64,000 nt of DNA from Candidatus Latescibacterota bacterium. Lineage in GTDB: Bacteria > Latescibacterota > UBA2968 > UBA8231. Position numbers and translations under genes: made by a program. The notes below the pieces were generated by a model. It saw only the letters and a program-made list of their open reading frames with translations, was not told the DNA's origin and did no database searches. Below are positions 1 through 64,000 of this stretch, in pieces. Location of the stretch: positions 1 to 64,000 of the forward strand of contig JAJDYK010000006.1 of assembly GCA_022825185.1 (NCBI GenBank), in the 5' to 3' direction. The first letter of the stretch is position 1, and each line of letters starts with the position of its first letter.

Positions 1-309
1 ATAGCGCGCGATCCCGTCCTCGTCGAGCCGATCTGCCAAGCGAGTATCCGCCGGATTGGTGCCAGCGTGCTCTTTTCCAATCCCGCTAGCACTGAGGGCC
101 GCCAGAACATGACCGTGCGGCTCAGCGATGACGATGGCCAAACGTGGGATAGTGCCCGCGTCTTACACCCTGGCCCGGCAGCGTACTCCTGTCTGGCCGC
201 TCTGCCCGACGGCCGCGCCGCTTGTCTCTATGAATGCGGTGTCGAGCATCCGTACGAGCGCCTGACCTTGGCCCGCTTTTCGCTGGACTGGGTACGCGAC
301 GTGCGCTGA
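1..309 (+). CDS. Sialidase-family glycosidase, C-terminal part
   Basis: The frame is open from base 1, so only about the last 102 residues are present and the start lies outside the window. A clear Asp-box (SDDDGQTW, S-x-D-x-G-x-x-W) sits near residue 41, followed by the hydrophobic turn 'AYSCLAALPDGRAACLYECG' typical of the last blades of a bacterial six-bladed sialidase/BNR propeller. Such enzymes remove sialic acids or related sugars from glycans, usually outside the cytoplasm. The exact substrate cannot be judged from this fragment. It ends 8 bases before the next reading frame, a broken mandelate-racemase-like gene, so the two may have formed a sugar-catabolic unit. Confidence 0.8.
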   Translation: MARDPVLVEPICQASIRRIGASVLFSNPASTEGRQNMTVRLSDDDGQTWDSARVLHPGPAAYSCLAALPDGRAACLYECGVEHPYERLTLARFSLDWVRDVR

Positions 310-317
310 GGAGTTTT

Positions 318-533
318 ATGAAAATCACCGACATCCGCACCCTCTGCCTTTCTCGCCCCCACGAACCCGAGCGCCAGTGGTTCAGCGCCACTTTCCACGT
401 GGAAAAAGCCGACTGTCCCATCGTCGTCATCGACACGGACGCTGGCTTGCAGGGCATTGCCGAGCCTTCCACTTATGGCGACCTGCCGATCCACACCGGA
501 TGTTTTGCGATGTTGTGCCGATCCGAGATTTGA
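318..533 (+). pseudogene. Mandelate racemase/muconate lactonizing enzyme fragment
   Basis: ATG at 318 follows a 'gaggag' ribosome site. The 71 residues begin like an enolase-superfamily N-terminal capping domain (MKITDIRTLCLSRP, then VVIDTDAGLQGIAEPSTYGD). Homology is lost after about residue 57 and a stop follows at 531. The catalytic TIM barrel (about 300 residues with the metal-binding D/E/E and the Lys/His acid-base residues) is absent. Full family members are about 370-400 residues, so I read this as a gene cut by deletion. A promoter for the next gene lies across its stop codon. A functional mini-protein is unlikely. Confidence 0.7.
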
Positions 534-559
534 CAACTGCCCTCGGCTCCTTGTAAAAT
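530..559 (+). promoter_or_regulatory. Sigma70-type promoter for the RraA-like gene
   Basis: TTGACA at 530-535 and TAAAAT at 554-559 are separated by 18 bases. Transcription would start near 566, about 24 bases ahead of the ATG at 590. A 'ggag' ribosome site lies at 581-584. The -35 box overlaps the stop codon of the truncated upstream gene. Confidence 0.6.
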
Positions 560-589
560 AGTCCGCCGTCATTCACTTTTGGAGCCAAC

Positions 590-1279
590 ATGATAAAAGA
601 TCCTCCGCTACTTACTGTTCGCCGCAATTTTCCACGGCCCTCGGAAGCTGTCCTGCGCGCCCTGCGCAATGTTCCCACTGGCTTTATCGTCGATTGCATG
701 AGTGGCCGCGGTGCGCTCGACTATCGCATCAAGCCGCTCGATTCTGACAACTGCAAGTTCGTCGCACCCGTCGTCACCTGTCATCCGGGGCCGGGCGACA
801 ATCTCGCCGTCTTTGCCGCGCTCGAGATTGCGCAGCGGGGGGACGCGGTCTTCATTGCCACGGATACGTTCACCAAGACTGCGGTTGCCGGCGACAACAT
901 GATGGCCATGGGCCGCAATCGAGGCATCACCGGCTTTGTCACCGACGGCCTGATGCGCGACATAGATGGGATATTGCCCGTTGGTTTGCCCGCCTTTTGC
1001 CGGGGCATTACGCCCAACTCCTGTACCCGCAACGGCCCAGGCACGGCCGGGATGCCGGTGGTCATGGGCGGGATTTGCGTGGATGCTGGTGAGATCGCGG
1101 TTGCCGACCAAGACGGGGTGGTGGTCATTCCCCACGACCAGTTCGATCACGTCTGCGCGACCCTACCCCAAGTGCGCGAGGCCGAGGAAAACCTCTCTCG
1201 CCAGATTCGCTTAGGTTTGGACAATATGGAGGGGATACGCGAGTTGCTCGACTCGGAACGCACGGAGCACATCGACTAA
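590..1279 (+). CDS. RraA-family protein (4-hydroxy-4-methyl-2-oxoglutarate aldolase-like)
   Basis: This 229-residue protein has the RraA/HMG-aldolase fold signature: 'GDNLAVFAAL' (residues 69-78), 'RGDAVFIA' (83-90) and the substrate/metal segment TDGLMRDIDG (118-127) with R123 and D124. Family members either cleave 4-hydroxy-4-methyl-2-oxoglutarate or oxaloacetate in the cytoplasm, or act as RNase E regulators. The longer length and the catabolic neighbours favour an aldolase or decarboxylase for a sugar-acid or aromatic degradation product. It has its own promoter and converges on the metallophosphoesterase gene with a 4-base overlap of the 3' ends. Family assignment is firm; substrate is unknown. 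Confidence 0.88.
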   Translation: MIKDPPLLTVRRNFPRPSEAVLRALRNVPTGFIVDCMSGRGALDYRIKPLDSDNCKFVAPVVTCHPGPGDNLAVFAALEIAQRGDAVFIATDTFTKTAVAGDNMMAMGRNRGITGFVTDGLMRDIDGILPVGLPAFCRGITPNSCTRNGPGTAGMPVVMGGICVDAGEIAVADQDGVVVIPHDQFDHVCATLPQVREAEENLSRQIRLGLDNMEGIRELLDSERTEHID

Positions 1280-3291
1280 TTTTCGACGATCACCAAGCTC
1301 GGCTGATTGAGCGCTATTTCTGGAAACTGGTCGGCCTCCATTTCTTCTACGGTTCCGTCGGCTAGGCGATAAAGCCGCGCCGATCCCATACCCTCCCAAT
1401 CAGATGGGACCGCAGCCCCTGCAACTGCTGGTAATAGTAGGGCCAACGTGCGGGTCGGCCCTCGAAGTAGCCGCGCTGTCGCGCCGTCGCCTTCCATGCT
1501 AGTAGCTTCAGCAAAGGGCACGCAGAAGCGCTGGAGCAGCGCATTGAGACAGCGCAGGACGCCAAAGACGGGGCGGGGGTTGCACAGGGGATCCAGAAGT
1601 CCCTGACCGACATCCATGGTGCGGTCCAGATCGATAAAAGGCTCGACAAAGAGCCGCGCCCTCGGCAGCAGCGCCGTTGCAAAAAGCGCCTCCGCGGCCT
1701 GGACTGCATCGTCTTGGTTGCTTTGCCCCGGCAATTCAAAGAGCAAATCCAGCCGACCCATCGTGGACAGGGCGCTTACCTCGCGCCAAGCCAAGGCATC
1801 TTCCCAAGGGGCCGTTGCGTCCAGTCGGCACAGGGCCGCTTCTATCCACGTATCCGCGTTTTGCAATAGACAGTCGAGTTGGGCCACTTCGTCGGGCCGA
1901 TAGCCGACTCGGGTGCGGGGGTGCTGCTTGCCGGTTATCTGCTGGCCGGGGATTACTGGAGCCAGAGACAGCCGCAAGTTGCGGTGGTAGCTCTTGAACA
2001 AATACAGACAGGATGAAGAGGGCCAAGGCTCGCCCGGCGTCTGGATCTCCCAAGTGTCCACTTGGTCGCGGTGACTTTCTAAAATGGACTCGTAAGGGGT
2101 GTTCTCATCGTCGAGAATGGTCGCCTGCACTTGGACGCCTTGGCTGCGCAAAAAGCGCAGGCGGTCGCCGGACTGGTCCAAATCGGTCCAGGGACAGCGC
2201 AGGGCCTGTGCGCCCAGCTCCAGACAGGCCAGCATGGGATAGTCGTTGCGCACTGGCTGGCGCACTACTGAGGGGAAGGTTATGGGGACTTCTGTTTCCC
2301 AGCCCAGTGGGTGGGTCGCGGTCAGTCCCAATGGAGCCCCGCCCAAGTCGGCGGTTGCTGGGATGAGCAATCGCCGCGCCCCCGGCCTCCAATCCTGTGT
2401 CCCGGCGGTGCGGATTAGGTGGATGTCGAGTCGGTTGTGGCGCAGACGGCACAGAAAAAACCCCAACTTAGGCTGGTCGTCGCGGCCCTGCTCGGGCGGC
2501 GGTGCGCTGCTGAACAAGTGGCTAAAACCGGGCCGCGTGAAAGAAGTGGAGGGGACGGTGCGATAGTATAAGTCCCCTGCCAGCTCGCAAAAGGCAAAAT
2601 GCACGTGGGCGGCAAAAAGCCAAGCCACCCGGTGGACGGCTAACAATTTTAGCAGCCAAGTGCGGGCCGGTTCGCCGATGTTGTCGTAGTGGCCTAGATG
2701 CGGCTCGGCGGGATTGTGCAAGTAGGGCGGCAGGTGCAAAAATACCGCGATGCGCATCTGGGCGTGCGCGGTTAGGTCGGCTTCCAACCAAGTCCTTTGC
2801 TCTGCCTCTGCTGGCAGGCCGGTGTTCAGAATCTGGCTGTTGAGTATCACTAGGTGCAGGTCGTGATAGTCAAAGCTGTACCAAGACGGGCCAAAGCGCC
2901 GGTGGTATGCGTCCAACCCCTCAGCCGTGACTGGATGGGTTGGCATGGTGGGGTCGGGTTTGTCGCCCACGTCGTGGTTGCCAGCGACCCAGTGCGGTTG
3001 TACGCCGCAGGCGGCCATCTTCTCTAGGGCTTGGTCCAAGGCCGGGCCAAAGCCCGCGCTCTCGGGGTATTCTTGCACCACGTCGCCCATGTGTACGACA
3101 AAGTCCGGTTCCAAGGCGGCTACCAAGCGCAACGCCGCGCCCGCCCGCTGGCTCTGCTGGGCGCGGGAGGGAAATTCGTCCATGCCGACGCCTCCTGCTA
3201 GCGCATAGTGGGTATCGGAGATGACGACGAATTCGCCTAGGGCCTCGGGCAACAGGGTGCGGTCGAATAGAGGGGGCATCGCGTTATCCAA
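1276..3291 (-). CDS. Calcineurin-like metallophosphoesterase, long form
   Basis: The 671-residue product opens with the dimetal phosphoesterase motifs in order: SDTHY (D26, H28), HMGDVV (D70), GNHD (104-107), a later FLHLPPY and AAHVHF near residue 233. Those occupy about residues 20-270. The remaining 400 residues are unassigned and may be a substrate or partner domain, including several short WxWxE-like stretches. No signal peptide is evident at the annotated start. An alternative ATG lies four codons in (3279). The gene starts 8 bases inside the end of the upstream lipoprotein gene, implying one transcript. Substrate (phosphodiester, nucleotide, phospholipid) cannot be predicted. Confidence 0.85.
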   Translation of the reverse strand: MDNAMPPLFDRTLLPEALGEFVVISDTHYALAGGVGMDEFPSRAQQSQRAGAALRLVAALEPDFVVHMGDVVQEYPESAGFGPALDQALEKMAACGVQPHWVAGNHDVGDKPDPTMPTHPVTAEGLDAYHRRFGPSWYSFDYHDLHLVILNSQILNTGLPAEAEQRTWLEADLTAHAQMRIAVFLHLPPYLHNPAEPHLGHYDNIGEPARTWLLKLLAVHRVAWLFAAHVHFAFCELAGDLYYRTVPSTSFTRPGFSHLFSSAPPPEQGRDDQPKLGFFLCRLRHNRLDIHLIRTAGTQDWRPGARRLLIPATADLGGAPLGLTATHPLGWETEVPITFPSVVRQPVRNDYPMLACLELGAQALRCPWTDLDQSGDRLRFLRSQGVQVQATILDDENTPYESILESHRDQVDTWEIQTPGEPWPSSSCLYLFKSYHRNLRLSLAPVIPGQQITGKQHPRTRVGYRPDEVAQLDCLLQNADTWIEAALCRLDATAPWEDALAWREVSALSTMGRLDLLFELPGQSNQDDAVQAAEALFATALLPRARLFVEPFIDLDRTMDVGQGLLDPLCNPRPVFGVLRCLNALLQRFCVPFAEATSMEGDGATARLLRGPTRTLALLLPAVAGAAVPSDWEGMGSARLYRLADGTVEEMEADQFPEIALNQPSLVIVEN

Positions 3292-5053
3292 CTGGGCGCA
3301 AATTGAGCAACACCAACAGCCAAGACCGCGCCCAGTACGAAGTGTTCATATAGGGATTCTCCGCTGAAGGCCACCCCGTCCAGTACGTCTCATTGACTGG
3401 GATCCGATGCGGCCATTGCACAAGTGGAATTGCCGGTAATTCTGCAAGCCAGATCGCTATTGCCTGTCGGTAAATCGCCATCATCTCGGGCGCATCGTTG
3501 GGTGTCTGCGCCATGCGATCGACTAGCGCGTCGAAGTCGGCGTTCTGCCAGCGCCAATAGTGCTCGGCGGTCTCACCCGTCGGCCTGGCGAAACGGCTGT
3601 GGTAGTGGCTCAGCACTTGGTAGGGATCGCGCATTGAGCTTAGGTTGCCAAACATGAAAGCGCGCGCTTCGCCTTGGGCCATCCGCGAAATGTAGTCCGA
3701 AGTCATGCGGAACGAGGCGTCGAAACCCGCCGCTTGGAGCTGGGCGACCAAAACGGGTGTCAGGTCCTGGAAGTGCGCGAAGATATCGATGACGAGCGAA
3801 AATACCTCGCCGTCCTTCGTCCAGAAGCCATCCGGTCCTCGTGTCCAACCTTTGCTCGACATGATAGATGCCGTGCGCGCGGTGTCGTGGACGCCGATCT
3901 CGTATTGGGCGACTAGATCCGCTGCCGCGGCAAAATAGGGCTGCATTTGCGGCACGTCCGGCAGTGGCAACAGCGCGTAATCGCCCGAGTTCTGCCAGCC
4001 GATTTCGACCAGTTGTTTGCGGTCGATGGCGAAGTTGATCGCCCGGCGGATTTCAGGATCGCCGAAAGGGGCCTCCATATTGTTGAACCCCAAGGTGATC
4101 GCCCACGGCGTCATGTAGCTGTAGGGTGGCTCTCGCCCCGTCCAGGTGCTCATTCTGTCGTGTTGTTCGAGCAAGGTGATGATATTGGACGGTCGAAGCT
4201 CCAAACAGGTGTCGAGCTTGTTGGCCAGCAGGTTCTGCACCCGCTGGTGCTCCTCCATATAGGGCAGAAAGATCAACCGCTCGACCTGCGGCAGCGCGTG
4301 GAAACCGGTTTTGGCCGCCCACCAGTCCGGGCGCAGATCCCAGATCCGCTGTGCTGGCTCCGATAGCGCAATGCGATACGGCCCCGTGACCACCGGCCAA
4401 CCGCTGGCCAGATCGTAATTGGCAAAGCGCAGGGGATCTTGCTTCTCCCAGATGTGTTTGGGGACGATCGGCACGCCGTTGCCGTGGTTGTGGGTGAAAT
4501 AACTGAACAGAAAGCGCGGGTTGGGCGATTTGAGGACGATCTTCGCCGTCAGGCTGTCGAGCGCCACTGCCTCTTGGACCCAGGTTTCCATATCAGTCGA
4601 GAACACCAGATTTGGCGCGTGCTCTTTGAGCATATTGACCGTAAAGACAAAGTCGTGCGCCGTCCATGGCATCCCGTCGCTCCACTCCACGCCCGGGCGT
4701 ATATCCACCACGACTTCGGTGTAATCCGCGTTGAACCGGTGCCCGGTGGCGATCCACGGCAGCGGCTCGGCGTCGATCTTGTAGCCATTGAAGAAGTAGA
4801 GCGGCTCGTAGAGAAACTGATAGCCGATCCGCGAGATGCCGCCCGGCACGAAGGGGTTGAAGGTATTGTAGTCTTGGATCTGGCCACCGCAGGTGTTATT
4901 CTCGGCGCAATCGACGATCAGCGTGCGGTTGCGCGGTACTTGCTGCAAACCGTCCGTGGCCTGTTCGTCGCCACAGGCTACCAAGGCTATACTGCAGAGA
5001 AAGGCCAAGCGCCAAGCGCTCGCCGCCCAGATTGCCCTAGACCGTTTTTCCAT
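3284..5053 (-). CDS. Extracellular solute-binding lipoprotein, family 5 (oligopeptide type)
   Basis: From the ATG at 5053 (preceded by 'ggagg' and 'aggg') the protein is 589 residues with a lipobox, ALVAC, after a basic N-terminus. The body matches periplasmic dipeptide/oligopeptide-binding proteins (SBP_bac_5): 'QFLYEPLYFFNGYK', 'WSDGMPWTAHDFVFTVNMLK', 'RRAINFAIDRKQL'. It would capture peptides or similar solutes outside the inner membrane for an ABC importer. No permease or ATPase genes are next to it, so its transporter is encoded elsewhere or the protein has a sensory role. The upstream in-frame start at 5107 would add 18 residues before the signal peptide and is less likely. Confidence 0.88.
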   Translation of the reverse strand: MEKRSRAIWAASAWRLAFLCSIALVACGDEQATDGLQQVPRNRTLIVDCAENNTCGGQIQDYNTFNPFVPGGISRIGYQFLYEPLYFFNGYKIDAEPLPWIATGHRFNADYTEVVVDIRPGVEWSDGMPWTAHDFVFTVNMLKEHAPNLVFSTDMETWVQEAVALDSLTAKIVLKSPNPRFLFSYFTHNHGNGVPIVPKHIWEKQDPLRFANYDLASGWPVVTGPYRIALSEPAQRIWDLRPDWWAAKTGFHALPQVERLIFLPYMEEHQRVQNLLANKLDTCLELRPSNIITLLEQHDRMSTWTGREPPYSYMTPWAITLGFNNMEAPFGDPEIRRAINFAIDRKQLVEIGWQNSGDYALLPLPDVPQMQPYFAAAADLVAQYEIGVHDTARTASIMSSKGWTRGPDGFWTKDGEVFSLVIDIFAHFQDLTPVLVAQLQAAGFDASFRMTSDYISRMAQGEARAFMFGNLSSMRDPYQVLSHYHSRFARPTGETAEHYWRWQNADFDALVDRMAQTPNDAPEMMAIYRQAIAIWLAELPAIPLVQWPHRIPVNETYWTGWPSAENPYMNTSYWARSWLLVLLNLRPVG

Positions 5054-5153
5054 ATTCACCCTACTTTCCTCCGTGCGAGACTTGTTACGCGCAACGGGAG
5101 GTAACATAAGGCGCGGAGTTCTCCGTTGTCCATATCCGATTTTGCGCTGTCCC

Positions 5154-5182
5154 TTGAGAGAGAGGGCTGCGTGCGCTAATAT
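5154..5182 (+). promoter_or_regulatory. Promoter upstream of the FKBP gene
   Basis: TTGAGA at 5154-5159 and TAATAT at 5177-5182 are spaced by 17 bases, about 40 bases before the start codon at 5224. The minus-strand lipoprotein starts at 5053, so this is a divergent intergenic region. Confidence 0.5.
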
Positions 5183-5223
5183 GGAAGGTGTTCCTCTCCA
5201 CCCTCACTCCCGGAGGTAACGCC

Positions 5224-5670
5224 ATGAACGCCCTACTCCCCTTCGCCTTATTGGCGTTCGTCGCTTGCTCAGACCCCTGCGCCGAATCCATCGACCAAGC
5301 CTTTCTCGACCAAGAAGCCGCTAAGGAAGGAGCCGTGCGCACTGAATCCGGCCTCATCTATCAGGAGCTAAAAGGGGGTTACGGTCCCCAGCCAGGGCCT
5401 AAAGCCCGCGTCACCGTCCACTACAAGGGCATGTTTGCCGACGGCGAGGTCTTCGACAGCTCGTACGAACGGGGCCGCCCCAGCACGCTCTCGCTCAAAA
5501 GGGTCATTCCCGGCTGGACCGAGGGACTGCAGATGATGAAGGGTGGCGGCAAGGCGCGGCTGGTGATCCCGCCGGGATTGGCCTATGGCAAAAAGGGCAA
5601 GCCCGGCAGCATCCCTTCGTGCGCGATCTTAATTTTTGAAATCGAGTTATACGAGATAAAAGGGAGTTAA
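5224..5670 (+). CDS. FKBP-type peptidyl-prolyl isomerase, lipoprotein
   Basis: I chose ATG 5224 because 'ggaggt' sits at 5212-5217; the reading frame runs 36 bases further upstream without a better start. The 148-residue product has a lipoprotein signal (LLAFVAC) and one FKBP domain: VTVHYKGMFADGEVFDSSYE, then GWTEGLQMMKGGGKARLVIP and GLAYGKKG. Residues of the FK506-type pocket (Y, F-D, W, I-P, Y) are present, so prolyl isomerase activity is expected in the periplasm, where it would assist folding of exported proteins. The next gene starts 5 bases after its stop. Confidence 0.92.
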   Translation: MNALLPFALLAFVACSDPCAESIDQAFLDQEAAKEGAVRTESGLIYQELKGGYGPQPGPKARVTVHYKGMFADGEVFDSSYERGRPSTLSLKRVIPGWTEGLQMMKGGGKARLVIPPGLAYGKKGKPGSIPSCAILIFEIELYEIKGS

Positions 5671-5674
5671 ATCC

Positions 5675-6538
5675 ATGAGCAAGCTATCGCGCCGCAACAT
5701 GGGGCGCACTGGTATGCAGCCTAGGGCGCTCGGTATGGGCGCAGCCTTTGTCGGCGCATCCGGCGAGGCCGAAACCATCGCCACTATCGAACGCGCTCTC
5801 GATCTGGGCATCGACTATTTCGACAGCTATGCTGGCCGCAACGAGGAGCACTGGGGCAAGGCGCTTGCTGGCGTCGAGCGATCTAGCTATTACATGCAGG
5901 CCAAGGTCGGCCCGCACCCGGAACGTCCCAAGGACTTTTCCGCGGAGGCCACGCGTTGGAGCGTCGAACAAAGTCTGCAATCCATTCGCGTTGATTACCT
6001 CGACGCCGTACTGGTCCACGATCCACCCGATATTGCCGACCCTTTAGGTCCCGGTCGCGCCTTCGACGAGTTGCAGAAAATGAAGGAAGAGGGTTTGGTG
6101 CGCCACATTGGTTTGGGGGTCCGCGATCACGACTTCCACCGCGCTGCCATCGAGGCCGGCCACGCCGAGATTGTCCTCACCTTCCTCGACTACACGCTGC
6201 TCGACCAATCCGTCGCCCGCACCACCATGCGCTTAGCTAAAAAGCACGGCACGGGTCTGATCTTGGCCAGCGTCTTCGGCATGGGTCGCTTGACGGGCAT
6301 TGAGCCGGATCGGCCCGCCGAGCCGCGTGCTCACGCCATGTGGGAATGGTGCCAAGAGCAGAACGTGGACATCAAGCACTTGGCCATGCAGTTCTGTCTC
6401 GACGCGCCCATCGACGGCATCGTCATGAGCGGCCCAGCCGACCGCCACCAGCTTCAGGATGCGTACGACGCGGCGACTCAGGAAGTGCCTGCTGAGATTT
6501 GGGTGGCGTTTGAGGAGAAGTTCGGCGTTGGGATCTAG
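5675..6538 (+). CDS. Aldo/keto reductase
   Basis: The 287-residue protein has the aldo/keto reductase barrel: N-terminal 'RRNMGRTGMQPRALGMG', D50 in FDSYAGR, K77 in MQAKVG and H115 in VLVHDPPD. The loop that normally carries the catalytic Tyr (D-x-A-x-x-Y-G) appears two residues shorter here and Y52 is the only candidate, so the active-site Tyr needs confirmation. The enzyme would reduce aldehydes or oxidise hydroxyls using NAD(P)H in the cytoplasm. It is close behind the FKBP gene and probably on the same transcript. L-galactose or glycoside dehydrogenase-like relatives are possible. Confidence 0.85.
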   Translation: MSKLSRRNMGRTGMQPRALGMGAAFVGASGEAETIATIERALDLGIDYFDSYAGRNEEHWGKALAGVERSSYYMQAKVGPHPERPKDFSAEATRWSVEQSLQSIRVDYLDAVLVHDPPDIADPLGPGRAFDELQKMKEEGLVRHIGLGVRDHDFHRAAIEAGHAEIVLTFLDYTLLDQSVARTTMRLAKKHGTGLILASVFGMGRLTGIEPDRPAEPRAHAMWEWCQEQNVDIKHLAMQFCLDAPIDGIVMSGPADRHQLQDAYDAATQEVPAEIWVAFEEKFGVGI

Positions 6539-6575
6539 GTGATAATCAGCGTTAATCCCGTCAGAAGGGGTAGAA

Positions 6576-7322
6576 ATGGACTCTTCATTACCTGAACCTC
6601 GCAGTTACTTCGCAACGACCGCGGATTCGTACGATCGGCTCCAGCCCGTTCTAAGTCCACCTTACAGTAGGGGCTTGGACATGCTTGTGGACCTGATCCC
6701 CTTTGATGCCGATGATGCATTTGAGTTTGTGGACCTCGGCTGTGGCACGGCGGAGCCGACTGTGCGTGTGTTGGAGTACTTCCACCGCGCTACCGGCACC
6801 TGTATCGATAGCGAGCCGGAGATGCTTGCGCTCGCTAGGAAGAAACTGACGCCGTATTCGGGTCGGATCGAGGTGCGGGAAGCGGACATCACTAGTTGTG
6901 AGATTCAGCCGTGTGATTTGGTGTTCTCAGCAAAGACGATTCACCACGTTCCGCCGGCCGGTCTGCCCGAACTTTTTGCCCGGATTGCAGGCGCACTTCG
7001 GTCGGGTGGTTGCTTCGTCCTGTACGATGCGATGTCGGTCGGGCCCCGGTGGGGAACGAATGCTCGGCAGCAGTCGTCGCGCTTCCGCCAGCGCCATCTC
7101 CAAGACGCCATTGCTTCAGGAGTAGCTACTCAGCAAGAGATTGAGGCCAGGGTGGAATACAAGCGAGCGATGAAGGCCGCTGGGAAGGATGTCGAGTACG
7201 AGCATAGCGCAGAGAACATGATCGACGCCATGACCGAGGCCGGGTTTGATGAAGTGGCTATCGTCTGGCGCATGTTTGCCGACACGATTCTGTTGGCTTT
7301 TACACCAGCCAAGGATGCTTGA
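6576..7322 (+). CDS. Class I SAM-dependent methyltransferase
   Basis: The 248-residue protein has motif I VDLGCGTAEP (52-61), the acidic 'CIDSEPEML' strand end, and 'KTIHHVPPAGLPELFARI' followed by 'LRSGGCFVLYDA', the classic small-molecule methyltransferase layout. Substrate is not predictable. Its stop is immediately followed (no gap) by the ATG of an HTH regulator, so the two are co-translated and the regulator may control the methyltransferase. Base composition is lower in G+C than the flanking core genes. Confidence 0.85.
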   Translation: MDSSLPEPRSYFATTADSYDRLQPVLSPPYSRGLDMLVDLIPFDADDAFEFVDLGCGTAEPTVRVLEYFHRATGTCIDSEPEMLALARKKLTPYSGRIEVREADITSCEIQPCDLVFSAKTIHHVPPAGLPELFARIAGALRSGGCFVLYDAMSVGPRWGTNARQQSSRFRQRHLQDAIASGVATQQEIEARVEYKRAMKAAGKDVEYEHSAENMIDAMTEAGFDEVAIVWRMFADTILLAFTPAKDA

Positions 7323-7922
7323 ATGAGTATGTGGCGTGAATTGACATTTCCGGACAACTCCTTGAAGGACGCGGTACTTGTTATCGAAGATGAGCGTGCG
7401 AACGTACTCGCCGATCCACTTCGTTGGCGCATCCTCGAAATTCTTGGAGCAGGGAAGTCGGTCGCGGAAATTTCGCAGACGTTGGATGTTACCGATGCTC
7501 GGGTGCTGTACCACTTGCAACGGCTGGCGCAAACAGGCGTCGTGCATTTGGAGGAAGAGGGAGCAGACCCCCAGGAATGGCGTTGTTTGCCAGCGGCAGG
7601 TACGATTCGCGTTCGAGAGTCCCTTGCGACGGCTGACCAAATTGCAGAGGCTATGCCAACGGATGTTGTTAGCCAGTTCAATCAAGCGTTTCGCGAAGCT
7701 GCCGAGGGCTTGTATGGTTCGACATTCCAGCAGTCCGTCAATCACAACCGCGCGCGACTGTCTGAAGAACAGGCCGCTGAATTTGGTCGCCGCTTACTGG
7801 CGCTTATAGAAGAGTACTTTCCTCCAGGGAAAGGGGATCGAGCGGGCGTCAAATACGGTTTCCATGGAATTCTCACGCCGATTGATCTTCATCCGCTTGG
7901 GGAGTCTGAAGCTGAGAATTGA
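7323..7922 (+). CDS. ArsR-like winged-helix transcriptional regulator
   Basis: Residues about 30-95 form a winged helix: 'VLADPLRWRILEILGAGKSV', 'AEISQTLDVTDARVLYHLQRL', 'GVVHLEEEG'. This is the ArsR/HTH_20 pattern. The following 100 residues are helical and resemble the ligand or dimerisation region of regulators of the same length (199 residues). No cysteine pairs for metal sensing are seen, so a metalloid role is unlikely. The gene abuts the methyltransferase and overlaps the start of the HigB-like gene by four bases. Confidence 0.78.
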   Translation: MSMWRELTFPDNSLKDAVLVIEDERANVLADPLRWRILEILGAGKSVAEISQTLDVTDARVLYHLQRLAQTGVVHLEEEGADPQEWRCLPAAGTIRVRESLATADQIAEAMPTDVVSQFNQAFREAAEGLYGSTFQQSVNHNRARLSEEQAAEFGRRLLALIEEYFPPGKGDRAGVKYGFHGILTPIDLHPLGESEAEN

Positions 7923-8107
7923 AACCAGATATCACTTACCTCACTCTTTATTTTGATAATCTACGGATACCGCCTGGCAACCGACTCGAAGTGTTGAGCG
8001 GCGATCGACAAGGGCAGCATAGTATCCGCGTGAATGACCAGTGGCGTGTGTGTTTTGTGTGGCGTGACGATAATGTTTTCGATGTCGAAATCGTTGATTA
8101 CCACTGA
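7919..8107 (+). pseudogene. higB: HigB-like toxin, N-terminally truncated
   Basis: The 62-residue frame begins with TTG at 7919; an in-frame stop lies just upstream at 7913-7915. Residues from about 13 match the C-terminal two-thirds of HigB/RelE-type mRNA interferases: DNLRIPPGNRLEVLSGDR, GQHSIRVNDQWRVCFVW and the terminal VEIVDYH. Normal HigB of this subtype is about 92 residues; roughly 30 N-terminal residues including the first helices are missing and I find no remnant of them in other frames before 7919. The intact HigA antitoxin follows by 9 bases. Probably inactive as a toxin, although the catalytic core strands are retained. Confidence 0.75.
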
Positions 8108-8116
8108 GGAGATACC

Positions 8117-8416
8117 ATGACTAAGCGAGACTTTCCGCCAATCCATCCAGGTGAGGTTCTCTTAGAAGATTTTCTCAAGCCTATGCAGATGAGTCAATAT
8201 CATTTGGCTAAGGCAATCTGTGTTCCGCCACGTCGCATTAATGAAATTGTGCATGGGAAGCGGGGCATCACGGCAGATACAGCCTTACGGCTGGGGCACT
8301 TTTTTAGAATGGAAGCGCAATTCTGGATGAATCTCCAAGCCCGTTATGATCTTGAAACGACCCGGGAAACTTTGGCCGACAGACTGGACCAAGAAGTTCG
8401 GGTGCATACGGTCTAA
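8117..8416 (+). CDS. higA: HigA-family antitoxin (XRE HTH)
   Basis: The 99-residue protein carries the HigA signature HPGEVLLEDFLKPMQMSQYH (from residue 10) leading into an XRE helix-turn-helix ('LAKAICVPPRRINEIVHGKR', 'TADTALRLGHFF', 'FWMNLQARYDLE'). HigA proteins bind and neutralise HigB and repress their own operon. Length is normal and the frame is intact, although its partner toxin upstream is truncated. 'gagga' at 8106-8110 provides a ribosome site. Confidence 0.88.
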   Translation: MTKRDFPPIHPGEVLLEDFLKPMQMSQYHLAKAICVPPRRINEIVHGKRGITADTALRLGHFFRMEAQFWMNLQARYDLETTRETLADRLDQEVRVHTV

Positions 8417-8443
8417 CTCCATTCTTCTCTCTCAGGGGGTATC

Positions 8444-9334
8444 ATGTCGCAGGCAATGGATAATTTGAGGGGCAGCTTGGTCGCCTTGGTGACGCCGATG
8501 ACGGCATCAGGAGCCATCGACTGGGCGGCGCTGGACGGCTTGGTGGATTGGCACTTGGAATCCGGGACGCACGGCATTGTGCCGGTGGGTACCACCGGCG
8601 AATCGGCCACGCTGACTCACGCCGAACACAAACAAGTGATCGAAGCCGTGGTGCGCCGGGTGAATGGCCGCGTGCCGGTGGTTGCAGGTACCGGTGCTAA
8701 CGCGACTGCCGAGGCCATCGAGTTCACTCGGGCGGCGCATGGCGATGGTGCCGACTACTGTCTGTCGGTGACGCCGTACTACAACAAGCCGACTCAGGAG
8801 GGCCTTTACCGGCACTATTGCGCCATTGCCGAGGCGGTGGATCTGCCGATGGTCCTCTACAATGTGCCGCCGCGCACGGCGTGCGACATGGAGGCCGCGA
8901 CTGTGGCCCGGTTGTCTGCTGTCGATTCGATTGTCGGCATCAAGGAAGCGTGTGGTGATCCTAGCCGCGTCGCCGAGATCAAGGCGCTGGTGTCTGACGA
9001 CTTTGTCTTGCTGTCTGGCGAGGACGCGCAGACGCTTACTATGGCGGGTTACGGAGCCGTCGGGGCGATTTCGGTGACCGCCAATGTCTTGCCAGCGGCC
9101 ATGGCCGAGTTCTGCCGAGCGTTTATCGACGGAGACGACAAGGCCCGTGCGTTGGATGCCAAGCTACAGCCGATTCACGCGGCCCTGTTCATGGAGACGA
9201 GCCCCATTCCGACCAAGTGGGCACTCAACGCTATGGGCAGGATTGACGTTGGTATTCGACTTCCACTGGTGGAATTAACGGAACCTGTGCAGATCGAATT
9301 ACGCAAACGACTGGAGACTTTGGGCGTGCTTTAA
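8444..9334 (+). CDS. dapA: 4-hydroxy-tetrahydrodipicolinate synthase / DapA-family aldolase
   Basis: The 296-residue TIM-barrel protein has the DHDPS/NAL signatures: 'GTTGESATL' (49-57), Y139 in LYNVPPRT and the Schiff-base K167 in VGIKEACGD. T50-T51 and Y113 (PYYNKP) complete the proton-relay pattern of true DapA, supporting condensation of pyruvate with aspartate semialdehyde in lysine and peptidoglycan biosynthesis. Members of the same family also act as N-acetylneuraminate lyase or keto-sugar-acid aldolase; with no other lysine genes nearby that remains possible. A 'caggggg' ribosome site precedes the ATG; a second ATG lies four codons in. Confidence 0.88.
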   Translation: MSQAMDNLRGSLVALVTPMTASGAIDWAALDGLVDWHLESGTHGIVPVGTTGESATLTHAEHKQVIEAVVRRVNGRVPVVAGTGANATAEAIEFTRAAHGDGADYCLSVTPYYNKPTQEGLYRHYCAIAEAVDLPMVLYNVPPRTACDMEAATVARLSAVDSIVGIKEACGDPSRVAEIKALVSDDFVLLSGEDAQTLTMAGYGAVGAISVTANVLPAAMAEFCRAFIDGDDKARALDAKLQPIHAALFMETSPIPTKWALNAMGRIDVGIRLPLVELTEPVQIELRKRLETLGVL

Positions 9335-9399
9335 CGAATTGTTGATGGCGGATTTTGGCGACGACTATCTAAACCCTTATCACAGAAAACTAGACACTA

Positions 9400-10065
9400 A
9401 TGTTACAAGCAGTGCTTTTCGATCTCGACGGAACACTGTTAGATAGGCTTAGCTGCCTTAGAGTGTATCTGTACGGTCAGGTCGAACGATTAACCAATGA
9501 CCTTCACGCTCTTCCATTTGGCGAATACATGGAGCGAGTAATCGAGTTGGACGCCTATGGCCACGCCGATAAGGGTGAGTTGTTTCGGCGTATTGAATGC
9601 GACTTTGCTCTCTCGCCCGGTACTTGGCAGAGGATATTGGACGATTTTCTGACCTACTTTCCCCATATATGCGTTCCGTTTCCCAAGACACATCAGACGC
9701 TCACCATACTCAGGCAACAAGGCTTGAAGATGGGGCTCATCACGAATGGGGCAGTTGATTCACAGCAACCGAAAATTGATGGTTTGGGGATCGCTCGCTA
9801 TTTCGACACCGTATTGATCTCGGAAGCCGAAGGGGTCGCCAAACCAGATGCGGAAATTTTCCGTCGGGCGACCGACAACTTGGGCGTCTCGCCAGATCAG
9901 GCTGTCATGATTGGCGACAATCCAGAGGCCGACGTTCGGAGTGCCAAGTCCTTTGGGATGAAAGCGATTTGGAAGCGAGATGACTACTGGGAAGCACCTG
10001 AGATTGTAGATGCAGTGATTGACGATCTCGATGAGTTGCCAAGCATAATACACAACCTCGCGTGA
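9400..10065 (+). CDS. HAD-superfamily hydrolase
   Basis: The 221-residue protein has all HAD motifs: FDLDGTLLD (D8 nucleophile, D10), LITNGA (motif II), K in 'AKPDAEIF' and MIGDNPEADV (motif IV). The helical cap between motifs I and II is of subclass IA type, as in phosphoglycolate phosphatase and YjjG-like nucleotidases. It would dephosphorylate a small metabolite in the cytoplasm. A weak promoter pair (TTGATG at 9342, TATCTA at 9366, 18-base spacer) lies upstream. It overlaps the extended frame of the next gene by 4 bases. Lower G+C than the adjoining dapA-family gene. Confidence 0.88.
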   Translation: MLQAVLFDLDGTLLDRLSCLRVYLYGQVERLTNDLHALPFGEYMERVIELDAYGHADKGELFRRIECDFALSPGTWQRILDDFLTYFPHICVPFPKTHQTLTILRQQGLKMGLITNGAVDSQQPKIDGLGIARYFDTVLISEAEGVAKPDAEIFRRATDNLGVSPDQAVMIGDNPEADVRSAKSFGMKAIWKRDDYWEAPEIVDAVIDDLDELPSIIHNLA

Positions 10066-10100
10066 GTTCATCCTGTGGCGAACACTTCCGCGAGAAGATT

Positions 10101-10586
10101 ATGCGAATCAGACTAGAAGAAGCATCCATTAGAGACGCCGAAACTATTCACCGACTTCAGGTTAAGTCATTCTTGCCACTGCTTCGCAAGTACCAAGATC
10201 ATGGAACGAATCCAGCTAATGAAGAGGTCAAACAAATTGTCAACAGATTAAAGCAACCGAACACTAGTTACTACTTCATCATCCTTGATGGTGTTCAAAT
10301 TGGGGCGATTAGGATTGTTTACAATGGCGAAACCAAGCGAGCAAGGATCAGTCCAATGTTTATCGTCCCAGAGCATCAGGGAAAGGGGTATGGTCAGGAG
10401 GTCATTATGCTTGTTGAGGACGTTGTTAATGCGGAGTACTGGGAACTTAAGACGATTCTACAAGAGGAGAGAAACTGTCATTTCTATGAGAAAATGGGCT
10501 ATAGAAAGACTGAGCTCACTCAAGAGGTCGACGACAGAATGACCATTGTTTCTTACAAAAAAAGAAAAAATAGGAGTGCTCCATGA
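10101..10586 (+). CDS. GNAT-family N-acetyltransferase
   Basis: From ATG 10101 the protein is 161 residues; the longer frame from 10062 adds 13 unlikely residues. It has the GNAT acetyl-CoA loop 'IVPEHQGKGYGQEVI' (Q-x-x-G-x-G) and the later 'NCHFYEKMGYRKT' strand. The acceptor substrate is unknown. Codon use is AT-rich with AGA and ATA codons, unlike most genes in the window, suggesting recent acquisition together with the neighbouring HAD and SGNH genes. Confidence 0.85.
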   Translation: MRIRLEEASIRDAETIHRLQVKSFLPLLRKYQDHGTNPANEEVKQIVNRLKQPNTSYYFIILDGVQIGAIRIVYNGETKRARISPMFIVPEHQGKGYGQEVIMLVEDVVNAEYWELKTILQEERNCHFYEKMGYRKTELTQEVDDRMTIVSYKKRKNRSAP

Positions 10587-10704
10587 TGATGCCGCTCGAC
10601 CAGTCACCGGATCGCGTCCGGGACCGCCTCCTTGAGTTCAGTCGGACACATGCATAGATCATAGCGGAGATGTGCGCTAGGTTTGCTGCACAGGTTCTAA
10701 CGAA

Positions 10705-11309
10705 ATGACACAGGATATAAGAATCTGCTTTATCGGCGATTCATTGGTTAATGGTACCGGTGACGAGGCGGCTCTCGGGTGGGCCGGGCGTCTGTGTGCG
10801 ATGGCTAATGCGAGCGATATACCTGTTCCTATTACAATCTTGGTATTCGGCGAAACACGAGCAAAGATATTCTGCTGCGCTGGGAGAGCGAATGCACTCT
10901 TCGATTGCCCGATTTCTGCGATGGTCGCATAGTCCTCTCATGTGGCGTCAATGATACGGTCATCGAGAATGGGAAAGTGCGCGTCAGTTCTGCGGAATCT
11001 TGCGCGAATGTCCGAGCGATTCTGGGCGGAGCCAAGCAATACACTGTGCTTATGGTTGGTCCGCCGCCCGTTCTTGACGACGAACAAAATGAGAGAATCG
11101 AAGACCTCTCGGTTGCTTTTGCCCGTGAGACACAAACGCTTGGAGTCCCGTACATTGACCTCTTTTCTGCACTTTGCTCGGATGATGCCTATAAACGGGA
11201 AGTGGAGAGGAACGACGGCGCTCATCCGAGAAATGAGGGCTATTCCAAGATGGCGCGTATTATAGGTTCATCGCCTAATTGGTGGTTTCATACTTTGGGG
11301 GAGTCGTAG
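10705..11309 (+). pseudogene. SGNH/GDSL-type lipase/esterase, frameshifted
   Basis: Two overlapping frames encode one protein. The first (10705-10932) has block I, CFIGDSLVNGTGDEA, with the nucleophile Ser. The second (read from about 10831 to 11309) continues with 'YNLGIRRNTSKDILLRWE', block III 'CGVNDT' and the catalytic DGAHPR near the C-terminus. Joining them needs a -1 shift around 10826-10832, as if one base were deleted. Total length of about 201 residues then matches the family. Either the gene is inactivated or there is an assembly error; no slippery homopolymer is obvious at the junction. Confidence 0.78.
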
Positions 11310-11334
11310 CCGTCTTTAAGAAAAAATTCACGGC

Positions 11335-12498
11335 CTAATCAATCCCCAATGCCTGATCAATCTCGGCTTGATAGCCTTCCAAGTCGCCGCGCTCGATCTC
11401 GGCCAAGCTCACTGGCCGGTTAAACCACTCCGACTCAAAGATTGCCATGCAGATCGCCTGCGAGCGATAGCCGTCTAGGCCATCGACTTCGGGCGTGCCC
11501 TGTCCTCGCACGGCATCGGCGAAATCCTTCAGCTCGGTTGAGATGGGATTTTCCACTCCTCTGGGGAAGAGCCGCTCTCGTTCGTCTTCTGTGAGGCTGT
11601 TCTGATAGGCTTCGATCAATGACTCGTTAGATGTGTTTTCGCCTGTACGCGTCCACAGCCCGCTTTCCCAGTCGATGCAGCCCTCGCTGCCGTAGAGGAC
11701 GCGCTTGCCGAAGTCCTGTCCCGGAGCGGAACCTTGCCAAGTCCACTGCACCACTGCGCCGCCGTCGAAGTCGATCAGCGCCATGGCGCAGTCCTCCACA
11801 TCCACCGGCCAAGCCCCCTCGCGCTCGACCGGCTCGTCGTAGCGATACGGCTCAAAGCTGTGCGCCCGCGCCACTACCTGCCGCGCTTCAGTCCCCAAGT
11901 GATAGCGGAACAGATCGGCAAAATGCACGCCTCCGTCGAGAATCCAACCGGCTCCGGCGTCGCGCTTGAAGTTGCGCCAACCCCACTTGCCCAATCGCAA
12001 GCCCGCTTCCAGCCAGTAGAAAGTGCGCGGCTGGCCGATCCTGCCGCTGGCCACCGCCCAAGATCTGGCTCGCTCCTGCGGCGAGCGGCGGTAGTTTTCC
12101 GCTACGGCGAGTTGGCAGCGGTTGTCCACGGCCGCATTGAGTATTTTGCGACCAGCGCGCAAGGTGATCGCCAGCGGCTTTTCGATGATCACGTGCTTGC
12201 CCGCCTCTAGGCAGGCAACGGCGAGGATGTGGTGTTGCGAGTGCAGAGCGCAGATGTCCACCGCGTCTAGGTCCTCCACGTGTGTGAGCATCCGCTCCAC
12301 GTCGGTATAGATCTCCGGTTTGTGCTCTTGGAACTCGGCGATCTCGTCGGCCCGCTGTTGCGCCTGCGTCTCCACCAAGTCGCAACAGGCCACCACCTGT
12401 ATATCGTCAATCCCGGCCTGTGCTAACTCCTCTAAGCCGCGCACGTGCGCCCCGGCCATGCCCCCACAACCCACGAGGGCCAACTGCAACTGTTCCAT
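11335..12498 (-). CDS. Gfo/Idh/MocA-family oxidoreductase
   Basis: The 387-residue protein begins with a Rossmann motif (ALVGCGGMAGAHVRG) and has the family signature EKPLAITLRAG around residue 110, followed by a C-terminal substrate domain containing 'DGGVHFADLFRYHLG'. These cytoplasmic NAD(P)-dependent enzymes oxidise or reduce sugars, inositols and their acids. Its start is 12 bases after the stop of the CocE-type hydrolase gene, so the two share a transcript. Substrate is unknown. Confidence 0.9.
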   Translation of the reverse strand: MEQLQLALVGCGGMAGAHVRGLEELAQAGIDDIQVVACCDLVETQAQQRADEIAEFQEHKPEIYTDVERMLTHVEDLDAVDICALHSQHHILAVACLEAGKHVIIEKPLAITLRAGRKILNAAVDNRCQLAVAENYRRSPQERARSWAVASGRIGQPRTFYWLEAGLRLGKWGWRNFKRDAGAGWILDGGVHFADLFRYHLGTEARQVVARAHSFEPYRYDEPVEREGAWPVDVEDCAMALIDFDGGAVVQWTWQGSAPGQDFGKRVLYGSEGCIDWESGLWTRTGENTSNESLIEAYQNSLTEDERERLFPRGVENPISTELKDFADAVRGQGTPEVDGLDGYRSQAICMAIFESEWFNRPVSLAEIERGDLEGYQAEIDQALGID

Positions 12499-12510
12499 TA
12501 TGCGTTTCTC

Positions 12511-14400
12511 CTAAGTTGGAATAATTGGTAACACCACGTGCGATGCCTGCGCCGCATTATGGTGAACTCTGTTGTTCGCTCCCTGACGTCGTCGCTCCTG
12601 GCCGATGGGGTCACCGGTGTTGGGATTGACGTCAAAGCGGGGGAAGTTTGAGCTAGAAATGTCGAGGCGGATTTGATGCCCGGCGGCAAACACATTGCTC
12701 GTCGGATAGAGGGTAATCGTCAGCTCGGCGACCTCGCCCGGCGTTAGCAGTTCGCCCTTTTCGCGCCCGTTGCGGTAGCGCAGGCGCGCGATGCTGTCGG
12801 TCAGGTTGAGCGCGTAGCCATGCGGATACCAGCGGCTCGGGGGATACCAGTCGATCAGCTTGGCGGTAAAGTCCGTATCCGGCGCTGACGACGAGACCCA
12901 CAACTGCACCTCAATCGGCCCGGTCACCTCCACGTCCTCGGCCAGCGGCTCAGTGGCAAAGACCAACACATCCGGTCGCGAGCCGAGCGGTAGATAGGGC
13001 GGCTCACAGCCGTAAAACTCCGGGCCCTCCGTCTGATTGAACCCGCCCGGCTCCATCAATTGCTCCACTCGCGCCCGCCACGGCGCATTGGCGGAAGTAC
13101 TCACGCCCGGCGGCAGCGGGCCGATCTCGGAAAGCGACGAGACATTGCCGCCAATGGAGGGCACCGGATTGGCCGGGTCGAAGCGATAGACTGTATCGCC
13201 GCCTTCTGTGGCTGGCTCTTCTGGCGACAAGGTGCCGTCGCCGTGCAGATAGTACTTGGTGTAGTTCGTCCGGGCTAGTGGCCACTCGGCCTCGTCGCGC
13301 CAATACCCACCGTGGAAAAGCCGACCGCTGCTGGTGCGATAGCCGCCGCCGCCGCCCATGGCGAAGATCCGCACGGGTGGTGCGCTCGCCTCGTCATTGT
13401 CAACTCCCTTGAGCGCCCGGTCGAAGTAGCGCAGATGCAGGTCGCGGAAGTCGTCCAATGCCGCGTCTTCGCCGAATTCTACGTCGCCGGCAAAGCTCTG
13501 CTCCAGAGTTTGCGTCCCGTGCGTCCACGGCCCCATGAGCATCCGCACCGGCCCTTGCTTGCGCGCCGTTAATCCCTCGTAGTTTTTGCACGTCGAGCGC
13601 GTGTACGAATCGTACCAGCCCCCGATGATCAGAGTCGGCACGTCTGGGAAGTCATCCCAAAAGAGCGCTGGCGCGTAACTGGGATGCTGCCAGTACTCGT
13701 CGTAGTCGGCCTTGGTCAGTAGGTCCAACGCCCACTGCTGGTAGGGTGGCACCAATTTGAGCTGGGTCTGTCCTTTGCGGAGCGGCATCCGCGCGAGCCA
13801 GTCGGCAAAGGCCGGCGCGCCTATGTTTAGAGCTGCGTCAACGGATGGGTCGGCTTTTAGCGCACGCTGGGTGTTGGCCGCAGAATGCCAAAACGCCCAC
13901 GCCAAAAATCGCAGTTCCAGCGCGCCGCCGTGCCGCACGGAAGACTCGTGCGCGTCGGCTCCGCTCATATTGACCACCATGGCCTTGAGGTTTGTTGGCC
14001 CCAACGCCGCCATGGCCGTCTGCGTCCAGCCCGACCACGAGGTCCCCCACGACCCCACCTTGCCGTTGCTCCACGGCTGCTGGTCGATCCACTGCAAGGT
14101 GTCGTACCCGTCCTCGGCCTCGGGCAGGAGGAAGTTCACATCTCCCTCGGACTGGAACGTGCCTCGGCAGTCTTGATAGACGGCCACGTACCCGCGCTGG
14201 GCGAAAAACCGGCCGTAGTTGCCGTTGCGCTCCACGTCGCTTTTGTCGTAGGGCGTGCGGTGGAAGACGGCGGGGAACTTGCCGGGCACTGGCTGGCCAT
14301 CGCGGGCGGGGAAGTACAGGTCGGTGGCCAAGCGGACGCCGTCGCGCATCTCCACCATTACATCGCGTTCTATCACTAAGTCGTAAAGGCCGTCGGCCAT
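12511..14400 (-). CDS. CocE/NonD-family hydrolase (X-Pro dipeptidyl-peptidase type)
   Basis: I place the start at 14400 (MADGLYDLVIERDVMVEMRD), because the 68 residues upstream in frame have no family similarity. The resulting 629 residues show the alpha/beta-hydrolase nucleophile GTSWSG (S121), the oxyanion YD pair near 51-52, a DxxxR-type 'QDCRGTFQSEG', and the C-terminal jelly roll of X-Pro peptidases ('PLAEDVEVTGPIEVQLWVSS', 'DTDFTAKLIDWYP', 'GHQIRLDISSSNFPRFDVNP'). Members hydrolyse cocaine-like esters, acyl-amino acids or glutaryl-cephalosporins, or release X-Pro dipeptides. No signal peptide is seen. Substrate is open. Confidence 0.9.
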   Translation of the reverse strand: MADGLYDLVIERDVMVEMRDGVRLATDLYFPARDGQPVPGKFPAVFHRTPYDKSDVERNGNYGRFFAQRGYVAVYQDCRGTFQSEGDVNFLLPEAEDGYDTLQWIDQQPWSNGKVGSWGTSWSGWTQTAMAALGPTNLKAMVVNMSGADAHESSVRHGGALELRFLAWAFWHSAANTQRALKADPSVDAALNIGAPAFADWLARMPLRKGQTQLKLVPPYQQWALDLLTKADYDEYWQHPSYAPALFWDDFPDVPTLIIGGWYDSYTRSTCKNYEGLTARKQGPVRMLMGPWTHGTQTLEQSFAGDVEFGEDAALDDFRDLHLRYFDRALKGVDNDEASAPPVRIFAMGGGGGYRTSSGRLFHGGYWRDEAEWPLARTNYTKYYLHGDGTLSPEEPATEGGDTVYRFDPANPVPSIGGNVSSLSEIGPLPPGVSTSANAPWRARVEQLMEPGGFNQTEGPEFYGCEPPYLPLGSRPDVLVFATEPLAEDVEVTGPIEVQLWVSSSAPDTDFTAKLIDWYPPSRWYPHGYALNLTDSIARLRYRNGREKGELLTPGEVAELTITLYPTSNVFAAGHQIRLDISSSNFPRFDVNPNTGDPIGQERRRQGANNRVHHNAAQASHVVLPIIPT

Positions 14401-14457
14401 AGCGTTATTCCTTGTTTTACTCTGGGGATCCCAGCCGCAAAAGATCGACTGGTTCCT

Positions 14458-14486
14458 TTGTGATCCCCCGACAATTTGGGTATCAT
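14458..14486 (+). promoter_or_regulatory. Promoter upstream of the histidine kinase
   Basis: TTGTGA at 14458-14463 and TATCAT at 14481-14486 are 17 bases apart in the divergent gap between the hydrolase and kinase genes. The kinase ATG is at 14576, preceded by 'gagga'. Confidence 0.45.
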
Positions 14487-14575
14487 AGTAGCCCGTAAAA
14501 AAATGACGCGCAACTAACGCCGGGTGTCTCCGTGCCCTGCGCGACTCGCCACGGCGAGCACTTGGCCGAGGAAGC

Positions 14576-15898
14576 ATGTCTCCGAGCATAGGGGATTGGA
14601 ACAAAGTGAAAAAAACTGTTGACGATCTGCAGCATCAAATCCAACTCATGCTGGCCATCTTTGACAGCATCAGCGACGGCGTGATCGTCGCCGATGAGCA
14701 TGGCAGCCTCACTTTTAATAAGAGTGCGGAACGCATTATCGGAGGGAAAGTGGATACGATCCTCCAACAACGGACGGAGGAGTACAGCATTTTCTATCCC
14801 GATAAAGTCACGCCCGTTCCAACTGAGGAACTACCGCTCGTGCGCGCCCTGCGCGGGGAGGCGACCGATGAGATGGAGATGTTCATCCGCACGGCGGCCA
14901 AGCCGGAGGGGGTCTATATCAGCACCAACGGCAGGCCCATCGCGTCGCCCGGCACCACGGCTCGCGGTGGGGTCGTCGTTTTTCGCGATGTGACGGAGAG
15001 AGTGCGGGCCGAAGAAGCCCTAGCCCAGGCCTTCGCGCAAGGCCGCCTAGAGGTCATGGATACGATCCTGCACAACATCGGCAATGCCATTACCAGCGTG
15101 GCCATCGGCGTCGGAACCCTGCAAGAACAGTTGGTGAACAATCAGCTAATCGAGCGATTGTCGGCCTTGTCAAAGACCGTTGAGGCGCATGAGGAGGATT
15201 GGGGCGACTATGTCCAGCGCGATCCGCAAGGCCAACAGGTGCGGCCGTTTCTGCTGGCTCTCGCCGCGGATTTCGTCGAGCAGAATCGGGAATTGATCCG
15301 CACGGTTGAACGCGTCAACAGCCAGACGAGCCACATCGTGGATATTGTCCGCGCGCAGCGGGGCTTTGACAGCAAAGCCATGACCAGCAAAGACGTCAAC
15401 CTGCGTCAGGCCATTTCCGGTGCCCTGAAAATCGTGCAAGACTCGTTTGCCAGCAGGAGCATTCAGACGCATGTGGACTGCGGCGATGCGCCCACAGAGG
15501 TTCGCATTCAGGAGAGCCAGTTTAATCAGATGCTGGTCAATCTGCTCAAGAATGCAATGGAAGCTATCGATGAGTTGAAGCGATCAGGTGGGCTCAAGGA
15601 GCCGCCGCGCATCGAGATTAGAGCCTGTATCCAGCAGGATTTTCTCGTCCTTGAGGTACAGGACAACGGCATTGGCATTGAGCAGAAAAACCTCAAAGCG
15701 ATCTTTGGCGCGGGTTATACGACGAAACGAGAAGGGAGCGGGCTGGGTCTCCATTCGGCGGCCAATTTTGTCACGAGCTCCGGGGGTAAAATTCAGCCCT
15801 TGAGCGACGGCTATGGCACCGGCACTACCATGCGCGTCTCGCTGCGGCTCGATTCCGCCGACCGCGATGGGGAAGCCACGTCGGAGCCCTCTGTCTGA
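14576..15898 (+). CDS. PAS-domain sensor histidine kinase (HNIGN-type H box)
   Basis: The 440-residue protein has no membrane segment. Residues 20-140 form a PAS domain ('IFDSISDGVIVADEHGSLTF', ending 'GVVVFRDVTERVRAEEAL'). The phospho-acceptor region is unusual: MDTILHNIGNAITSV with H166. The ATPase domain is complete: N box 'MLVNLLKNAMEAI', G1 'QDNGIGIEQKN', F box 'FGAGYTTKREGS', G2 'GSGLGLHS'. It would autophosphorylate in response to a cytoplasmic cue. No response regulator gene is next to it, so the partner is elsewhere. Remnants of another gene follow directly downstream. Confidence 0.9.
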   Translation: MSPSIGDWNKVKKTVDDLQHQIQLMLAIFDSISDGVIVADEHGSLTFNKSAERIIGGKVDTILQQRTEEYSIFYPDKVTPVPTEELPLVRALRGEATDEMEMFIRTAAKPEGVYISTNGRPIASPGTTARGGVVVFRDVTERVRAEEALAQAFAQGRLEVMDTILHNIGNAITSVAIGVGTLQEQLVNNQLIERLSALSKTVEAHEEDWGDYVQRDPQGQQVRPFLLALAADFVEQNRELIRTVERVNSQTSHIVDIVRAQRGFDSKAMTSKDVNLRQAISGALKIVQDSFASRSIQTHVDCGDAPTEVRIQESQFNQMLVNLLKNAMEAIDELKRSGGLKEPPRIEIRACIQQDFLVLEVQDNGIGIEQKNLKAIFGAGYTTKREGSGLGLHSAANFVTSSGGKIQPLSDGYGTGTTMRVSLRLDSADRDGEATSEPSV

Positions 15899-15990
15899 CA
15901 CGTGTCCAAAGAGGTTGAGAGCGAGCAGATGAAAGCCGAAATTTTGCGCTTGTGCGCCGAACTTGGCGGCGGCTGTGGCTGATGTGAACC

Positions 15991-16110
15991 GCTCCAGCTA
16001 TCTGCGAGCTTGGCCAGGCCCCTTGTATGGCCGGCCAAAGGGTAGGCCGAACGGCCCATTCCCAGTACACTGACTTCAAGGCCCGTGCGGCCGAGCGTTC
16101 GCTTTTCCAC
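15991..16110 (-). pseudogene. Aldo/keto reductase N-terminal fragment
   Basis: A GTG start at 16110, five bases after the stop of the sugar dehydrogenase, opens an aldo/keto reductase N-terminus: VEKRTLGRTGLEVSVLGMG. After about 30 residues the similarity ends and the frame runs into unrelated sequence that overlaps the end of the histidine kinase gene on the other strand. The left boundary given is approximate. About 250 residues of barrel are missing, so this is a deletion remnant of the last gene of a minus-strand operon. Confidence 0.65.
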
Positions 16111-16115
16111 CGTTT

Positions 16116-17243
16116 CTACTCCATCGGCACTAGCCGCAAAATCCGCCCTGGGTCTTCCACTGCGAGATAGATTGCGCCGTCCGGTCCGGTCTGCACGTCG
16201 CGCATCCGCGACTCGCCTTGGTATGCGATTTCGTCGTGTACTACTTCTGTGCCCGCCAAGCGAAGTCGGTGTAGGCGGTTGAAGCGCAGCGAGGTCACAA
16301 GCAGGTCGTTTTGCCAGTTGTCGAAGCGATCACCGGTGTAAAAATCAATGCCGCAGACTGCTATCGAAGGTACCCAATAGGTCTGCGGCTGCTCCATGCC
16401 GTCGGCATGGGTTTGGTCGGTAATGGGCGTGCCGTCGTAGTTGATGCCGTAGGTAATGGCCGGCCAGCCGTAGTTTAGGCCGCGCTGTACGAGGTTGAGC
16501 TCGTCGCCGCCCTTAGGGCCGTGCTCGGCTGCCCACAGTTGGTCGGTCTCTGGGTGCATGGCCATGCCTTGGGGGTTGCGGTGGCCGTAGGACCAGATCG
16601 ACGCAATGGCTCCGTTGCCGCCGACAAAGGGGTTGTCAGACGGGATGCCGCCATTGTCGTGCAAGCGGTGGATCTTGCCGTTGGGTAGTTTCACATTCTG
16701 GGCGAGGGGCCGCTGGCCGCGGTCGCCGATCGCATGGTACAGATAGCCTTCGCGGTCAAAGACGATGCGCGATCCGTAGTGGTGGGAGTGCCGAGTGTAG
16801 AATTGATCTGGGACGCGATGAATCACTTCTACATCGATCAGCTCTTCGCCTTGCAGTCGTCCGCGGCTGATGGCCGTATAGCTCAACATGCCGCCTAGCG
16901 GACCGGGCAGAGGGTCCGAGTAACTGAGGTAAATCCAGCCGGTCTCCGCGTATTGGGGGTGCAAGGTCACGTCCATCAGTCCGCCCTGTCCCTTGGCGAG
17001 CACCCTGGGCACGCCGTCGATGGGCGGTGAGACCGCGCCGTCGGTGCCGACGATGCGCAGTCGTCCCTCGCGCTCGGTGACCAACAAGCGTCCATCAGGC
17101 AGAAAAGCAAGGCCCCACGGCACGCCCAAGCCGGTGGCAAAGGTCTCGACGCGAAAAGTGTGTTCCTCGGATTGGACGATTTGTTGGGCCGCGGCGTTTG
17201 CTGCAAAAGCGAGAGTGCAAATCAGATAAATACTGTATCGCAT
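16116..17243 (-). CDS. PQQ-dependent aldose sugar dehydrogenase (YliI/sorbosone dehydrogenase family)
   Basis: The 375-residue protein has a signal peptide (cleavage near ANAAAQQ, residue 20) and the six-bladed propeller of soluble quinoprotein sugar dehydrogenases: 'GLGVPWGLAFLPDGRLLVTE' near the start, 'RHSHHYGSRIVFDREGYLY', 'GHRNPQGMAMHPET' and 'AAEHGPKGGDELN'. Such enzymes oxidise aldoses in the periplasm with PQQ and pass electrons to a cytochrome. A small cytochrome c is encoded 90 bases upstream on the same strand, a sensible redox partner. No PQQ biosynthesis genes are present in the window. Confidence 0.9.
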   Translation of the reverse strand: MRYSIYLICTLAFAANAAAQQIVQSEEHTFRVETFATGLGVPWGLAFLPDGRLLVTEREGRLRIVGTDGAVSPPIDGVPRVLAKGQGGLMDVTLHPQYAETGWIYLSYSDPLPGPLGGMLSYTAISRGRLQGEELIDVEVIHRVPDQFYTRHSHHYGSRIVFDREGYLYHAIGDRGQRPLAQNVKLPNGKIHRLHDNGGIPSDNPFVGGNGAIASIWSYGHRNPQGMAMHPETDQLWAAEHGPKGGDELNLVQRGLNYGWPAITYGINYDGTPITDQTHADGMEQPQTYWVPSIAVCGIDFYTGDRFDNWQNDLLVTSLRFNRLHRLRLAGTEVVHDEIAYQGESRMRDVQTGPDGAIYLAVEDPGRILRLVPME

Positions 17244-17333
17244 ATCTTTTTTTAAACCTTTGGTTGGATAGCTGTCCGATAAATGTCAATACCGTACGGA
17301 TTTCCTGGATCCACGGCGGCAGTCGGTGGGGGA

Positions 17334-17690
17334 TTAATGGGGTTGCGTGCGCTCGGCCTCCCGCATCAGACGCACTAACGCGTCGATTTGGGCTGCGTCC
17401 ATCACTGCGCCAAACCCGGGCATGCCGTCCTCGGGAATCCCTACGGCAATGCTTGCGAAGATGGCCTCATCGCTTGCGCCGTAATCCCAGCGGCCGTCGA
17501 TTAAGCTGCTAGCCATGCCGCCGTCCATGGCGGGTCCGTGGCAGTCGGCGCAGTAGTAGGCGTAGTGGGCTGTTGCTGTGGTCGTGGCCGACGGCTTTGC
17601 TGGCGAGGACTGACGGCCCCAACCGCCGCAGCAAACTATGCTCAGGGACAGGCTGCAAAAAAGTACGCGCCGCCATGCGCTAGCTGTCAT
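17334..17690 (-). CDS. Small c-type cytochrome, probably lipid-anchored
   Basis: The 118-residue protein has a signal with a lipobox-like end (SLSIVCCGG) and one haem-binding CADCHG motif near residue 50, with a distal Met in 'EDGMPGFGAVMDAAQIDALV', the cbb3/cytochrome c class I layout. It would carry single electrons in the periplasm. It starts 8 bases after the aminotransferase stop and precedes the sugar dehydrogenase, consistent with accepting electrons from that enzyme. Confidence 0.85.
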   Translation of the reverse strand: MTASAWRRVLFCSLSLSIVCCGGWGRQSSPAKPSATTTATAHYAYYCADCHGPAMDGGMASSLIDGRWDYGASDEAIFASIAVGIPEDGMPGFGAVMDAAQIDALVRLMREAERTQPH

Positions 17691-17698
17691 GCGGGGCG

Positions 17699-19036
17699 TT
17701 ATAGTACCTGCACCACCTCGCGCACTCCCTGAACCAGCGCGTCGATGTGGTGAGTCTCGGTCGCCAGCGACACATTGCCGCCCGTCCGCGTGTACAGCCC
17801 CCTGTTGAGCAGAGCGAAGAATAACCAGCGCTGCATCTGCGCGTCGTCCTGAGCCGCTTCGCGGAAATTGCGCGGCGGCTGTTCGAGGAAGTACAGCCGG
17901 AATATGGACCCAGCCACGACGACCTGCACGGCGATTCCGACCTCGCCAAACGCGGCCTGCAATCCCTCAGCCGCTCGACGCGCCAGCCCTTCCATTTGCT
18001 CGTACGCCTCTGGGGTCAGTGCTTGGAGGGTCTGCAAGCCGGCGGCTAGGGCGATGGGGTTGGCGTTGAAGGTCCCGGACTGTTGAATTTGCGGCCCGTC
18101 GGCTGGATCGTATAGGTCCATGGCGTCGGCGCGGCCGCCGAAAGCTGCGCCGGGCGTCCCACCGGCGATTACCTTGCCCAAACAGATCAGATCGGGCCGC
18201 ACTTGGTAGGCCGTATGCGTCCCGCCCGGGCCGAAGCGGAAGCTGACGATTTCGTCGAAGATCAGCAGGGCACCGGCGCGAGTGGTCGCGTCGCGCAGGC
18301 TCGATAGAAAATCGGGCTCTGGTAGCGCCAGTCCGGCGGCTGTGGAGAGCGGATCCACGATCACGGCGGCTAGGTCTTGGGCGTGGTCGCCGATGATCTC
18401 GGCGCAGGCTGCCGCGTCGTTGAACGGCAGAACGACTACCTCGTCGAGGGTGTGGGCCATCAGCCCGGCCGAAGAGGCCACGCCTTGTGGCTTGTTAGCT
18501 GGTCCCAACTCCGGTCCTAGCGGCGGCAAGTAGCTCACTAGCGCGCTGTCGTCAATGCCGTGATAGGCTCCCTCGAACTTGGCGATCTTGGTGCGCCCGG
18601 TATGGGCCCGCGCTACGCGCAGGGCGTTGAGTACGGCCTCGGTGCCTGAAGAGCAAAAGCGCACTTTCTCCAGCGCGGGCATACGTACGCGCAGCACTTC
18701 AGCCATTTCTACTTCGAGGGCGAGGGGCCGCGAAAAACCCGTGCCGAGGGCGATTTGCTCCTGTAGGGCAGTGACGATGGCGGGATGGGCGTGGCCCAAG
18801 GGTAGGGCTGTGTTGTTGTTGACGAAGTCAAGAAGGCGGTGGCCGTCGATGTCGTAGAGATAGGTACCCTCGCCGCGGTCGGCGTAGAGGGGAAAAGGGT
18901 CAATGTGGACGCCGGTGCGGGTGTTGCCGCCCGGCAGCGATTGCACGGCCCGCGCAAACATTGCTTGCGAGCGGGGATTGCGCGCTGCGTAAGCGGCGAT
19001 CTCCTCGTCGAGCAAAGCCTTGATTTCTCGTGCCAT
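17699..19036 (-). CDS. Class III PLP-dependent aminotransferase (GSA-aminomutase-like)
   Basis: The 445-residue protein has the class III signatures 'CSSGTEAVLNALRVARA' and 'IFDEIVSFRFGPGG' followed by the PLP lysine in LGKVIAGGTPGAAFGG. The overall length and 'NNNTALPLGHAHP' N-terminal region resemble glutamate-1-semialdehyde 2,1-aminomutase relatives. True HemL is about 430 residues with a similar active-site stretch, but the neighbours (cytochrome, sugar dehydrogenase) give no support for haem synthesis, so a general omega-aminotransferase is as likely. The start is close to the tRNA-Pro gene, which lies upstream on the same strand. Confidence 0.85.
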   Translation of the reverse strand: MAREIKALLDEEIAAYAARNPRSQAMFARAVQSLPGGNTRTGVHIDPFPLYADRGEGTYLYDIDGHRLLDFVNNNTALPLGHAHPAIVTALQEQIALGTGFSRPLALEVEMAEVLRVRMPALEKVRFCSSGTEAVLNALRVARAHTGRTKIAKFEGAYHGIDDSALVSYLPPLGPELGPANKPQGVASSAGLMAHTLDEVVVLPFNDAAACAEIIGDHAQDLAAVIVDPLSTAAGLALPEPDFLSSLRDATTRAGALLIFDEIVSFRFGPGGTHTAYQVRPDLICLGKVIAGGTPGAAFGGRADAMDLYDPADGPQIQQSGTFNANPIALAAGLQTLQALTPEAYEQMEGLARRAAEGLQAAFGEVGIAVQVVVAGSIFRLYFLEQPPRNFREAAQDDAQMQRWLFFALLNRGLYTRTGGNVSLATETHHIDALVQGVREVVQVL

Positions 19037-19104
19037 GGTTCATCCTTGCCGTGAAGGGTTGCGAATTTCGCTGTGCGAAGGGAGGGGTGCTGGAAGGAAA
19101 GTGG

Positions 19105-19182
19105 TGGTCGGGGTGGTCGGATTCGAACCGACGACATCCTGCTCCCAAAGCAGGTGCGCTGACCGGACTGCGCCACACCCCG
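19105..19182 (-). tRNA. tRNA-Pro (anticodon TGG)
   Basis: On the minus strand, acceptor stem CGGGGTG pairs with CACCCCG, discriminator A, and CCA is encoded at the 3' end (19105-19107). The anticodon arm is CCTGC-TTTGGGA-GCAGG, placing TGG in the anticodon. The T arm is GTCGG-TTCGAAT-CCGAC. D arm GCGC...GCGC. All four arms fold by eye. Confidence 0.96.
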
Positions 19183-19227
19183 ACTCGCTTGTAAAAAATA
19201 GAGATAGGTATAGACGATGGCAACGGC

Positions 19228-20043
19228 TCAAGGGCGGTGAGCGTTGATGGCGTCGCGCAGGGCTAGGGTCGCCTGCCGCGCTGCGGCCGCGAAATCGCTG
19301 TCTTGGGAGGCGTAGAGGATGCCGCGCGAGGAATTTATGAGGATGCCCGCGCCGAGAGCATCGCAGCCGTTTTTGACCGCCAGCTCTATAGAGCCACCTT
19401 GCGCGCCGACTCCGGGTATCAGCAAGGGTATGTCCGGCGCTAGGGAGCGGAAGTGAGCCAAGTGCTCGGGTTGGGTCGCGCCGACGACTAGGCCGATGTT
19501 GTTGGCGGCGTTCCACTCGTGGGCTTTGGCGATGACGCGCTCGTATAGGGGCCGGTCGCCCATGAGCTGTTTTTCAAAGTCGTCGGCACCAGGGTTGGAC
19601 GTCAGGCAGACGAGAAAGGTGGTGCGGTCTTGGTACGCAGCGAAAGGCGCGACGCAATCGTGGCCCATATAGGGATTCACTGTTAGCGCGTCGCAGCCGA
19701 TGACCTCGTAGAAGGTGCGGGCATATTGCGCGGCTACATTCCCCATGTCGCCGACCTTGGCGTCGATGAGTACCGGAATCTCCGCGGGAATGTGGTCGAG
19801 GGTGTGTTTGAGCGTGGCAAAGCCGTCTGTGCCGAGGGCGCTGTAGAAAGCGAAGTTGGGCTTATAACAGCAGACGAGGTCGCAGGTGGCGTCGATGATT
19901 TGCTGGTTGAAGTAGAGGACGGGATCGGCTTTGGCGCGGACGCTGGCGGGCAGTTGAGTGGGGTCGGTGTCTAGCCCGACGCAGACCAGCGAGTTATTCC
20001 TGCGGATCGCTTGCTTCCATTTCTCCGTAAAGCTCAAACTCAT
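19228..20043 (-). CDS. pyrF: Orotidine 5'-phosphate decarboxylase, type 2
   Basis: The 271-residue protein carries the decarboxylase signatures NNSLVCVGLDTDP (15-27), the catalytic D-x-K-x-x-D in LIDAKVGDMGN and 'PGVGAQGGS' near the C-terminus. It makes UMP from OMP, the last step of de novo pyrimidine synthesis, in the cytoplasm. The longer type 2 length (about 270 rather than 230) is normal for this subgroup. Its start codon lies 50 bases inside the 3' end of the upstream gene in another frame, so translation is probably coupled. Confidence 0.93.
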   Translation of the reverse strand: MSLSFTEKWKQAIRRNNSLVCVGLDTDPTQLPASVRAKADPVLYFNQQIIDATCDLVCCYKPNFAFYSALGTDGFATLKHTLDHIPAEIPVLIDAKVGDMGNVAAQYARTFYEVIGCDALTVNPYMGHDCVAPFAAYQDRTTFLVCLTSNPGADDFEKQLMGDRPLYERVIAKAHEWNAANNIGLVVGATQPEHLAHFRSLAPDIPLLIPGVGAQGGSIELAVKNGCDALGAGILINSSRGILYASQDSDFAAAARQATLALRDAINAHRP

Positions 20044-21235
20044 TTTCCATCCCTTCTAAGATAAAAGTGTCCGTATAGGTAGAATCGAAATAGGTGTCGC
20101 CGAAGACTGCTGATTCGGGACCGAGGAGGAAGGTCACCCGGCCTTGGCGCAAGAAGTCTCCGACCTCGTCGGCTTGCAGCACTTGGACGGCATCGAAGTC
20201 GTCGAGGACGGCGTCGCCCGAGTAGCGACCGGCCGTGCCTGTGGCCCTGACGACGAAAGGGTTGGCCTCTTCCCCGCCGAGCCGTTCGCTAGTGTAGGCG
20301 CGGTCGATTTCGTCTTCGTAACCCGCGACTCCGTAATCCGTGGCGAGGCTGCGGTCCACAGTAGCCGCACCGTGAATCACGTGACCAGCCGTGCTGAGCA
20401 CTCGCGGCGCTATACTCGGTTGCAGCCCGAGGCCGCGGACATCGACGAGCAGGCCCGTGTAGGGGGCCTCGGGTACGAAAAACACGACTTCGTCTGTCGC
20501 CAGTGAATCGGTGGTAGCGGACGTCGTTAGCGAGTCGGGGACGTTTACTGCGAGGGAATCAGTTGTAGGTAATAGCGTTAGGGAATCGGTGGTTGCGGAC
20601 ACTGCGAGGGAGTCGAAGGTAGCCGGAGTTAGGGAATCGGCTATGGCTGGTATTGCGAGGGAGTCGAAAGTAGCTGGCGTCGCTAGCGAATCGGCTATGG
20701 CTGGTACTGTTAGGGAATCGGCGGTGGCTAGCATTTCAAGCGAATCAGCGGTCGTTGGTACTACGGGAGAGTCGTCGAAGTAGCTTAGGTCGTGTGATCT
20801 TGGGTCTATAGGCTCGACTTGAGGCAGCGCCGCCGCCGCGAAATCGCCTAGCAGAAGCAGCCGCACGGCGATGCGATAGCGTCCTTGGTCCGCGCTTTGC
20901 GAGCCAATGGCCACGCGGACGAGGTCTTGAAAATCGCGATCGAGGCCCGCGTCTTGTAGTTGGGTGTCGGCGTTGAGGCGCACTTGGCCGATGAGTTCGC
21001 GCATGTTGCGGAAGGCCGCGTCTCGGGCATTGCGCAACCCGTGGAGCCGCTGCTGCACGGGGTCGGTAATTGCCGCGGGCGCGGTGCCGTCGCCATAGGC
21101 GAAGAGCGCGTGTTGCGTCCAGTCGATATAACCCTCGGCTAGCTGCGAGACCAGCGGCTCGATTGCGTAGCGCTCGGGCTGTTGGGCGGGCAGTCGCGCG
21201 GCAATCAACACCAGCGCGGCGATCAGAGGGAACAT
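19994..21235 (-). CDS. Exported protein with 9-residue DSL repeats, unknown function
   Basis: Start chosen at ATG 21235, which gives a signal peptide (MFPLIAALVLIAARLPAQQ); the 60 residues upstream in frame come from rnpB sequence. The 413-residue product has an N-terminal helical domain (to about 150), a central low-complexity block (about 155-245) made of 9-residue units of the form A-x-x-D-S-L-x-x-P, and a C-terminal region with an acidic end. It may be a spacer-linked envelope protein. I know no named family. It follows the rnpB terminator by about 10 bases and overlaps pyrF by 50 bases. Confidence 0.75.
   Translation of the reverse strand: MFPLIAALVLIAARLPAQQPERYAIEPLVSQLAEGYIDWTQHALFAYGDGTAPAAITDPVQQRLHGLRNARDAAFRNMRELIGQVRLNADTQLQDAGLDRDFQDLVRVAIGSQSADQGRYRIAVRLLLLGDFAAAALPQVEPIDPRSHDLSYFDDSPVVPTTADSLEMLATADSLTVPAIADSLATPATFDSLAIPAIADSLTPATFDSLAVSATTDSLTLLPTTDSLAVNVPDSLTTSATTDSLATDEVVFFVPEAPYTGLLVDVRGLGLQPSIAPRVLSTAGHVIHGAATVDRSLATDYGVAGYEDEIDRAYTSERLGGEEANPFVVRATGTAGRYSGDAVLDDFDAVQVLQADEVGDFLRQGRVTFLLGPESAVFGDTYFDSTYTDTFILEGMENEFELYGEMEASDPQE
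20497..20770 (-). repeat. 27-base tandem repeats coding DSL units
   Basis: About ten imperfect 27-base units encode nonapeptides such as ATADSLTVP, AIADSLATP, ATFDSLAIP, ATTDSLTLL. One unit is eight residues long. The Asp-Ser-Leu core is invariant while the flanks vary, and two longer stretches of about 50 bases are near-identical, which indicates expansion by slippage or recombination. Confidence 0.85.
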
Positions 21236-21245
21236 ATAGCTCTCC

Positions 21246-21285
21246 AAAAACAGAAAAATCACCCGGAGCCGCCAAGCCCCGGGTG
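21246..21285 (-). terminator. Rho-independent terminator of rnpB
   Basis: On the minus strand a 10-bp GC-rich stem (CACCCGGGGC / GCTCCGGGTG, one G-T pair) with a TTGGCG loop is followed by ATTTTTCTGTTTTT. It lies just after the RNase P RNA and 10 bases before the next start codon. Confidence 0.9.
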
Positions 21286-21290
21286 TGGGA

Positions 21291-21660
21291 GAAGTGAGTC
21301 TATAAGCCGAGTTCTGTCCGCGCACCTGAAGTGCGCTGTGCGGGCATTCATCTGGGGCGGCGGTTGCCCGGCCGCCTCGGTGCAGCTTACCCGGGAATCT
21401 AGTGAGGCGGACCACCTCTTTTCCCCTATTTAGCCTTGCTCCGGATGAGGTTTACCCTGCCACCTGCGTCGCCGCAAGTGCGGTGAGCTCTTACCTCGCC
21501 TTTTCAACCTTACCCAGCAAGCTGGGCGGTGTGTTTTCTGTGGCACTGTCTGTGGGGTCGCCCCCCCTGGGCGTTACCCAGCATCCTGTCCTGTGGAGCT
21601 CGGACTTTCCTCGCGTAGCGGCCACTGAGGACTGCTAGCGCGCCCGCCCGACTTACTTCT
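21291..21660 (-). ncRNA. rnpB: RNase P RNA, bacterial class A
   Basis: The minus strand contains the universally conserved 5' core GAGGAAAGTCCGAGCTCC (21595-21612) and the 3' core ACAGAACTCGGCTTATAG (21300-21317) which pair to form P4. 'GGGTAAGGTTGAAAAGGCGAGGTAAGAGC'-type J/P regions are present in between (given here only as a pattern: the GGTAA and AGAGCTCACCGC elements), and 'GAAGTAAGTC' at the 5' end can pair with the 3' end as P1. The RNA processes tRNA 5' leaders. It sits between the zinc-ribbon gene and the repeat protein gene. Ends are estimated from P1 to within about 5 bases. Confidence 0.95.
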
Positions 21661-21667
21661 CCCAAAA

Positions 21668-22387
21668 TCAAACCGACTGCTCGTCCCAGACCATGATGGT
21701 GCCGCAATTTTCGCAGTTGATGACGCGGTCGCCGCTGCGCACCTCGTTGAGTATTTGGGCGGGCATTTGGTAGTAACAAGCGCCGCAAGCCTTCTTGTGT
21801 ATGGCTGCGATGCGAATGCCGCGCCGCCCCTGCCGACGTTCGTATATCTGCAATAATCGGGCGTTGATTTTTTTCATGTCCTTGGCGACCATCTGCCGCT
21901 GCGCCATGACTTTGTCGATTTGTTCCTGCATGGTGTCAAGCAGGCCTTCGAGCTCATCAATGCGCTCTTGCTGTTCCTCGCGGGTCTTCTCAAACTCGCC
22001 TTGTTCTTCGTCAATCTTCTCCTGAGCTTTCTCTAGTTTTTCATGGACTTTGTCCAACTGCGCCTCGTGTTCGGCAATGATCAGTCTGCACGTCTCGACT
22101 TCGCGCTGGAGAGCTTCGTATTCTTTGTTGGTGGTTACTAAGGCAAAGCGCGCCTCGCGCTCGCTCAGGTCGGCCTTGGCACTTTCGATCTCGCGCTCTA
22201 AGTGACGCTGCTCTTTTTCAGCCTCCGTCCTCTCGGCATCTGGCCCGGCCAAGGGGCTCCACGCTTTTGCTATCTTGCTGCGACACAGGTTGATTTCATC
22301 GGGATATTTTTTTTGCGCCTCTCCGAGGTCAAAAAGCTTTTTATCGACTTCTTGGAGCTTCAACAGTTGCTGCAAACCCTCTTTCAT
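21668..22387 (-). CDS. Coiled-coil protein with C4 zinc ribbon (CT398/DUF164 type)
   Basis: From ATG 22387 the protein is 239 residues. Residues 1-180 are almost wholly coiled coil rich in E, K, Q and R. The C-terminus has a C4 zinc ribbon: CGACYYQM followed about 20 residues later by CENCGTIMV. This is the architecture of CT398-type proteins (two-helix coiled coil with zf-RING_7 ribbon), found in many bacteria, with roles suggested in flagellar or nucleic-acid processes. The position next to rnpB is common in other genomes. An in-frame start at 22414 adds nine residues and is less likely. Confidence 0.88.
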   Translation of the reverse strand: MKEGLQQLLKLQEVDKKLFDLGEAQKKYPDEINLCRSKIAKAWSPLAGPDAERTEAEKEQRHLEREIESAKADLSEREARFALVTTNKEYEALQREVETCRLIIAEHEAQLDKVHEKLEKAQEKIDEEQGEFEKTREEQQERIDELEGLLDTMQEQIDKVMAQRQMVAKDMKKINARLLQIYERRQGRRGIRIAAIHKKACGACYYQMPAQILNEVRSGDRVINCENCGTIMVWDEQSV

Positions 22388-22415
22388 GCGGCCTCTCGTT
22401 TCCTGTGGCACCAAG

Positions 22416-22445
22416 CAAAGAAAAAGAGTGCATCAAAGATGCACC
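22416..22445 (-). terminator. Rho-independent terminator after the transketolase genes
   Basis: On the minus strand GTGCATC-TTT-GATGCAC (7-bp stem) is followed by TCTTTTTCTTT. It separates the split transketolase operon from the zinc-ribbon gene. Confidence 0.7.
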
Positions 22446-22585
22446 CTAATGGCTCGTATGAGGTTCTGCTGGTGAACAAACACTCTGTGTAGCAAGTGAA
22501 CCCAGTATGTCGCGTCATCAGCAGCTTGTGGCTATCGGTTGCGGTAAATGCGTCTCATTTAATTACGGGTATTTGGATGCGACGG

Positions 22586-23533
22586 TCAAGAGAGCAGCGC
22601 CCGCGCCGCCTGTGCCACGTGCCCGGGGGTCAAGCCGTATTTTTGCAGCAGGTCTTCGTTAGGTGCGGATTCGCCGAAGACGTCGCGGATGCCGACGCGC
22701 CGCATGGGCGTGGGGTGCCGCTCGCCTAGCACTTCGGCGACCGCGCCGCCCAAGCCGCCGATGATGGTGTGGTCTTCGGCCGTTACTACGCAGCCCGTCT
22801 GCGCGGCCGCAGCGACAATGGCATCTGCGTCGAGTGGCTTGAGGGTCGGTACATGCAGGACGAGTGCCGAGATCCCTTCGCTCGCTAATTCGTCGGCCGC
22901 GGCGAGGCAGCGCGGGGTTTGGGCCCCCGTGGATATGAGGGTGATATCCGTGCCCTCGCGCACGACAAGGGCGCGTCCTAGCTCAAACTCGTAGTCGGCT
23001 GGAAAGATGACTGGTTCCGGGTCGCGCGTCATGCGGATGTACACGGGGCCGGGCAAGTCGTTGGCCACTAGCATACAGGCGCGGACTTCTACGGCGTCGG
23101 CAGGGGCCAAAACGGTCATATTCGGCATGGCCCGCATGATGGAGATGTCGGCGACTTCTTGATGGGTTTTGCCGGTTTTGCCGGTCAGTAGGCCCGAGTA
23201 GGCACCGCAGAGCTTGACCGATAGGTTGGGCTGGGCGACGACGACGCGGAGTTGGTCGAGATCGCGGTTGACGATGAAGCAGGCGAAGCTGCTCAGCCAC
23301 GGTACGAGGCCGCAGGTGGCCATGCCGGCGGCGACGCCCATCATGTTTTGCTCGGCAATGCCCATTTCGAGGAAGCGGTCGGGCCGCTCGCGAGAGACTT
23401 TGTCGGCCTTGGTCGAATTGGCCAAATCGCCGTCGAGCACGTACACGCGCGGATCGCGATCAATGAGTTCGATGAGCGCGTCACCGAAGGCATCGCGCTG
23501 GGCCAGCATCTCGCCGGTAGTGGAGAGGTTCAC
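22586..23533 (-). CDS. Transketolase, C-terminal subunit
   Basis: The 315-residue protein has the pyrimidine-binding domain of transketolase ('RFLEMGIAEQNMMGVAAGMA', with the E that activates thiamine diphosphate) and the C-terminal domain ('VVTAEDHTIIGGLGGAVAEVLGE'). It forms the split transketolase with the subunit encoded just upstream; their genes overlap by 4 bases (ATGA). The complex moves two-carbon ketol units between sugar phosphates. Split forms are also used in special pathways such as apiose or sulfosugar catabolism. Confidence 0.92.
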   Translation of the reverse strand: MNLSTTGEMLAQRDAFGDALIELIDRDPRVYVLDGDLANSTKADKVSRERPDRFLEMGIAEQNMMGVAAGMATCGLVPWLSSFACFIVNRDLDQLRVVVAQPNLSVKLCGAYSGLLTGKTGKTHQEVADISIMRAMPNMTVLAPADAVEVRACMLVANDLPGPVYIRMTRDPEPVIFPADYEFELGRALVVREGTDITLISTGAQTPRCLAAADELASEGISALVLHVPTLKPLDADAIVAAAAQTGCVVTAEDHTIIGGLGGAVAEVLGERHPTPMRRVGIRDVFGESAPNEDLLQKYGLTPGHVAQAARALLS

Positions 23534-24396
23534 AGGGCTGCCTCCTGCGCGGCGAGTTCGTCCTGCGCTTGTTTGAGGTCTTGGTCGGTCACTGGTTTGG
23601 AGTGCCAGTTGAAGTCGTTTTCCATGTAGGAAATTCCTTTGCCCTTGACCGTGCGGGCGACGATGATGGTGGGTTGGCCGCGGTGTGATTTGGCCGCGGC
23701 AAACGCCGAGAAAATGGCGGGGAAGTCGTGGCCGTCGGTTTCGATGGCGTTCCAGCCAAAGGCGCGCCAGCGGCTAAGTGGGTTTTCCTGCGCGGCCAAG
23801 CGGTCGAGTTCGCCGTAGCCCTTTTCGGTGGCCCAGCCGTATTGCTGGAGGCCGTTCCAGTCGAGGATGGCGGTGAGATTGTCGAGGCCGTAGCGCGCTG
23901 CGACGAAGGCCGCCTCCCAGATTTGTCCCTCCTGCGAATCGCCGTCGCCGATCATAACCCAAGTGCGAAAGTCCTGCCCCTTCAGTCGGGCGGCGAGGGC
24001 CATGCCGAGGCCGGGCGACAGACCTTGGCCCAGCGAGCCGGTGGACATGTCGAGGCCGGGGAGGACGCTCATGTCCGGGTGGCCTTGGAGGCGGGAGTCA
24101 ATGGCGTCAAAGGTGGCGAGTTCCTCAATGGGCAGGTAGCCGCGCAGGGCCAAGGCCGCGTAGAGGCCGATTGAGGAGTGACCCTTGGACAGGATGAAGC
24201 GGTCGCGGTCTTCGTCGCGGGGTCGGTCTGGGTCGATGTTCAACTCGGCGAAGTACAGGGCGACGAGTAATTCGGCAGCGGACATGGGGCCGCCTAGGTG
24301 GCCGGCTCCAGCGTGGTGTACCGACTCGACGACTAGGCGGCGCAGTTGGATGGCATAGCGCTTCAGCTCGGCGTGGCGCTCGCGCGTCAGGCTCAT
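23530..24396 (-). CDS. Transketolase, N-terminal subunit
   Basis: The 288-residue protein has 'HHAGAGHLGGPMSAAELLVALYF' (first part of the transketolase signature), SKGHSSIGLYAAL, and the thiamine-diphosphate motif GDGDSQEGQIWEAAF ending in N. An 'aaaggagat' ribosome site precedes ATG 24396. It pairs with the C-terminal subunit by a 4-base overlap. The Ldh-family dehydrogenase gene 47 bases upstream may be part of the same operon, suggesting a specialised carbohydrate pathway rather than the housekeeping pentose cycle. Confidence 0.93.
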   Translation of the reverse strand: MSLTRERHAELKRYAIQLRRLVVESVHHAGAGHLGGPMSAAELLVALYFAELNIDPDRPRDEDRDRFILSKGHSSIGLYAALALRGYLPIEELATFDAIDSRLQGHPDMSVLPGLDMSTGSLGQGLSPGLGMALAARLKGQDFRTWVMIGDGDSQEGQIWEAAFVAARYGLDNLTAILDWNGLQQYGWATEKGYGELDRLAAQENPLSRWRAFGWNAIETDGHDFPAIFSAFAAAKSHRGQPTIIVARTVKGKGISYMENDFNWHSKPVTDQDLKQAQDELAAQEAAL

Positions 24397-24443
24397 AGAA
24401 TATCTCCTTTTTGCGGTTCGTTAAGGTAGAAATCGACGCGGCG

Positions 24444-25445
24444 TTAGTCCAGCCACGGAGGCACAACGCCAAAGGCCCGGCCGCACTCGGCTAGGCGCTC
24501 GACGTCTTCTAGGCCGATGGGAATGCCGTCGCGTGCGTACGCTTCCTCGTTGCGGTGTTCGGGCGTGCCGGGCAGGGTGACTTCATCGTACCCGCGCAGC
24601 GGGATCATCTGCTCGCTCGCTAGGCGCACCAGTTCATCGACGCCGTGGCGCACTTGTGGAGCGGGAGCGAAGAGGCCCAAGTCGAGGACGAGGATTAAGC
24701 TGCCCATGCGCGCGGCTGGCCATTGCACGGCGATCTCGCGGGCGCGTTCGCCAGCTTGGCCGACAAAAGCTCCGCCGAGCAGGGTGGCGATTGCGGTGTA
24801 GCCCATGGACTTGAAGAAGGCCGCGGGGATCAGTTCTTCAATGGCTTCGATCTGTTCGCCGCGCTGGTAGTCGGCGAGGATACAGGTGGCCACATCGAGT
24901 ACTACAGGTGGTCCGTCTTGTCCGGGCAAGCCAAAGCACAGGGGCGGGTTGCCGTAGTGGGCGGCGCGCTCGCCGTCGTTGCTGGGGTAGTACTGGGGAT
25001 AGGCCGCTTGCACTGAGAAGCCCACGCAGTTTTCCGCCATGGCGCGGCGCACGTAGTGTCCCGCCGAGCCGTAGTGTCCAATGTGGCAGGCTGCGCCGAT
25101 GGCGAGGCCCTTTTCCTTGGCCTTGGCGATGGCGCGTTCGGTGGCCAGCATGGTCGGCGCGTACCCGAGGCTGCCATCGCCATCGACAAAGACGTAGGTG
25201 TCGCTTTCGCGCAGGACGCGGATGTCTGGGTCGGGGTTGGCCTTTTTGTCGCGGATCGTGCGGCAATACCCGTACAGGGCGCGAGTGCCGTGCGAGCGCA
25301 CGCCGCGCAAATCCGAATTGGTCAGCAGGTCGGCCAACTGCGCGGCGTGTGCGGCGGACATGCCAGCGGCGCGGAGGCAGGCCGTGCCAAAGGTTCTGAG
25401 GTCGGCGGCGGCAATGCGTTTGAACTCTGTGGGGGGGCGGTTCAT
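24444..25445 (-). CDS. Ldh-family (malate/L-lactate/ureidoglycolate type) oxidoreductase
   Basis: ATG 25445 follows 'aggag'; the longer frame has no similarity in its first 36 residues. The 333-residue protein is of the type 2 malate/L-lactate dehydrogenase family: 'LLTNSDLRGVRSHGTRAL' with the catalytic H, 'ACHIGHYGSAGHYVRRA', 'LDVATCILADYQRGEQI' and 'PLRGYDEVTLPGTPEHRNEE'. Members oxidise 2-hydroxy acids such as sulfolactate, ureidoglycolate, malate or pipecolate derivatives with NAD(P). The true substrate is unknown. Confidence 0.9.
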   Translation of the reverse strand: MNRPPTEFKRIAAADLRTFGTACLRAAGMSAAHAAQLADLLTNSDLRGVRSHGTRALYGYCRTIRDKKANPDPDIRVLRESDTYVFVDGDGSLGYAPTMLATERAIAKAKEKGLAIGAACHIGHYGSAGHYVRRAMAENCVGFSVQAAYPQYYPSNDGERAAHYGNPPLCFGLPGQDGPPVVLDVATCILADYQRGEQIEAIEELIPAAFFKSMGYTAIATLLGGAFVGQAGERAREIAVQWPAARMGSLILVLDLGLFAPAPQVRHGVDELVRLASEQMIPLRGYDEVTLPGTPEHRNEEAYARDGIPIGLEDVERLAECGRAFGVVPPWLD

Positions 25446-25464
25446 AAAGGGACTCCTGTGGGCG

Positions 25465-26271
25465 TTAGGGATGGTTGGCTTTGCGGGCAAGCAGGTCGGC
25501 GAGTGCTGCGCCGACTTGGTCGGGATCGCTGGCAGGAGACGCGGCAAGGGCACGCCGGTAGAAGTGTTCGGCCTGCCGATAGCGATCCTGCGCGTCGTAC
25601 AAACGGCCTAAGTAGTAACAAGTGCGGGCCAAATCGGGATGGTCGCCCGCTTGCAGGGCCAGTGCGCTGTGGTACAGGGGGGCGGCCCGTTGGTAGTGGC
25701 CTTGGAGGAACAGGTCATGGGCGCGAGCGCGGAGGTTTAGGGCATGGGCGCGTTGCGCGAGGGAATCGGCTGCGGCGTGGTCGCCCTGTGCGCGGTAGAG
25801 GTCGGATAACTTCTGCATGGTCGATGCGACTTCCTCGTCGCCTCGGTGTGCCTGTTGGAAGGCGAGGACGCGGTCGTAGAGTGGGGCGGCTTCGGCTGGT
25901 CGCTGCTGGAGCCGATAGGTGTCGCCTAACTTGTCGAGCGTCAACATCTTGTCGGGATGGTCGTCTGGGAGGGGCATTTGCCGTTCGCGCAAGTGCTGGT
26001 AGAGGCTTTCGGCCCGCGCGAGTTCGCCGCGCACGACGTGGAGTTGGGCGAGTTGGTGGGCGGTGCGGTCGTAGCGCGGGTCGTCGGGGGCGAAGGTTTC
26101 GGCTAGCGTTAGGGCGTGGACTAGGGCTTGTTCGGCCTCGTCAAAGCGGCTCTGGCCGAAGGCTGTGCGTCCGGCTTGGTAGTGTTGGGACCAATCCTCG
26201 GCGCTGGGGTCTGGTTGGCTGCAAGCGAGAGCGAGGGAGAGCGGGAAAAACAGTGCAAGCAGTGCGATCAC
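25465..26271 (-). CDS. TPR-repeat lipoprotein
   Basis: The 268-residue protein has a lipobox (LALACSQPD) after a hydrophobic N-terminus, then about five to six TPRs of the Kinesin-light-chain/TPR_12 style ('DEAEQALVHALTLAETF', 'AEAAPLYDRVLAFQQAHRGD', 'RQAEHFYRRALAAS'). It would be an inner- or outer-membrane anchored scaffold. It overlaps the end of the upstream TPR gene by 4 bases and is the last member of a three-gene minus-strand run with the 409-residue TPR and the TPR/UnbV genes. Confidence 0.85.
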   Translation of the reverse strand: MIALLALFFPLSLALACSQPDPSAEDWSQHYQAGRTAFGQSRFDEAEQALVHALTLAETFAPDDPRYDRTAHQLAQLHVVRGELARAESLYQHLRERQMPLPDDHPDKMLTLDKLGDTYRLQQRPAEAAPLYDRVLAFQQAHRGDEEVASTMQKLSDLYRAQGDHAAADSLAQRAHALNLRARAHDLFLQGHYQRAAPLYHSALALQAGDHPDLARTCYYLGRLYDAQDRYRQAEHFYRRALAASPASDPDQVGAALADLLARKANHP

Positions 26272-27479
26272 GGCGTTCCTGTGGGTTGTTGTTGCAGAGT
26301 GTTGAGAAGTTGCTGGGTCTTAGCGCGCAGCGCAGCATCGTCTGTACTCAGTGCTATACTGCGGTGCAACGCCTGTTCGGCGGCGGCGCGTTCCCCATTG
26401 CTGAACAGGCCCAAGCCGAGGAGGTACCAGCCCTCGGCGTCGTCTGGGCGCACTGCAACCGCTCGGCGGCAGTAGGCGATGGCTTCGTCGTAGTGTCCAA
26501 GTTGGCCGGTGATTTGGCCGGCGTTGAGCAAGGCGGGAAAGTACTCTGGATCTTGGTCGAGAGCCACCTGTAAGTAACGCAGCGCAGCTTCGGGTTGTTG
26601 CAGCTTCAGGAGGTCGCCGGCGAGGCGGTTGAGCAGATCGAGATCCCCGGGGCGCAGGGCGACGGCCCGGTCAAATTTGTTTTCGGCTTGGGGAAAGTAC
26701 CCGTGCCGGACGAAGAACAGGCCGAGATTGTAGTGGTGGGCGGCTTCTTCCGGCGCGTTGAGGATGGCTGCGCGCAGCCGCTTGACTTCCTTGCCGCTGA
26801 GGGCTTGCAGGTGTGAAAAGCTCGTTAAAGCCTGTTGTGCCAAGGTGTCGCGGCCGGCCTTGCGGGCGAGGGTGGCGAGGCGATAGAAGGCGTCGGCAAA
26901 GCCGATGTCGAGTAGGGTGGCGCGCTGCAAGGCCTCCAAGGCATCGTCCTGTCGGCCCTCGGACGCGAGACTTTGGCCGAGGTAGTAGTAGAGCGTAGCG
27001 TCGTTGGGAAATAGGCGCAGGGCTTCGAGCAATTCGCGGGTGGCCTCGGCGTAGCGGCCCGTAGCCAAGTACAGCTCGCCCAAGCGTCGGCGCACTGGCG
27101 AGTTGTCGGGGTTGAGTTGGACGGCGCGCTGGAGATAGGGATCGGCGCGATCGTACTGGCCCAGTTTGGTGTAGATCCCGCCGAGGTTCACAAAGCCCAT
27201 GGCGAAGTCGGGTTTGAGGCGGACGGTTGTTTCGAGGGATTCTATGGCCAGTGCGTAGCGGCCCTGCGCTGCATGGGACGAGGCCAGCACATTGTGGAGG
27301 TCGGCGTTCGTCGAGTCGAGGGCTAGCCCGGCGCGGGCGGCGGCCGCCGCTTCTTCAAAGCGGGTCGCTGCAAAGTGAGCGCGGGCGCGGGCGAGATGAT
27401 CAACGGGATCTGGTGCTGGCACTGGCTCAGAAGCACAGGAGGCGAGCGCAAATGCCGCGCAGAGCAGTCGCCACGCCAT
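26268..27479 (-). CDS. TPR-repeat lipoprotein
   Basis: Start at 27479 (MAWRLLCAAFALASCAS) gives a lipobox and places the ATG just beyond the stop of the upstream gene. The 403-residue protein is nearly all TPR, about ten repeats, e.g. 'LDSTNADLHNVLASSHAAQG', 'LNPDNSPVRRRLGELYLATG' and 'VRPDDAEGWYLLGLGLFSNG'. It resembles the TPR halves of secreted TPR/UnbV proteins and is immediately preceded by one, so a shared complex is likely. No enzymatic motif is present. Confidence 0.86.
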   Translation of the reverse strand: MAWRLLCAAFALASCASEPVPAPDPVDHLARARAHFAATRFEEAAAAARAGLALDSTNADLHNVLASSHAAQGRYALAIESLETTVRLKPDFAMGFVNLGGIYTKLGQYDRADPYLQRAVQLNPDNSPVRRRLGELYLATGRYAEATRELLEALRLFPNDATLYYYLGQSLASEGRQDDALEALQRATLLDIGFADAFYRLATLARKAGRDTLAQQALTSFSHLQALSGKEVKRLRAAILNAPEEAAHHYNLGLFFVRHGYFPQAENKFDRAVALRPGDLDLLNRLAGDLLKLQQPEAALRYLQVALDQDPEYFPALLNAGQITGQLGHYDEAIAYCRRAVAVRPDDAEGWYLLGLGLFSNGERAAAEQALHRSIALSTDDAALRAKTQQLLNTLQQQPTGTP

Positions 27480-27480
27480 C

Positions 27481-29760
27481 TCAGGGGTGCTCGGCAAAGC
27501 GGTGGAAGCGGTCGATTTCCAGATTCACGTACACTTGCTGCGCGCCGCTGGGCCAGCGGATTTCGAGGGTATCGACGCGGGTACGCGTCCCCAAGCCGAG
27601 GGCTGGGGACAAGCTGTTGGACGACCCGAAGCCCGGACCGCTGCTGATTTCCACGACCCCGAGCAGGTCTTGGGCTCGCAGGCGCAACTGAGCACTGATG
27701 GCTTGCGGGCCCAAATCCACGCCGAGAAAGTGGTTGTGGTGGCCCTCGTTGCGGTACAGGCTGTTGGCCCACAGGTCGCCTGGATAGTGGCCGCCGACCG
27801 CGGTATAGAGGTCGAGGTCGCCGTCGAGGTCGTAGTCGGCAAAACCTACGCCGTGCCCCTTGCCTGGATTGCCGACGCCGGCCGCGGTCGTGATGTCGGC
27901 GAAGCGGTCGCCGCGATTGTGGAACAGCGTATTGGGTTCAAAGCGCGCCATTATGGGGCCGCCGTTGGTCAGGTAGATGTCGATTAGGCCGTCGTAGTCG
28001 ATGTCGCCGTAGCCCGCGCCCATCGAGCCAAAGGAGCGGGCCAAGCCCTGCTGAGAGGCGATGTCGCGAAAGGTTGTCCCGTCGTTGCGATACAGATAGG
28101 CACGGGTCGGGCGCAAGGCTAGCCCCGTGACCTGCGACTGCACGATGTCTTCGTAGAAGTTCATGGCCGAAACGAAGAGGTCGAGATCGCCGTCGCCGTC
28201 GCCGTCGATGAAAAATCCCACGTAGCTGCCCTCGCCCGGTTTGGCCACGCCAGCCTCGGCGGTAACGTCGCTGAAGTGCTGCCCGTCGTTGCGGTAAAGG
28301 TGGTTGGGGGCGGCTACGTCAATGGCGTAGAGGTCGCTGTCACCGTCGCCATCGTAATCGCCGCAGGTTACGCCAAGGGTTTTGCCGCGATAGGCCACGC
28401 CAGCCTGTGCGCCATGGTCGGCAAAGGTGCCGTCTCCTTGGTTGTGGTACAGGCGGTTGGGCCGCCCGCTGCCGGTGATGCCCGAGGCCACGTACAGATC
28501 TGGCAGACCGTCGTTGTCGTAGTCGGTCCAGACGGCCATGAAGCTGTCGTCTGTGCCGGCGACTCCGGCACGGGGCGCGACATCGCGGAAGGTTCCATCG
28601 CCTTGATTGCGGTAGAGCGAGTTGGGCGCGAGACCCTCCCAAGCCTCGCGGGTGGTAAAGAGGTCTGGGCGTCCATCGCCATCGTAGTCTGCGGCAATGG
28701 CCGCCCAGCCGCCGCGCGGGTCTGCGAGCTTGGCTGCGGCCGATACGTCGGCGAAGCGGCCGTCGCCGTCGTTGCGATAGAGCGCGTGCGGGGCTTGGAT
28801 ACCGGCGGCGAAGATGTCCGGGTCGCCATCGGTGTCATAGTCGAGCCACGCCACGCCGCGCCCCCGGTCGCGCTTGCCGACGCCAGCCGTTGCGGCCACA
28901 TCGGTGAAGCGCACCGGCGATGCCTCGGCCAGCGGTGCCAAGCCGATCTGATAGGCCGGTTCGAGATCGCCCGGGTAGGTGCCGTACGCTTCGATATAGG
29001 CCAGCCGCAGATTCCACTGGCGCACGGTGCGCTGCGGCGACGCCGGAGGCAGCACGTCGATGGCGCGCTTGTACGCGGCGACGGCCTCGGGATATTGGCG
29101 CAAGTGGTGGTGGGCCGCGCCCAGCAGGAAGGATAGATACACGTCGTCCGGCCGCTCGGCGAGCAAACTGTCGAGACGGACGGCGGAACCAGCAAAATCG
29201 CCCAAGCGCAAAAGAGAGGCGGCCTTGCCCGAGCGCGCTCGGTAGTGTTTGGGATCGACGGCGAGGATGGCTTCGTACTGGGCGAGGGCACCTGCGGCGT
29301 CGGGTTGGTCTTGCGTCATTAGGAGATCGGCGTATGCCATGCAGGCGACCGCGTTGCCGGGGAAGGCCGTTACTATAGAATCGAAAAGCGCGCGGGCCTC
29401 GGCTTGACGTCCGAGTTTGCTCAGAGTTTGGGCCAACTGCAATCGGGGTTCGATGCGCTCGGGCGCGAGCTTTTGTGCGCGTGCGAGCGGAGACACAGCT
29501 TGTTGGTAGTGCTTTTGCCGCAAGTAGATTTCCCCTAGCGCGAGTGCGGCCTCGTAGTGCAGGGTATCGCGCTGGACGAGTGCTTCGAGCACGTGGGCGG
29601 CAGAGTCCAAACGGCCGGCTGCTAGGTGTTGGCTGGCCTGTTGGTAGCGCTGGGCGCTCTGTGCGGGAAGGGATGGCTCGGAGGCGCAGCCCAACAAGGC
29701 GGCGAGCGCGATACCTAAGCTCGTTGGCGTCTTTGGCAGTGGATACATTTTGCAACGCAT
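27481..29760 (-). CDS. TPR plus FG-GAP/VCBS plus UnbV (CRTAC1-like) lipoprotein
   Basis: A start at 29760 or 29748 gives a lipobox (AALLGCASE). The protein of about 759 residues has an N-terminal TPR block (about 30-270), then seven or more FG-GAP/VCBS repeats with Ca-binding D-x-D-x-D-G-D-x-D loops ('DYDTDGDPDIFAAG', 'DYDGDGRPDLFTTR', 'DGDGDGDLDLFVSA'), and a C-terminal ASPIC/UnbV domain ('GLGTRTRVDTLEIRWPSG'). CRTAC1-like beta-propellers are extracellular, calcium-binding and often adhesive; the molecular job in bacteria is unknown. The following TPR gene begins one base after its stop. Confidence 0.9.
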   Translation of the reverse strand: MRCKMYPLPKTPTSLGIALAALLGCASEPSLPAQSAQRYQQASQHLAAGRLDSAAHVLEALVQRDTLHYEAALALGEIYLRQKHYQQAVSPLARAQKLAPERIEPRLQLAQTLSKLGRQAEARALFDSIVTAFPGNAVACMAYADLLMTQDQPDAAGALAQYEAILAVDPKHYRARSGKAASLLRLGDFAGSAVRLDSLLAERPDDVYLSFLLGAAHHHLRQYPEAVAAYKRAIDVLPPASPQRTVRQWNLRLAYIEAYGTYPGDLEPAYQIGLAPLAEASPVRFTDVAATAGVGKRDRGRGVAWLDYDTDGDPDIFAAGIQAPHALYRNDGDGRFADVSAAAKLADPRGGWAAIAADYDGDGRPDLFTTREAWEGLAPNSLYRNQGDGTFRDVAPRAGVAGTDDSFMAVWTDYDNDGLPDLYVASGITGSGRPNRLYHNQGDGTFADHGAQAGVAYRGKTLGVTCGDYDGDGDSDLYAIDVAAPNHLYRNDGQHFSDVTAEAGVAKPGEGSYVGFFIDGDGDGDLDLFVSAMNFYEDIVQSQVTGLALRPTRAYLYRNDGTTFRDIASQQGLARSFGSMGAGYGDIDYDGLIDIYLTNGGPIMARFEPNTLFHNRGDRFADITTAAGVGNPGKGHGVGFADYDLDGDLDLYTAVGGHYPGDLWANSLYRNEGHHNHFLGVDLGPQAISAQLRLRAQDLLGVVEISSGPGFGSSNSLSPALGLGTRTRVDTLEIRWPSGAQQVYVNLEIDRFHRFAEHP

Positions 29761-29809
29761 AGTGTACGAACTGAGGGGAGAATTGGCGAGTGGCGGCGAC
29801 ACAAGACGG

Positions 29810-29838
29810 TTGATTCGCGCCGAGTTGTGCCCTATACT
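29810..29838 (+). promoter_or_regulatory. Promoter of the small lipoprotein/TPR operon
   Basis: TTGATT at 29810-29815 and TATACT at 29833-29838 are separated by 17 bases, 33 bases ahead of ATG 29872; 'gtggaggt' is the ribosome site. It lies in the divergent gap with the TPR/UnbV gene. Confidence 0.6.
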
Positions 29839-29871
29839 TTTGCCGAATAAAATTTTGTGGAGGTACGCGCA

Positions 29872-30324
29872 ATGAAACAATGGACATGGTTGGCCCTAGC
29901 GGGCTTGTTGACCACCCTGAGTTGCGGTTCGGATGAAGCCGTTCAACCGACGTCCGATTACGCCGATGCTTGGGTCGGCGAATACGAAGGCACCGGGAAT
30001 TTTGCTCTATCCAATGGCGTCAGTGGGGAAGATCGCCCCGTTACAATAAGCATTGTACGGGTCACCCCTAAGCAAGTTACCGTGTCTGCCACGTTGGTTT
30101 ATGGCGAGGGCCGCAACGATTTCATCCAAGCAATCAACATTCTCCAGCCCGACGATTCCGAACAGATCACCTTGGAGGTGCGCTACCTCAATGCGAAGAC
30201 GGTTTATGCCTTTACTCAAGAAGAAGGGACGATCACCGGCTCCATCGCGACGAGTTCGCTGCGACTCGGAGGAACTTGGGGCCAAGATCAGATCATGACC
30301 GAAATAGAGGTCGTCCGGCAGTAG
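29872..30324 (+). CDS. Small lipoprotein, unknown function
   Basis: The 150-residue product has a lipoprotein signal (MKQWTWLALAGLLTTLSCGS). The remainder is predicted beta-rich ('WVGEYEGTGNFALSNG', 'VSATLVYGEGRNDFIQAINI', 'GSIATSSLRLGGTW'), like small lipocalin-style or extracellular beta-barrel domains that measure deviation from a baseline state. I do not recognise a named family. The start at 29872 is preferred to 29857 because of ribosome-site spacing. A TPR gene begins 5 bases downstream with GTG. Confidence 0.75.
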   Translation: MKQWTWLALAGLLTTLSCGSDEAVQPTSDYADAWVGEYEGTGNFALSNGVSGEDRPVTISIVRVTPKQVTVSATLVYGEGRNDFIQAINILQPDDSEQITLEVRYLNAKTVYAFTQEEGTITGSIATSSLRLGGTWGQDQIMTEIEVVRQ

Positions 30325-30329
30325 GGACT

Positions 30330-31559
30330 GTGCTGCGCCGTCGTTTCTTTTATCTAGGAATAGTCGCGTTGGTGATTGCCCTCGGCGCGGGCGGCTCGTA
30401 CTGGTATTTACAGTACCGAGCAGACGCCGCGCAAAAAGCCGTCGAGCAAGGTGACCGCTTGCTCGGCAAGGGCCAGATGGACGAAGCGGTCAGCTATTAT
30501 CAGCAGGCCATTGAGCTGGATCCAGACCTTGTCCAAGCCCATAGTAATTTAGGCGCGACACACGCGGCGCTAGAGCGCTTTACCGAGGCAATTCCCCACT
30601 TTGAACAGGCACTAACGCTGGCCCCCGATCACTTTGAGGCGCGGATCGGTCTTGCTGTTTCACTCGACGGATTGGGCCGCTTTTTAGCGGCCGAGGACAG
30701 CTACAAGAAGGCGCTGGCGCTGCGGCCCGACTTTGGGGCGATCTACTACAATCTCGGCTATCTCTACCATCAACAGGGTCTCTACGCGGAAGCCGCCGCT
30801 CGGTACGAGGAAGCCGTGCGCTTGATACCGACCTTTCTGCAAGCTCGGGCTAATTTGGGGAGGGTCTATCACTTGCAGCATCGCCCGGGCGAAGCCATTG
30901 CCGAATACCAGCGCGCCCTCGCTGATCATCCAGACGAAGGGAAGGTGTACGCGAACTTGGGCGAGAGCTACATGGCCTTGAGCCAATACGCAGAAGCCAG
31001 AGCGGCCTATCGACGAGCGATAGATCTCGGCGTCGAGACGGCGGGCGCGTTTTACGACCTTGGCGTCATCAGCGAGCAGGAAGGCAAGCTCGAAGCGGCG
31101 CGGAGTTACTTTCACCAAACCCTGCTCAAAAATGCGGCTCACGCCAACGCCTATCATCGCTTGGGCACGGTGACAGCCAAGCTGGGGCAGGAGCAACAGG
31201 CCGCCACCTACTACTTGGAGGCCATAAAGCGCGACCCCGGCCACGCAGGCGCTCATTACAGCTTGGCCCAACTCTACCTCAAGCAGGGCCGCAGCGACGA
31301 GGGCCAGGAGCTAATGCAGGTCTTTGCCAAGCTCAAGGAATATGAAGGTCGGCTCGCCAGCCTCAAACGGGCTGCGAGTCGATCGCCACGCTCACCGGAG
31401 GCTAGCTACAACGTAGGGCTGCTCCACCTAGAGTTTGGGTACGTCAACAAGGCCGCCGCGGTTTTTGAACAGCTCCTCAAACTCCATCCCGAATTCTCCG
31501 CCGCGCAGGAGCGCCTCACCGAAATCGAGCGGGTGCGGGCTGAGCACAGCGCGGGTTGA
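30330..31559 (+). CDS. Membrane-anchored TPR protein
   Basis: GTG at 30330, right after the previous stop, is the plausible start (VLRRRFFYLGIVALVIALGAG); upstream codons overlap the preceding gene. The 409-residue protein has one N-terminal membrane anchor and about ten TPRs of the Ogt/PilF style ('LVQAHSNLGATHAALERF', 'PDFGAIYYNLGYLYHQQGLY', 'DEGKVYANLGESYMALSQYA'). The repeats would face the periplasm and act as a scaffold. It converges on the UnbV gene next to it, leaving only 3 bases between stops. Confidence 0.85.
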   Translation: MLRRRFFYLGIVALVIALGAGGSYWYLQYRADAAQKAVEQGDRLLGKGQMDEAVSYYQQAIELDPDLVQAHSNLGATHAALERFTEAIPHFEQALTLAPDHFEARIGLAVSLDGLGRFLAAEDSYKKALALRPDFGAIYYNLGYLYHQQGLYAEAAARYEEAVRLIPTFLQARANLGRVYHLQHRPGEAIAEYQRALADHPDEGKVYANLGESYMALSQYAEARAAYRRAIDLGVETAGAFYDLGVISEQEGKLEAARSYFHQTLLKNAAHANAYHRLGTVTAKLGQEQQAATYYLEAIKRDPGHAGAHYSLAQLYLKQGRSDEGQELMQVFAKLKEYEGRLASLKRAASRSPRSPEASYNVGLLHLEFGYVNKAAAVFEQLLKLHPEFSAAQERLTEIERVRAEHSAG

Positions 31560-31562
31560 TCG

Positions 31563-33239
31563 TTAAAAAGGATTTGCGCCTAATTCGAGGAGGGCGTGTC
31601 CCTGCCCTTGGCGAACGACTAAGAGCTTGTTGGCGGGCACGTTCTCGATTGCGTAGGTGTTGCCGTTGGGGTAGGTAATTTCGACGCGGTTGATGGCCTG
31701 CGCCGCGCCCAAGCCGAAGTGGACGCGCAAGTCGCTGTGCGAAAGGTAGCTGCCTGCGCCGTTGACTGTGCGCCACTGGTGCTTGCCGGCTGCTTGCAGA
31801 CTGACGCGAGTGCCGACTCCATCGCGATTGTCTTCGCGGCCAAAGACCTGCACCACGAGATAGTTTCCCGCATTTCCTCCATCATTGCGCAACAAAGTCG
31901 GCGCGTCGTTTAGCTCGACGACGAAGAGGTCGATATCGCCGTCGTCGTCGTAGTCGCCAAAGCTGGTGCCACGGCTGACTTTGGTCTGCGTCAGTTCAAG
32001 GCCGGCTGATACTGGGGCGAAGCGGCCGTCGCCCTCATTGCGGAAGAGTTGGTTGGGTTGGCGGTAAGTGGTGCCGGTTGTGGCTTGGTCAACCTGCGGA
32101 TATACGTGGCCGTTGGCGACGAAGAGGTCGAGACGACCGTCGTTGTCGTAGTCGAAAAAGCGCGTTCCCCAACCCAACATCTCTACTGTGGCCGCGGCGA
32201 GACCAGCCGTGGTCGTGACGTCGGAGAAACGCACGCCGTCCTCGTTGCGGTATAGCGTATTGGTCTCGGTAAAAAAGTGGGTCACGTATAGGTCGGGGTC
32301 GCCGTCTTGATCGTAGTCACCAAAGTCCACGCCCATGCCGGCTTCGACATCGCCGTCGCCGTTGTACGCCACGCCTGCGATGAGGGCGACGTCTTGGAAG
32401 GTGCCGTCGCTTTGGTTTTGGAAAAGCACGTTGGGAGTCTCGTCGTTGGCGATAAAGAGGTCGGGGTCGCCATCGGAATCGTAATCGGTCGGCACCACGC
32501 CCAAGCCGTAATAGCGGTTGGCGGTTGCCACGCCCGACGCTTGGGTGACGTCGGTAAATGCGCCATCGCCCTCGTTGCGGTAGAGCACGTCCGGTGCGCC
32601 GACTAAGCCTTTGGGGCCGCAATAGACTTGGAGGCCGCTGAAAAAGGTGCAGAGCTTGGGCGTAGCCGGCAGGTTCTCTGCGTCGAAGACGACGTAGTTG
32701 GCTACGTACAGGTCGAGATCCCCGTCGCGGTCGTAGTCGAAAAAGGCCGCGCTGGCGCTGTATTGGTCGCCGCCAACGCCCGCTGCTTGGGTCGCATCGG
32801 CGAAGCGGGCACCGCGATTGCGATAGAGCACGTTGGCTCCGTAGTTGGTCACGTAGAGGTCTGGGTGGCCGTCGTTGTCGATGTCGCCCACGGCCACGCC
32901 TCCGCCCCAGCCGGCGTCACCGACCCCGGCTTCTCGGGTGATTTCCGCAAAAGTGCCGTCGCCGCGATTGCGGTAGAGTGCATTGCCCGGCCCCGAGCGG
33001 TCGAGGTACGTGGCAAAGGTGGCTCCGTTGACTATGTAGAGGTCGAGGTCGCCGTCGGAGCCGTGGTCGAAGAAGGCTGCGCCGCTGCCGTGGGACTCTA
33101 AGATGTAATGCTTTTCTTTTCCGCCAAATACATTGCGATAGGTGATGCCAGCGGCGGCGGTTTGGTCGCTAAATTGGGGTTGGGCGCGCAGGGGGAGGGC
33201 GCATAGCAGCGCGCCGCAAAACAGCGGAAAGACGCGCAA
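31563..33239 (-). CDS. CRTAC1-like FG-GAP/UnbV secreted protein
   Basis: The 558-residue protein has a signal peptide (cleavage near LPLRAQPQ), about eight FG-GAP repeats with D-x-D-x-D-G loops ('DHGSDGDLDLYIVNG', 'DIDNDGHPDLYVTNYG', 'DYDSDGDPDLFIAND') and a final ASPIC/UnbV domain ('GLGAAQAINRVEITYPNGN'). It resembles the C-terminal two-thirds of the TPR/UnbV protein at 27.5-29.8 kb and is probably a paralogue without the TPR part. Expected to be extracellular or on the surface, binding calcium. The HEAT-repeat gene ends one base upstream. Confidence 0.9.
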   Translation of the reverse strand: MRVFPLFCGALLCALPLRAQPQFSDQTAAAGITYRNVFGGKEKHYILESHGSGAAFFDHGSDGDLDLYIVNGATFATYLDRSGPGNALYRNRGDGTFAEITREAGVGDAGWGGGVAVGDIDNDGHPDLYVTNYGANVLYRNRGARFADATQAAGVGGDQYSASAAFFDYDRDGDLDLYVANYVVFDAENLPATPKLCTFFSGLQVYCGPKGLVGAPDVLYRNEGDGAFTDVTQASGVATANRYYGLGVVPTDYDSDGDPDLFIANDETPNVLFQNQSDGTFQDVALIAGVAYNGDGDVEAGMGVDFGDYDQDGDPDLYVTHFFTETNTLYRNEDGVRFSDVTTTAGLAAATVEMLGWGTRFFDYDNDGRLDLFVANGHVYPQVDQATTGTTYRQPNQLFRNEGDGRFAPVSAGLELTQTKVSRGTSFGDYDDDGDIDLFVVELNDAPTLLRNDGGNAGNYLVVQVFGREDNRDGVGTRVSLQAAGKHQWRTVNGAGSYLSHSDLRVHFGLGAAQAINRVEITYPNGNTYAIENVPANKLLVVRQGQGHALLELGANPF

Positions 33240-33240
33240 A

Positions 33241-34059
33241 TTAGGGGGCGACCGCGTAGTGTAGGCCCGTGAGCAGATGCAATGCCTCTTTGGCGGCCTC
33301 GTGGTCGGGACCTTCGCGCTCGGCGAACATGCGCTCTAGCGGCCTCACGGCTGTGGTGTCGCCGATGCGGCCGAGGGTGCGGGCGCTTTCTGCGCGGACC
33401 CAGATGTTGTCGTCGGTCAAGGCGAGGCACAGCGCGTCGAGCGCACGATGCGTCCGGTGGTGTCCCAATAGCTGAGCAGCGATGTAGCGCACAGTGTCGT
33501 CGCGGTCGCGGAGCGCGGCGAGGACTGCCGCTTCGGCCTCTGAAGTCCACAGAAACTGTAGCGCGGCAAGGGTTTGTCGGCGCACCGAGGGAATGGTATC
33601 CGCCAAGGCGCGCACCAAGGAAGGCACAGCCGTGGTGTCGCGGAGGTTGCCCAAGCTCCAAGCTGCTGCGCCGCGTACCTCGGGGACTGAGTCGTCGGCG
33701 AGGACGCTGGCCAAGGTCGCGTGGAGGTGGGGGTCGTCGAGTTGGCCGAGGGCGCGGACGGCCTGTTCGCGGACATAGCGGTTGTCGTAGCGGAGGAGCG
33801 ATTTGAGGAAGGGGGTGGCGCGCCGGTCGCCGATTTGGCCGAGGATTTGCGCGGTGATGTAGCGCAGGCTATCGCTGCCGGTGGTTGCGCGGTCCAGCAA
33901 AGGCTCGACGGCCGCGCCGCCTAATTGCACTAAGGCGTGGCTGGCATCGAGGCGGACTTGACTCCGCGAATCGTCGAGTTGGTCGATGTAGTACTCGGCC
34001 TGTTGTGCGGCGCAACTCAATAGGCTGACGCAGAGGCTTGCTAAGGCGAGCTTGGACAT
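33241..34059 (-). CDS. HEAT-repeat lipoprotein
   Basis: The 272-residue protein has a lipobox (SLLSCAAQ) and about seven HEAT/PBS-lyase-type repeats ('VRLDASHALVQLGGAAVEPL', 'RATPFLKSLLRYDNRYVREQ', 'AVPSLVRALADTIPSVRRQT'). Such helical solenoids bind other proteins. Its stop is directly followed by the start region of the UnbV gene, so the two are expressed together. No catalytic motif is present. Confidence 0.87.
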   Translation of the reverse strand: MSKLALASLCVSLLSCAAQQAEYYIDQLDDSRSQVRLDASHALVQLGGAAVEPLLDRATTGSDSLRYITAQILGQIGDRRATPFLKSLLRYDNRYVREQAVRALGQLDDPHLHATLASVLADDSVPEVRGAAAWSLGNLRDTTAVPSLVRALADTIPSVRRQTLAALQFLWTSEAEAAVLAALRDRDDTVRYIAAQLLGHHRTHRALDALCLALTDDNIWVRAESARTLGRIGDTTAVRPLERMFAEREGPDHEAAKEALHLLTGLHYAVAP

Positions 34060-34073
34060 GGGCGGTTTAAGTG

Positions 34074-34110
34074 AAAGCAGGTGTCAAGAGTTAGACCTGA
34101 CACCTGCTTT
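34074..34110. terminator. Strong hairpin between two minus-strand genes
   Basis: A 13-bp inverted repeat (AAAGCAGGTGTCA / TGACACCTGCTTT) with an 11-base loop lies between the DUF4159 gene and the HEAT-repeat gene. The T tracts are short (CTTT), so termination may be weak or protein-assisted; a bidirectional mRNA 3' stabiliser is the alternative. Confidence 0.55.
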
Positions 34111-34134
34111 GAGGTTGGCTGTGCAGCAAAAAGC

Positions 34135-35349
34135 CTAGTTGACCATCTGCATGAGGCGTTGGGTAATTGACCCTTCCTGCGTCAGGGCGTAGATGATGAT
34201 GTTGACCGCTAGTTGTAGCTGGCGGGTTGAATCTCCGCCGCGCGTGTCGTTTTGCCAGCCCCAGCCCCCTGTGTCGCCAGGCGTGACGCTCGCTAGCCTA
34301 CCTTTGATGTAATGGCCGCGCAGGTAGTTCCATGTCCTAACGCCCGACTTGCCTTGCCCCAGCGAAGGAGGATAGCCAAAAGGCACGCCTCCACTTAGGT
34401 CGAAGAAGGAGGTATAAACAGGGTGATCTTCCGGCAGGCGCTCGGACCAGAAGTCCTTACCGCGGACTAAGCCGCCGTATTTTTCCAGTGCTTCTCCGTA
34501 TATCCCGTTGAACGTAAAACCACCCGCTATTAGGTACTGAGCTAAGTTGGCCATTTCTGTCTCGGTAGGCACACCCTGTGGCAGGATGATAGGTACTTCC
34601 ATCAGGCGTGGGTCGTCAAACGTGATAAAGCCGAGGAACTCGGCCTTGAGGCCGGTGTACTCGTTAAGAACGTCGCGTAGCCGGTCAATGGTTGTGAGTT
34701 GGAGCGTGACCGTGCCGTAGCCAGAGGTGCCGCCAGCCAGCGCTCGCGAGGACATGACTTGGGCCATTTTGACAAAGCCCTTGATGGCCTGCTTGTCCGT
34801 GGCGTCTTGGACGATAATGGCGCGGTAGCGACCGGTGTCCATGTTGTTGACGTCGAGCATCTCTAGGCCCATGTCAATTTTGTGCTCGGAGGTGCGGGTA
34901 CTGGTCACGGCCGCTGCCGTCAGCTTGGGCTCTATGGTCATACCGCTCATCGTGCTGAAGGCAGTCTGCCCTGACAGGCGGATTCCCGAGCCACCGACGC
35001 CGGCGATTAGGCTGCGGGTGTTGAACGAGGCCGTGGCCTGTACTTGGTCCATGCGCGCTTGCGCTAGCTGGACTTCGCGGCGCGCGAGCTGGCGCTTGGG
35101 CTGGGGAATTTTGCGCAGTTCCAGCGGCTTGGTCAGGCGCGGCTCGCGCTTGATGAATTTGGTCGTCAGGGGCCGGGGTGCCTTCTTCTCGTCCTCCTTA
35201 AAGGGGTTGATCGCAACGACGATGAGCAGGAGGGCCACAGCAGAGCCTAGGGCGATAAAGAAGCCCCGGCGCAGGCGGCGGACCAGACTGTCAAGATCGA
35301 AGTCCTGAGTGGGCGAAGCAAAGCGCGTGGAGACCCATTTCTTACTCAT
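34135..35349 (-). CDS. DUF4159 protein with N-terminal membrane anchor and TonB-like linker
   Basis: The 404-residue protein has a basic cytosolic tail (1-28), one membrane helix (29-47), a Pro/Lys/Arg-rich stretch (50-95, with APRPLTTKFIKREPRL and KIPQPKRQLARREVQ) and a C-terminal DUF4159-like domain (about 160-400, with 'DDPRLMEVPIILPQGVPTE' and 'YGGLVRGKDFWSERLPEDHP'). Its bitopic shape with a charged proline-rich periplasmic stem resembles energy-transducing proteins of the TonB/TolA type, although the C-terminal domain is different. It overlaps the upstream gene by 4 bases. Function is unknown. Confidence 0.75.
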   Translation of the reverse strand: MSKKWVSTRFASPTQDFDLDSLVRRLRRGFFIALGSAVALLLIVVAINPFKEDEKKAPRPLTTKFIKREPRLTKPLELRKIPQPKRQLARREVQLAQARMDQVQATASFNTRSLIAGVGGSGIRLSGQTAFSTMSGMTIEPKLTAAAVTSTRTSEHKIDMGLEMLDVNNMDTGRYRAIIVQDATDKQAIKGFVKMAQVMSSRALAGGTSGYGTVTLQLTTIDRLRDVLNEYTGLKAEFLGFITFDDPRLMEVPIILPQGVPTETEMANLAQYLIAGGFTFNGIYGEALEKYGGLVRGKDFWSERLPEDHPVYTSFFDLSGGVPFGYPPSLGQGKSGVRTWNYLRGHYIKGRLASVTPGDTGGWGWQNDTRGGDSTRQLQLAVNIIIYALTQEGSITQRLMQMVN

Positions 35350-36371
35350 AGTGACCTCCTCAAAGGACGTTTGGGGGAAATGACCCGGTCTTGGATCTGT
35401 AGGCCATCTCCGCGTTTTTTGAGCTTCTTGTCGAGTTTTCGCAGCCGAGCAATGGCCGTAGTAGAATCAACGTCAACCACCTCTATTTGTCCTACTTTCT
35501 GTTGCGATGGCCTAGCCCGCCACACATCGAAACGCATTCGCTTCGTCAGCCCATGCCGAGCACCGATGTTTAGCTGGACGTGGGGTTTGCCTTTCCGTTC
35601 GGGCAAGAGAGCCGCGATGCGGCCCTCTAGAGGCAAATTAGCGTCTAGGTCGGGTGCTAGATCGTCCACCAGCCCCTTTAACACCCCCCGGATAACGGTG
35701 AGGTCGCTACTGGGCTTGGAGAAGAACCAACGCTCGGCAACGTTGAGTGCTCGTTCTGTGGCAGGATCGACCATTTGCAAGCGGAGAAGATCGGCTAGGA
35801 AAGCCTGCGTTAAACCAGGATGTGATGCGCCTGGATACTTCCAAGTATTATAAAGGAATAGCTGTTGGTCATAAGGTATCACGGCTGAGGAGTCGCGCAA
35901 GTCCGACCAGAAAATTTTGTCGCGGTGTAAATCCTCCAGCTTGACTTCGAGTTGACAGACGATGGAAGGCAGGGAGATCACCTCGTAAGACTGGTCTTCG
36001 CTTGGGCCTCTATCGTCTAATAGGCCCATGTTGTCGTAGTAATGAATGACTTGGTTGTGGTATGTTTTATGGGCTTTGTTGAAAGTGAAATGGGCGATGT
36101 AATCGATGGATTCTTGCCCTGTGGGATCGCGGGCCTCGCGGATGCTCCGCAAGCGCACGACGCGGAAGCGGCCTAAATCGGTAAAGACATCTCTGATCTC
36201 GCGCTCGATTTCCAACATCAGGCGGGGATGTTGCTCGGCGAGGTGGACGGGCAGGATTTCTTGCTCGACGAGATCGGTAAAGACTAGGCCGATGGTGTAG
36301 ATGTGCGGCTGGGCGTTGGCCGGTTGGCCTCCGAGTACGAGGGCCAATCCAATGAGGAAGAGATATTTCAC
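35346..36371 (-). CDS. Exported protein with FlgT-C-like beta-domain
   Basis: The 341-residue protein has a signal peptide (cleavage near PANAQ, residue 20). The N-terminal two-thirds contain an alpha/beta region like LpoB/FlgT middle domains ('IGLVFTDLVEQEILPVHLAE', 'VFTDLGRFRVVRLRSIREA'). The C-terminus ('KPHVQLNIGARHGLTKRMRF', 'VGQIEVVDVDSTTAIARL', 'GDGLQIQDRVI') resembles the small SH3-like FlgT C-terminal domain. It is the first gene of a divergent pair with the DUF4159 protein. Function is not established. Confidence 0.65.
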   Translation of the reverse strand: MKYLFLIGLALVLGGQPANAQPHIYTIGLVFTDLVEQEILPVHLAEQHPRLMLEIEREIRDVFTDLGRFRVVRLRSIREARDPTGQESIDYIAHFTFNKAHKTYHNQVIHYYDNMGLLDDRGPSEDQSYEVISLPSIVCQLEVKLEDLHRDKIFWSDLRDSSAVIPYDQQLFLYNTWKYPGASHPGLTQAFLADLLRLQMVDPATERALNVAERWFFSKPSSDLTVIRGVLKGLVDDLAPDLDANLPLEGRIAALLPERKGKPHVQLNIGARHGLTKRMRFDVWRARPSQQKVGQIEVVDVDSTTAIARLRKLDKKLKKRGDGLQIQDRVISPKRPLRRSL

Positions 36372-36463
36372 GGGATTAAATTATACGTGATTGCAGTGGA
36401 AAATCTGTGTATTGCATCTCCTTATGATATAATTTGGATGGTCTTGTAGAGCAACTTTTTTTC

Positions 36464-36493
36464 TTGACAACCCATTGGCAGAGGTTTTATTTT
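36464..36493 (+). promoter_or_regulatory. Promoter for the CBM9-like and surface protein operon
   Basis: TTGACA at 36464-36469 and TATTTT at 36488-36493 have an 18-base spacer; ATG 36542 follows about 50 bases later with 'aaggag' as ribosome site. An exact TATAAT also occurs at 36428-36433 but no good -35 sits upstream of it. Confidence 0.5.
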
Positions 36494-36541
36494 GAACCGT
36501 TCAAATCGCTCGTCCACTTCTCAATCCAAGGAGATGTAGTA

Positions 36542-37498
36542 ATGAAGAAGTTGACTCTTTTGGCCGCAGCCGCGGCCCTTTGCGTTACGACGCTGGCCAA
36601 TGCCCAGCCGCCGATACGCTACTTCGACTTACCCAAGTTTACCCAGCCTCCCACCCTCGATGGCGACCGCGCAACGGTTGCTGACGAGTGGGCCGGTGCG
36701 CTGGAGTTTCCCTGCTCGCCAGACCAGATCCAGCTCGATGGTCAAGAGTTTGGTTGGCGCAATATTGAGCAGGGAGCTAGCGAAGTGAGTACCAACCAAC
36801 TCAATGAAAACGGCGAGACCGAAGTAGCGGGTGAGGGGCGCACCAACGCCGATTTTGAGTCGGTGCTCTTGCAGGCATGGGACGACGATGCCCTGTACTA
36901 CCTCGCCGAGGTTAGCGATAATGTCCGCGACACCGAGGGCGGCGGTGAAGCTCGGGCTTGGTGGGAGCGCGACAGCGTGTCTCTCTACCTCGACCTGAAT
37001 AACGAAGATTGCGCGTGCGGCGACCCGGCCCCGACTAGCTACGTCAATCTGAATGTGGTCAACTTTATGGCCGTGCCTTTTGGTTCGAACGAGTTGTCCG
37101 TTTGCTACATCACCACCGTGGATAATCAACGCGTAGATGTCCACGATCCCGATGCAATTGAGGGATTTGAATACGGCTTCCGCGACGCTGGCGACGAGTT
37201 CGGCGACGAAGGCGACGCTGACTACGTTATTGAAGGCAGGTTGCCGTGGGATACCTTCCTGCGCAACGGAAATCTCTATGAAGCCCCCACGACTGGCTCT
37301 GAGATGGGTTTTGCTTGGCTGCCGATTGATCCCGATGGCGAAGACGCCTATGGCGGCCAGATCCAGTGCGTGGCTTGGGCGGGCGGTAACATGTCCGAGT
37401 TCGCCAACTGGGTCTTCGTTGATACGCCGGCTGGTCCATCAGGTACTGCGGTCGAGGAAGATTCTTGGGGCCGCGTAAAGGAGACCTTCATCCAGTAG
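36542..37498 (+). CDS. CBM9-like secreted carbohydrate-binding protein
   Basis: ATG 36542 follows 'aaggag'; the extended frame upstream crosses the promoter. The 318-residue protein has a signal peptide (cleavage near LANAQ) and the pattern of family 9 sugar-binding/DOMON-like modules: 'PPTLDGDRATVADEWAGALE', 'DDDALYYLAEVSDN', 'WWERDSVSLYLDLNN' and 'DYVIEGRLPWDTFL'. CBM9 modules bind the ends of polysaccharides. Here it lacks an attached enzyme domain. A strong terminator follows at 37530, so it may be highly expressed as a single unit ahead of the surface-protein operon. Confidence 0.75.
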   Translation: MKKLTLLAAAAALCVTTLANAQPPIRYFDLPKFTQPPTLDGDRATVADEWAGALEFPCSPDQIQLDGQEFGWRNIEQGASEVSTNQLNENGETEVAGEGRTNADFESVLLQAWDDDALYYLAEVSDNVRDTEGGGEARAWWERDSVSLYLDLNNEDCACGDPAPTSYVNLNVVNFMAVPFGSNELSVCYITTVDNQRVDVHDPDAIEGFEYGFRDAGDEFGDEGDADYVIEGRLPWDTFLRNGNLYEAPTTGSEMGFAWLPIDPDGEDAYGGQIQCVAWAGGNMSEFANWVFVDTPAGPSGTAVEEDSWGRVKETFIQ

Positions 37499-37529
37499 TC
37501 AACGGTCTCTGCATAGATTCATAAAAAAT

Positions 37530-37567
37530 GGGAAGTGGGCTTGACGCCTGCTTCCCGTTTTTTTTTC
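37530..37567 (+). terminator. Rho-independent terminator after the CBM9-like gene
   Basis: GGGAAGTGGGC and GCCTGCTTCCC form an 11-bp stem with a TTGAC loop, followed by G and nine T residues. It separates the CBM9-like gene from the large outer-membrane gene starting at 37639. Confidence 0.88.
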
Positions 37568-37638
37568 TTGCCCGCGAGCTTGGGCAAGTATATGTTTTCG
37601 CCCAATACCCAATCCTAAGTGACTCGCGAGGGATTTTC

Positions 37639-40599
37639 ATGCTGTGTTTTCTACAATGCCGCGTTGTTAAGCACTGGGTAGTCTTGTCCGTGCTGGTTTG
37701 CGCTGGTCTGTCCGTGCCAGCAGAGGCGCAGCGCCACCCCGAATCCGGCGGTCCGCTACCCTATTACAGCCCCGCTCCCGGCACGCCGCAGGATCCCCCG
37801 TGGAAAAAGCGCCCGCCTTTTCTGCGTGGGCCCCAAGACCGCTATGACCGAGGACTGGGAAGGGCTTTCCTCAACACCGCAGTTAACGTCCCCTATCTCA
37901 ACTACGCCGACGAAAAGTACATTGCGTACTACCGCGAGACCGTTGCTTGGGCCACTCCTTCGGGCCGCTCGCCAAGGACTCGCAACGTGGGTTGGGATCG
38001 GATGGGCAACTACATGGGCGGCGGCTATCAGCGTCTCCTGACGATAGAAGAGTCGCGTAGCGGTAACGACTTTAGTGGATATAGCTATATCGACCACAAA
38101 TATCGGTCGTTTCGGGTTGGCCACTACACGCACAAGGATTTGCACTGGATCGCCACGGTGGGCAACTTGACCACAAGATCGGATGTGCGCACCATCTTCA
38201 CACCGCTCACGCTAGTCAACAGCAAGCTGAACGTACTGCGCATGGACATCAACTACAAGGAGCGCGATCGGGCGACGCTGCTCTATTCTCGCGGTGGAGA
38301 GCAAGCCGGTGCCCAGCTATTCTCCAAATGGGCGTTCGGCCAAGAAGGCGATGACGCGTGGGATAATTCACCGGTAGTACTCTTTGGCGGCCACTATCAG
38401 CACGAAATAGGTAGCTTCGCCAGCGTCGGCGGAACGCTAATCAACCAGATCATGGCTGCGCCGGCGCTGTCGCGCTCCAGTGCTTGGCGCGGCGATTTGC
38501 CCTATGAGATGCTCGGCCCCAAGACCATCCACGTCTTCGTGGCCGACGACTCGCCTGACGACGCCCGGGCCAATGCCATTGTCTATGGCGTGGACATCGT
38601 CCTTGAGGGCGCACGCGGCACAGAGCCGGTGCGCCTAACTAGCCTCGACGACGATCCAGACTACGACCCAGTACTAGAAGCCGGGCCGCCGGAGGGCGGA
38701 ACCGTCCTCGCTGGCGGCGGGCGCGAAGCCGAAGGCAAGGTGCCGGTGGTGTACACTTTCGTCCTTCCGGCGGACATGACGGTGCGCTCGGCGCGCTTTG
38801 TCGCCGATGTGGCTGGCGATTATCGGGTCGGTGTCAGCCAGACCCACGAATTCTTCAATATTGATCGTCGAGGCACCGCGGCTATCACCGAGGTGGCTTG
38901 GCCAGCTCCCATCGCCAGTGCTGGTGAGCGGGCCATACGGCGTCCGTTCAAATGGTACACAGACGAAGACGAGGAACTTTACTACACCATCATCCGCGCC
39001 GATGGTAGCGATAGCAGTGGCGCAAACCGACGGATGGTCTCCTTTGACTACGGCATCCCCACCGGGCAGAGCTTGGCCTCAATCAACTATCAGGTCGAGC
39101 TAGTGGGGCTGGAAGTCAGCGGCGAGATGGCGCACAACCTGCAGAACTTCATGTTCCCGATCGGCAATAACGAAGGCGAGCGCAGCAGCGAGCGCGCCTT
39201 GGCGTGGTGGGTCAAGGGCGTCAAGGATCTAGCCGGCGGCTTATCACTCGGTGGCGAGATATACCGCATGGAGCCTAACTATGGCGGCGGCTACGACAGC
39301 TATCGCGGTGGCATGGCCTTCCACTACGAGGGGCAGTCTGCGCCCGGCGACAGAATCTCTACAGTCACCGAGGAGTTTCCCCTCCACGAGGACAACGACG
39401 ATCACGACCTCTTCCCCGATGAACATACAGAAGATACGGCCACTGCCGAGCCGCGTGCGCTTTATCCAGGCAATGCCAACGCCCAAGTGTACCCCGGCCT
39501 CGACGAGAATGTCGATAATATCCCGGATATGGATCGCAACGAAAACTTCATCGTTGACTGGGAAGAAGCGTTTCTGACCTACGATTCAGAGCCGCCTGAA
39601 TTTGTCTATGGCATCGACTTCAACAACAACAACGTTCCCGACTTCCGTGAGAACGACGATAAGCCGGACTACCCCTATCCGCGTGACCAAAAGGGCCGAC
39701 ACATCTTCCTTCGCTACGACCGCTTGGGGCGCTTGGGCAAGTTCATCAGCCTAGGCCGCTACGACAACAGTCAGATCGCTGGCCCAGGCAAGTCCGAGGC
39801 GCTGTACTTCCGCTACGCCTATGAGGTGGAGAAGCGCGGAGTCGGCGCGCTGCAAATCAACTTCGACGCCAAGCAGGTCAAAGACGACATTCCGGATCAC
39901 ACCTATATATTTCTAGTACCTATTGACGATATAGAGAGGATCAACTGGTTAAACGAACCGGACGGCCCGCCCGAACGCGCGGGTTTTTGGCGTCCAGCGA
40001 CGCCGGATGAACTGTTGATGCGCGACAGCTTTGTGCATCTCCTCTTTTTCGATAGCACCTATCAGGGCTTTCGCGGCTTCAACATTGAAAACGGCTTCCT
40101 GTGGCAGCGCAACAGCCAAGCCGAAATTGAGCTTGAGGACGGCAGCGGGTTGTTGCAGCCTCAAGATGTGCGCTCGCGTTTTTCCATTGTCAACAAGATT
40201 GACTATACCCATAGCTGGGGTGCCTTCAGCGTTACGCCCAAGTTGAAGCATCGGACGATCTTTGAGCAGGTCGATAGCGAAGAGGTGCCGCGGAAATCCT
40301 ATAGCGACTTCATCCCCATAGTAATGGGGCGGTACAGGCTCACGCCCAAGACCAGCTTTCAGCTTGGCGTCCAGGGATTACCCTTGCTTCCATTTAAGCA
40401 CTGGGATCGCGCCTATGAGGATGAGACATACTCCCAGACCGATTATATGGCCATGCTGAGCATCACCGCAGACTACTTTGGCATCCGCGACAATTCGATA
40501 TTTTTCGGCTACCAGCGCACGCGGCGGGATTTTAGCCATGCAGGACGGCCCGATTCCAAGCAGGGCATCCTCTTCGTAGAGTTGATATCCCCCTTCTAA
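37639..40599 (+). CDS. Large outer-membrane beta-barrel-like protein 1
   Basis: ATG 37639 is preferred because it opens a signal peptide (cleavage near VPAEAQ, residue 30) whereas the earlier start runs through the terminator. The 986-residue protein has an N-terminal conserved module ('DRMGNYMGGGYQRLL'), a 'DDSPDDARANAIVYGVDIV' block (302-354), a second module ('SFDYGIPTGQSLASINYQVE'), and Ca-loop-like segments 'DENVDNIPDMDRNENF' and 'GIDFNNNNVPDFRENDD' (about 621-674). The last third alternates hydrophobic and polar residues and ends in ILFVELISPF, with the terminal Phe of outer-membrane barrels. A paralogue lies at 44.6 kb. No named family recognised. Confidence 0.8.
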   Translation: MLCFLQCRVVKHWVVLSVLVCAGLSVPAEAQRHPESGGPLPYYSPAPGTPQDPPWKKRPPFLRGPQDRYDRGLGRAFLNTAVNVPYLNYADEKYIAYYRETVAWATPSGRSPRTRNVGWDRMGNYMGGGYQRLLTIEESRSGNDFSGYSYIDHKYRSFRVGHYTHKDLHWIATVGNLTTRSDVRTIFTPLTLVNSKLNVLRMDINYKERDRATLLYSRGGEQAGAQLFSKWAFGQEGDDAWDNSPVVLFGGHYQHEIGSFASVGGTLINQIMAAPALSRSSAWRGDLPYEMLGPKTIHVFVADDSPDDARANAIVYGVDIVLEGARGTEPVRLTSLDDDPDYDPVLEAGPPEGGTVLAGGGREAEGKVPVVYTFVLPADMTVRSARFVADVAGDYRVGVSQTHEFFNIDRRGTAAITEVAWPAPIASAGERAIRRPFKWYTDEDEELYYTIIRADGSDSSGANRRMVSFDYGIPTGQSLASINYQVELVGLEVSGEMAHNLQNFMFPIGNNEGERSSERALAWWVKGVKDLAGGLSLGGEIYRMEPNYGGGYDSYRGGMAFHYEGQSAPGDRISTVTEEFPLHEDNDDHDLFPDEHTEDTATAEPRALYPGNANAQVYPGLDENVDNIPDMDRNENFIVDWEEAFLTYDSEPPEFVYGIDFNNNNVPDFRENDDKPDYPYPRDQKGRHIFLRYDRLGRLGKFISLGRYDNSQIAGPGKSEALYFRYAYEVEKRGVGALQINFDAKQVKDDIPDHTYIFLVPIDDIERINWLNEPDGPPERAGFWRPATPDELLMRDSFVHLLFFDSTYQGFRGFNIENGFLWQRNSQAEIELEDGSGLLQPQDVRSRFSIVNKIDYTHSWGAFSVTPKLKHRTIFEQVDSEEVPRKSYSDFIPIVMGRYRLTPKTSFQLGVQGLPLLPFKHWDRAYEDETYSQTDYMAMLSITADYFGIRDNSIFFGYQRTRRDFSHAGRPDSKQGILFVELISPF

Positions 40600-40613
40600 G
40601 GATGCGAATACAC

Positions 40614-41381
40614 ATGAGACTCATCGCAAAACACATTCGCATTCTCCTGTGCATGACTTTGGTTGTCGGGGGGTGCGCTACCCTTAGATCGCTCGAATCC
40701 CATGCGCAGCGGGAGTACTTCATTGAGCTGGAGTCGGTCCTGCCCGATGGGGATACCTATTACATCGATCCGATCGACAGTTCGGTCGTGTGGAGCGAGC
40801 AAGGGGTGCAAGTCAAGGTCAAGTTCTACGACGATGCCATGCTCGACGCCGAATACGGCACTCGCTTCACGCCCTATACGCTCACGGGCGTCGAAATTCC
40901 CGGATTAGACTATACGCCGCCTCTGTGGACCGTTTTTGAAGTGACGGTAATCAACCGCACCCGGGAGCGGGTGGAGCTAGATCCGACGCAGACCATTCTG
41001 CGCTTGGACGACGGTAGCCGACTGCTCTGCCGCCAAGGGGCGGGAGGTTGGTACGACAAGGACGAGTTCTTCGACTATTCCTATTTGAAGTGGGGGGGAC
41101 AAGAAGGCAATGTGCGCTATCACGCCAGCTTGGACCGCAATCCAATCTGGACCAAGAGCGAGTACCACCGGGAAAAGCCCGTGCGCAAAGGCTCCAGATA
41201 CGTCGGCAAGTTGACCTTTCCACCGCTGCCGGCAGAGACTAAGTCGTTCACCCTTGAAGTAAATAACTTCATTCTGGCCTTTGATCGGTTTGAAGTAGGG
41301 TACGGCAATCCGGTGGAATTTACCGACCTGAACTTCCACTTCAATGTCGATCACGGAGTGCGTTGGGCGGAGAATAAGTAA
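40614..41381 (+). CDS. Lipoprotein A1, paired with outer-membrane protein 1
   Basis: ATG 40614 is preferred over 40602 because 'aagga' lies at a suitable distance. The 255-residue product has a lipobox (VVGGCATL) and conserved blocks 'VLPDGDTYYIDPIDSSVVWS', 'YTPPLWTVFEVTVINRTRER' and 'YHREKPVRKGSRYVGKLTFP'. Those blocks match the lipoprotein at 52.4 kb, so the two are paralogues. It could be an outer-membrane partner of the large protein upstream, whose stop is 14 bases away. Function is unknown. Confidence 0.78.
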   Translation: MRLIAKHIRILLCMTLVVGGCATLRSLESHAQREYFIELESVLPDGDTYYIDPIDSSVVWSEQGVQVKVKFYDDAMLDAEYGTRFTPYTLTGVEIPGLDYTPPLWTVFEVTVINRTRERVELDPTQTILRLDDGSRLLCRQGAGGWYDKDEFFDYSYLKWGGQEGNVRYHASLDRNPIWTKSEYHREKPVRKGSRYVGKLTFPPLPAETKSFTLEVNNFILAFDRFEVGYGNPVEFTDLNFHFNVDHGVRWAENK

Positions 41382-42037
41382 TGAAAAAGATGGTAAAATA
41401 TGTCGGCGCGACGCTGCTTGTCGGCTCGGTGGCTTGCACTTTGAAATACGAGGCCCTCAAGGATACTAGTTTGTCCAATCCGCCGTCGATGCCGGTCAAA
41501 ATATACGTCAAAGAATTTCCAGTCGAGAGCAAGGCCAATGTGGTTGATCCGCGGAGTGCCACTTCGGTTGCTGATCAAGGATCCCAGTATAGTACTAACG
41601 CCCTCGCCAGTGCGGGGAATAAACTGGTGCAGATTACTCGGCCTTCGCGCATTGAGGATTTGTCTGGAGCCTTGTTGCGCGAACTCCGCAAGGATAAGGT
41701 GCGGATCCTCACCCAGACGGATCGGGTCGAGGTGCTAGACGAAGACAGCGTGCGACAAGTGGACAATCCCTTTGCGCTAGTTTCCGAGGACTCGGACGAG
41801 GCCGACTTGGAAGTTAGCGGCACGGCGCTTATTACCAGCCAGCGGGTGCGCAAAGTATTCTCCCCGCAAACACAGAGGGTGCAGGTTGAGGTCTCAGTCA
41901 AGGATCTCAAAACCGGCAAAGTGAGCAAGAAAAGCCCGGTGGATGCTGGCATTGTCATGACCTTCAACTCTAGAGAATTGGAGGAGGCCATCGCCATCGC
42001 CGTGGTGACCAGTCTGACGCAGAGACTGCTATTCTGA
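41381..42037 (+). CDS. Second lipoprotein of the surface cluster
   Basis: The 218-residue protein starts with an ATG overlapping the stop of the previous gene by one base. A lipobox (GSVACTLKY) and a basic N-terminus are present. The rest has a mixed alpha/beta pattern ('DLSGALLRELRKDKVRILTQ', 'SGTALITSQRVRKVFSPQ', 'DAGIVMTFNSRELEEAIAIA'), possibly related to CsgG/LPS-assembly-type lipoproteins, but I do not recognise a family. It is within the plus-strand operon between lipoprotein A1 and the discoidin/FlgD-Ig gene. Confidence 0.7.
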   Translation: MKKMVKYVGATLLVGSVACTLKYEALKDTSLSNPPSMPVKIYVKEFPVESKANVVDPRSATSVADQGSQYSTNALASAGNKLVQITRPSRIEDLSGALLRELRKDKVRILTQTDRVEVLDEDSVRQVDNPFALVSEDSDEADLEVSGTALITSQRVRKVFSPQTQRVQVEVSVKDLKTGKVSKKSPVDAGIVMTFNSRELEEAIAIAVVTSLTQRLLF

Positions 42038-42038
42038 A

Positions 42039-43697
42039 GTGCTGAGGCTAGGCGCGCTTTTGCTGTTGTTTGAATTCAGTCCGTGTCGTGCTGAATTAAA
42101 TAGTTGGATAGTAGATGCAGTCGAAACATTTGCCTTGGGAACGACTCAAGGCGTCCAAGTGCATCCAGATAGACTCGTCATTCTGGCGCAGTTGGACGAG
42201 GATGTAAACGTGGCCTTAGGGCGATCAGTGATAGACGATTTCGACAAGCCTGTGCCTCTAACCGATGGCGCGATTGACCTCGTGCGGAGCGAGTGGATCT
42301 CGGGCACCAACCACGTATTCGACAAGCAGTTTACCGTCGATCTCGGACTGGACCGGGCGATCAAGCGCGTGCGAGTGCTAGCCGGCGAGACAGCGCTGAA
42401 CCAGCCCGAGTATTTCATGCGTGGATACAGACTCGAGACAGCCTCCCAAGCGGCACCGCAAGTCTGGCATCTGTTGGCGGAGCAGCCGGACAATTTCGTC
42501 CTCAATGTAGATACGAGCGCAGATTCTACTTGGGCCGCAACTGACGAGCGCGGTGAGGCGATCCCGCGCGAGGGGCGCTTCGTGCGGCTGACCTTGATCC
42601 GCCAAGACCGCAGCAACTGGGTCGCCATCGGAGAAATCGAGGTGTTCGGCGTGGGCTACATTAGCGAAGGCTCCATAGAGGATAGTTTCACCCCACCTAC
42701 CCCGGTCAACGTGGGGCTGATCCGCTGGCAAGCAGATCGCCCGGAGCGCACGGGCATTGAGTTGCAGGTGCGCGGAGTTGCTCCAGAAGGGACAGAAAAG
42801 CCTTGGGGTAGTTTTGCCGCGCACACGGACGAAGAGTTTTTCTACAGCGGAGACGAGCCGGTCTCACGGGTGGCGTACCGGGCTCGCCTGACGAACTCGG
42901 CCCCCTTTGTCAGCCCGATGCTCGAGCGCATTGTCATTGACTACGATCCCGTCTTGGTCGCCCAACAGCTCTTGGCGGAGGTGGTCGTTTCCGACTCGCT
43001 GCGCAAGGGCGAGGAAGCGACAGTGATTTACCGAGTGGAGATTGCGGCTGGCGTCGATGATTACGGGGTCGATCTCTTGCGCGTACAAGGCCCCTTGCTC
43101 CGCGTAGCAGCCGTGCGCGTCGATAGTCGAGAACTCGTGCCCACAGAGGATTACACTTGGGGCCCGACACCGGATCGAGAGGGGATGCTGATAGAGCTTG
43201 CACCTAGCGAGCGGATCAGCGCAATGGCGACCGTCGAAATTGAAGGGCAGGCGCTCTTTGTGCGCGACAAGACCACCATGCGATTTGAGGCTGGCAACAA
43301 AGCCCAAGGCGACAGAGACGGGTACGTGAACTGGCAGCAGGGGCAGGAAATGCCGGGTGCCACTTGGACGGTACTGGCTGCGGGAACGCCGTTGCAGCTC
43401 TTGGGCGAAGTGCAGGTGGAGCCGCGCCCGTTTTCGCCGTTTGCGGATGAGTATGCGCGCTTTGCTTTTGTCGTCGGTAATATCGAAGAGGGCCGGGAAG
43501 TCGTACTGAAAATGTACAACTTGACCGGTCGGCCGATTCGCCAATTGACGCAGACTGGAAGTGCTCGAACCTATCAGTTTGAATGGGACGGCCGCGATGG
43601 TAGCGATCGGGTTGTCGAGCCAGGACTCTATCTGTACGAGGTTAGGATAGAAGGAAGCGATAAGGCGCGCCGAGGTACTTTTGTGGTGGCGTATTAG
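42039..43697 (+). CDS. Discoidin-like domain protein with C-terminal FlgD-Ig domain
   Basis: The start is a GTG at 42039, 1 base after the previous stop, with a short signal-like stretch (LGALLLLFEFSPCRA). The 552-residue protein contains a discoidin/F5-8C-like module (about 55-210, 'EGRFVRLTLIRQDRSNWVAI', 'GEIEVFGVGY') that usually binds glycans or lipids. After an Ig-like linker region comes a FlgD-Ig-type C-terminus ('REVVLKMYNLTGRPIRQLTQ', 'EWDGRDGSDRVVEPGLYLYE'). Such a C-terminal Ig-fold is used in FCB bacteria as a sorting or docking domain. It overlaps the next gene by 17 bases. Confidence 0.78.
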   Translation: MLRLGALLLLFEFSPCRAELNSWIVDAVETFALGTTQGVQVHPDRLVILAQLDEDVNVALGRSVIDDFDKPVPLTDGAIDLVRSEWISGTNHVFDKQFTVDLGLDRAIKRVRVLAGETALNQPEYFMRGYRLETASQAAPQVWHLLAEQPDNFVLNVDTSADSTWAATDERGEAIPREGRFVRLTLIRQDRSNWVAIGEIEVFGVGYISEGSIEDSFTPPTPVNVGLIRWQADRPERTGIELQVRGVAPEGTEKPWGSFAAHTDEEFFYSGDEPVSRVAYRARLTNSAPFVSPMLERIVIDYDPVLVAQQLLAEVVVSDSLRKGEEATVIYRVEIAAGVDDYGVDLLRVQGPLLRVAAVRVDSRELVPTEDYTWGPTPDREGMLIELAPSERISAMATVEIEGQALFVRDKTTMRFEAGNKAQGDRDGYVNWQQGQEMPGATWTVLAAGTPLQLLGEVQVEPRPFSPFADEYARFAFVVGNIEEGREVVLKMYNLTGRPIRQLTQTGSARTYQFEWDGRDGSDRVVEPGLYLYEVRIEGSDKARRGTFVVAY

Positions 43698-44541
43698 CGT
43701 CCTATTGCTGGCTCTCGTTTCCCCTGTCGGCGCAGCTTTTGAATTTTCGGGACGGGGGGCCCAGAGTACGGCCCTCGGCGGAGCTTTTGCCGCCAGCATT
43801 CAGACGGCTGAGGCCGTTTGGTACAATCCGGCTGGTAACGCCCAGCAGCAAAAGTGGTTGGCTGGTACGACCCACGCATTGATTTATCCTGGGTTGGACC
43901 AAAGTCCAGCCCTAAACGGCTTGTCGGTAACCGGTCCCTTGCGGGGCGGCGGCTTCCAACTGGGCGTATCGTTTCTCGGTGCCGACGGCTGGCGCGAAGA
44001 AGTGATTGCCCTAGGCTACGGGCGGCCGTTGCACGAGCGATTCGCCTTGGGCGGCGGTTTGCGCACCAGCGCTTGGAAAGCTGGCGACCTGTCGCACCGG
44101 GCTTGGCACCTCGATGTAGGTGCCACTTGGGAAGTGGGTTTCATACACCCGCGGGCGTACCTGCGCCTAGCGTTGGTCGCCAAAGGATTAAACGGCGCGA
44201 ATATCGCCGCGGGCGGCCAAGCCGCAGGCAAAGAAAAGCCGGCCGTGGTTGCGGCGGCCTTGCTCAACTTGGCGGGGCGAGAAGTCCTGCTCGACATTGA
44301 GCGCCGCGATGGACGAACGGAATTCAGAGTGGGGTACGAGACGCGGACGATGAGCCTCAACGGCGCTCGGTTCCGCATGGGGGGAGTCGCTGTTGGTTCG
44401 GATTTTGACGAGAGAGAACTCAACATGGGGCTTGGGCACAACTATAAGCAATGGCATTTCGATTATGCTTATTCATACCCACTGCACCTCTCCGGCTATG
44501 GAGGCGTGCATCGGTTCAGCGTTGGGTATCGCCAACACTGA
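43681..44541 (+). CDS. PorV/OmpP1-like outer-membrane barrel protein
   Basis: The 286-residue protein probably starts with TTG at 43681, overlapping the FlgD-Ig gene. After a signal peptide (VSPVGAAFEF) comes 'GRGAQSTALGGAFAASIQTA' and 'AVWYNPAGNAQQQ', the signature of PorV/PorQ and FadL-type barrels (G-A/G-x-x-A-x-G-G-A-F-x-A...W-N-P-A-G). The remainder alternates in beta strands and ends 'HRFSVGYRQH'. PorV acts in type IX secretion as an outer-membrane shuttle protein. Its position next to a FlgD-Ig protein suggests that role, unproven here. Confidence 0.72.
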   Translation: MWWRISVLLLALVSPVGAAFEFSGRGAQSTALGGAFAASIQTAEAVWYNPAGNAQQQKWLAGTTHALIYPGLDQSPALNGLSVTGPLRGGGFQLGVSFLGADGWREEVIALGYGRPLHERFALGGGLRTSAWKAGDLSHRAWHLDVGATWEVGFIHPRAYLRLALVAKGLNGANIAAGGQAAGKEKPAVVAAALLNLAGREVLLDIERRDGRTEFRVGYETRTMSLNGARFRMGGVAVGSDFDERELNMGLGHNYKQWHFDYAYSYPLHLSGYGGVHRFSVGYRQH

Positions 44542-44592
44542 GTTAGAATGCGACTGAAGACAGAATCTCTACACTGCATGAGGATAGCTGCC

Positions 44593-47514
44593 ATGAGTAG
44601 TAATGCGAGAAAGAGAATGGTAAGGGCTGCGCTACTAGCGCTTGTGGGATTGGGAATGCTGGGTGCCGAAGCCGAAGCGCAGACCTTTCTGCGCAACCGG
44701 GATTTCCTCAACCTCGGCCATCCCGAACCGTATTTGAACTACGGGCGCAAGGAGTACGATCCCTATCCTTCGGTAATCAACGCACGCAATCGCTACGACC
44801 GCTTAGGCAATTACCTGTCGCGCGGTTTCAATGTCTTCACTTGGGAATTTTCCCGTCCTGGGGAAAGTAACATCAACACTCGTACTGCCCAGTACTTGGG
44901 ATGGTTCGCCAATTTGGTGATGCTCAACGACTCGTACAAGGGCTGGAACTACCGAGTGACCTTGGGTGAGGACATCCGCGCCAAATTTTCAGATCTGACC
45001 TTTAGCGATCCGCGCTTCTTCGGCATCCTGCTCGACGGTGCCTCCTCGGACAACAGGTTCACCCTGATGCTGAGCCAAGGCGGCGACCTGTTGAACGCAG
45101 CTAAATTTTCGACCTTCAAAGCGACTCGGGAGACCTCGCCGGTGTTGATCTTTGGTGGCCACTGGGAAACCAAGCTAGGCAATGTGCTGCGCATGGGTGC
45201 CACGTACTTCAATCAGCACATGGCCAATACAGCCGATGAGAACGGCTCCTTCCTCAAGGGCGATACCCCCTACAGCATGCTGCCACCCTCTTTCATCGAA
45301 GTCATTGTCGAAGACGATTCGCCCGACGATATAGGCCGGTTAGCTACTGTCTATGACGTAGATGTGGTGATTATCGGCGAGTCGCAGGGGCAGCGGGTGC
45401 GCCTGACTAGCATTGAAGGCGATCCTGAGTACGATTCGAGTTTGAAGATGATTGATCCCGTCGGTGGAGTCGAGGGTGGGTTGTCGGTAGCCGGCGGCGA
45501 GCAAGTGGTCTTCCGCTTCCAAATGCCGCAATTCAACCTCCCGGATGCCTCGGAGTACTCGGCCGATCCCGACGGATTTGTTCCGGGGCTGACGATGAAG
45601 TCCGTGCGCTTCTTGGCCGATGTCGAGGGCGACTACCGCATTTTGGTGCGCCAACAGCACTTGTTCTTCGACCAGCGTGCCCACCAGAGAAATGTGGACA
45701 AAGTGGCCGAAGGGGACGACAGATACGTTCCGGGCGGCAGGAGCTACGTCAATCCTTTTACCGGGCTAAAAGGCGACGACGCAATCAAGCCCCTTGAAGA
45801 TGTGCTAGCAGAAAATCCCGAATCCTTCAATCAGTGGCCGGTGGTACCGGAACCGAGCACTACCCAGGCTTCGCCGTTTTTGCAATACAAGTGGGATTTG
45901 CTCGATCCGACCCGGGTGGGCTATACGGTCCTGCGCTCCGACGGCAGTGACTCGGGCCGCAAGGTGGTTGAGTTCGACTACGGCATCCCCACCGGTCAAG
46001 CCCTCTACGGGTTGGACTGGGATTTAAACTTTAAAGGGCTAAAAGTAAAGGGCGAGTTGGTCTCCAATCCCCAGTATTTTCTTTTCCCAGTGGGCAGCAA
46101 TGCCGGCAAGCGCTTTGACAAGCAAGCCCTCGGCTATTTTCTCACGGCTCAAAAGGAAGTAGGCCCGATTGAGATAGGGGGGGAAATTTTCAACCTAGAT
46201 CCGGACTACAGCGGCAACTACGACAGCGACCGCGGCGGCGTGGCCTTCTTTAGCGACGATTGCTTCGTGTGTCCACAGATGCAGGAAATGTCCGTCATGA
46301 CCGATAATGACGACAACGACCAGTGGCCAGACGAGATGCTCAACGAGCTACCCAGTGCGGAGAAGGCGGATTCGGGCATTTTCCCCGGCTTGGACGAGAA
46401 CAACGACCTAATTCCGGATAGCGACCAGAATTTCAACGGCATTCCCGACTGGACCGAGCCAATCCTCTTTTACGACGCCGATCCGCCGGATTTCATCTAC
46501 GGCATCGACTTCAACAACAACGGCGTAGTCGATTACCGCGAAAACGACGCGCTGCCCGACTATCCCTACCCCCGAGACCGTCGGGGAACCCACTTGGTGG
46601 CCACCAAGAAAGGCTTGGGACGCTGGGGCAAATGGGCTTCAGTCGGCTATTACACCATGGAGGAACCGGCCGGCGGCGGTGAGGCCAAGGCCATCTACGC
46701 CCGCTACGAGCACAACTTTACTTCGCCTTATTTGGGCAAAATTCGCATTAACGAGGACATCAAGCAGGTCCAAGACGACATTCGCGACGACGTGTACATC
46801 TGGGAAGACGTGGGTTTTACCCAGCGGATACCTAGCCCCTTTCCGCACTTGAAAGGTCCGATGATTGAGGCGCGGGATCTCAATTCGCAGATTTTTCCGC
46901 CGGATGTCGATCCGCTGAACATGCGCAATAGCTTAGTCAATACCTTGTTCATCAGTTCGACCTTTCGGCAGCTTTCCAACTTCAACGTCGTCAACAGCGT
47001 CCAATGGATTCGCAACAGCCAAGCCGAGGACGAGTTCGACGACGGCACTCAGCAGGAAGCCGGTGTGCTCTCGACCGTTACAATGGTCAACCGGCTCGAC
47101 TATACAATTAACGCCGGCAATCTGAACATCCGCCCGATGTTTAAGCACCTGTTGCTGCGCGAGCATTCGAGCGTACTCGAAGACGCCACGGGCGAGGGCA
47201 GTATTCGCTCGTTCTCGATTTACGCGCCGATCATCAGGACCCGCTTCGACCTGACGGCCAAGTCCAATCTGCAACTGGGCTTCCAAGGCTTGCCTTTCTG
47301 GCGGCACACCAGCTTGGACCGGGTGAACGAGAGCAACGATTTTAAGGAGTGGACGGTGGTGCTGATGATGAGCAACCGCTCCGATCACTACGGTTACAAT
47401 CTCGCCTCCCAGTTCGGCTTTATCCGAACTAACCGAGAGTACGACGATGCCACACGCGCTTCCGATAGCTTCGACAACTCGCGCCTGTTCTTTGATATTG
47501 TGGCCGGGTTCTAG
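44593..47514 (+). CDS. Large outer-membrane beta-barrel-like protein 2
   Basis: ATG 44593 has 'gagg' upstream and opens a signal peptide (cleavage near EAEAQT); an earlier in-frame ATG at 44548 is possible. The 973-residue protein is a paralogue of the 37.6 kb gene: 'RYDRLGNYLSRGFNVFTWEF', 'EDDSPDDIGRLATVYDVDVV' (237-289), 'FDYGIPTGQALYGLDWDLNF', 'DENNDLIPDSDQNFNG' and 'GIDFNNNGVVDYRENDA' (600-656). It ends in RLFFDIVAGF, an outer-membrane barrel signature. The shared block order over the full length implies duplication. Likely an outer-membrane protein with an acidic calcium-type linker. No named family recognised. Confidence 0.8.
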   Translation: MSSNARKRMVRAALLALVGLGMLGAEAEAQTFLRNRDFLNLGHPEPYLNYGRKEYDPYPSVINARNRYDRLGNYLSRGFNVFTWEFSRPGESNINTRTAQYLGWFANLVMLNDSYKGWNYRVTLGEDIRAKFSDLTFSDPRFFGILLDGASSDNRFTLMLSQGGDLLNAAKFSTFKATRETSPVLIFGGHWETKLGNVLRMGATYFNQHMANTADENGSFLKGDTPYSMLPPSFIEVIVEDDSPDDIGRLATVYDVDVVIIGESQGQRVRLTSIEGDPEYDSSLKMIDPVGGVEGGLSVAGGEQVVFRFQMPQFNLPDASEYSADPDGFVPGLTMKSVRFLADVEGDYRILVRQQHLFFDQRAHQRNVDKVAEGDDRYVPGGRSYVNPFTGLKGDDAIKPLEDVLAENPESFNQWPVVPEPSTTQASPFLQYKWDLLDPTRVGYTVLRSDGSDSGRKVVEFDYGIPTGQALYGLDWDLNFKGLKVKGELVSNPQYFLFPVGSNAGKRFDKQALGYFLTAQKEVGPIEIGGEIFNLDPDYSGNYDSDRGGVAFFSDDCFVCPQMQEMSVMTDNDDNDQWPDEMLNELPSAEKADSGIFPGLDENNDLIPDSDQNFNGIPDWTEPILFYDADPPDFIYGIDFNNNGVVDYRENDALPDYPYPRDRRGTHLVATKKGLGRWGKWASVGYYTMEEPAGGGEAKAIYARYEHNFTSPYLGKIRINEDIKQVQDDIRDDVYIWEDVGFTQRIPSPFPHLKGPMIEARDLNSQIFPPDVDPLNMRNSLVNTLFISSTFRQLSNFNVVNSVQWIRNSQAEDEFDDGTQQEAGVLSTVTMVNRLDYTINAGNLNIRPMFKHLLLREHSSVLEDATGEGSIRSFSIYAPIIRTRFDLTAKSNLQLGFQGLPFWRHTSLDRVNESNDFKEWTVVLMMSNRSDHYGYNLASQFGFIRTNREYDDATRASDSFDNSRLFFDIVAGF

Positions 47515-47531
47515 GCTAGGAGATTGAGACC

Positions 47532-50500
47532 ATGATTCTGGTAAATCTGCTGCTTATCGCAGCGGTCGGCGTGGCTGCCAGCTTGAGTACGCGTTTCTTC
47601 TCGCCGGTGGAGTTGCAAGATCGCTTTGAAGAAGGTCAGAAGCTCTATGCGCTCGGGGATTACGACAGAGCCATTGAGCGCTATGAGGTGATTCTCTCCA
47701 CCGAGAGCAATGCCATGATCAACGTGGAGGATGTAACCGTAGCGGTTGACGAGTTCATTCTGCCGGTGCGCGTAGGGGCTACCTACCAGCTAGGCAATAC
47801 CTACAACAAGTTAGGTCTTGAAAAATTGCAGCGCTCGCAGTTTTTGCGCTCAGAGCAAAAAGAGGCCGAGGCCGACGCTCGCTACGAGGAGGCACTGCAA
47901 GACCTCAACAAGAGCCGCGACCACTTCCGAACCCTAGCTGCAGACGAAAGCGTCGATGATCGCACCCGAGTGATGGCGCAGTACCAGATGATTCAGACGA
48001 GTTATCAACTCAAGGATTACGAGCAGGTCATTGAGGAAGGGAATGCGTTGCTGAACAGCTTCCCCCACAGCCTCTACGAGGCGTCCGTTCACTACGACCG
48101 AGCGTGGTCCTATTTTGAATTGGATCGCTATGAGGAGGCCATTGCTAGCTTCAAGCAGGTGTTGGTCTTGGCCCCCAGAGGCTCTAACGCTGACCGCTCG
48201 CTCTTCCAAATTGCCGAGAGCTACGACAAGCTAGGGCAGTACGAGGATGCACTAGAGTATCTCGACCGTCTGATCGCCCGCTATGACTTTGCACAGATGA
48301 CTGAGGAAGAAATCATCGAGATGACCACCCTCAAGCTCAAGGGCTTGGTCAAGGAGACGGCGCGCGAGCTAGTTGCCAAGGCCCACCTGAAAAAGGGCGA
48401 TATCTATGCGCACAACGGCGAGGTCGAAAAGGCTCTCGCCGCCTATGCCGTGCTTCCGGCCGAATACGCGGCCGAGCCGGTTTTGGTGCAAAACAGCTAT
48501 ATCCGCACCGCCGAGTTGGTGCAGAAGGAGCAGGGCACGACAGCGGCCATCGCCGCGTACAAGGATGCCATCGAAAAGGTTGAAGACAAGCTCTTTCAAG
48601 CCCGCACACAGCTAACGGTCGCCCTGATGCTTTTCGACCAGGACGAATACCTAAAGTCGGCGCAAGAGTACGATATATATATCAATGCCTACGGCGATGT
48701 GGCTCAGCGCATCGGCTTTGACCGCTACAAGGTTCTCTTTCGCATCGCCCAATGTCACCAGGAATATGGGCGGCAGATTCGCAGCGAGGACCCGGCTAGA
48801 GCGGACGAGGATATCGCCAAGGCGCTCGAAAGCTACGACCAACTCTTGAGCGAGCGCGAGGACAATGTCCTGATACCGGACGTGCTTTTTAACGCCGGCT
48901 TTGCCAACCAACTCCTAAAGAAAGACGAAGCGGCGCAGCCGTTATACCAGCGGTTAGTCGATGAGTATGCGGACCATCCGGCGGCTCCCAACGGCCTTTT
49001 GCAGTTGGCTCGCATAGCCTATGCCGCATCCGAACTCAAACAGGCCGAGGAGATCTATACGTCCTTCCTCAACCGCTTCCCAGATTCGGAACTGCGCAAT
49101 ACGACGCGGATGGAGTTGGGCCTTACCTACAAGCGCCTCGAGGATACAGATAGCGCCATCGCCGCCTATGAGACGGTGGAAGCGGATTGGGATAAGTGGC
49201 CTACCGTGCAGGTCGAGTTGGCCGAGCTGTACATGGGCAAACAAGAGTACGAAAAGGCGCGCAAAGCACTATCTCGCGCCTTGGATCGAGCCGGCGACAA
49301 CACCCTAAGAGGCCAGATGCACTATACCTTGGCACGGGTGCATTTCGCCGAGGACAATTTCGCCGATGCGATAGATGCTTGGGGTCAAGCTATTACGCTG
49401 AATCCGCCCGTACACATCCTGCAAAATTCGCTGCTGGCTCGCGGCGGTGCGTACTACGAGGTTGCCAAACAGCAAGACGCTGTCGGCGACACGGCCCAGG
49501 CCCGCATAAGCTATGAGGCGTCGTTGGATGATATGAAGGCCCTGCTCGAAAGCGATCCCGCGCCCCAGATAAAGGATAGCGCCTTCCGCACGCTGGGGGC
49601 GGGCATGATCCGCTTGGGGCGGCAAGAAGAGGCGGCTAGCTACTACCAAGAGCTCATCGCCGCGTCGGACGACCCGCAGGAACAGGCGACCTTTAGCATG
49701 CTCCTGACCGAGCTGTACTACGATCAGCAGGACTTTGTCCAAGCCGAGAAATTCGCTCGCCAGCTCCTCGACATGCAGTTTGAAGACGACAATCAGGCGG
49801 GTTACTACCGTAAAGAACGCGCCTATTCCATTATCGGCAACGCGCTGCTGCAGCAAAAGAAGTACGAGGAAGCCGCCCGCATCTTTGCCCAAGGTCTCAA
49901 GCGCTATCCGAATTCGGGCGAGAGCGGCAACTTGGCCTTCTCCAAGGGTTTTGCCGAAATCAGCTACGGCGACTACGAGACAGCAGCCAAGAGCTTCAAA
50001 TCCTTTGTTGACAAATATCCGCGCAACGCCAACCGCATTCACGGCCAGTACTATCTGGCCCACAGCCTCCAAGCCCTGACGCGGTTTAAGGAGGCCGCAG
50101 CCGCTTTTACCGAACTGGTCGAGCGTTATCTCCAGTCCCAATACGAGGAAGAAGCGCTTTTTCTCATTGGCGAAAACTACTACAACGAGCAGGCCTTTGC
50201 CGAGGCCGTGACCGCGTACCAAGCCCTCTTGGCCAAATATCCCCAAGGGCCATACGGCGGGTCGGCGCAGTACGCGTTGGCTTGGTCCTTTGTCGAACAA
50301 GAGGAGATGGAGCAAGCAGTAGGCGCGATGCAAGACCTAGTTGCCAATTACCCCGAGAGCGAATTCGCCCCCAAAGCGCAGTTTACCATTGGCGACTACT
50401 ACTACAATATCCAGTCTTACGACGAGGCTATGGCGGCCTACGAGAAAGTACTCAAGCTATATCCCAACTCCGAGGAGGCGTCACGGGCCACAACTTTAGT

Positions 50501-50804
50501 GGAAGAGCTAAGCGAGATCCAAGCCAGCTTTAGCTACAACGAGGCCATGAAGCTCTTTGAAGCCAAGGACTACGAGCGGGCCGTGCCAGCCCTACAGGAA
50601 ATTATCCGCGATTACCCCGGCACCTATACGGAATTGGCTGCGTACTGCAACTTGGGGCTGGTCTATGAAATCACGCGCCAGTGGTCGCAGGCGGTGGAAA
50701 ACTATCAGGTAGTAGAAGAAAAGGGTGGGGACAAGCCGGAAAACGCCGACGTGGTCAGTTTTGCCAAGCTGCACCGAGAATGGATTGTGGAAAACCGGCT
50801 CTAG
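47532..50804 (+). CDS. Giant TPR protein of the surface cluster
   Basis: The 1090-residue protein has one hydrophobic N-terminal segment (LVNLLLIAAVGVAASLSTRF) that may anchor it or be cleaved, and then some 20-25 TPRs of the BamD/CpoB style ('FEEGQKLYALGDYDRAIERY', 'EDALEYLDRLIARYD', 'AQYALAWSFVEQEEMEQAVG'). 'aggag' sits at about 47517. Tol-Pal systems carry a smaller TPR protein, CpoB, next to the motor proteins, so this could be an enlarged counterpart that scaffolds the complex in the periplasm. Stop is 48 bases before the ExbB-like gene. Confidence 0.85.
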   Translation: MILVNLLLIAAVGVAASLSTRFFSPVELQDRFEEGQKLYALGDYDRAIERYEVILSTESNAMINVEDVTVAVDEFILPVRVGATYQLGNTYNKLGLEKLQRSQFLRSEQKEAEADARYEEALQDLNKSRDHFRTLAADESVDDRTRVMAQYQMIQTSYQLKDYEQVIEEGNALLNSFPHSLYEASVHYDRAWSYFELDRYEEAIASFKQVLVLAPRGSNADRSLFQIAESYDKLGQYEDALEYLDRLIARYDFAQMTEEEIIEMTTLKLKGLVKETARELVAKAHLKKGDIYAHNGEVEKALAAYAVLPAEYAAEPVLVQNSYIRTAELVQKEQGTTAAIAAYKDAIEKVEDKLFQARTQLTVALMLFDQDEYLKSAQEYDIYINAYGDVAQRIGFDRYKVLFRIAQCHQEYGRQIRSEDPARADEDIAKALESYDQLLSEREDNVLIPDVLFNAGFANQLLKKDEAAQPLYQRLVDEYADHPAAPNGLLQLARIAYAASELKQAEEIYTSFLNRFPDSELRNTTRMELGLTYKRLEDTDSAIAAYETVEADWDKWPTVQVELAELYMGKQEYEKARKALSRALDRAGDNTLRGQMHYTLARVHFAEDNFADAIDAWGQAITLNPPVHILQNSLLARGGAYYEVAKQQDAVGDTAQARISYEASLDDMKALLESDPAPQIKDSAFRTLGAGMIRLGRQEEAASYYQELIAASDDPQEQATFSMLLTELYYDQQDFVQAEKFARQLLDMQFEDDNQAGYYRKERAYSIIGNALLQQKKYEEAARIFAQGLKRYPNSGESGNLAFSKGFAEISYGDYETAAKSFKSFVDKYPRNANRIHGQYYLAHSLQALTRFKEAAAAFTELVERYLQSQYEEEALFLIGENYYNEQAFAEAVTAYQALLAKYPQGPYGGSAQYALAWSFVEQEEMEQAVGAMQDLVANYPESEFAPKAQFTIGDYYYNIQSYDEAMAAYEKVLKLYPNSEEASRATTLVEELSEIQASFSYNEAMKLFEAKDYERAVPALQEIIRDYPGTYTELAAYCNLGLVYEITRQWSQAVENYQVVEEKGGDKPENADVVSFAKLHREWIVENRL

Positions 50805-50852
50805 TGAGCTTTTAACGCAACGCAAAGTAGGACACAATACCGGGAGGTTGTA

Positions 50853-51527
50853 ATGGAGCAGAATTTTTTAGTTGACCAGTTTTTCAAAGGCGGGCCTATC
50901 ATGTGGCCTCTGTTGCTCTGCTTGCTGATCGCCCTAGCCATCATCATAGAACGGCTGTGGCGTCTGCTGACGGTCCCGGGCGAAGAGGAAGCCGAACAGC
51001 AGCTCAACGAGGCCGAGGAAGTGCTCAGAAGCCAAGGCGAAGGCGGAGCCGTTGAGTTGTTTCGCCAGGGCAGTGGCGTGCTCAACTTCATCTTCGCTGC
51101 GTTGGTGAAGCGCTACGATACCTTGGTGCTGGAAAATCGCACGGACCTAGAGGACATGCGCCAAGAGTTGATCTTGGCCACTGAGGAGGCTGGCGAGATG
51201 TACTTAGGCCGTCTGCTCAACGCGCTCGGAACCATTGGCGTCCTTTCTCCGCTGATGGGGTTGTTGGGCACGATCATGGGTATGATTAATGCCTTCGACG
51301 CGATTGCCCGCGCCGGGGCTGGCGATCCGGCGGCTGTGGCCAGCGGCATCTCCGAGGCCCTGATAACGACGGCCAGTGGCCTCATCGTCGCCATTCCGAC
51401 CATCATCTTCCACCGCTATCTCTCTGGCCGTGCGGAAAAGGTCTTCAAGAGCGTGGAGCTATACTGCCACGCCTTTGCCAATACCCTGCTGGTGCGCTTC
51501 CAAGCCAGTCAGCAAGAGGCCAGCTAG
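50853..51527 (+). CDS. ExbB/TolQ/MotA-family proton-channel subunit
   Basis: The 224-residue protein has the ExbB/TolQ layout: a first membrane helix (GGPIMWPLLLCLLIALAIII), a cytoplasmic helical loop, and the paired helices 'LNALGTIGVLSPLMGLLGTI' and 'ISEALITTASGLIVAIPTII'. These form the pentameric proton channel that, with ExbD/TolR, energises outer-membrane processes. A 'gggaggttg' ribosome site precedes ATG 50853. It is followed by two ExbD genes with gaps of 18 and 4 bases, so the three are surely co-expressed. Confidence 0.95.
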   Translation: MEQNFLVDQFFKGGPIMWPLLLCLLIALAIIIERLWRLLTVPGEEEAEQQLNEAEEVLRSQGEGGAVELFRQGSGVLNFIFAALVKRYDTLVLENRTDLEDMRQELILATEEAGEMYLGRLLNALGTIGVLSPLMGLLGTIMGMINAFDAIARAGAGDPAAVASGISEALITTASGLIVAIPTIIFHRYLSGRAEKVFKSVELYCHAFANTLLVRFQASQQEAS

Positions 51528-51545
51528 GCAGAAAGAGACGCGGCA

Positions 51546-51965
51546 ATGCGGCAGAGACGAAAGAGCGGATTCGGCAAAAGTGCCTTCAAGACCTCGGAAA
51601 ACCCGGATCTGACTCCGCTGATCAACTGCATGTTCTTGCTGTTGGTTTTCTTCATGGTGGCGACCACCTTCGTCAACCCTAAGGGCCTGAGCGTAGATCT
51701 GCCGGGTGGCGAAGGCGAGTCGCGAGCGACCAAGGACATGAACATCGTGATTGACCCGGATCAGACGATCCAGGTCAACGGCGAGATCACGGATAAGGCG
51801 AGATTGGCGGAAAAAATCCGCCAAGTCATTGAGGCCGACAACACCAAGAACGTGATCTTGGAGTCCGCGCGCTCAATACCGCACTCCTATGTGGTGCAGG
51901 TGATGGACATCGCCCGCGGCGAGGGTATTGAGGCCATCGCTTTCGCCAAGAGCGGAGAAGGATAG
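51546..51965 (+). CDS. ExbD/TolR-family protein 1, membrane Asp replaced by Asn
   Basis: The 139-residue protein has a basic N-terminus (MRQRRKSGFGKSAFK), one membrane helix (NPDLTPLINCMFLLLVFFMV) and a periplasmic domain of TolR type ('EIDP'-like 'VIDPDQTIQVNGEITDK'). The family has an essential Asp in the helix (L-T-P-L-I-D); here it is Asn (N27, codon aac at 51624-51626). The second ExbD in the operon keeps Asp. It may be a structural partner in a mixed ring or have lost proton transfer. Gene length and frame are otherwise normal. Confidence 0.92.
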   Translation: MRQRRKSGFGKSAFKTSENPDLTPLINCMFLLLVFFMVATTFVNPKGLSVDLPGGEGESRATKDMNIVIDPDQTIQVNGEITDKARLAEKIRQVIEADNTKNVILESARSIPHSYVVQVMDIARGEGIEAIAFAKSGEG

Positions 51966-51969
51966 CGTC

Positions 51970-52389
51970 ATGGCTAGACGGAGACAATCGCTGGCCGAAA
52001 AAGCCGGCGAATTTGAGCTGAATCTGACGCCGATGATCGACGCAGTGTTCCTGCTGCTGATCTTCTTTATGACCACTACGGTCTTTGTCAAGGCTACTCA
52101 GCTCAAGATCGAGTTGCCCGATTCGGTTCACTACGACCAACTCAAGTCCGAAAAGAAGCTGAATCTGCGCATCTCAAGCGAGGGGCAGCTCGAGATCAAC
52201 GGGCAGCTTGTGGCTATGGGGCAGCTAGCGAGTTGGTTAGAGCGCGAGAAGGTTCGCAGCGGCTCATCGACGCTGATTATCACTGCGGACGCGGATGCTG
52301 CGCACGGCTATATCATCGATGCGATGGAAACGGCCACCATGGCGGGCATAGAAAAGATCGACATCGAAACCGAGGAACCAACCAATTGA
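51970..52389 (+). CDS. ExbD/TolR-family protein 2
   Basis: ATG 51970, 4 bases after the previous stop, gives 139 residues with a basic N-terminus, one membrane helix (ELNLTPMIDAVFLLLIFFMT) and a periplasmic domain ('IELPDSVHYDQLKSEKKL', 'ITADADAAHGYIIDAMETAT'). D24 is the proton-carrying aspartate of ExbD and TolR. It would pair with the ExbB-like channel to couple proton flow to envelope work. It overlaps no other gene and is followed 31 bases later by lipoprotein A2. Confidence 0.94.
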   Translation: MARRRQSLAEKAGEFELNLTPMIDAVFLLLIFFMTTTVFVKATQLKIELPDSVHYDQLKSEKKLNLRISSEGQLEINGQLVAMGQLASWLEREKVRSGSSTLIITADADAAHGYIIDAMETATMAGIEKIDIETEEPTN

Positions 52390-52420
52390 CAACAGCTAGC
52401 AAAAAGGGAGTTGCAATTTT

Positions 52421-53188
52421 ATGAGAGTGAGGTACTTGGCACTCGTCGGAGTAGTGGCGCTTGGGCTAGTCTGGAGTTGCGGAGGATTAGTGCCGCCCCA
52501 ACTCGAGTACGATCTGCACGTGATGCCCGTCCTGCCCGAGGGCCGTGGCGACTACACCATCGACCCAGACGACAGCTCGATGGTCTTTAGCAAAGAGGGG
52601 CTTTTAATCCGGTTGCGGTACCTGAGCGATGCCGAGCTCAACGAGCGCTTCCCGCCCCTGTACGATGGTCGCCACGTCAACCCTTATACCCGGGATGATA
52701 TCGATCCTGAAAAGGGCTATATCCCTCCGCGGTTTACTGTTTTTGAAGTCGAGGTCATAAATAAGACCTATGCCAAGATCGAATTCGATCCGGCCAAGGC
52801 GACCATGGAATCGGGCGGCGAGACCCATCGCTACTACGATCCCGGGCGCGAGGGGGCCGTCGTGTTGGGGGGTAACAGCTTCACCAAGTACTACAAAATG
52901 GAGTTGGGCACTTCGGGTAACGAGCGCGAAATCAACTTGGAGCGCATGGGCATTATCTACAAGACGGTCTTTCATCGCCATCGACCGATCTTCCGCGATA
53001 GTAGCCAAAAAGGCATGTTAGTCTTCGATCCGTTGTTGCCGGAAAACGACGAGTTGCTGCTCACATTCCACGAGTTCGTGCTTTCGTTTGACGCCAGCGG
53101 CAATCCCGAAGAGACCATTGACGTCGAGTTCCGCTTTGCGGTGGACCAAGGAACGAGGGAAGAAGCCAGCGCGGGCGGGGCGGGTTAA
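52421..53188 (+). CDS. Lipoprotein A2, paralogue of A1
   Basis: The 255-residue protein has a lipobox (GLVWSCGGL). It shares with the lipoprotein at 40.6 kb 'MPVLPEGRGDYTIDPDDSSM', 'YIPPRFTVFEVEVINKTYAK' and 'FHRHRPIFRDSSQKGMLVFD', with the same order and similar length, so the two are paralogues. Located directly after the ExbD pair, it might contact the motor or an outer-membrane protein. A terminator-like hairpin follows at 53240. Function is unknown. Confidence 0.8.
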   Translation: MRVRYLALVGVVALGLVWSCGGLVPPQLEYDLHVMPVLPEGRGDYTIDPDDSSMVFSKEGLLIRLRYLSDAELNERFPPLYDGRHVNPYTRDDIDPEKGYIPPRFTVFEVEVINKTYAKIEFDPAKATMESGGETHRYYDPGREGAVVLGGNSFTKYYKMELGTSGNEREINLERMGIIYKTVFHRHRPIFRDSSQKGMLVFDPLLPENDELLLTFHEFVLSFDASGNPEETIDVEFRFAVDQGTREEASAGGAG

Positions 53189-53239
53189 AGCCCGGCGCTA
53201 CTCCATCTGGATAGCACATATGACAGGATATCTCATTGC

Positions 53240-53273
53240 GAGGAGCTGGACCTTCCGTCTAGCTCCTCTTTTT
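53240..53273 (+). terminator. Terminator or attenuator hairpin ahead of the SurA-like gene
   Basis: GAGGAGCT and AGCTCCTC form an 8-bp stem around a 13-base loop, followed directly by TTTTT and then ATG 53274. The 5' arm contains the only Shine-Dalgarno-like AGGAG in the vicinity. The structure can stop readthrough from the motor operon or control translation of the next gene. Confidence 0.7.
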
Positions 53274-54926
53274 ATGCACAAACCGCTGTTGGCCGGGTTG
53301 CTAATTTGGGCCTGCATTAGCTGTGGCGAAGAGCGGCCGGACAATGCCCATCTGTTGGCCAAGGTCGGCACGGTCGAGATTACCGCGGCCGATCTGCGCA
53401 CCCTTGAGGCCAATCTCAAAGACGCCGCCATGCGCTCGCAGCACCGGGACAACTTGCAAACGCTCATTGACCGCGAGGTGTTGCTTTTAGAGGCCAACGA
53501 GCGGGGTTTGCAGCGCGACGAAGAGGTCTTAGCCAAACTTGCCAAGCGCGAAACTAAGGCTCTCGCCGATGCAATGTTGCGGCGCAACGTCACGGCCAAG
53601 GTCACGGTGACTGAAGACGACATCGAAAAAGCCTACGCGCGACCCGGGTGGGGAGAAAAGGTCACCACCATGGAGATTTTTGTGCCCAACCAAGAACAGG
53701 CGCATCAGGTGCAGGCGCTTTTGGGGCAGGACGAGGATTTTGCGGAAGTGGGCCGTCAATTCGCCGCCGACCTCTATTACGGTGTGCATACCGGTGAGAT
53801 CCGGCGGATGGCCTATTCGCCCTTCGATAGTCCCCGCGACCTAGCACAAGCGGTCTTCGCCCTGCCCGTGGGCGGCGTGACCGAGCCGATCCCCTTGCAC
53901 GGAGGATTCATCATTGCCAAAGTGGCGGAGCGTCGTCGCGCTGAATTGGTCGAGGTCGAGGATGGCATCCGCGAGGCGCTCGGCGACGAGCAACAAAAGC
54001 AACTGCGCGAATCGTACCTGCGGCACCTCAAGTGGGACTTGGAGACGGTTTTTGACGCTAAGGGCATGGATATTGTAGTAAGCGTCTTACAGGGCGCGGT
54101 CCGCTATGCGGATTTGGACGAGACCCAGCGCCAGCGCCCGGTTTATGCTTTCGAGGGCTTGCAGATGGACGTGGCAGAGGTCTTAGAGGCCGTGCGGCCA
54201 TCGGGCCGACTGTGGCCGGAAGCCACGGCCGACGCCGTCAACGAGAAACTATCTGAGAGTCACTTTCCCACCCGCATCATGGCTCACGATGCCCGGCGCA
54301 AGGGTCTCGATAAAACCGAGGCTTTTGCGCGATCTCATGAACTAGCGTTGGGCAATCTGATGCTGATGAAACTGCGCGAGCAGATCTTGGCCGAGGCTCC
54401 CGCTCCGACCGAGGAAGAGCTACGGGCCTTCTACGAGGAGCACAAGCACCGCTTTCGCACGCCTCCCCACGCGCAATTAGAGGAAATTTTGCTCGAAACC
54501 CCGAGCGAGGCGCGTCAGCTCGCAGCGCAGATTGAGGCGGGTGCTGAGTGGTCGGAGCTGGCCCGCGCCCACAGCCGGCGCCGCAACGCCGAAGATGGCT
54601 TCCTGTACGTCTCCGAATCACAGGCCCCTTTTTTGGGGGAGACTTGGATGAACGCGGTGATGAACGCCGAGCTGAACCAACTCCAAGGGCCGATCCAGAC
54701 TAGGGGAGGCTATTCGATCTTCCGGGTTATCGAACGGTCCCCAGAGGTTTATCACGGCCTAGAGCTAGAACGGGTAAAGAATGCGGTGGAGCGGGATGTG
54801 CGGGAGCGCGCCGAGCGGAAGTTCTTCAACAGCTATCTGCACGATTTGCGCCAAAAATACGCCGAGCAGATAGACGTGTACGAAGAGCACTTGCGGTATT
54901 TGGACGACGAGTTAGTGCAGAACTGA
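53274..54926 (+). CDS. SurA-like periplasmic prolyl isomerase with two parvulin domains, lipoprotein
   Basis: ATG 53274 opens a lipoprotein signal (LLIWACISCGEE), giving 550 residues; an alternative is ATG 53220 upstream of the hairpin. An N-terminal SurA-type helical region ('VEITAADLRTLEANLKDAAM') is followed by two parvulin modules, about 130-219 ('VGGVTEPIPLHGGFIIAKV') and 400-489 ('LNQLQGPIQTRGGYSIFRVI'), with a helical stretch between. SurA family chaperones bring unfolded barrel proteins to the Bam complex. Being in the same stretch as two large outer-membrane proteins fits that. Catalytic activity of either module is not certain. Confidence 0.87.
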   Translation: MHKPLLAGLLIWACISCGEERPDNAHLLAKVGTVEITAADLRTLEANLKDAAMRSQHRDNLQTLIDREVLLLEANERGLQRDEEVLAKLAKRETKALADAMLRRNVTAKVTVTEDDIEKAYARPGWGEKVTTMEIFVPNQEQAHQVQALLGQDEDFAEVGRQFAADLYYGVHTGEIRRMAYSPFDSPRDLAQAVFALPVGGVTEPIPLHGGFIIAKVAERRRAELVEVEDGIREALGDEQQKQLRESYLRHLKWDLETVFDAKGMDIVVSVLQGAVRYADLDETQRQRPVYAFEGLQMDVAEVLEAVRPSGRLWPEATADAVNEKLSESHFPTRIMAHDARRKGLDKTEAFARSHELALGNLMLMKLREQILAEAPAPTEEELRAFYEEHKHRFRTPPHAQLEEILLETPSEARQLAAQIEAGAEWSELARAHSRRRNAEDGFLYVSESQAPFLGETWMNAVMNAELNQLQGPIQTRGGYSIFRVIERSPEVYHGLELERVKNAVERDVRERAERKFFNSYLHDLRQKYAEQIDVYEEHLRYLDDELVQN

Positions 54927-54946
54927 GCAAACGAGGGGAGTGATTT

Positions 54947-56938
54947 TTGTCACAGGCCAACGCTCAAGAGCGCTTCGCGGTTATGCCCGCCGACGCCCCT
55001 TTTGAACCGGGCTTTAATGCAAAGACCCTGTGGGCGGCGCTCTTCGTCGGCTTTGTGATGCTGCCGGGCGCGATTTACCTCGGGTTGGTGACCGGGATGA
55101 GCATGGCCGGGGGGGCCGAATGGGTGACGCTCATTCTCTTCATCGAAATGGCCAAGCGCACCTTCGTATCCCTGCGGACTCAGGAGATTATTATCCTCTA
55201 CTGGGTGGCCGGTGGCTTGGTGATGATGGGGGGCAAGCTGGGCACCGGAGCCGATCTCTTCGGCGGCCCATTCGGCGTGTTGATCTGGGATCAATATTTG
55301 ATCCAATCGCCCCAGGCCGACGGACTGGCCGAACACATTCCGACCTGGGTCGTGCCCCCGCGTGGTTCAGAGGCCCTCTTAGAGCGCAGCTTCCTAGACA
55401 GCGCGTGGCTCAAGCCCATCGTCATTCTCCTCTGCGCCGTCGCACTGCAACGCGTCAACGCCCTGTCGTTGGGCTACGTGCTCTTCCGCATCACCCACGA
55501 CATCGAGCGTCTTCCTTTTCCTATGGCATACGTGCAGGCCGGCGGTGCCACTGCCCTTGCCGAGACCTCGGCCAAGCAGGAGGGCTGGCGCTGGCACGTG
55601 TTCAGCACGGGGGCCTTTATCGGGGCAGTGTGGGGCGTATTCTACGTGGTGGTGCCAACGCTATCGTCGGTCTTTTTGACCGAAACCGTGTCGATTTTGC
55701 CGATTCCCTTCATCGACTTCACCGTGCCGCTAAAGGCGGTTTTGCCCGCCGCAGTCATCGGCTTGGCCACGGATTTGATCCACGTGTTATTCGGCCTCGT
55801 GCTGCCGTTCTGGGTCGTAGTAGGGGTGTTTGCCTCGTCGATCTTGGTCAACCTGGTCGCCAATCCCATCCTCTATGCCTACGGCATCCTGCACACTTGG
55901 GAGCCAGGCATGTCGTCGATCCCCACTCAGATCGCCAACACCTTTGACTTCTGGTTGAGCTTTTCGCTGGGTGGGGCTATCGTAGTCGCGGTTGTGGGTT
56001 TTTATACGGCAGGTAAAGTCTTGCTCGCCGTCGGCAAGGAGCGCGCGCCGAATCGGGAAGCAGACCGGGGACCCAATCCCGAGCGCGGCGACATCCGCAT
56101 TGTCATAGCCTTGGGAATCTGGGCGGTGAGTACGCTGGGCTTCGTGCTGATGGTGTACTATCTGGTGCCCGATTTTCCTTGGTGGATCACCGCGCTCTTT
56201 GGCTTTGTGTGGACGCCGATCTACTCGTACATCGGCACGCGGATGATCGGCCTGACCGGGTCTCCGCAGGGAGTGACTTTTCCCTATCTGCGCGAGGCCA
56301 GCTTCTATTTGTCCGGCTACCAAGGGGCCGGGATCTGGTTCGCGCCGGTGCCGATCTTCCAGTGGGGTTACGAGGCGCAAGTGTTCAAGCAGCTAGAACT
56401 GACGCGCACCCGCTTTGGCAGCATCGTCAAGATGACGGCCCTGACCTTGGCCGTGATGTTTGTGTGTAGCTTTCTGTTCTGGTCGCTGATATGGAAGTTA
56501 GGGCCGATTCCCTCCTCGGCGTACCCGTTCGTGCAAAAGATGTGGCCCTTCCACGCCACCATGCAGGCGTTTTGGGCCAAGTCAACGCTGCCGGGCGCGG
56601 GCCAGAGCTTGGTGACGCAAATTATTCGCTGGGATTATATCGGGATTGGGCTGGTTTTTAGCGGCGCATTGTACGCGTTGTTGAGTACACTTAGCGCACC
56701 GCTGGGAATCTTTTATGGCTTTGTCGCCGGCCTCGGCGGCTGGCCGCACTTTGCCATCCTCAACTTCGTCGGTGCCCTGCTGGGCCGCTTCTACTTGCAA
56801 AAGCGCTTTGGCCCTGAGCGCTGGTACGCGTACGCGCCCATTGTGCTGGCCGGGTACTCGTGCGGCGTGGGTCTGATTGGCATGACGTCCATTGCCATTG
56901 CGCTGATTTCCAAGGCCGTGTCGCAGGTCGTGTTCTGA
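54947..56938 (+). CDS. DUF6785/OPT-like multi-pass membrane protein 1
   Basis: A TTG start at 54947 follows 'aggggag' with 6-base spacing. The 663-residue protein has about 14 predicted membrane helices and the DUF6785/oligopeptide-transporter-like pattern ('GFVMLPGAIYLGLVTGMSMA', 'SLGYVLFRITHDIERLPFPM', 'FVWTPIYSYIGTRMIGLTGS'). It is related in outline to the protein at 61 kb. The probable function is solute transport across the inner membrane; substrates are unknown. It sits after the SurA-like gene and 11 bases before the next one. Confidence 0.8.
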   Translation: MSQANAQERFAVMPADAPFEPGFNAKTLWAALFVGFVMLPGAIYLGLVTGMSMAGGAEWVTLILFIEMAKRTFVSLRTQEIIILYWVAGGLVMMGGKLGTGADLFGGPFGVLIWDQYLIQSPQADGLAEHIPTWVVPPRGSEALLERSFLDSAWLKPIVILLCAVALQRVNALSLGYVLFRITHDIERLPFPMAYVQAGGATALAETSAKQEGWRWHVFSTGAFIGAVWGVFYVVVPTLSSVFLTETVSILPIPFIDFTVPLKAVLPAAVIGLATDLIHVLFGLVLPFWVVVGVFASSILVNLVANPILYAYGILHTWEPGMSSIPTQIANTFDFWLSFSLGGAIVVAVVGFYTAGKVLLAVGKERAPNREADRGPNPERGDIRIVIALGIWAVSTLGFVLMVYYLVPDFPWWITALFGFVWTPIYSYIGTRMIGLTGSPQGVTFPYLREASFYLSGYQGAGIWFAPVPIFQWGYEAQVFKQLELTRTRFGSIVKMTALTLAVMFVCSFLFWSLIWKLGPIPSSAYPFVQKMWPFHATMQAFWAKSTLPGAGQSLVTQIIRWDYIGIGLVFSGALYALLSTLSAPLGIFYGFVAGLGGWPHFAILNFVGALLGRFYLQKRFGPERWYAYAPIVLAGYSCGVGLIGMTSIAIALISKAVSQVVF

Positions 56939-56949
56939 GGAGCAGCCCG

Positions 56950-57780
56950 GTGAGTCGCGCACTGGTGTGCATGGCCCTGTTGGCACTTGGTTGCGGCCAA
57001 AAGAACCCGGGGCAAGTAAGCGAAGACCGCGTGGTTGCGCCCACTTCGCCCGAAGAGGCTCCTGCTGCCGAAGAGGCTAGCGAAGTTACCGAGGTCAACA
57101 AAGCCGATCACGCCATGGTCCTCGTGCCCGAAGGTCTCTTTGTGATGGGTTGGGAAGCGGGTGACCCAGACGAGCGGCCGCCGCATCAAGTTTTTCTCTC
57201 CGCGTACTATATCGACCAGTTCGAGGTCACCATAGGATTGTACCGACGCTGCGTGGAGGACGACGCCTGCGAAGAGCCCGCCTATGCCCCTAACTGTAAT
57301 TGGGACAAAGACATAGACGACACGCACCCTATCAACTGCGTCAACCGCCAAAGTGCGTTTGACTATTGCGCGTGGGCTGGCTTGCGGCTGCCGACGGAAG
57401 CCGAGTGGGAGAAGGCCGCGCGCGGAACCGATGGGCGCATATATCCTTGGGGATACGAGTTGGAAGGAGACGAGGCCAACTTTCGCTTTATCGCCGGGGC
57501 GACCGAGCCGGTGGGCAGCCGACCCCAAGGGGTGTCGCCGTATGGAGCACACGACATGGCGGGCAACGTGTGGGAGTGGGTGTCCGATTGGTACGGGGAC
57601 ACGTACTATGCAGAGAGTCCACGGGACAATCCGCAGGGGCCGTTGCGCGGGGAGTTTGGGGTGTTGCGGGGTGGGTCGTGGTGGTTTGAGAAAGAGTCTC
57701 TGCCCGCGGCAAATCGGGAAGCCTATAATCCGCTGTTGACTGACATAGACATTGGGATCCGGTGTGCGCGGGATTTTTGA
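56950..57780 (+). CDS. Formylglycine-generating-enzyme-like (SUMF1/FGE) lipoprotein
   Basis: GTG 56950 follows 'gaggag' and gives a lipobox (ALLALGCGQ) in 276 residues. The FGE-sulfatase fold is clear: 'LVPEGLFVMGWEAGDPDERP', 'YYIDQFEVTIGLYRRCVED', 'CAWAGLRLPTEAEWEKAAR', 'AHDMAGNVWEWVSDWYG' and 'VLRGGSW'. The pair of active-site cysteines of true FGE is not present as a clear motif (only GIRCARDF at the end), so it is probably a relative with another job. It lies between a transporter and an L-domain lipoprotein. Confidence 0.85.
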   Translation: MSRALVCMALLALGCGQKNPGQVSEDRVVAPTSPEEAPAAEEASEVTEVNKADHAMVLVPEGLFVMGWEAGDPDERPPHQVFLSAYYIDQFEVTIGLYRRCVEDDACEEPAYAPNCNWDKDIDDTHPINCVNRQSAFDYCAWAGLRLPTEAEWEKAARGTDGRIYPWGYELEGDEANFRFIAGATEPVGSRPQGVSPYGAHDMAGNVWEWVSDWYGDTYYAESPRDNPQGPLRGEFGVLRGGSWWFEKESLPAANREAYNPLLTDIDIGIRCARDF

Positions 57781-57781
57781 G

Positions 57782-58561
57782 TTGGGTGTTAGGTCAATCC
57801 TGCCATTGCTCGTCGCGCTGGCAGGCTGTGGCAAAGACCCGGTAGCGCCGGTTGTTTTGGAAGAGGGCGTTGTCATTGCGTCGTCGGCCGACATCGCGGC
57901 CCTTAGGGAAAGGGGAGGCGATGCGTACATCATCGACGGCGACTTGCAAATCGTCGGCAGTAGCTTAGTCGCATTGACGGGTTTGGAAGGGCTGCGGCGC
58001 GTCGAGGGCAGTGTAGAGATTTGGTTTAACGACCGCTTGGAAAGTCTAACGGGACTCGAAGGACTTGAAAGCGTCGGAGCGGGGCTAGGTCCGGCGGATG
58101 CATCACCGCCCTTACCCACGCCCGCGGCCGGCAAGGCCGCTCACGTGGTGGAAGGGTTGTTGATCTTTGAAAACAAGGCCCTGCGCTCGCTCAAAGGACT
58201 GGAGAACTTGGCCTCTGTCAGCGGGGGCTTGGCGCTCGTCCGCAATGCGTCGCTTGCATCCCTGACAGACATGCCGCATCTCGTGGAGATCGAAGGCAGC
58301 GTGGACATCTGGTTCAACGGAGCGCTGCAAAGCCTAGAGGGCCTGCACCACTTGGCCCGTGTGCGGGACTTTTTGGAAGTCAGCGGCAACGGAGCGCTGC
58401 AAAGCCTAGACGGGTTGCGCGGCATCAGCCACGTTGGGATGGATTTGATCATCAGCAACAACGCACTGCTGCCCCAATCCGAGGTGCGGGCCTTTACCGA
58501 GCGGATGGTAGCCGAGGGATTTGCGGGGGCGGTGATCGTCGGGGACAATCTGGCCGATTAG
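57782..58561 (+). CDS. Receptor L-domain-like lipoprotein
   Basis: TTG 57782, just after the FGE-like stop, gives a lipobox (LLVALAGCGKD); alternative starts at 57752 or 57764 overlap the previous gene. The protein of about 259 residues is built of short leucine-rich strands ('GDLQIVGSSLVALTGLEGLR', 'GSVEIWFNDRLESLTGLEGL', 'GSVDIWFNGALQSLEGLHHL', 'EVSGNGALQSLDGLRGI') typical of receptor L-domains. A 20-base exact repeat recurs at about 58318 and 58390. It is expected to bind a protein or glycan on the cell surface. Exact role unknown. Confidence 0.78.
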   Translation: MGVRSILPLLVALAGCGKDPVAPVVLEEGVVIASSADIAALRERGGDAYIIDGDLQIVGSSLVALTGLEGLRRVEGSVEIWFNDRLESLTGLEGLESVGAGLGPADASPPLPTPAAGKAAHVVEGLLIFENKALRSLKGLENLASVSGGLALVRNASLASLTDMPHLVEIEGSVDIWFNGALQSLEGLHHLARVRDFLEVSGNGALQSLDGLRGISHVGMDLIISNNALLPQSEVRAFTERMVAEGFAGAVIVGDNLAD

Positions 58562-58568
58562 CAGCCCT

Positions 58569-59717
58569 TCACTTCCGCACTAGGCGGATGCGATGGTTGC
58601 GCGTATCGGCGATATAGAGATTGTCGTCTGGGTCGAGTTCGATGCCGTAGGGGCGGCTGAGCAGGGCGGCCTGCGGATCGCCGCCATCACCCGTATCGCC
58701 GGATTTGCCGCACTGGCCGGCTACGGTGTAGAGTGCGCCGTCGAGGTCGATGTAGCGCACGCAGTGATTGAAGGTGTCGGCGAAAAAGACCCGGCCTTCG
58801 GAGCTGATGGCCACGTCGCAGGGCCAGTACAGGGAAACTGCGAGCGCGGCGGTCCCGTCTTCGCTGTTCCCAGGCTCGGGTGGAGAAGTGTAGTCAGCGA
58901 TGGAGCCGATGGCCCGCGCGTCATTGCCGGCGATGGTGGTGATGATGCCGGTGGCTGCGTCAATTTTACGGATGCGGTTGTTGAAGGTGTCGGCGAGGTA
59001 GAGATTGCCGAATTCGTCGGTGGCGATGCGGCTGGTGGGTGGAGCAGCTTGGCCTATCGGAGCGTAGATCTGGGCTTGGTCGGCGGGACCGCCATCGCCG
59101 GAAAAACCCGGTTCGCCCGTGCCGACGACCGTGCGGATGGTGCCGTCTATATCGACCATGCGGATGCGCTGGTTTTCTTGGTCGGAGATGTACATGCGTC
59201 CGAGTGGATCGAAGGCGGTAGCGCTTGGCAAGTTGATCGTCGCTAAAGCCGCAGGGCCGCCGTCGCCGCTGTAGGTGCGCTCGCCGGTGCCGCAGATCGG
59301 CTCGATATAATCGGAGGCAAAGTCGTAGCGCAGGATCATCGAATTGTGCCAAGCCGTGAGTATCAGGCGTCCGAGCGGGTCAAAGGAGATATGGGTCGGA
59401 TGGTTGAGGCCGACCTCGCGCGCTCGGCCAGCCGGAGCGTCGCCGAGTTCGCCGGTACCGATCAGGGTGCTGATGCGGCCATTGGTGACCACGCGGACGC
59501 GGTGGTTGTTCCAATCGAGGATGTAGAGCCGCCCGTCGGGGCCGTAGGTCAGGTCTTGCGGCAGGTAGAAGAGCGCTTGACGCAGCGTTGGTTCTTCGGG
59601 GCCTTTGCCGGCGTCGCCAGTTCCGGCAAAGGTTTCGATGCGTCCGTAGGGGCCGCTAGGGCCAGTGGGCGCTTCTCCACAGGCGGACAGGATGAGTAAG
59701 AGCGCTAGGTAGATCAT
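58569..59717 (-). CDS. NHL-repeat lipoprotein 1
   Basis: The 382-residue protein has a lipobox (LILSACGE) and about six NHL repeats ('ALFYLPQDLTYGPDGRLYIL', 'DWNNHRVRVV', 'VAISSEGRVFFADTFNHCVR', 'IELDPDDNLYIADTRNHRIR'). NHL propellers bind proteins or small ligands outside the cytoplasm; some are lyases. It shares structure with its upstream neighbour and their ends overlap by 4 bases, so they are translated together. It converges with the L-domain gene, 8 bases between stops. Confidence 0.88.
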   Translation of the reverse strand: MIYLALLLILSACGEAPTGPSGPYGRIETFAGTGDAGKGPEEPTLRQALFYLPQDLTYGPDGRLYILDWNNHRVRVVTNGRISTLIGTGELGDAPAGRAREVGLNHPTHISFDPLGRLILTAWHNSMILRYDFASDYIEPICGTGERTYSGDGGPAALATINLPSATAFDPLGRMYISDQENQRIRMVDIDGTIRTVVGTGEPGFSGDGGPADQAQIYAPIGQAAPPTSRIATDEFGNLYLADTFNNRIRKIDAATGIITTIAGNDARAIGSIADYTSPPEPGNSEDGTAALAVSLYWPCDVAISSEGRVFFADTFNHCVRYIDLDGALYTVAGQCGKSGDTGDGGDPQAALLSRPYGIELDPDDNLYIADTRNHRIRLVRK

Positions 59718-60883
59718 GGCAAGACGACTCGGCGGATGCGGTGGTTGTATGTGTCGGCAATATAGAGCTGACCCTGCGGGTCAAAGTCAAGCCCGGCAGG
59801 TCGGTTGAGGGCCGCGCTGAGGGCCGGTCCGCCATCGCCGGAAAATCCTTCCTCGCCGCTGCCAGCAACAGTCTCAAGGATGCCGGTCGCTAGGTCGAGG
59901 GCGCGGATGCGATGGTTGAATTCGTCGGCAATGTAGAGCCGACCATCGGGACCAAAAGCCAAGTCGCGCGGGTTGTTGAGGGATGCGCTGAGAGCTGGGC
60001 CGCCGTCGCCGCCACTGTCTGCCGCACCCGTTCCAGCCACCGTTTCGATGAGGTCGCGGTCAAAGTCAACGCGGCGGATGCGGTGGTTGAGGGCGTCGGC
60101 GATGTAGAGCCGATCCTGCGGACCAAAAATTAAGCTGCCCGCTGGCGGCGGGTTGGCCCCAGCCGGCATGTGCAACTGGGCGTCGCGCGGGCTGCCACCG
60201 TCGCCAGCGAACCCGGCCACGCCGGTACCTACGACGGTGGTGATAATGCCGTCGGGATCTATTTTGCGCACTCGCTGATTGCGCTGATCGAGGATGTACA
60301 GCTCGCCATCGGGGCCTAAGACCGTTTGCGGCGGCTGACTCAGCAACGCGTCGCGAGCCGGTCCGCCGTCGCCGGCAAATCCCGGACCTGCACCGCAGAT
60401 GACTTGGACCAGCCCGGTCTGCGGGTCGTACAGGCGCAGCTTGTGATTGTGCCAAGCCGTCAGCAGCAGGGTGCCGTCGGCGAGCGGCAGGATATGGGTC
60501 GGGTGATTGAGGTGGACCTCGGTGCCGGGTGCGCCGGGAGGTACTTGATCGGATTCGTCGTAAGGGCCGTCGCCGACGAAGTCCGTGCCAATGACGGTGA
60601 CGAGGGTACCCTCTGGGGTCACGCGGCGCACGCGGTGGTTGTTCCAGTCGAGGAGGTAGGGCTGACCCGAGGGGGTGAAGGTGAGATCGACGGGCCAGTA
60701 CAGGGTGGAAGTTAGCAGCGGTTGATCGTCGCCATTAAAGCCAGCTTCGCCCGTGCCGGCCCAGGTGCAGATGGTGCCGGGGGCGTCCGTGCAGGCGGCG
60801 GGGAGGTAGTCGGGGCTGGTGCTTTTGGAACAAGCCGTCAGCAGGAGCGCGAGGATAAGAGGTATGAAGCGGTTCGTGGACAT
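59714..60883 (-). CDS. NHL-repeat lipoprotein 2
   Basis: The 389-residue protein has a lipobox (LALLLTACSK) and about six NHL repeats ('TLYWPVDLTFTPSGQPYLLD', 'DWNNHRVRRV', 'LNNPRDLAFGPDGRLYIADE', 'AGLDFDPQGQLYIADTYNHR'). It is a tandem duplicate of the neighbouring lipoprotein, with matching block order ('TAWHN', 'GAGPGFAGDGGPA', 'VVGTGVAGFAGDGG'). Probably a surface propeller. The AT-rich gap upstream (60884-60964) holds the promoters for this gene and the membrane protein on the other strand. Confidence 0.88.
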   Translation of the reverse strand: MSTNRFIPLILALLLTACSKSTSPDYLPAACTDAPGTICTWAGTGEAGFNGDDQPLLTSTLYWPVDLTFTPSGQPYLLDWNNHRVRRVTPEGTLVTVIGTDFVGDGPYDESDQVPPGAPGTEVHLNHPTHILPLADGTLLLTAWHNHKLRLYDPQTGLVQVICGAGPGFAGDGGPARDALLSQPPQTVLGPDGELYILDQRNQRVRKIDPDGIITTVVGTGVAGFAGDGGSPRDAQLHMPAGANPPPAGSLIFGPQDRLYIADALNHRIRRVDFDRDLIETVAGTGAADSGGDGGPALSASLNNPRDLAFGPDGRLYIADEFNHRIRALDLATGILETVAGSGEEGFSGDGGPALSAALNRPAGLDFDPQGQLYIADTYNHRIRRVVLP

Positions 60884-60964
60884 AGTTCAGTACGTTGAGT
60901 TGAACAAGTAAATATACAAAAAAATGGATAATGTAAATCATCGACTGAGCAGGGGTGGTACAAC

Positions 60965-62869
60965 GTGACTTTGCGCTCGGCCGTGGTGGGGATTGTGGTC
61001 GTGATGGCCATTGTCATGGGGGCACCCTATTCGATTTGGATGGTGCGCTCTTCAGAGATTACGTGGTCGTACTTTCCGACTAGTGCCGGCTTTTGCTTTG
61101 TGGTGGTTCTGCTGGCGAATGCGCTGGTGCGGTGGGTGCGGCCCGCGTGGTCGTTGCGGCCCGCCGAGTTGGCCATCATTGTGATTATGGGCTTGGCGGC
61201 GACCGGGATTCCGACCTTTATCGTCGGCACCTTGCTGGCGATCATTTCATCGCCGTACTACGGAGCCACTCCGGAAAACGATTGGGCGGGCAATATCCAT
61301 CCCTACCTGCCCGATTGGATCGTGCCCCGCGCCGACGGCGACGCCATGCGTTGGTTCTACGAGGGGCTGCCCAAGGGGCAAGCCCTGCCGTTTGATGTCT
61401 GGATCGGGCCGTTGTTTTGGCTGTTGAGTCTGATCCTGACCGTGTATTTCGCCTGCTTCTGCCTGGTGGTGATCTTTCGCCGCCAGTGGGTCGAGCACGA
61501 GCGGTTGGTCTTTCCGCTGATGGAGATGCCGAGGTTGCTAATCGACGACGACGGGCGGGCGATTGTGCGCTCCAAGGGATTTTGGATCGGCGCGGCGATT
61601 CCACTGGGAATGATTCTGTTCAACATCATTGGCTCGTTCTACATCGGCTTTCCCAAAATCAACTTCAATCACGCTGTTAATCTGCAACTGAGCCGGGAGT
61701 TTCCCACCATTAGTCTGATGCTCTACTTCCCGGTGATCGGCTTTATGTACCTAGTGAGCACCAGCGTCTCGTTTAGCATTGTGTTCTTTTATTTGGTAGC
61801 CGTGGTGCAAGAGGGGATTACCAATCGCATCGGGTACGACGTGACGCGGCCTGATGCTTTCGTCTGGGGAATGCAGTCGCTTTCTTGGCAGGCGTGGGGC
61901 GGATTTACGGCGATGGTACTGTTGAGCTTGTGGATGGCGCGGGGGCATTTAGTGGCGGTCGTGCGCCAAGCCTTGGGGGGACGGCGGACTATAGACGACA
62001 GCGAGGAAATGGTTTCCTATCGCACGGCGGTTTGCGGATTCATGGCCGCGTTGGTCTATATCATCGGCTGGTTGTGGCGGTCCGGGATGGATCTCCACAT
62101 TGCCGCGCTCTTTGTCTTTGGCGTGTTGGTCGCTTACTACGGCATTACGCGACTGGTGGTGCAGGCCGGGGTCTATTTTTTGACGCCGCCAGTGGGTGCT
62201 CAGGCTTTTGCGCTGGCGATAACCGGCACGAGTATCGGCGGGCACAATTTGGTGGCGTTGGGGGTTTCCTATACTTGGTTCGGGGATGTGCAATCGCTTT
62301 TTATGCCGGCGGCGGCGCACGGCGCACGGCTCGGCGAACTGTACCGGATTCGCCGGTCGATGGCTCTGGCGCTGGGCATTGCTGCGGTCGTGGGCTTTAC
62401 CACCTGTCTTTATTTCGTCCTCTCGCTGTGCTACAAATACGGCGCGGGCAATTTTGGCTCTTGGTACTTTATCGCCGGCGGTGGTGCCGGGGGCATGGCA
62501 TACAACGGGGTGATCCGCCACTTCAACGATCCTTGGCCAACTGACTGGAACAAGCTGTCGTACTTTGGGATCGGCATGGTGGTGTACTCAATTTTGGCCT
62601 TCCTCCAGTATCGCTTGCACTGGTGGCCGCTGCACCCGGTGGGCATTGCGGTAGCCCCGCTGTGGATGACCCGACTCATTGCGTTTTCGGTCTTTCTGGC
62701 ATGGGTGGCCAAGAGTGCGATTATGCGCTATGGCGGCGTTGCGGCATACCGTCAGGCGCGGCCGTTTTTTATGGGATTGATCGCTGGGTATTTCTTGGGG
62801 ATTGGATTGTCGTATTTGGTGGATATTTTCTGGTTTATGGGCGAGGGGCACGCGTACTTTCATGGGTGA
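60965..62869 (+). CDS. DUF6785/OPT-like multi-pass membrane protein 2
   Basis: GTG 60965 is the likely start ('aggggtgg' upstream). The 634-residue protein has about 13-14 membrane helices and motifs such as 'FRRQWVEHERLVFPLMEMPR', 'GYDVTRPDAFVWGMQSLSWQ' and 'GGGAGGMAYNGVIRHFND'. The length and layout match the membrane protein at 55 kb, so they are members of the same transporter-like family, but sequence similarity by eye is only moderate. The substrate is unknown. It is followed by an AT-rich, convergent nuclease-like gene. Confidence 0.8.
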   Translation: MTLRSAVVGIVVVMAIVMGAPYSIWMVRSSEITWSYFPTSAGFCFVVVLLANALVRWVRPAWSLRPAELAIIVIMGLAATGIPTFIVGTLLAIISSPYYGATPENDWAGNIHPYLPDWIVPRADGDAMRWFYEGLPKGQALPFDVWIGPLFWLLSLILTVYFACFCLVVIFRRQWVEHERLVFPLMEMPRLLIDDDGRAIVRSKGFWIGAAIPLGMILFNIIGSFYIGFPKINFNHAVNLQLSREFPTISLMLYFPVIGFMYLVSTSVSFSIVFFYLVAVVQEGITNRIGYDVTRPDAFVWGMQSLSWQAWGGFTAMVLLSLWMARGHLVAVVRQALGGRRTIDDSEEMVSYRTAVCGFMAALVYIIGWLWRSGMDLHIAALFVFGVLVAYYGITRLVVQAGVYFLTPPVGAQAFALAITGTSIGGHNLVALGVSYTWFGDVQSLFMPAAAHGARLGELYRIRRSMALALGIAAVVGFTTCLYFVLSLCYKYGAGNFGSWYFIAGGGAGGMAYNGVIRHFNDPWPTDWNKLSYFGIGMVVYSILAFLQYRLHWWPLHPVGIAVAPLWMTRLIAFSVFLAWVAKSAIMRYGGVAAYRQARPFFMGLIAGYFLGIGLSYLVDIFWFMGEGHAYFHG

Positions 62870-62943
62870 GTGGCGTTTGCGACAGCGGCTATGTGGGTGA
62901 GGCCCTTAAGCCCGATTGTCTTCATACTTCGGAATTAGTGGAT

Positions 62944-63648
62944 TTACTGGACATCGGTAAAATCTATCCGAAACTTGTATTCTGTCATATTACTGTTCCA
63001 ATTATTATCAACAAACGTTTCGATTTGGATTAACCGAATTGAAAAGCCGCAGTATTCATTCAGGTATCGAATAGCCTTCAGAAGTTGAGGTTTAAAACCC
63101 TCGTCCATAATTATCCCAGTCTTTGGCAAAATACGAACAAGCCTATCTTTGATGTCATTGTTCGTGAGGAAGTCCTCAAATCCTTCGCAATGTATACTCT
63201 CGGTAGCCTTATCCGTGATCTTGCCCAGAAATTTTTTATGGTAATTTCGGACCCAATTAAGATTGATGTTCTGGAATTGCAAATCAGCGATGTAGCGAAT
63301 TAATTGTCCGTGGGTGTCGAGCGATGTACCACCGATTTTGAGTTCGCATGGCAGTAACGCACCATCGTCGCGAATATAGAGGATATCAACTCGTTGTTCT
63401 TCATCACCCGGTTGGAATTCGACTCCTACCAATCTGTAGCCTTTTTCGGGAAAATCTGGCCAGATGTTGGCTCTACGAAGAACTAGTTTAAGATGGTCTT
63501 CTTTCCATCCAAGGTCATTTTTGAGTCTGACGAGGGTTTTCATGCGGGCATAATCTGCTGGATTTTCGCACAAGGCAGATGGCGTGATCCCGAACATGAT
63601 AGGTTGGGGCATATTGGGGACCCCCTTGATGAAATAGAGCGACTTCAT
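62944..63648 (-). CDS. PD-(D/E)XK nuclease-like protein (RecB-type motifs)
   Basis: ATG 63648 has a near-perfect 'aaggag' ribosome site. The 234-residue protein has D88 in 'RVDILYI', E102 and K104 in LPCELKIGG, and Q115-x-x-x-Y119 in GQLIRYIADL, the order of the RecB-like PD-(D/E)XK nuclease core. Related proteins act in DNA repair, phage defence or as restriction-like endonucleases. The gene is clearly AT-rich compared with the rest of the window, a sign of transfer. A broken HicB gene lies upstream on the same strand. Confidence 0.7.
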   Translation of the reverse strand: MKSLYFIKGVPNMPQPIMFGITPSALCENPADYARMKTLVRLKNDLGWKEDHLKLVLRRANIWPDFPEKGYRLVGVEFQPGDEEQRVDILYIRDDGALLPCELKIGGTSLDTHGQLIRYIADLQFQNINLNWVRNYHKKFLGKITDKATESIHCEGFEDFLTNNDIKDRLVRILPKTGIIMDEGFKPQLLKAIRYLNEYCGFSIRLIQIETFVDNNWNSNMTEYKFRIDFTDVQ

Positions 63649-63681
63649 AACTGCTCTCTCCTTTGGGGCTTTGTTTGTTGC

Positions 63682-63979
63682 GTAAAAAAAAACGGGTAGG
63701 CCTTTTGGGCTCCTGACCGTGCGGCGGTATCGTTTGCAAGTCGCGCATTAACAAGCCGGTTTAGACTCATCCCTTGCTCGGCTGCTTGTATGGCAAGGGC
63801 GCGATTTCTCCGGTAGCTTGTATGTCTGCCAGACACTCATGCACAAGGTGCTGGATGCCGGACAAAGTCCCGGCAGGCGTAGGGGCTAGCCAGCTCAGCG
63901 ATGGAAATTCAGCGCATGGCTCCACATGTTCGTTATCTTCAGCCGACCACGTGATGCGGTAGATGTAATGGTCATTCAT
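63682..63979 (-). pseudogene. hicB: HicB-family antitoxin, split by deletion and frameshift
   Basis: The N-terminal part (63767-63979) reads 'YIYRITWSAEDNEHVEPCAE', 'FPSLSWLAPTPAGTLSGIQH' and 'ADIQATGEIA' before losing similarity and stopping at 63767. A different frame, overlapping it, encodes the C-terminal HicB-type ribbon-helix-helix: RALAIQAAEQGMSLNRLVNA. In intact HicB about 25 residues link the two; these are missing and the frame has changed, so a non-triplet deletion near 63800-63810 has fused the halves out of frame. The given left limit is approximate. The HicA toxin gene, if present, would lie outside the window. Confidence 0.72.
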
Positions 63980-64000
63980 TGTCCAAACGATTCGATTCTT

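Follow-up and report, generated by a model that had tools for sequence, protein, structure and literature searches.

The window, that is the whole stretch of 64,000 nucleotides analysed, hosts a set of 16 genes and a hairpin, listed by position.

34135..35349, minus strand: DUF4159 protein, 404 aa, with N-terminal membrane anchor, basic Pro/Lys/Arg stem and C-terminal DUF4159 (PF13709, 36.5 bits against 25.9)
35346..36371, minus strand: FlgT-C-like exported protein, 341 aa (weak FlgT_C match, E 0.025, below cut-off)
36542..37498, plus strand: CBM9-like secreted protein, a separate upstream gene (PF06452, 43 bits against 23.4; start picked by the upstream AAGGAG)
37523..37563, plus strand: hairpin resembling a terminator, lying between the CBM9 and OMP1 genes, a possible attenuator (18-pair stem, then a T run)
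37639..40599, plus strand: OMP1, putative giant outer-membrane barrel, 986 aa
40602..41381, plus strand: LpA1, lipoprotein of an Ig-like family (lipobox Cys invariant in 26 family members; fold predicted from a modelled relative)
41381..42037, plus strand: LpB, lipoprotein, 218 aa (lipobox Cys19 invariant in 6 sequences; no structural relative found by sequence)
42039..43697, plus strand: DISC, secreted protein, F5/8-type with FlgD-Ig/CHU_C tail (below cut-off here, above in relatives)
43681..44541, plus strand: PorV-like small barrel (NF033709, E 6.6e-11, 42.3 bits, below the cut-off of 90)
44593..47514, plus strand: OMP2, predicted giant outer-membrane barrel, 973 aa
47532..50804, plus strand: TPR protein, 1090 aa, with hydrophobic N-terminus (TPR_2, 1.6e-55)
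50853..51527, plus strand: ExbB/TolQ-type motor subunit (PF01618, 100.7 bits against 22.9)
51546..51965, plus strand: ExbD1, with Asn at the position of the proton-carrying Asp (TPLINC; PF02472, 88.6 bits)
51970..52389, plus strand: ExbD2, Asp kept (TPMIDA; PF02472, 102.7 bits)
52421..53188, plus strand: LpA2, lipoprotein
53274..54926, plus strand: two-parvulin SurA-like lipoprotein (start uncertain, at either 53220 or 53274)
54947..56938, plus strand: inner-membrane transporter, distantly DUF6785-like (8 hydrophobic segments; adjacent in all 8 readable genomes)

The genes named in an earlier note on this DNA were all found in place, and ExbB and both ExbDs score above Pfam cut-offs. The very short gaps reported there are real, distances between OMP1 and the transporter ranging from an overlap to 48 bp, and the unit continues beyond 54926 to include the transporter gene. 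Some domain labels are weaker than claimed, as FlgT-C, discoidin/FlgD-Ig and PorV all fall below cut-off in the window proteins. The two parvulins of the SurA-like protein are recognised as two Rotamase_2 stretches.

The block is a real unit, kept together beyond a single genome. Contigs reach far enough to be read across the stretch in eight genomes, shorter contigs being uncounted, and the order of the 16 genes, transporter included, is intact in six of these (G001, G050, G047, G041, G054 and G044, in the last of which the DUF4159 gene is clipped by the end of the stretch). The set thus recurs in related genomes, as the earlier note had proposed to check. G051 has lost nine genes and retains 7 of the 16. 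The divergent DUF4159/FlgT-C pair occupies the same place in six of the eight genomes, but is absent beside the operon in G048, as confirmed by translated search.

The lengths of the two large proteins match starts at 37639 and 44593. OMP1 and OMP2 are paralogs (35% identity, E 1e-167), and neither reaches any Pfam or NCBIfam cut-off. The AlphaFold2 model of OMP2 (pTM 0.74) predicts a large, many-stranded barrel. An aromatic residue ends 52 of 56 close OMP2 relatives, and 14 of 24 members of a wider barrel set. The "twin" barrels of the earlier note are paralogous, but they are no private pair, being members of a family of dozens of copies, found in 39 of 64 genomes and largely confined to Latescibacterota. 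One single-contig genome hosts at least 47 barrel copies, a lower bound like all the barrel counts, against 7 MotA/ExbB matches. In G050, 25 of the 28 inspected barrels sit in stretches with no recognised motor gene; most inspected copies share such motor-less modules with discoidin/T9SS-tail proteins and SurA-like lipoproteins. The barrel profile recovered 65 loci, 19 of which also feature ExbB or ExbD; these 19 host in addition TPR (18), DISC (17), DUF4159 (15) and LpA (15) genes. Alignment A1 took in 54 of 80 proteins. The flanks of barrel modules hold MR_MLE, amidohydrolase and ABC-transport genes, all among the best 25 of 65 families listed in a survey of 51 hand-picked ORFs.

In structural comparison the top row is SlpA of Deinococcus, a large outer-membrane barrel as well, but the top rows tie with unrelated porins. 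The barrels might be giant structural or diffusion porins, and the motor a Tol-Pal-like envelope-stability device sharing the operon by chance. TolQ/TolR-type motor genes and a YbgF/CpoB-type TPR match recall Tol-Pal. The comparison with CpoB made earlier depends on a TPR resemblance of a generic kind, BamD, PorW and MamA being matched as well. TolA, TolB and Pal, already reported absent, are not found by Pfam among the block proteins. SlpA_C is below the Pfam cut-off in three of the eight barrel relatives scanned, and is unlisted for the other five and for OMP1 and OMP2. We regard the porin explanation as quite unlikely.

One TolQ-type and two TolR-type subunits are encoded in tandem at 50853-52389. 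The window ExbB reaches no NCBIfam equivalog cut-off; the segments GLLGT and ISEALITTA are common to it and to the ExbB of locus L105. At the proton-carrying position ExbD1 has Asn in 12 of 12 orthologs and ExbD2 has Asp in 12 of 12, and the membrane Asp of ExbD is found in ExbD2 only. The same split is found in a second, distant motor, in 5 of 5 cases; the Asp/Asn counts leave out L194, where a single ExbD is recognised, and L179, where the motif is unreadable. The second split appears to be of independent origin. In an ExbD tree starred support (98/95) is reached on the ExbD2 side, but only 92/92 on the ExbD1 side, and a long-branch warning applies to several rows, including the one where Asn would have arisen a second time.

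The DUF4159 protein, correctly identified before, passes the Pfam cut-off and has both anchor and basic stem. Its family looks like a TonB/TolA-type transducer, as had been surmised, and the protein is likely a TonB-like force transducer. Taken as a whole, the earlier reading stands for conservation, for the lack of a known family for the large proteins and for this transducer; the private barrel pair does not. The family profile has a relative of known structure in PDB entry 4i66 (E 1e-18), and DUF4159 is unmentioned in the literature searched. S-x3-H is a motif of the TonB anchor. Among 33 DUF4159 sequences, which include L081, a short form with no stem, [ST]-x3-H is found in 10, the His without Ser/Thr in 5 more, and no such His in 18; the motif is absent from the window anchor and from the window lineage. 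Apart from DUF4159, only a DUF6205 match far below cut-off was found by Pfam on the window protein, which carries neither a TonB C-terminal domain nor FHA; no AgmX/PglI tail of the GltG/GltJ type was detected on it by Pfam or NCBIfam.

The block resembles TonB-ExbB-ExbD with its TonB-dependent transporters, and SusC-type importers, in the proton motor, the stem-bearing inner-membrane transducer, the large barrels present in many copies against few motors, the surface binding-type proteins and the inner-membrane permease nearby. It differs in that the transducer is tipped by DUF4159, the two ExbDs are unequal, and the barrels lack Plug and TonB_dep_Rec domains, neither of which was matched by Pfam in OMP1, OMP2 or eight relatives. 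No SusD-type lipoprotein was found by Pfam among the block proteins. Genomes with these barrels also encode classic Plug-domain receptors, G050 having 28 matches.

LpA1 and LpA2 are paralogous (34% identity, E 9e-34), as had been stated. An AgmX/TonB-like tail scores above cut-off in three singly scanned LpA of other motor clusters and is matched by 8 of 27 LpA members; as an AgmX/PglI tail in the LpA of other motor clusters it reaches 47-61 bits against a cut-off of 40, with weak GltG/GltJ matches. The presence of this tail in sister clusters, together with the layout of one TolQ-type plus two TolR-type subunits, with TPR proteins, outer-membrane barrels, one of them small, and lipoproteins, recalls the Myxococcus AglRQS-Glt machinery and the non-gliding homologues of its core (PMC3169522), and would suit a gliding or focal-adhesion machine whose motor pulls DISC surface adhesins via the barrels. 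Yet the tail sits on a lipoprotein rather than on the inner-membrane anchor and is not found on LpA1 or LpA2 of the window, and the block anchor has DUF4159 and no FHA domain. The block barrels are about 980 aa long, whereas GltH, GltB and GltA are listed at 209-275 aa (PMC3169522), and one ExbD has Asn at a site where a conserved Asp is described for both AglQ and AglS (PMC9389320). Moreover, dozens of barrel modules per genome, flanked by ABC transport, MR_MLE and amidohydrolase genes, are unexpected for one motility machine. We regard a gliding function as very unlikely.

The transporter itself has no Pfam match, but profile comparison links it to DUF6785 proteins (91% probability, E 9e-7, from a shallow profile). 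In one genome, 24 of 31 barrel modules have a DUF6785 gene within 20 kb, where 8.0 would be expected (none of 2000 shifts scored as high). In a second genome the figure is 16 of 28, for an expected 6.7 (5 of 2000 shifts). The enrichment is gone at 5 kb (4 of 31 and 1 of 28 modules), and is weak at 10 kb in G051 (7 of 28 modules; 142 of 2000 shifts as high). Positions of OMP, Plug and DUF6785 genes were entered by hand in this test; pieces of one gene were merged by eye, two pieces of one DUF6785 gene being joined in G051, and two below-cut-off rows were omitted, a Plug row from G050 and a DUF6785 row from G051. In 26 chosen genomes surveyed for DUF6785 copy number, which include 9 of the 22 of groups f2-f4, those nine have 20-39 DUF6785 matches and no barrels, and four f7 genomes show the reverse, barrels without DUF6785; the association is therefore not obligate. 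The neighbourhood statistics lean towards import.

Export or surface assembly must be weighed against import. The type IX secretion system comprises SprA, PorV, SprE/PorW, GldLM and a PPIase, and a SprA-PorV-PPI-SprE complex has been named. The block is similar in having a giant barrel, a PorV-like protein, a TPR protein, a PPIase, proteins with CTD tails and a proton motor. OMP, with a SurA-like helper and a PorV-like partner, could export the adjacent DISC proteins or mount them on the surface, in a T9SS-like machine with ExbB/ExbD replacing GldL/GldM. The modules couple OMP with DISC proteins, whose CHU_C tail, a type IX signal, is above cut-off in 6 of the 7 scanned; F5/8 is above cut-off in the DISC proteins of motor clusters L036 and L105. 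SurA-like proteins were found in 14 of 20 barrel-module stretches and the PorV-like protein in the main locus, and GldL is above cut-off in none of 64 genomes, with two weak matches. Such dedicated SurA-like proteins and T9SS-tailed DISC proteins would fit export too, and count against import. In Myxococcus the TonB-dependent barrel Oar is reported as necessary for secretion of a protease (PMC11658791). However, 63 of the 64 genomes encode a separate SprA elsewhere, among them 24 of the 25 without the barrel family, so SprA is already a candidate exporter for proteins with CTD tails. The OMP alignment gave an unconvincing profile match to 10 SprA sequences (4% probability), and the DUF6785 enrichment favours import. 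Export is in our opinion rather unlikely.

The reading we prefer, at a probability of roughly 0.4, is an envelope-spanning Ton/Tol/Agl-type proton motor energising a new barrel family, with cargo most likely imported; the G048 operon, which lacks the DUF4159/FlgT-C pair beside it, counts against this reading. ExbB and the two ExbDs would form the motor in the inner membrane, driven by the proton gradient, and the two ExbDs would be unequal in function, one bearing Asp and the other Asn. The DUF4159 protein would be anchored beside the motor, its basic stem transmitting force across the periplasm. LpA/LpB, the TPR protein and the FlgT-C-like protein would serve as adaptors in the periplasm and at the outer membrane, and the SurA-like lipoprotein may assist folding of the giant barrels, which the transmitted force would open or remodel. 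By analogy with TonB, few motors may serve many barrels per cell. Substrates captured by DISC and CBM9 proteins, of carbohydrate-binding type, would pass through OMP to the DUF6785-type permease. The gene set and its synteny, the sizes of the families, the predicted barrel and the Asp/Asn pattern are what the analysis observed, whereas complex formation, force transfer and import as the direction of transport are inferred.

More tentatively, and with some doubt, the system may be a class of outer-membrane transporter, driven by a proton motor, that Latescibacterota evolved on their own, parallel to TonB-dependent receptors, with a DUF4159-tipped transducer, giant barrels numbering as many as about 50 in a genome, and modules featuring discoidin-type surface proteins, dedicated SurA-like chaperones and DUF6785 permeases, in which the ExbD pair has been made an unequal heterodimer twice independently, with just one member able to carry a proton.

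If true, the Ton/Tol/Agl family of 5:2 motors would gain a further output, with DUF4159 as its transducer domain. The Asp/Asn split bears on whether AglQ and AglS, MotB/TolR-type proteins of one motor, form heterodimers or homodimers, which is stated as an open question in PMC9389320. Because one proton site has been naturally removed, and the loss is conserved and apparently occurred twice, both the stoichiometry of the motor and its steps per turn could be tested directly. The system would also provide a handle on feeding or surface building in the Latescibacterota, a widespread uncultured phylum.

The gene block spans positions 34135 to 56938 of the window. Its two giant barrels, OMP1 (986 aa) and OMP2 (973 aa), are paralogous outer-membrane proteins; LpA1, LpA2 and LpB are lipoproteins, and DISC is a secreted F5/8-type protein. 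G and L numbers below denote genomes compared and locus stretches read, respectively.

Genes of the block, by direction
Leftward (2 genes): DUF4159 protein, FlgT-C-like protein
Rightward, in order (14 genes): CBM9, OMP1, LpA1, LpB, DISC, PorV-like, OMP2, TPR, ExbB, ExbD1, ExbD2, LpA2, SurA-like protein, distantly DUF6785-like transporter

Intergenic gaps from OMP1 onward range from overlap up to 48 bp. A terminator-like hairpin is found directly 3' of the CBM9 gene, and because of it CBM9 may be overproduced. FG-GAP/UnbV-ASPIC proteins, encoded in the window at 27481-29880 and 31563-33239, repeatedly adjoin barrel modules (also in L136, L147 and L152). On the 3' side of the block, positions 57752-58561 encode a Recep_L-like protein and 58569-59717 an NHL-repeat protein; the product of the next gene (59714-60883) appears, by inspection, to be similar in sequence.

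An undescribed motor-driven envelope system had been proposed here in the earlier note, with the question whether the same set occurs in relatives. It does: all 16 genes are found in identical order and orientation in genomes G001, G050, G047, G041, G054 and G044. In the more distant of these (G047, G041, G054) identity is 60-65% for OMP2, 48-65% for the DUF4159 protein and 32-42% for the SurA-like protein; ExbB identity goes down to 74% (G047 and G041), and that of the FlgT-C protein is 29% in G041. Since order is kept despite such low identities, the gene set is, judging from the sequences, held together by selection. Recent copying is not the cause of the conserved order. G048 has the main operon (L053), but upstream of it (1-1600) ORFs of 240 and 210 aa are found in place of the DUF4159 and FlgT-C genes. 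The single-contig genome G051 keeps the TPR-ExbB-ExbD1-ExbD2-LpA2-SurA-transporter half and lacks the DUF4159-to-OMP2 half, a natural deletion (L186-L187, G051:C1:5864001-5904000) at the edge of which the TPR gene is shortened (1012 aa).

The window is of Latescibacterota origin: most named OMP2 relatives are from records with Latescibacterota in the title, and others from records titled Gemmatimonadota. A barrel profile search of named genomes gave, from the best 80 matches, 65 loci, which were co-annotated by profile (E <= 1e-15). DISC was found in 42/65, TPR in 45/65, LpA in 39/65, DUF4159 in 30/65, ExbB in 18/65 and ExbD in 14/65; absences mean little here, because many stretches end early. 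ExbB or ExbD is present at 19 loci, which also host TPR (18/19), DISC (17/19), DUF4159 (15/19) and LpA (15/19). Barrel, motor, TPR, DUF4159, DISC and LpA thus recur jointly, in varying gene order (e.g. L036, L102). A whole barrel-motor cluster is found in L105, a contig titled KSB1. Because this is the sole convincing barrel among 82 KSB1 genomes, the cluster was either transferred horizontally or misbinned, and in both cases its genes have remained together. Records titled Gemmatimonas phototrophica (L058, L070, L080, L094) carry barrel loci matching the Latescibacterota set, and are likely a mislabelled MAG. A compact TPR-ExbB-ExbD-DUF4159 cluster (L038:213-6007) has no barrel in the 16 kb read; similar clusters are found in other genomes of the same family (L173, L175, L176, and, incomplete as the stretch ends early, L174).

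Barrel relatives have been identified in 39 of 64 Latescibacterota genomes: 25/25 in the family of the window, 0/22 in three sister families within its class, and 14/17 in more distant lineages. The single-contig genome G050 hosts 47 or more barrels, grouped into 31 modules, and G051 41 or more in 28, with seven MotA/ExbB matches each. In 20 stretches of G050, 25 of 28 barrels have no recognised motor or DUF4159 gene in the same stretch; recurrent neighbours are LpA, the SurA-like lipoprotein (14/20 stretches) and DISC proteins, which combine F5/8-type domains with FlgD-Ig/CHU_C tails (CHU_C above cut-off in 6/7 scanned). Classic TonB receptors coexist with barrels (28 Plug matches in G050). 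By analogy, this arrangement is that of transport systems whose many receptors share a few energisers.

The two ExbD subunits are unequal. ExbD1 carries the motif TPLINC, where most other ExbDs examined have TPLID or TPMID, the position of the proton-carrying Asp being occupied by Asn. Among orthologs in other genomes, ExbD1 has Asn in 12/12 and ExbD2 has Asp in 12/12; at the remaining loci of this comparison, Asp is found in every ExbD with a readable motif. In a tree of 56 ExbD sequences, the Asn sequences of the main locus form one clade (support 100/99), and the branching suggests a split between the ExbD1 and ExbD2 lines that predates duplication of the motor loci (support 92/92 and 98/95). 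One more Asn ExbD, from a third motor of G050 adjoining barrels, DISC, TPR and DUF4159 genes, is placed outside this clade. In this motor and its four relatives (G048, G043, G062, G058) the first ExbD has DITPxVN and the second has Asp (5/5). Barrels are close by in G050 (L100), G048 (L103) and G043 (L112); in G062 a barrel match lies about 20 kb off on the same contig, and none was seen within the stretch read in G058. Loss of Asp thus seems to have arisen twice, both times in the subunit whose gene comes right behind that of ExbB. PMC9389320 describes a conserved Asp as predicted in both AglQ and AglS, and leaves heterodimer formation open. Conservation of the one-Asp pair suggests that ExbD1 and ExbD2 form a heterodimer in which only one proton site works; alternatively, ExbD1 could be a regulatory, proton-dead subunit.

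In the DUF4159 protein, the putative transducer, the membrane anchor lies around residue 26 and Pro, Lys and Arg abound in the stem; a stem motif approximating PRLTKPLELRKxPxPKRQMxR is recognisable in many members of the family. The anchor of TonB features Ser-x3-His. Of 33 DUF4159 family sequences, 10 have [ST]-x3-H and a further 5 only the His; the other 18, among them the lineage of the window, have neither. A relative of the DUF4159 domain with a solved structure, 4i66, is uncharacterised. The LpA family member that was modelled has an Ig-like domain and a helix-strand tail. The C-terminus of LpA in sister clusters is an AgmX/PglI domain, which takes its name from GltJ and GltG, two gliding proteins; it scores 47-61 bits (cut-off 40), and 8/27 LpA members match it. 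DUF4159 proteins would pull on LpA or OMP.

As to direction, import, with cargo entering through the barrels, is ranked first, but not strongly. In favour of import, DUF6785 genes (OPT clan) are found within 20 kb of 24/31 barrel modules in G050 (expected 8.0 +/- 2.6; 0/2000 circular shifts as high) and of 16/28 in G051 (expected 6.7 +/- 2.3; 5/2000). The enrichment is however gone at 5 kb in both genomes, and weak at 10 kb in G051 (7/28 modules, 142/2000 shifts). Moreover, nine f2-f4 genomes without barrels have 20-39 DUF6785 matches each, and four f7 genomes with barrels have none (f numbers are family-level groups). Plug genes are not enriched near barrel modules by the circular-shift test. 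Also in line with import, barrel flanks carry genes for parts of ABC transporters, for MR_MLE enzymes and amidohydrolases, and for a sulfatase (51 ORFs scanned, no control set). The DUF6785 transporter family, which has no known function, is unusually expanded, with 50 copies in G050 and about 42 in G051. Export through OMP would fit the T9SS-type tails on DISC and the recurrence of SurA-like proteins, but against it, a gene for SprA, the T9SS translocon, is present in 63/64 Latescibacterota genomes (61 above cut-off; e.g. L126, ORF 8883-15413). GldL scored above cut-off in none of the 64.

The block is a real, conserved, motor-linked envelope system. Its mechanism is related to that of the Ton, Tol and Agl motors, but by the features tested it is not a member of any of them. 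New here are the barrels as a family, a putative transducer of the DUF4159 type and an ExbD pair with unequal members.
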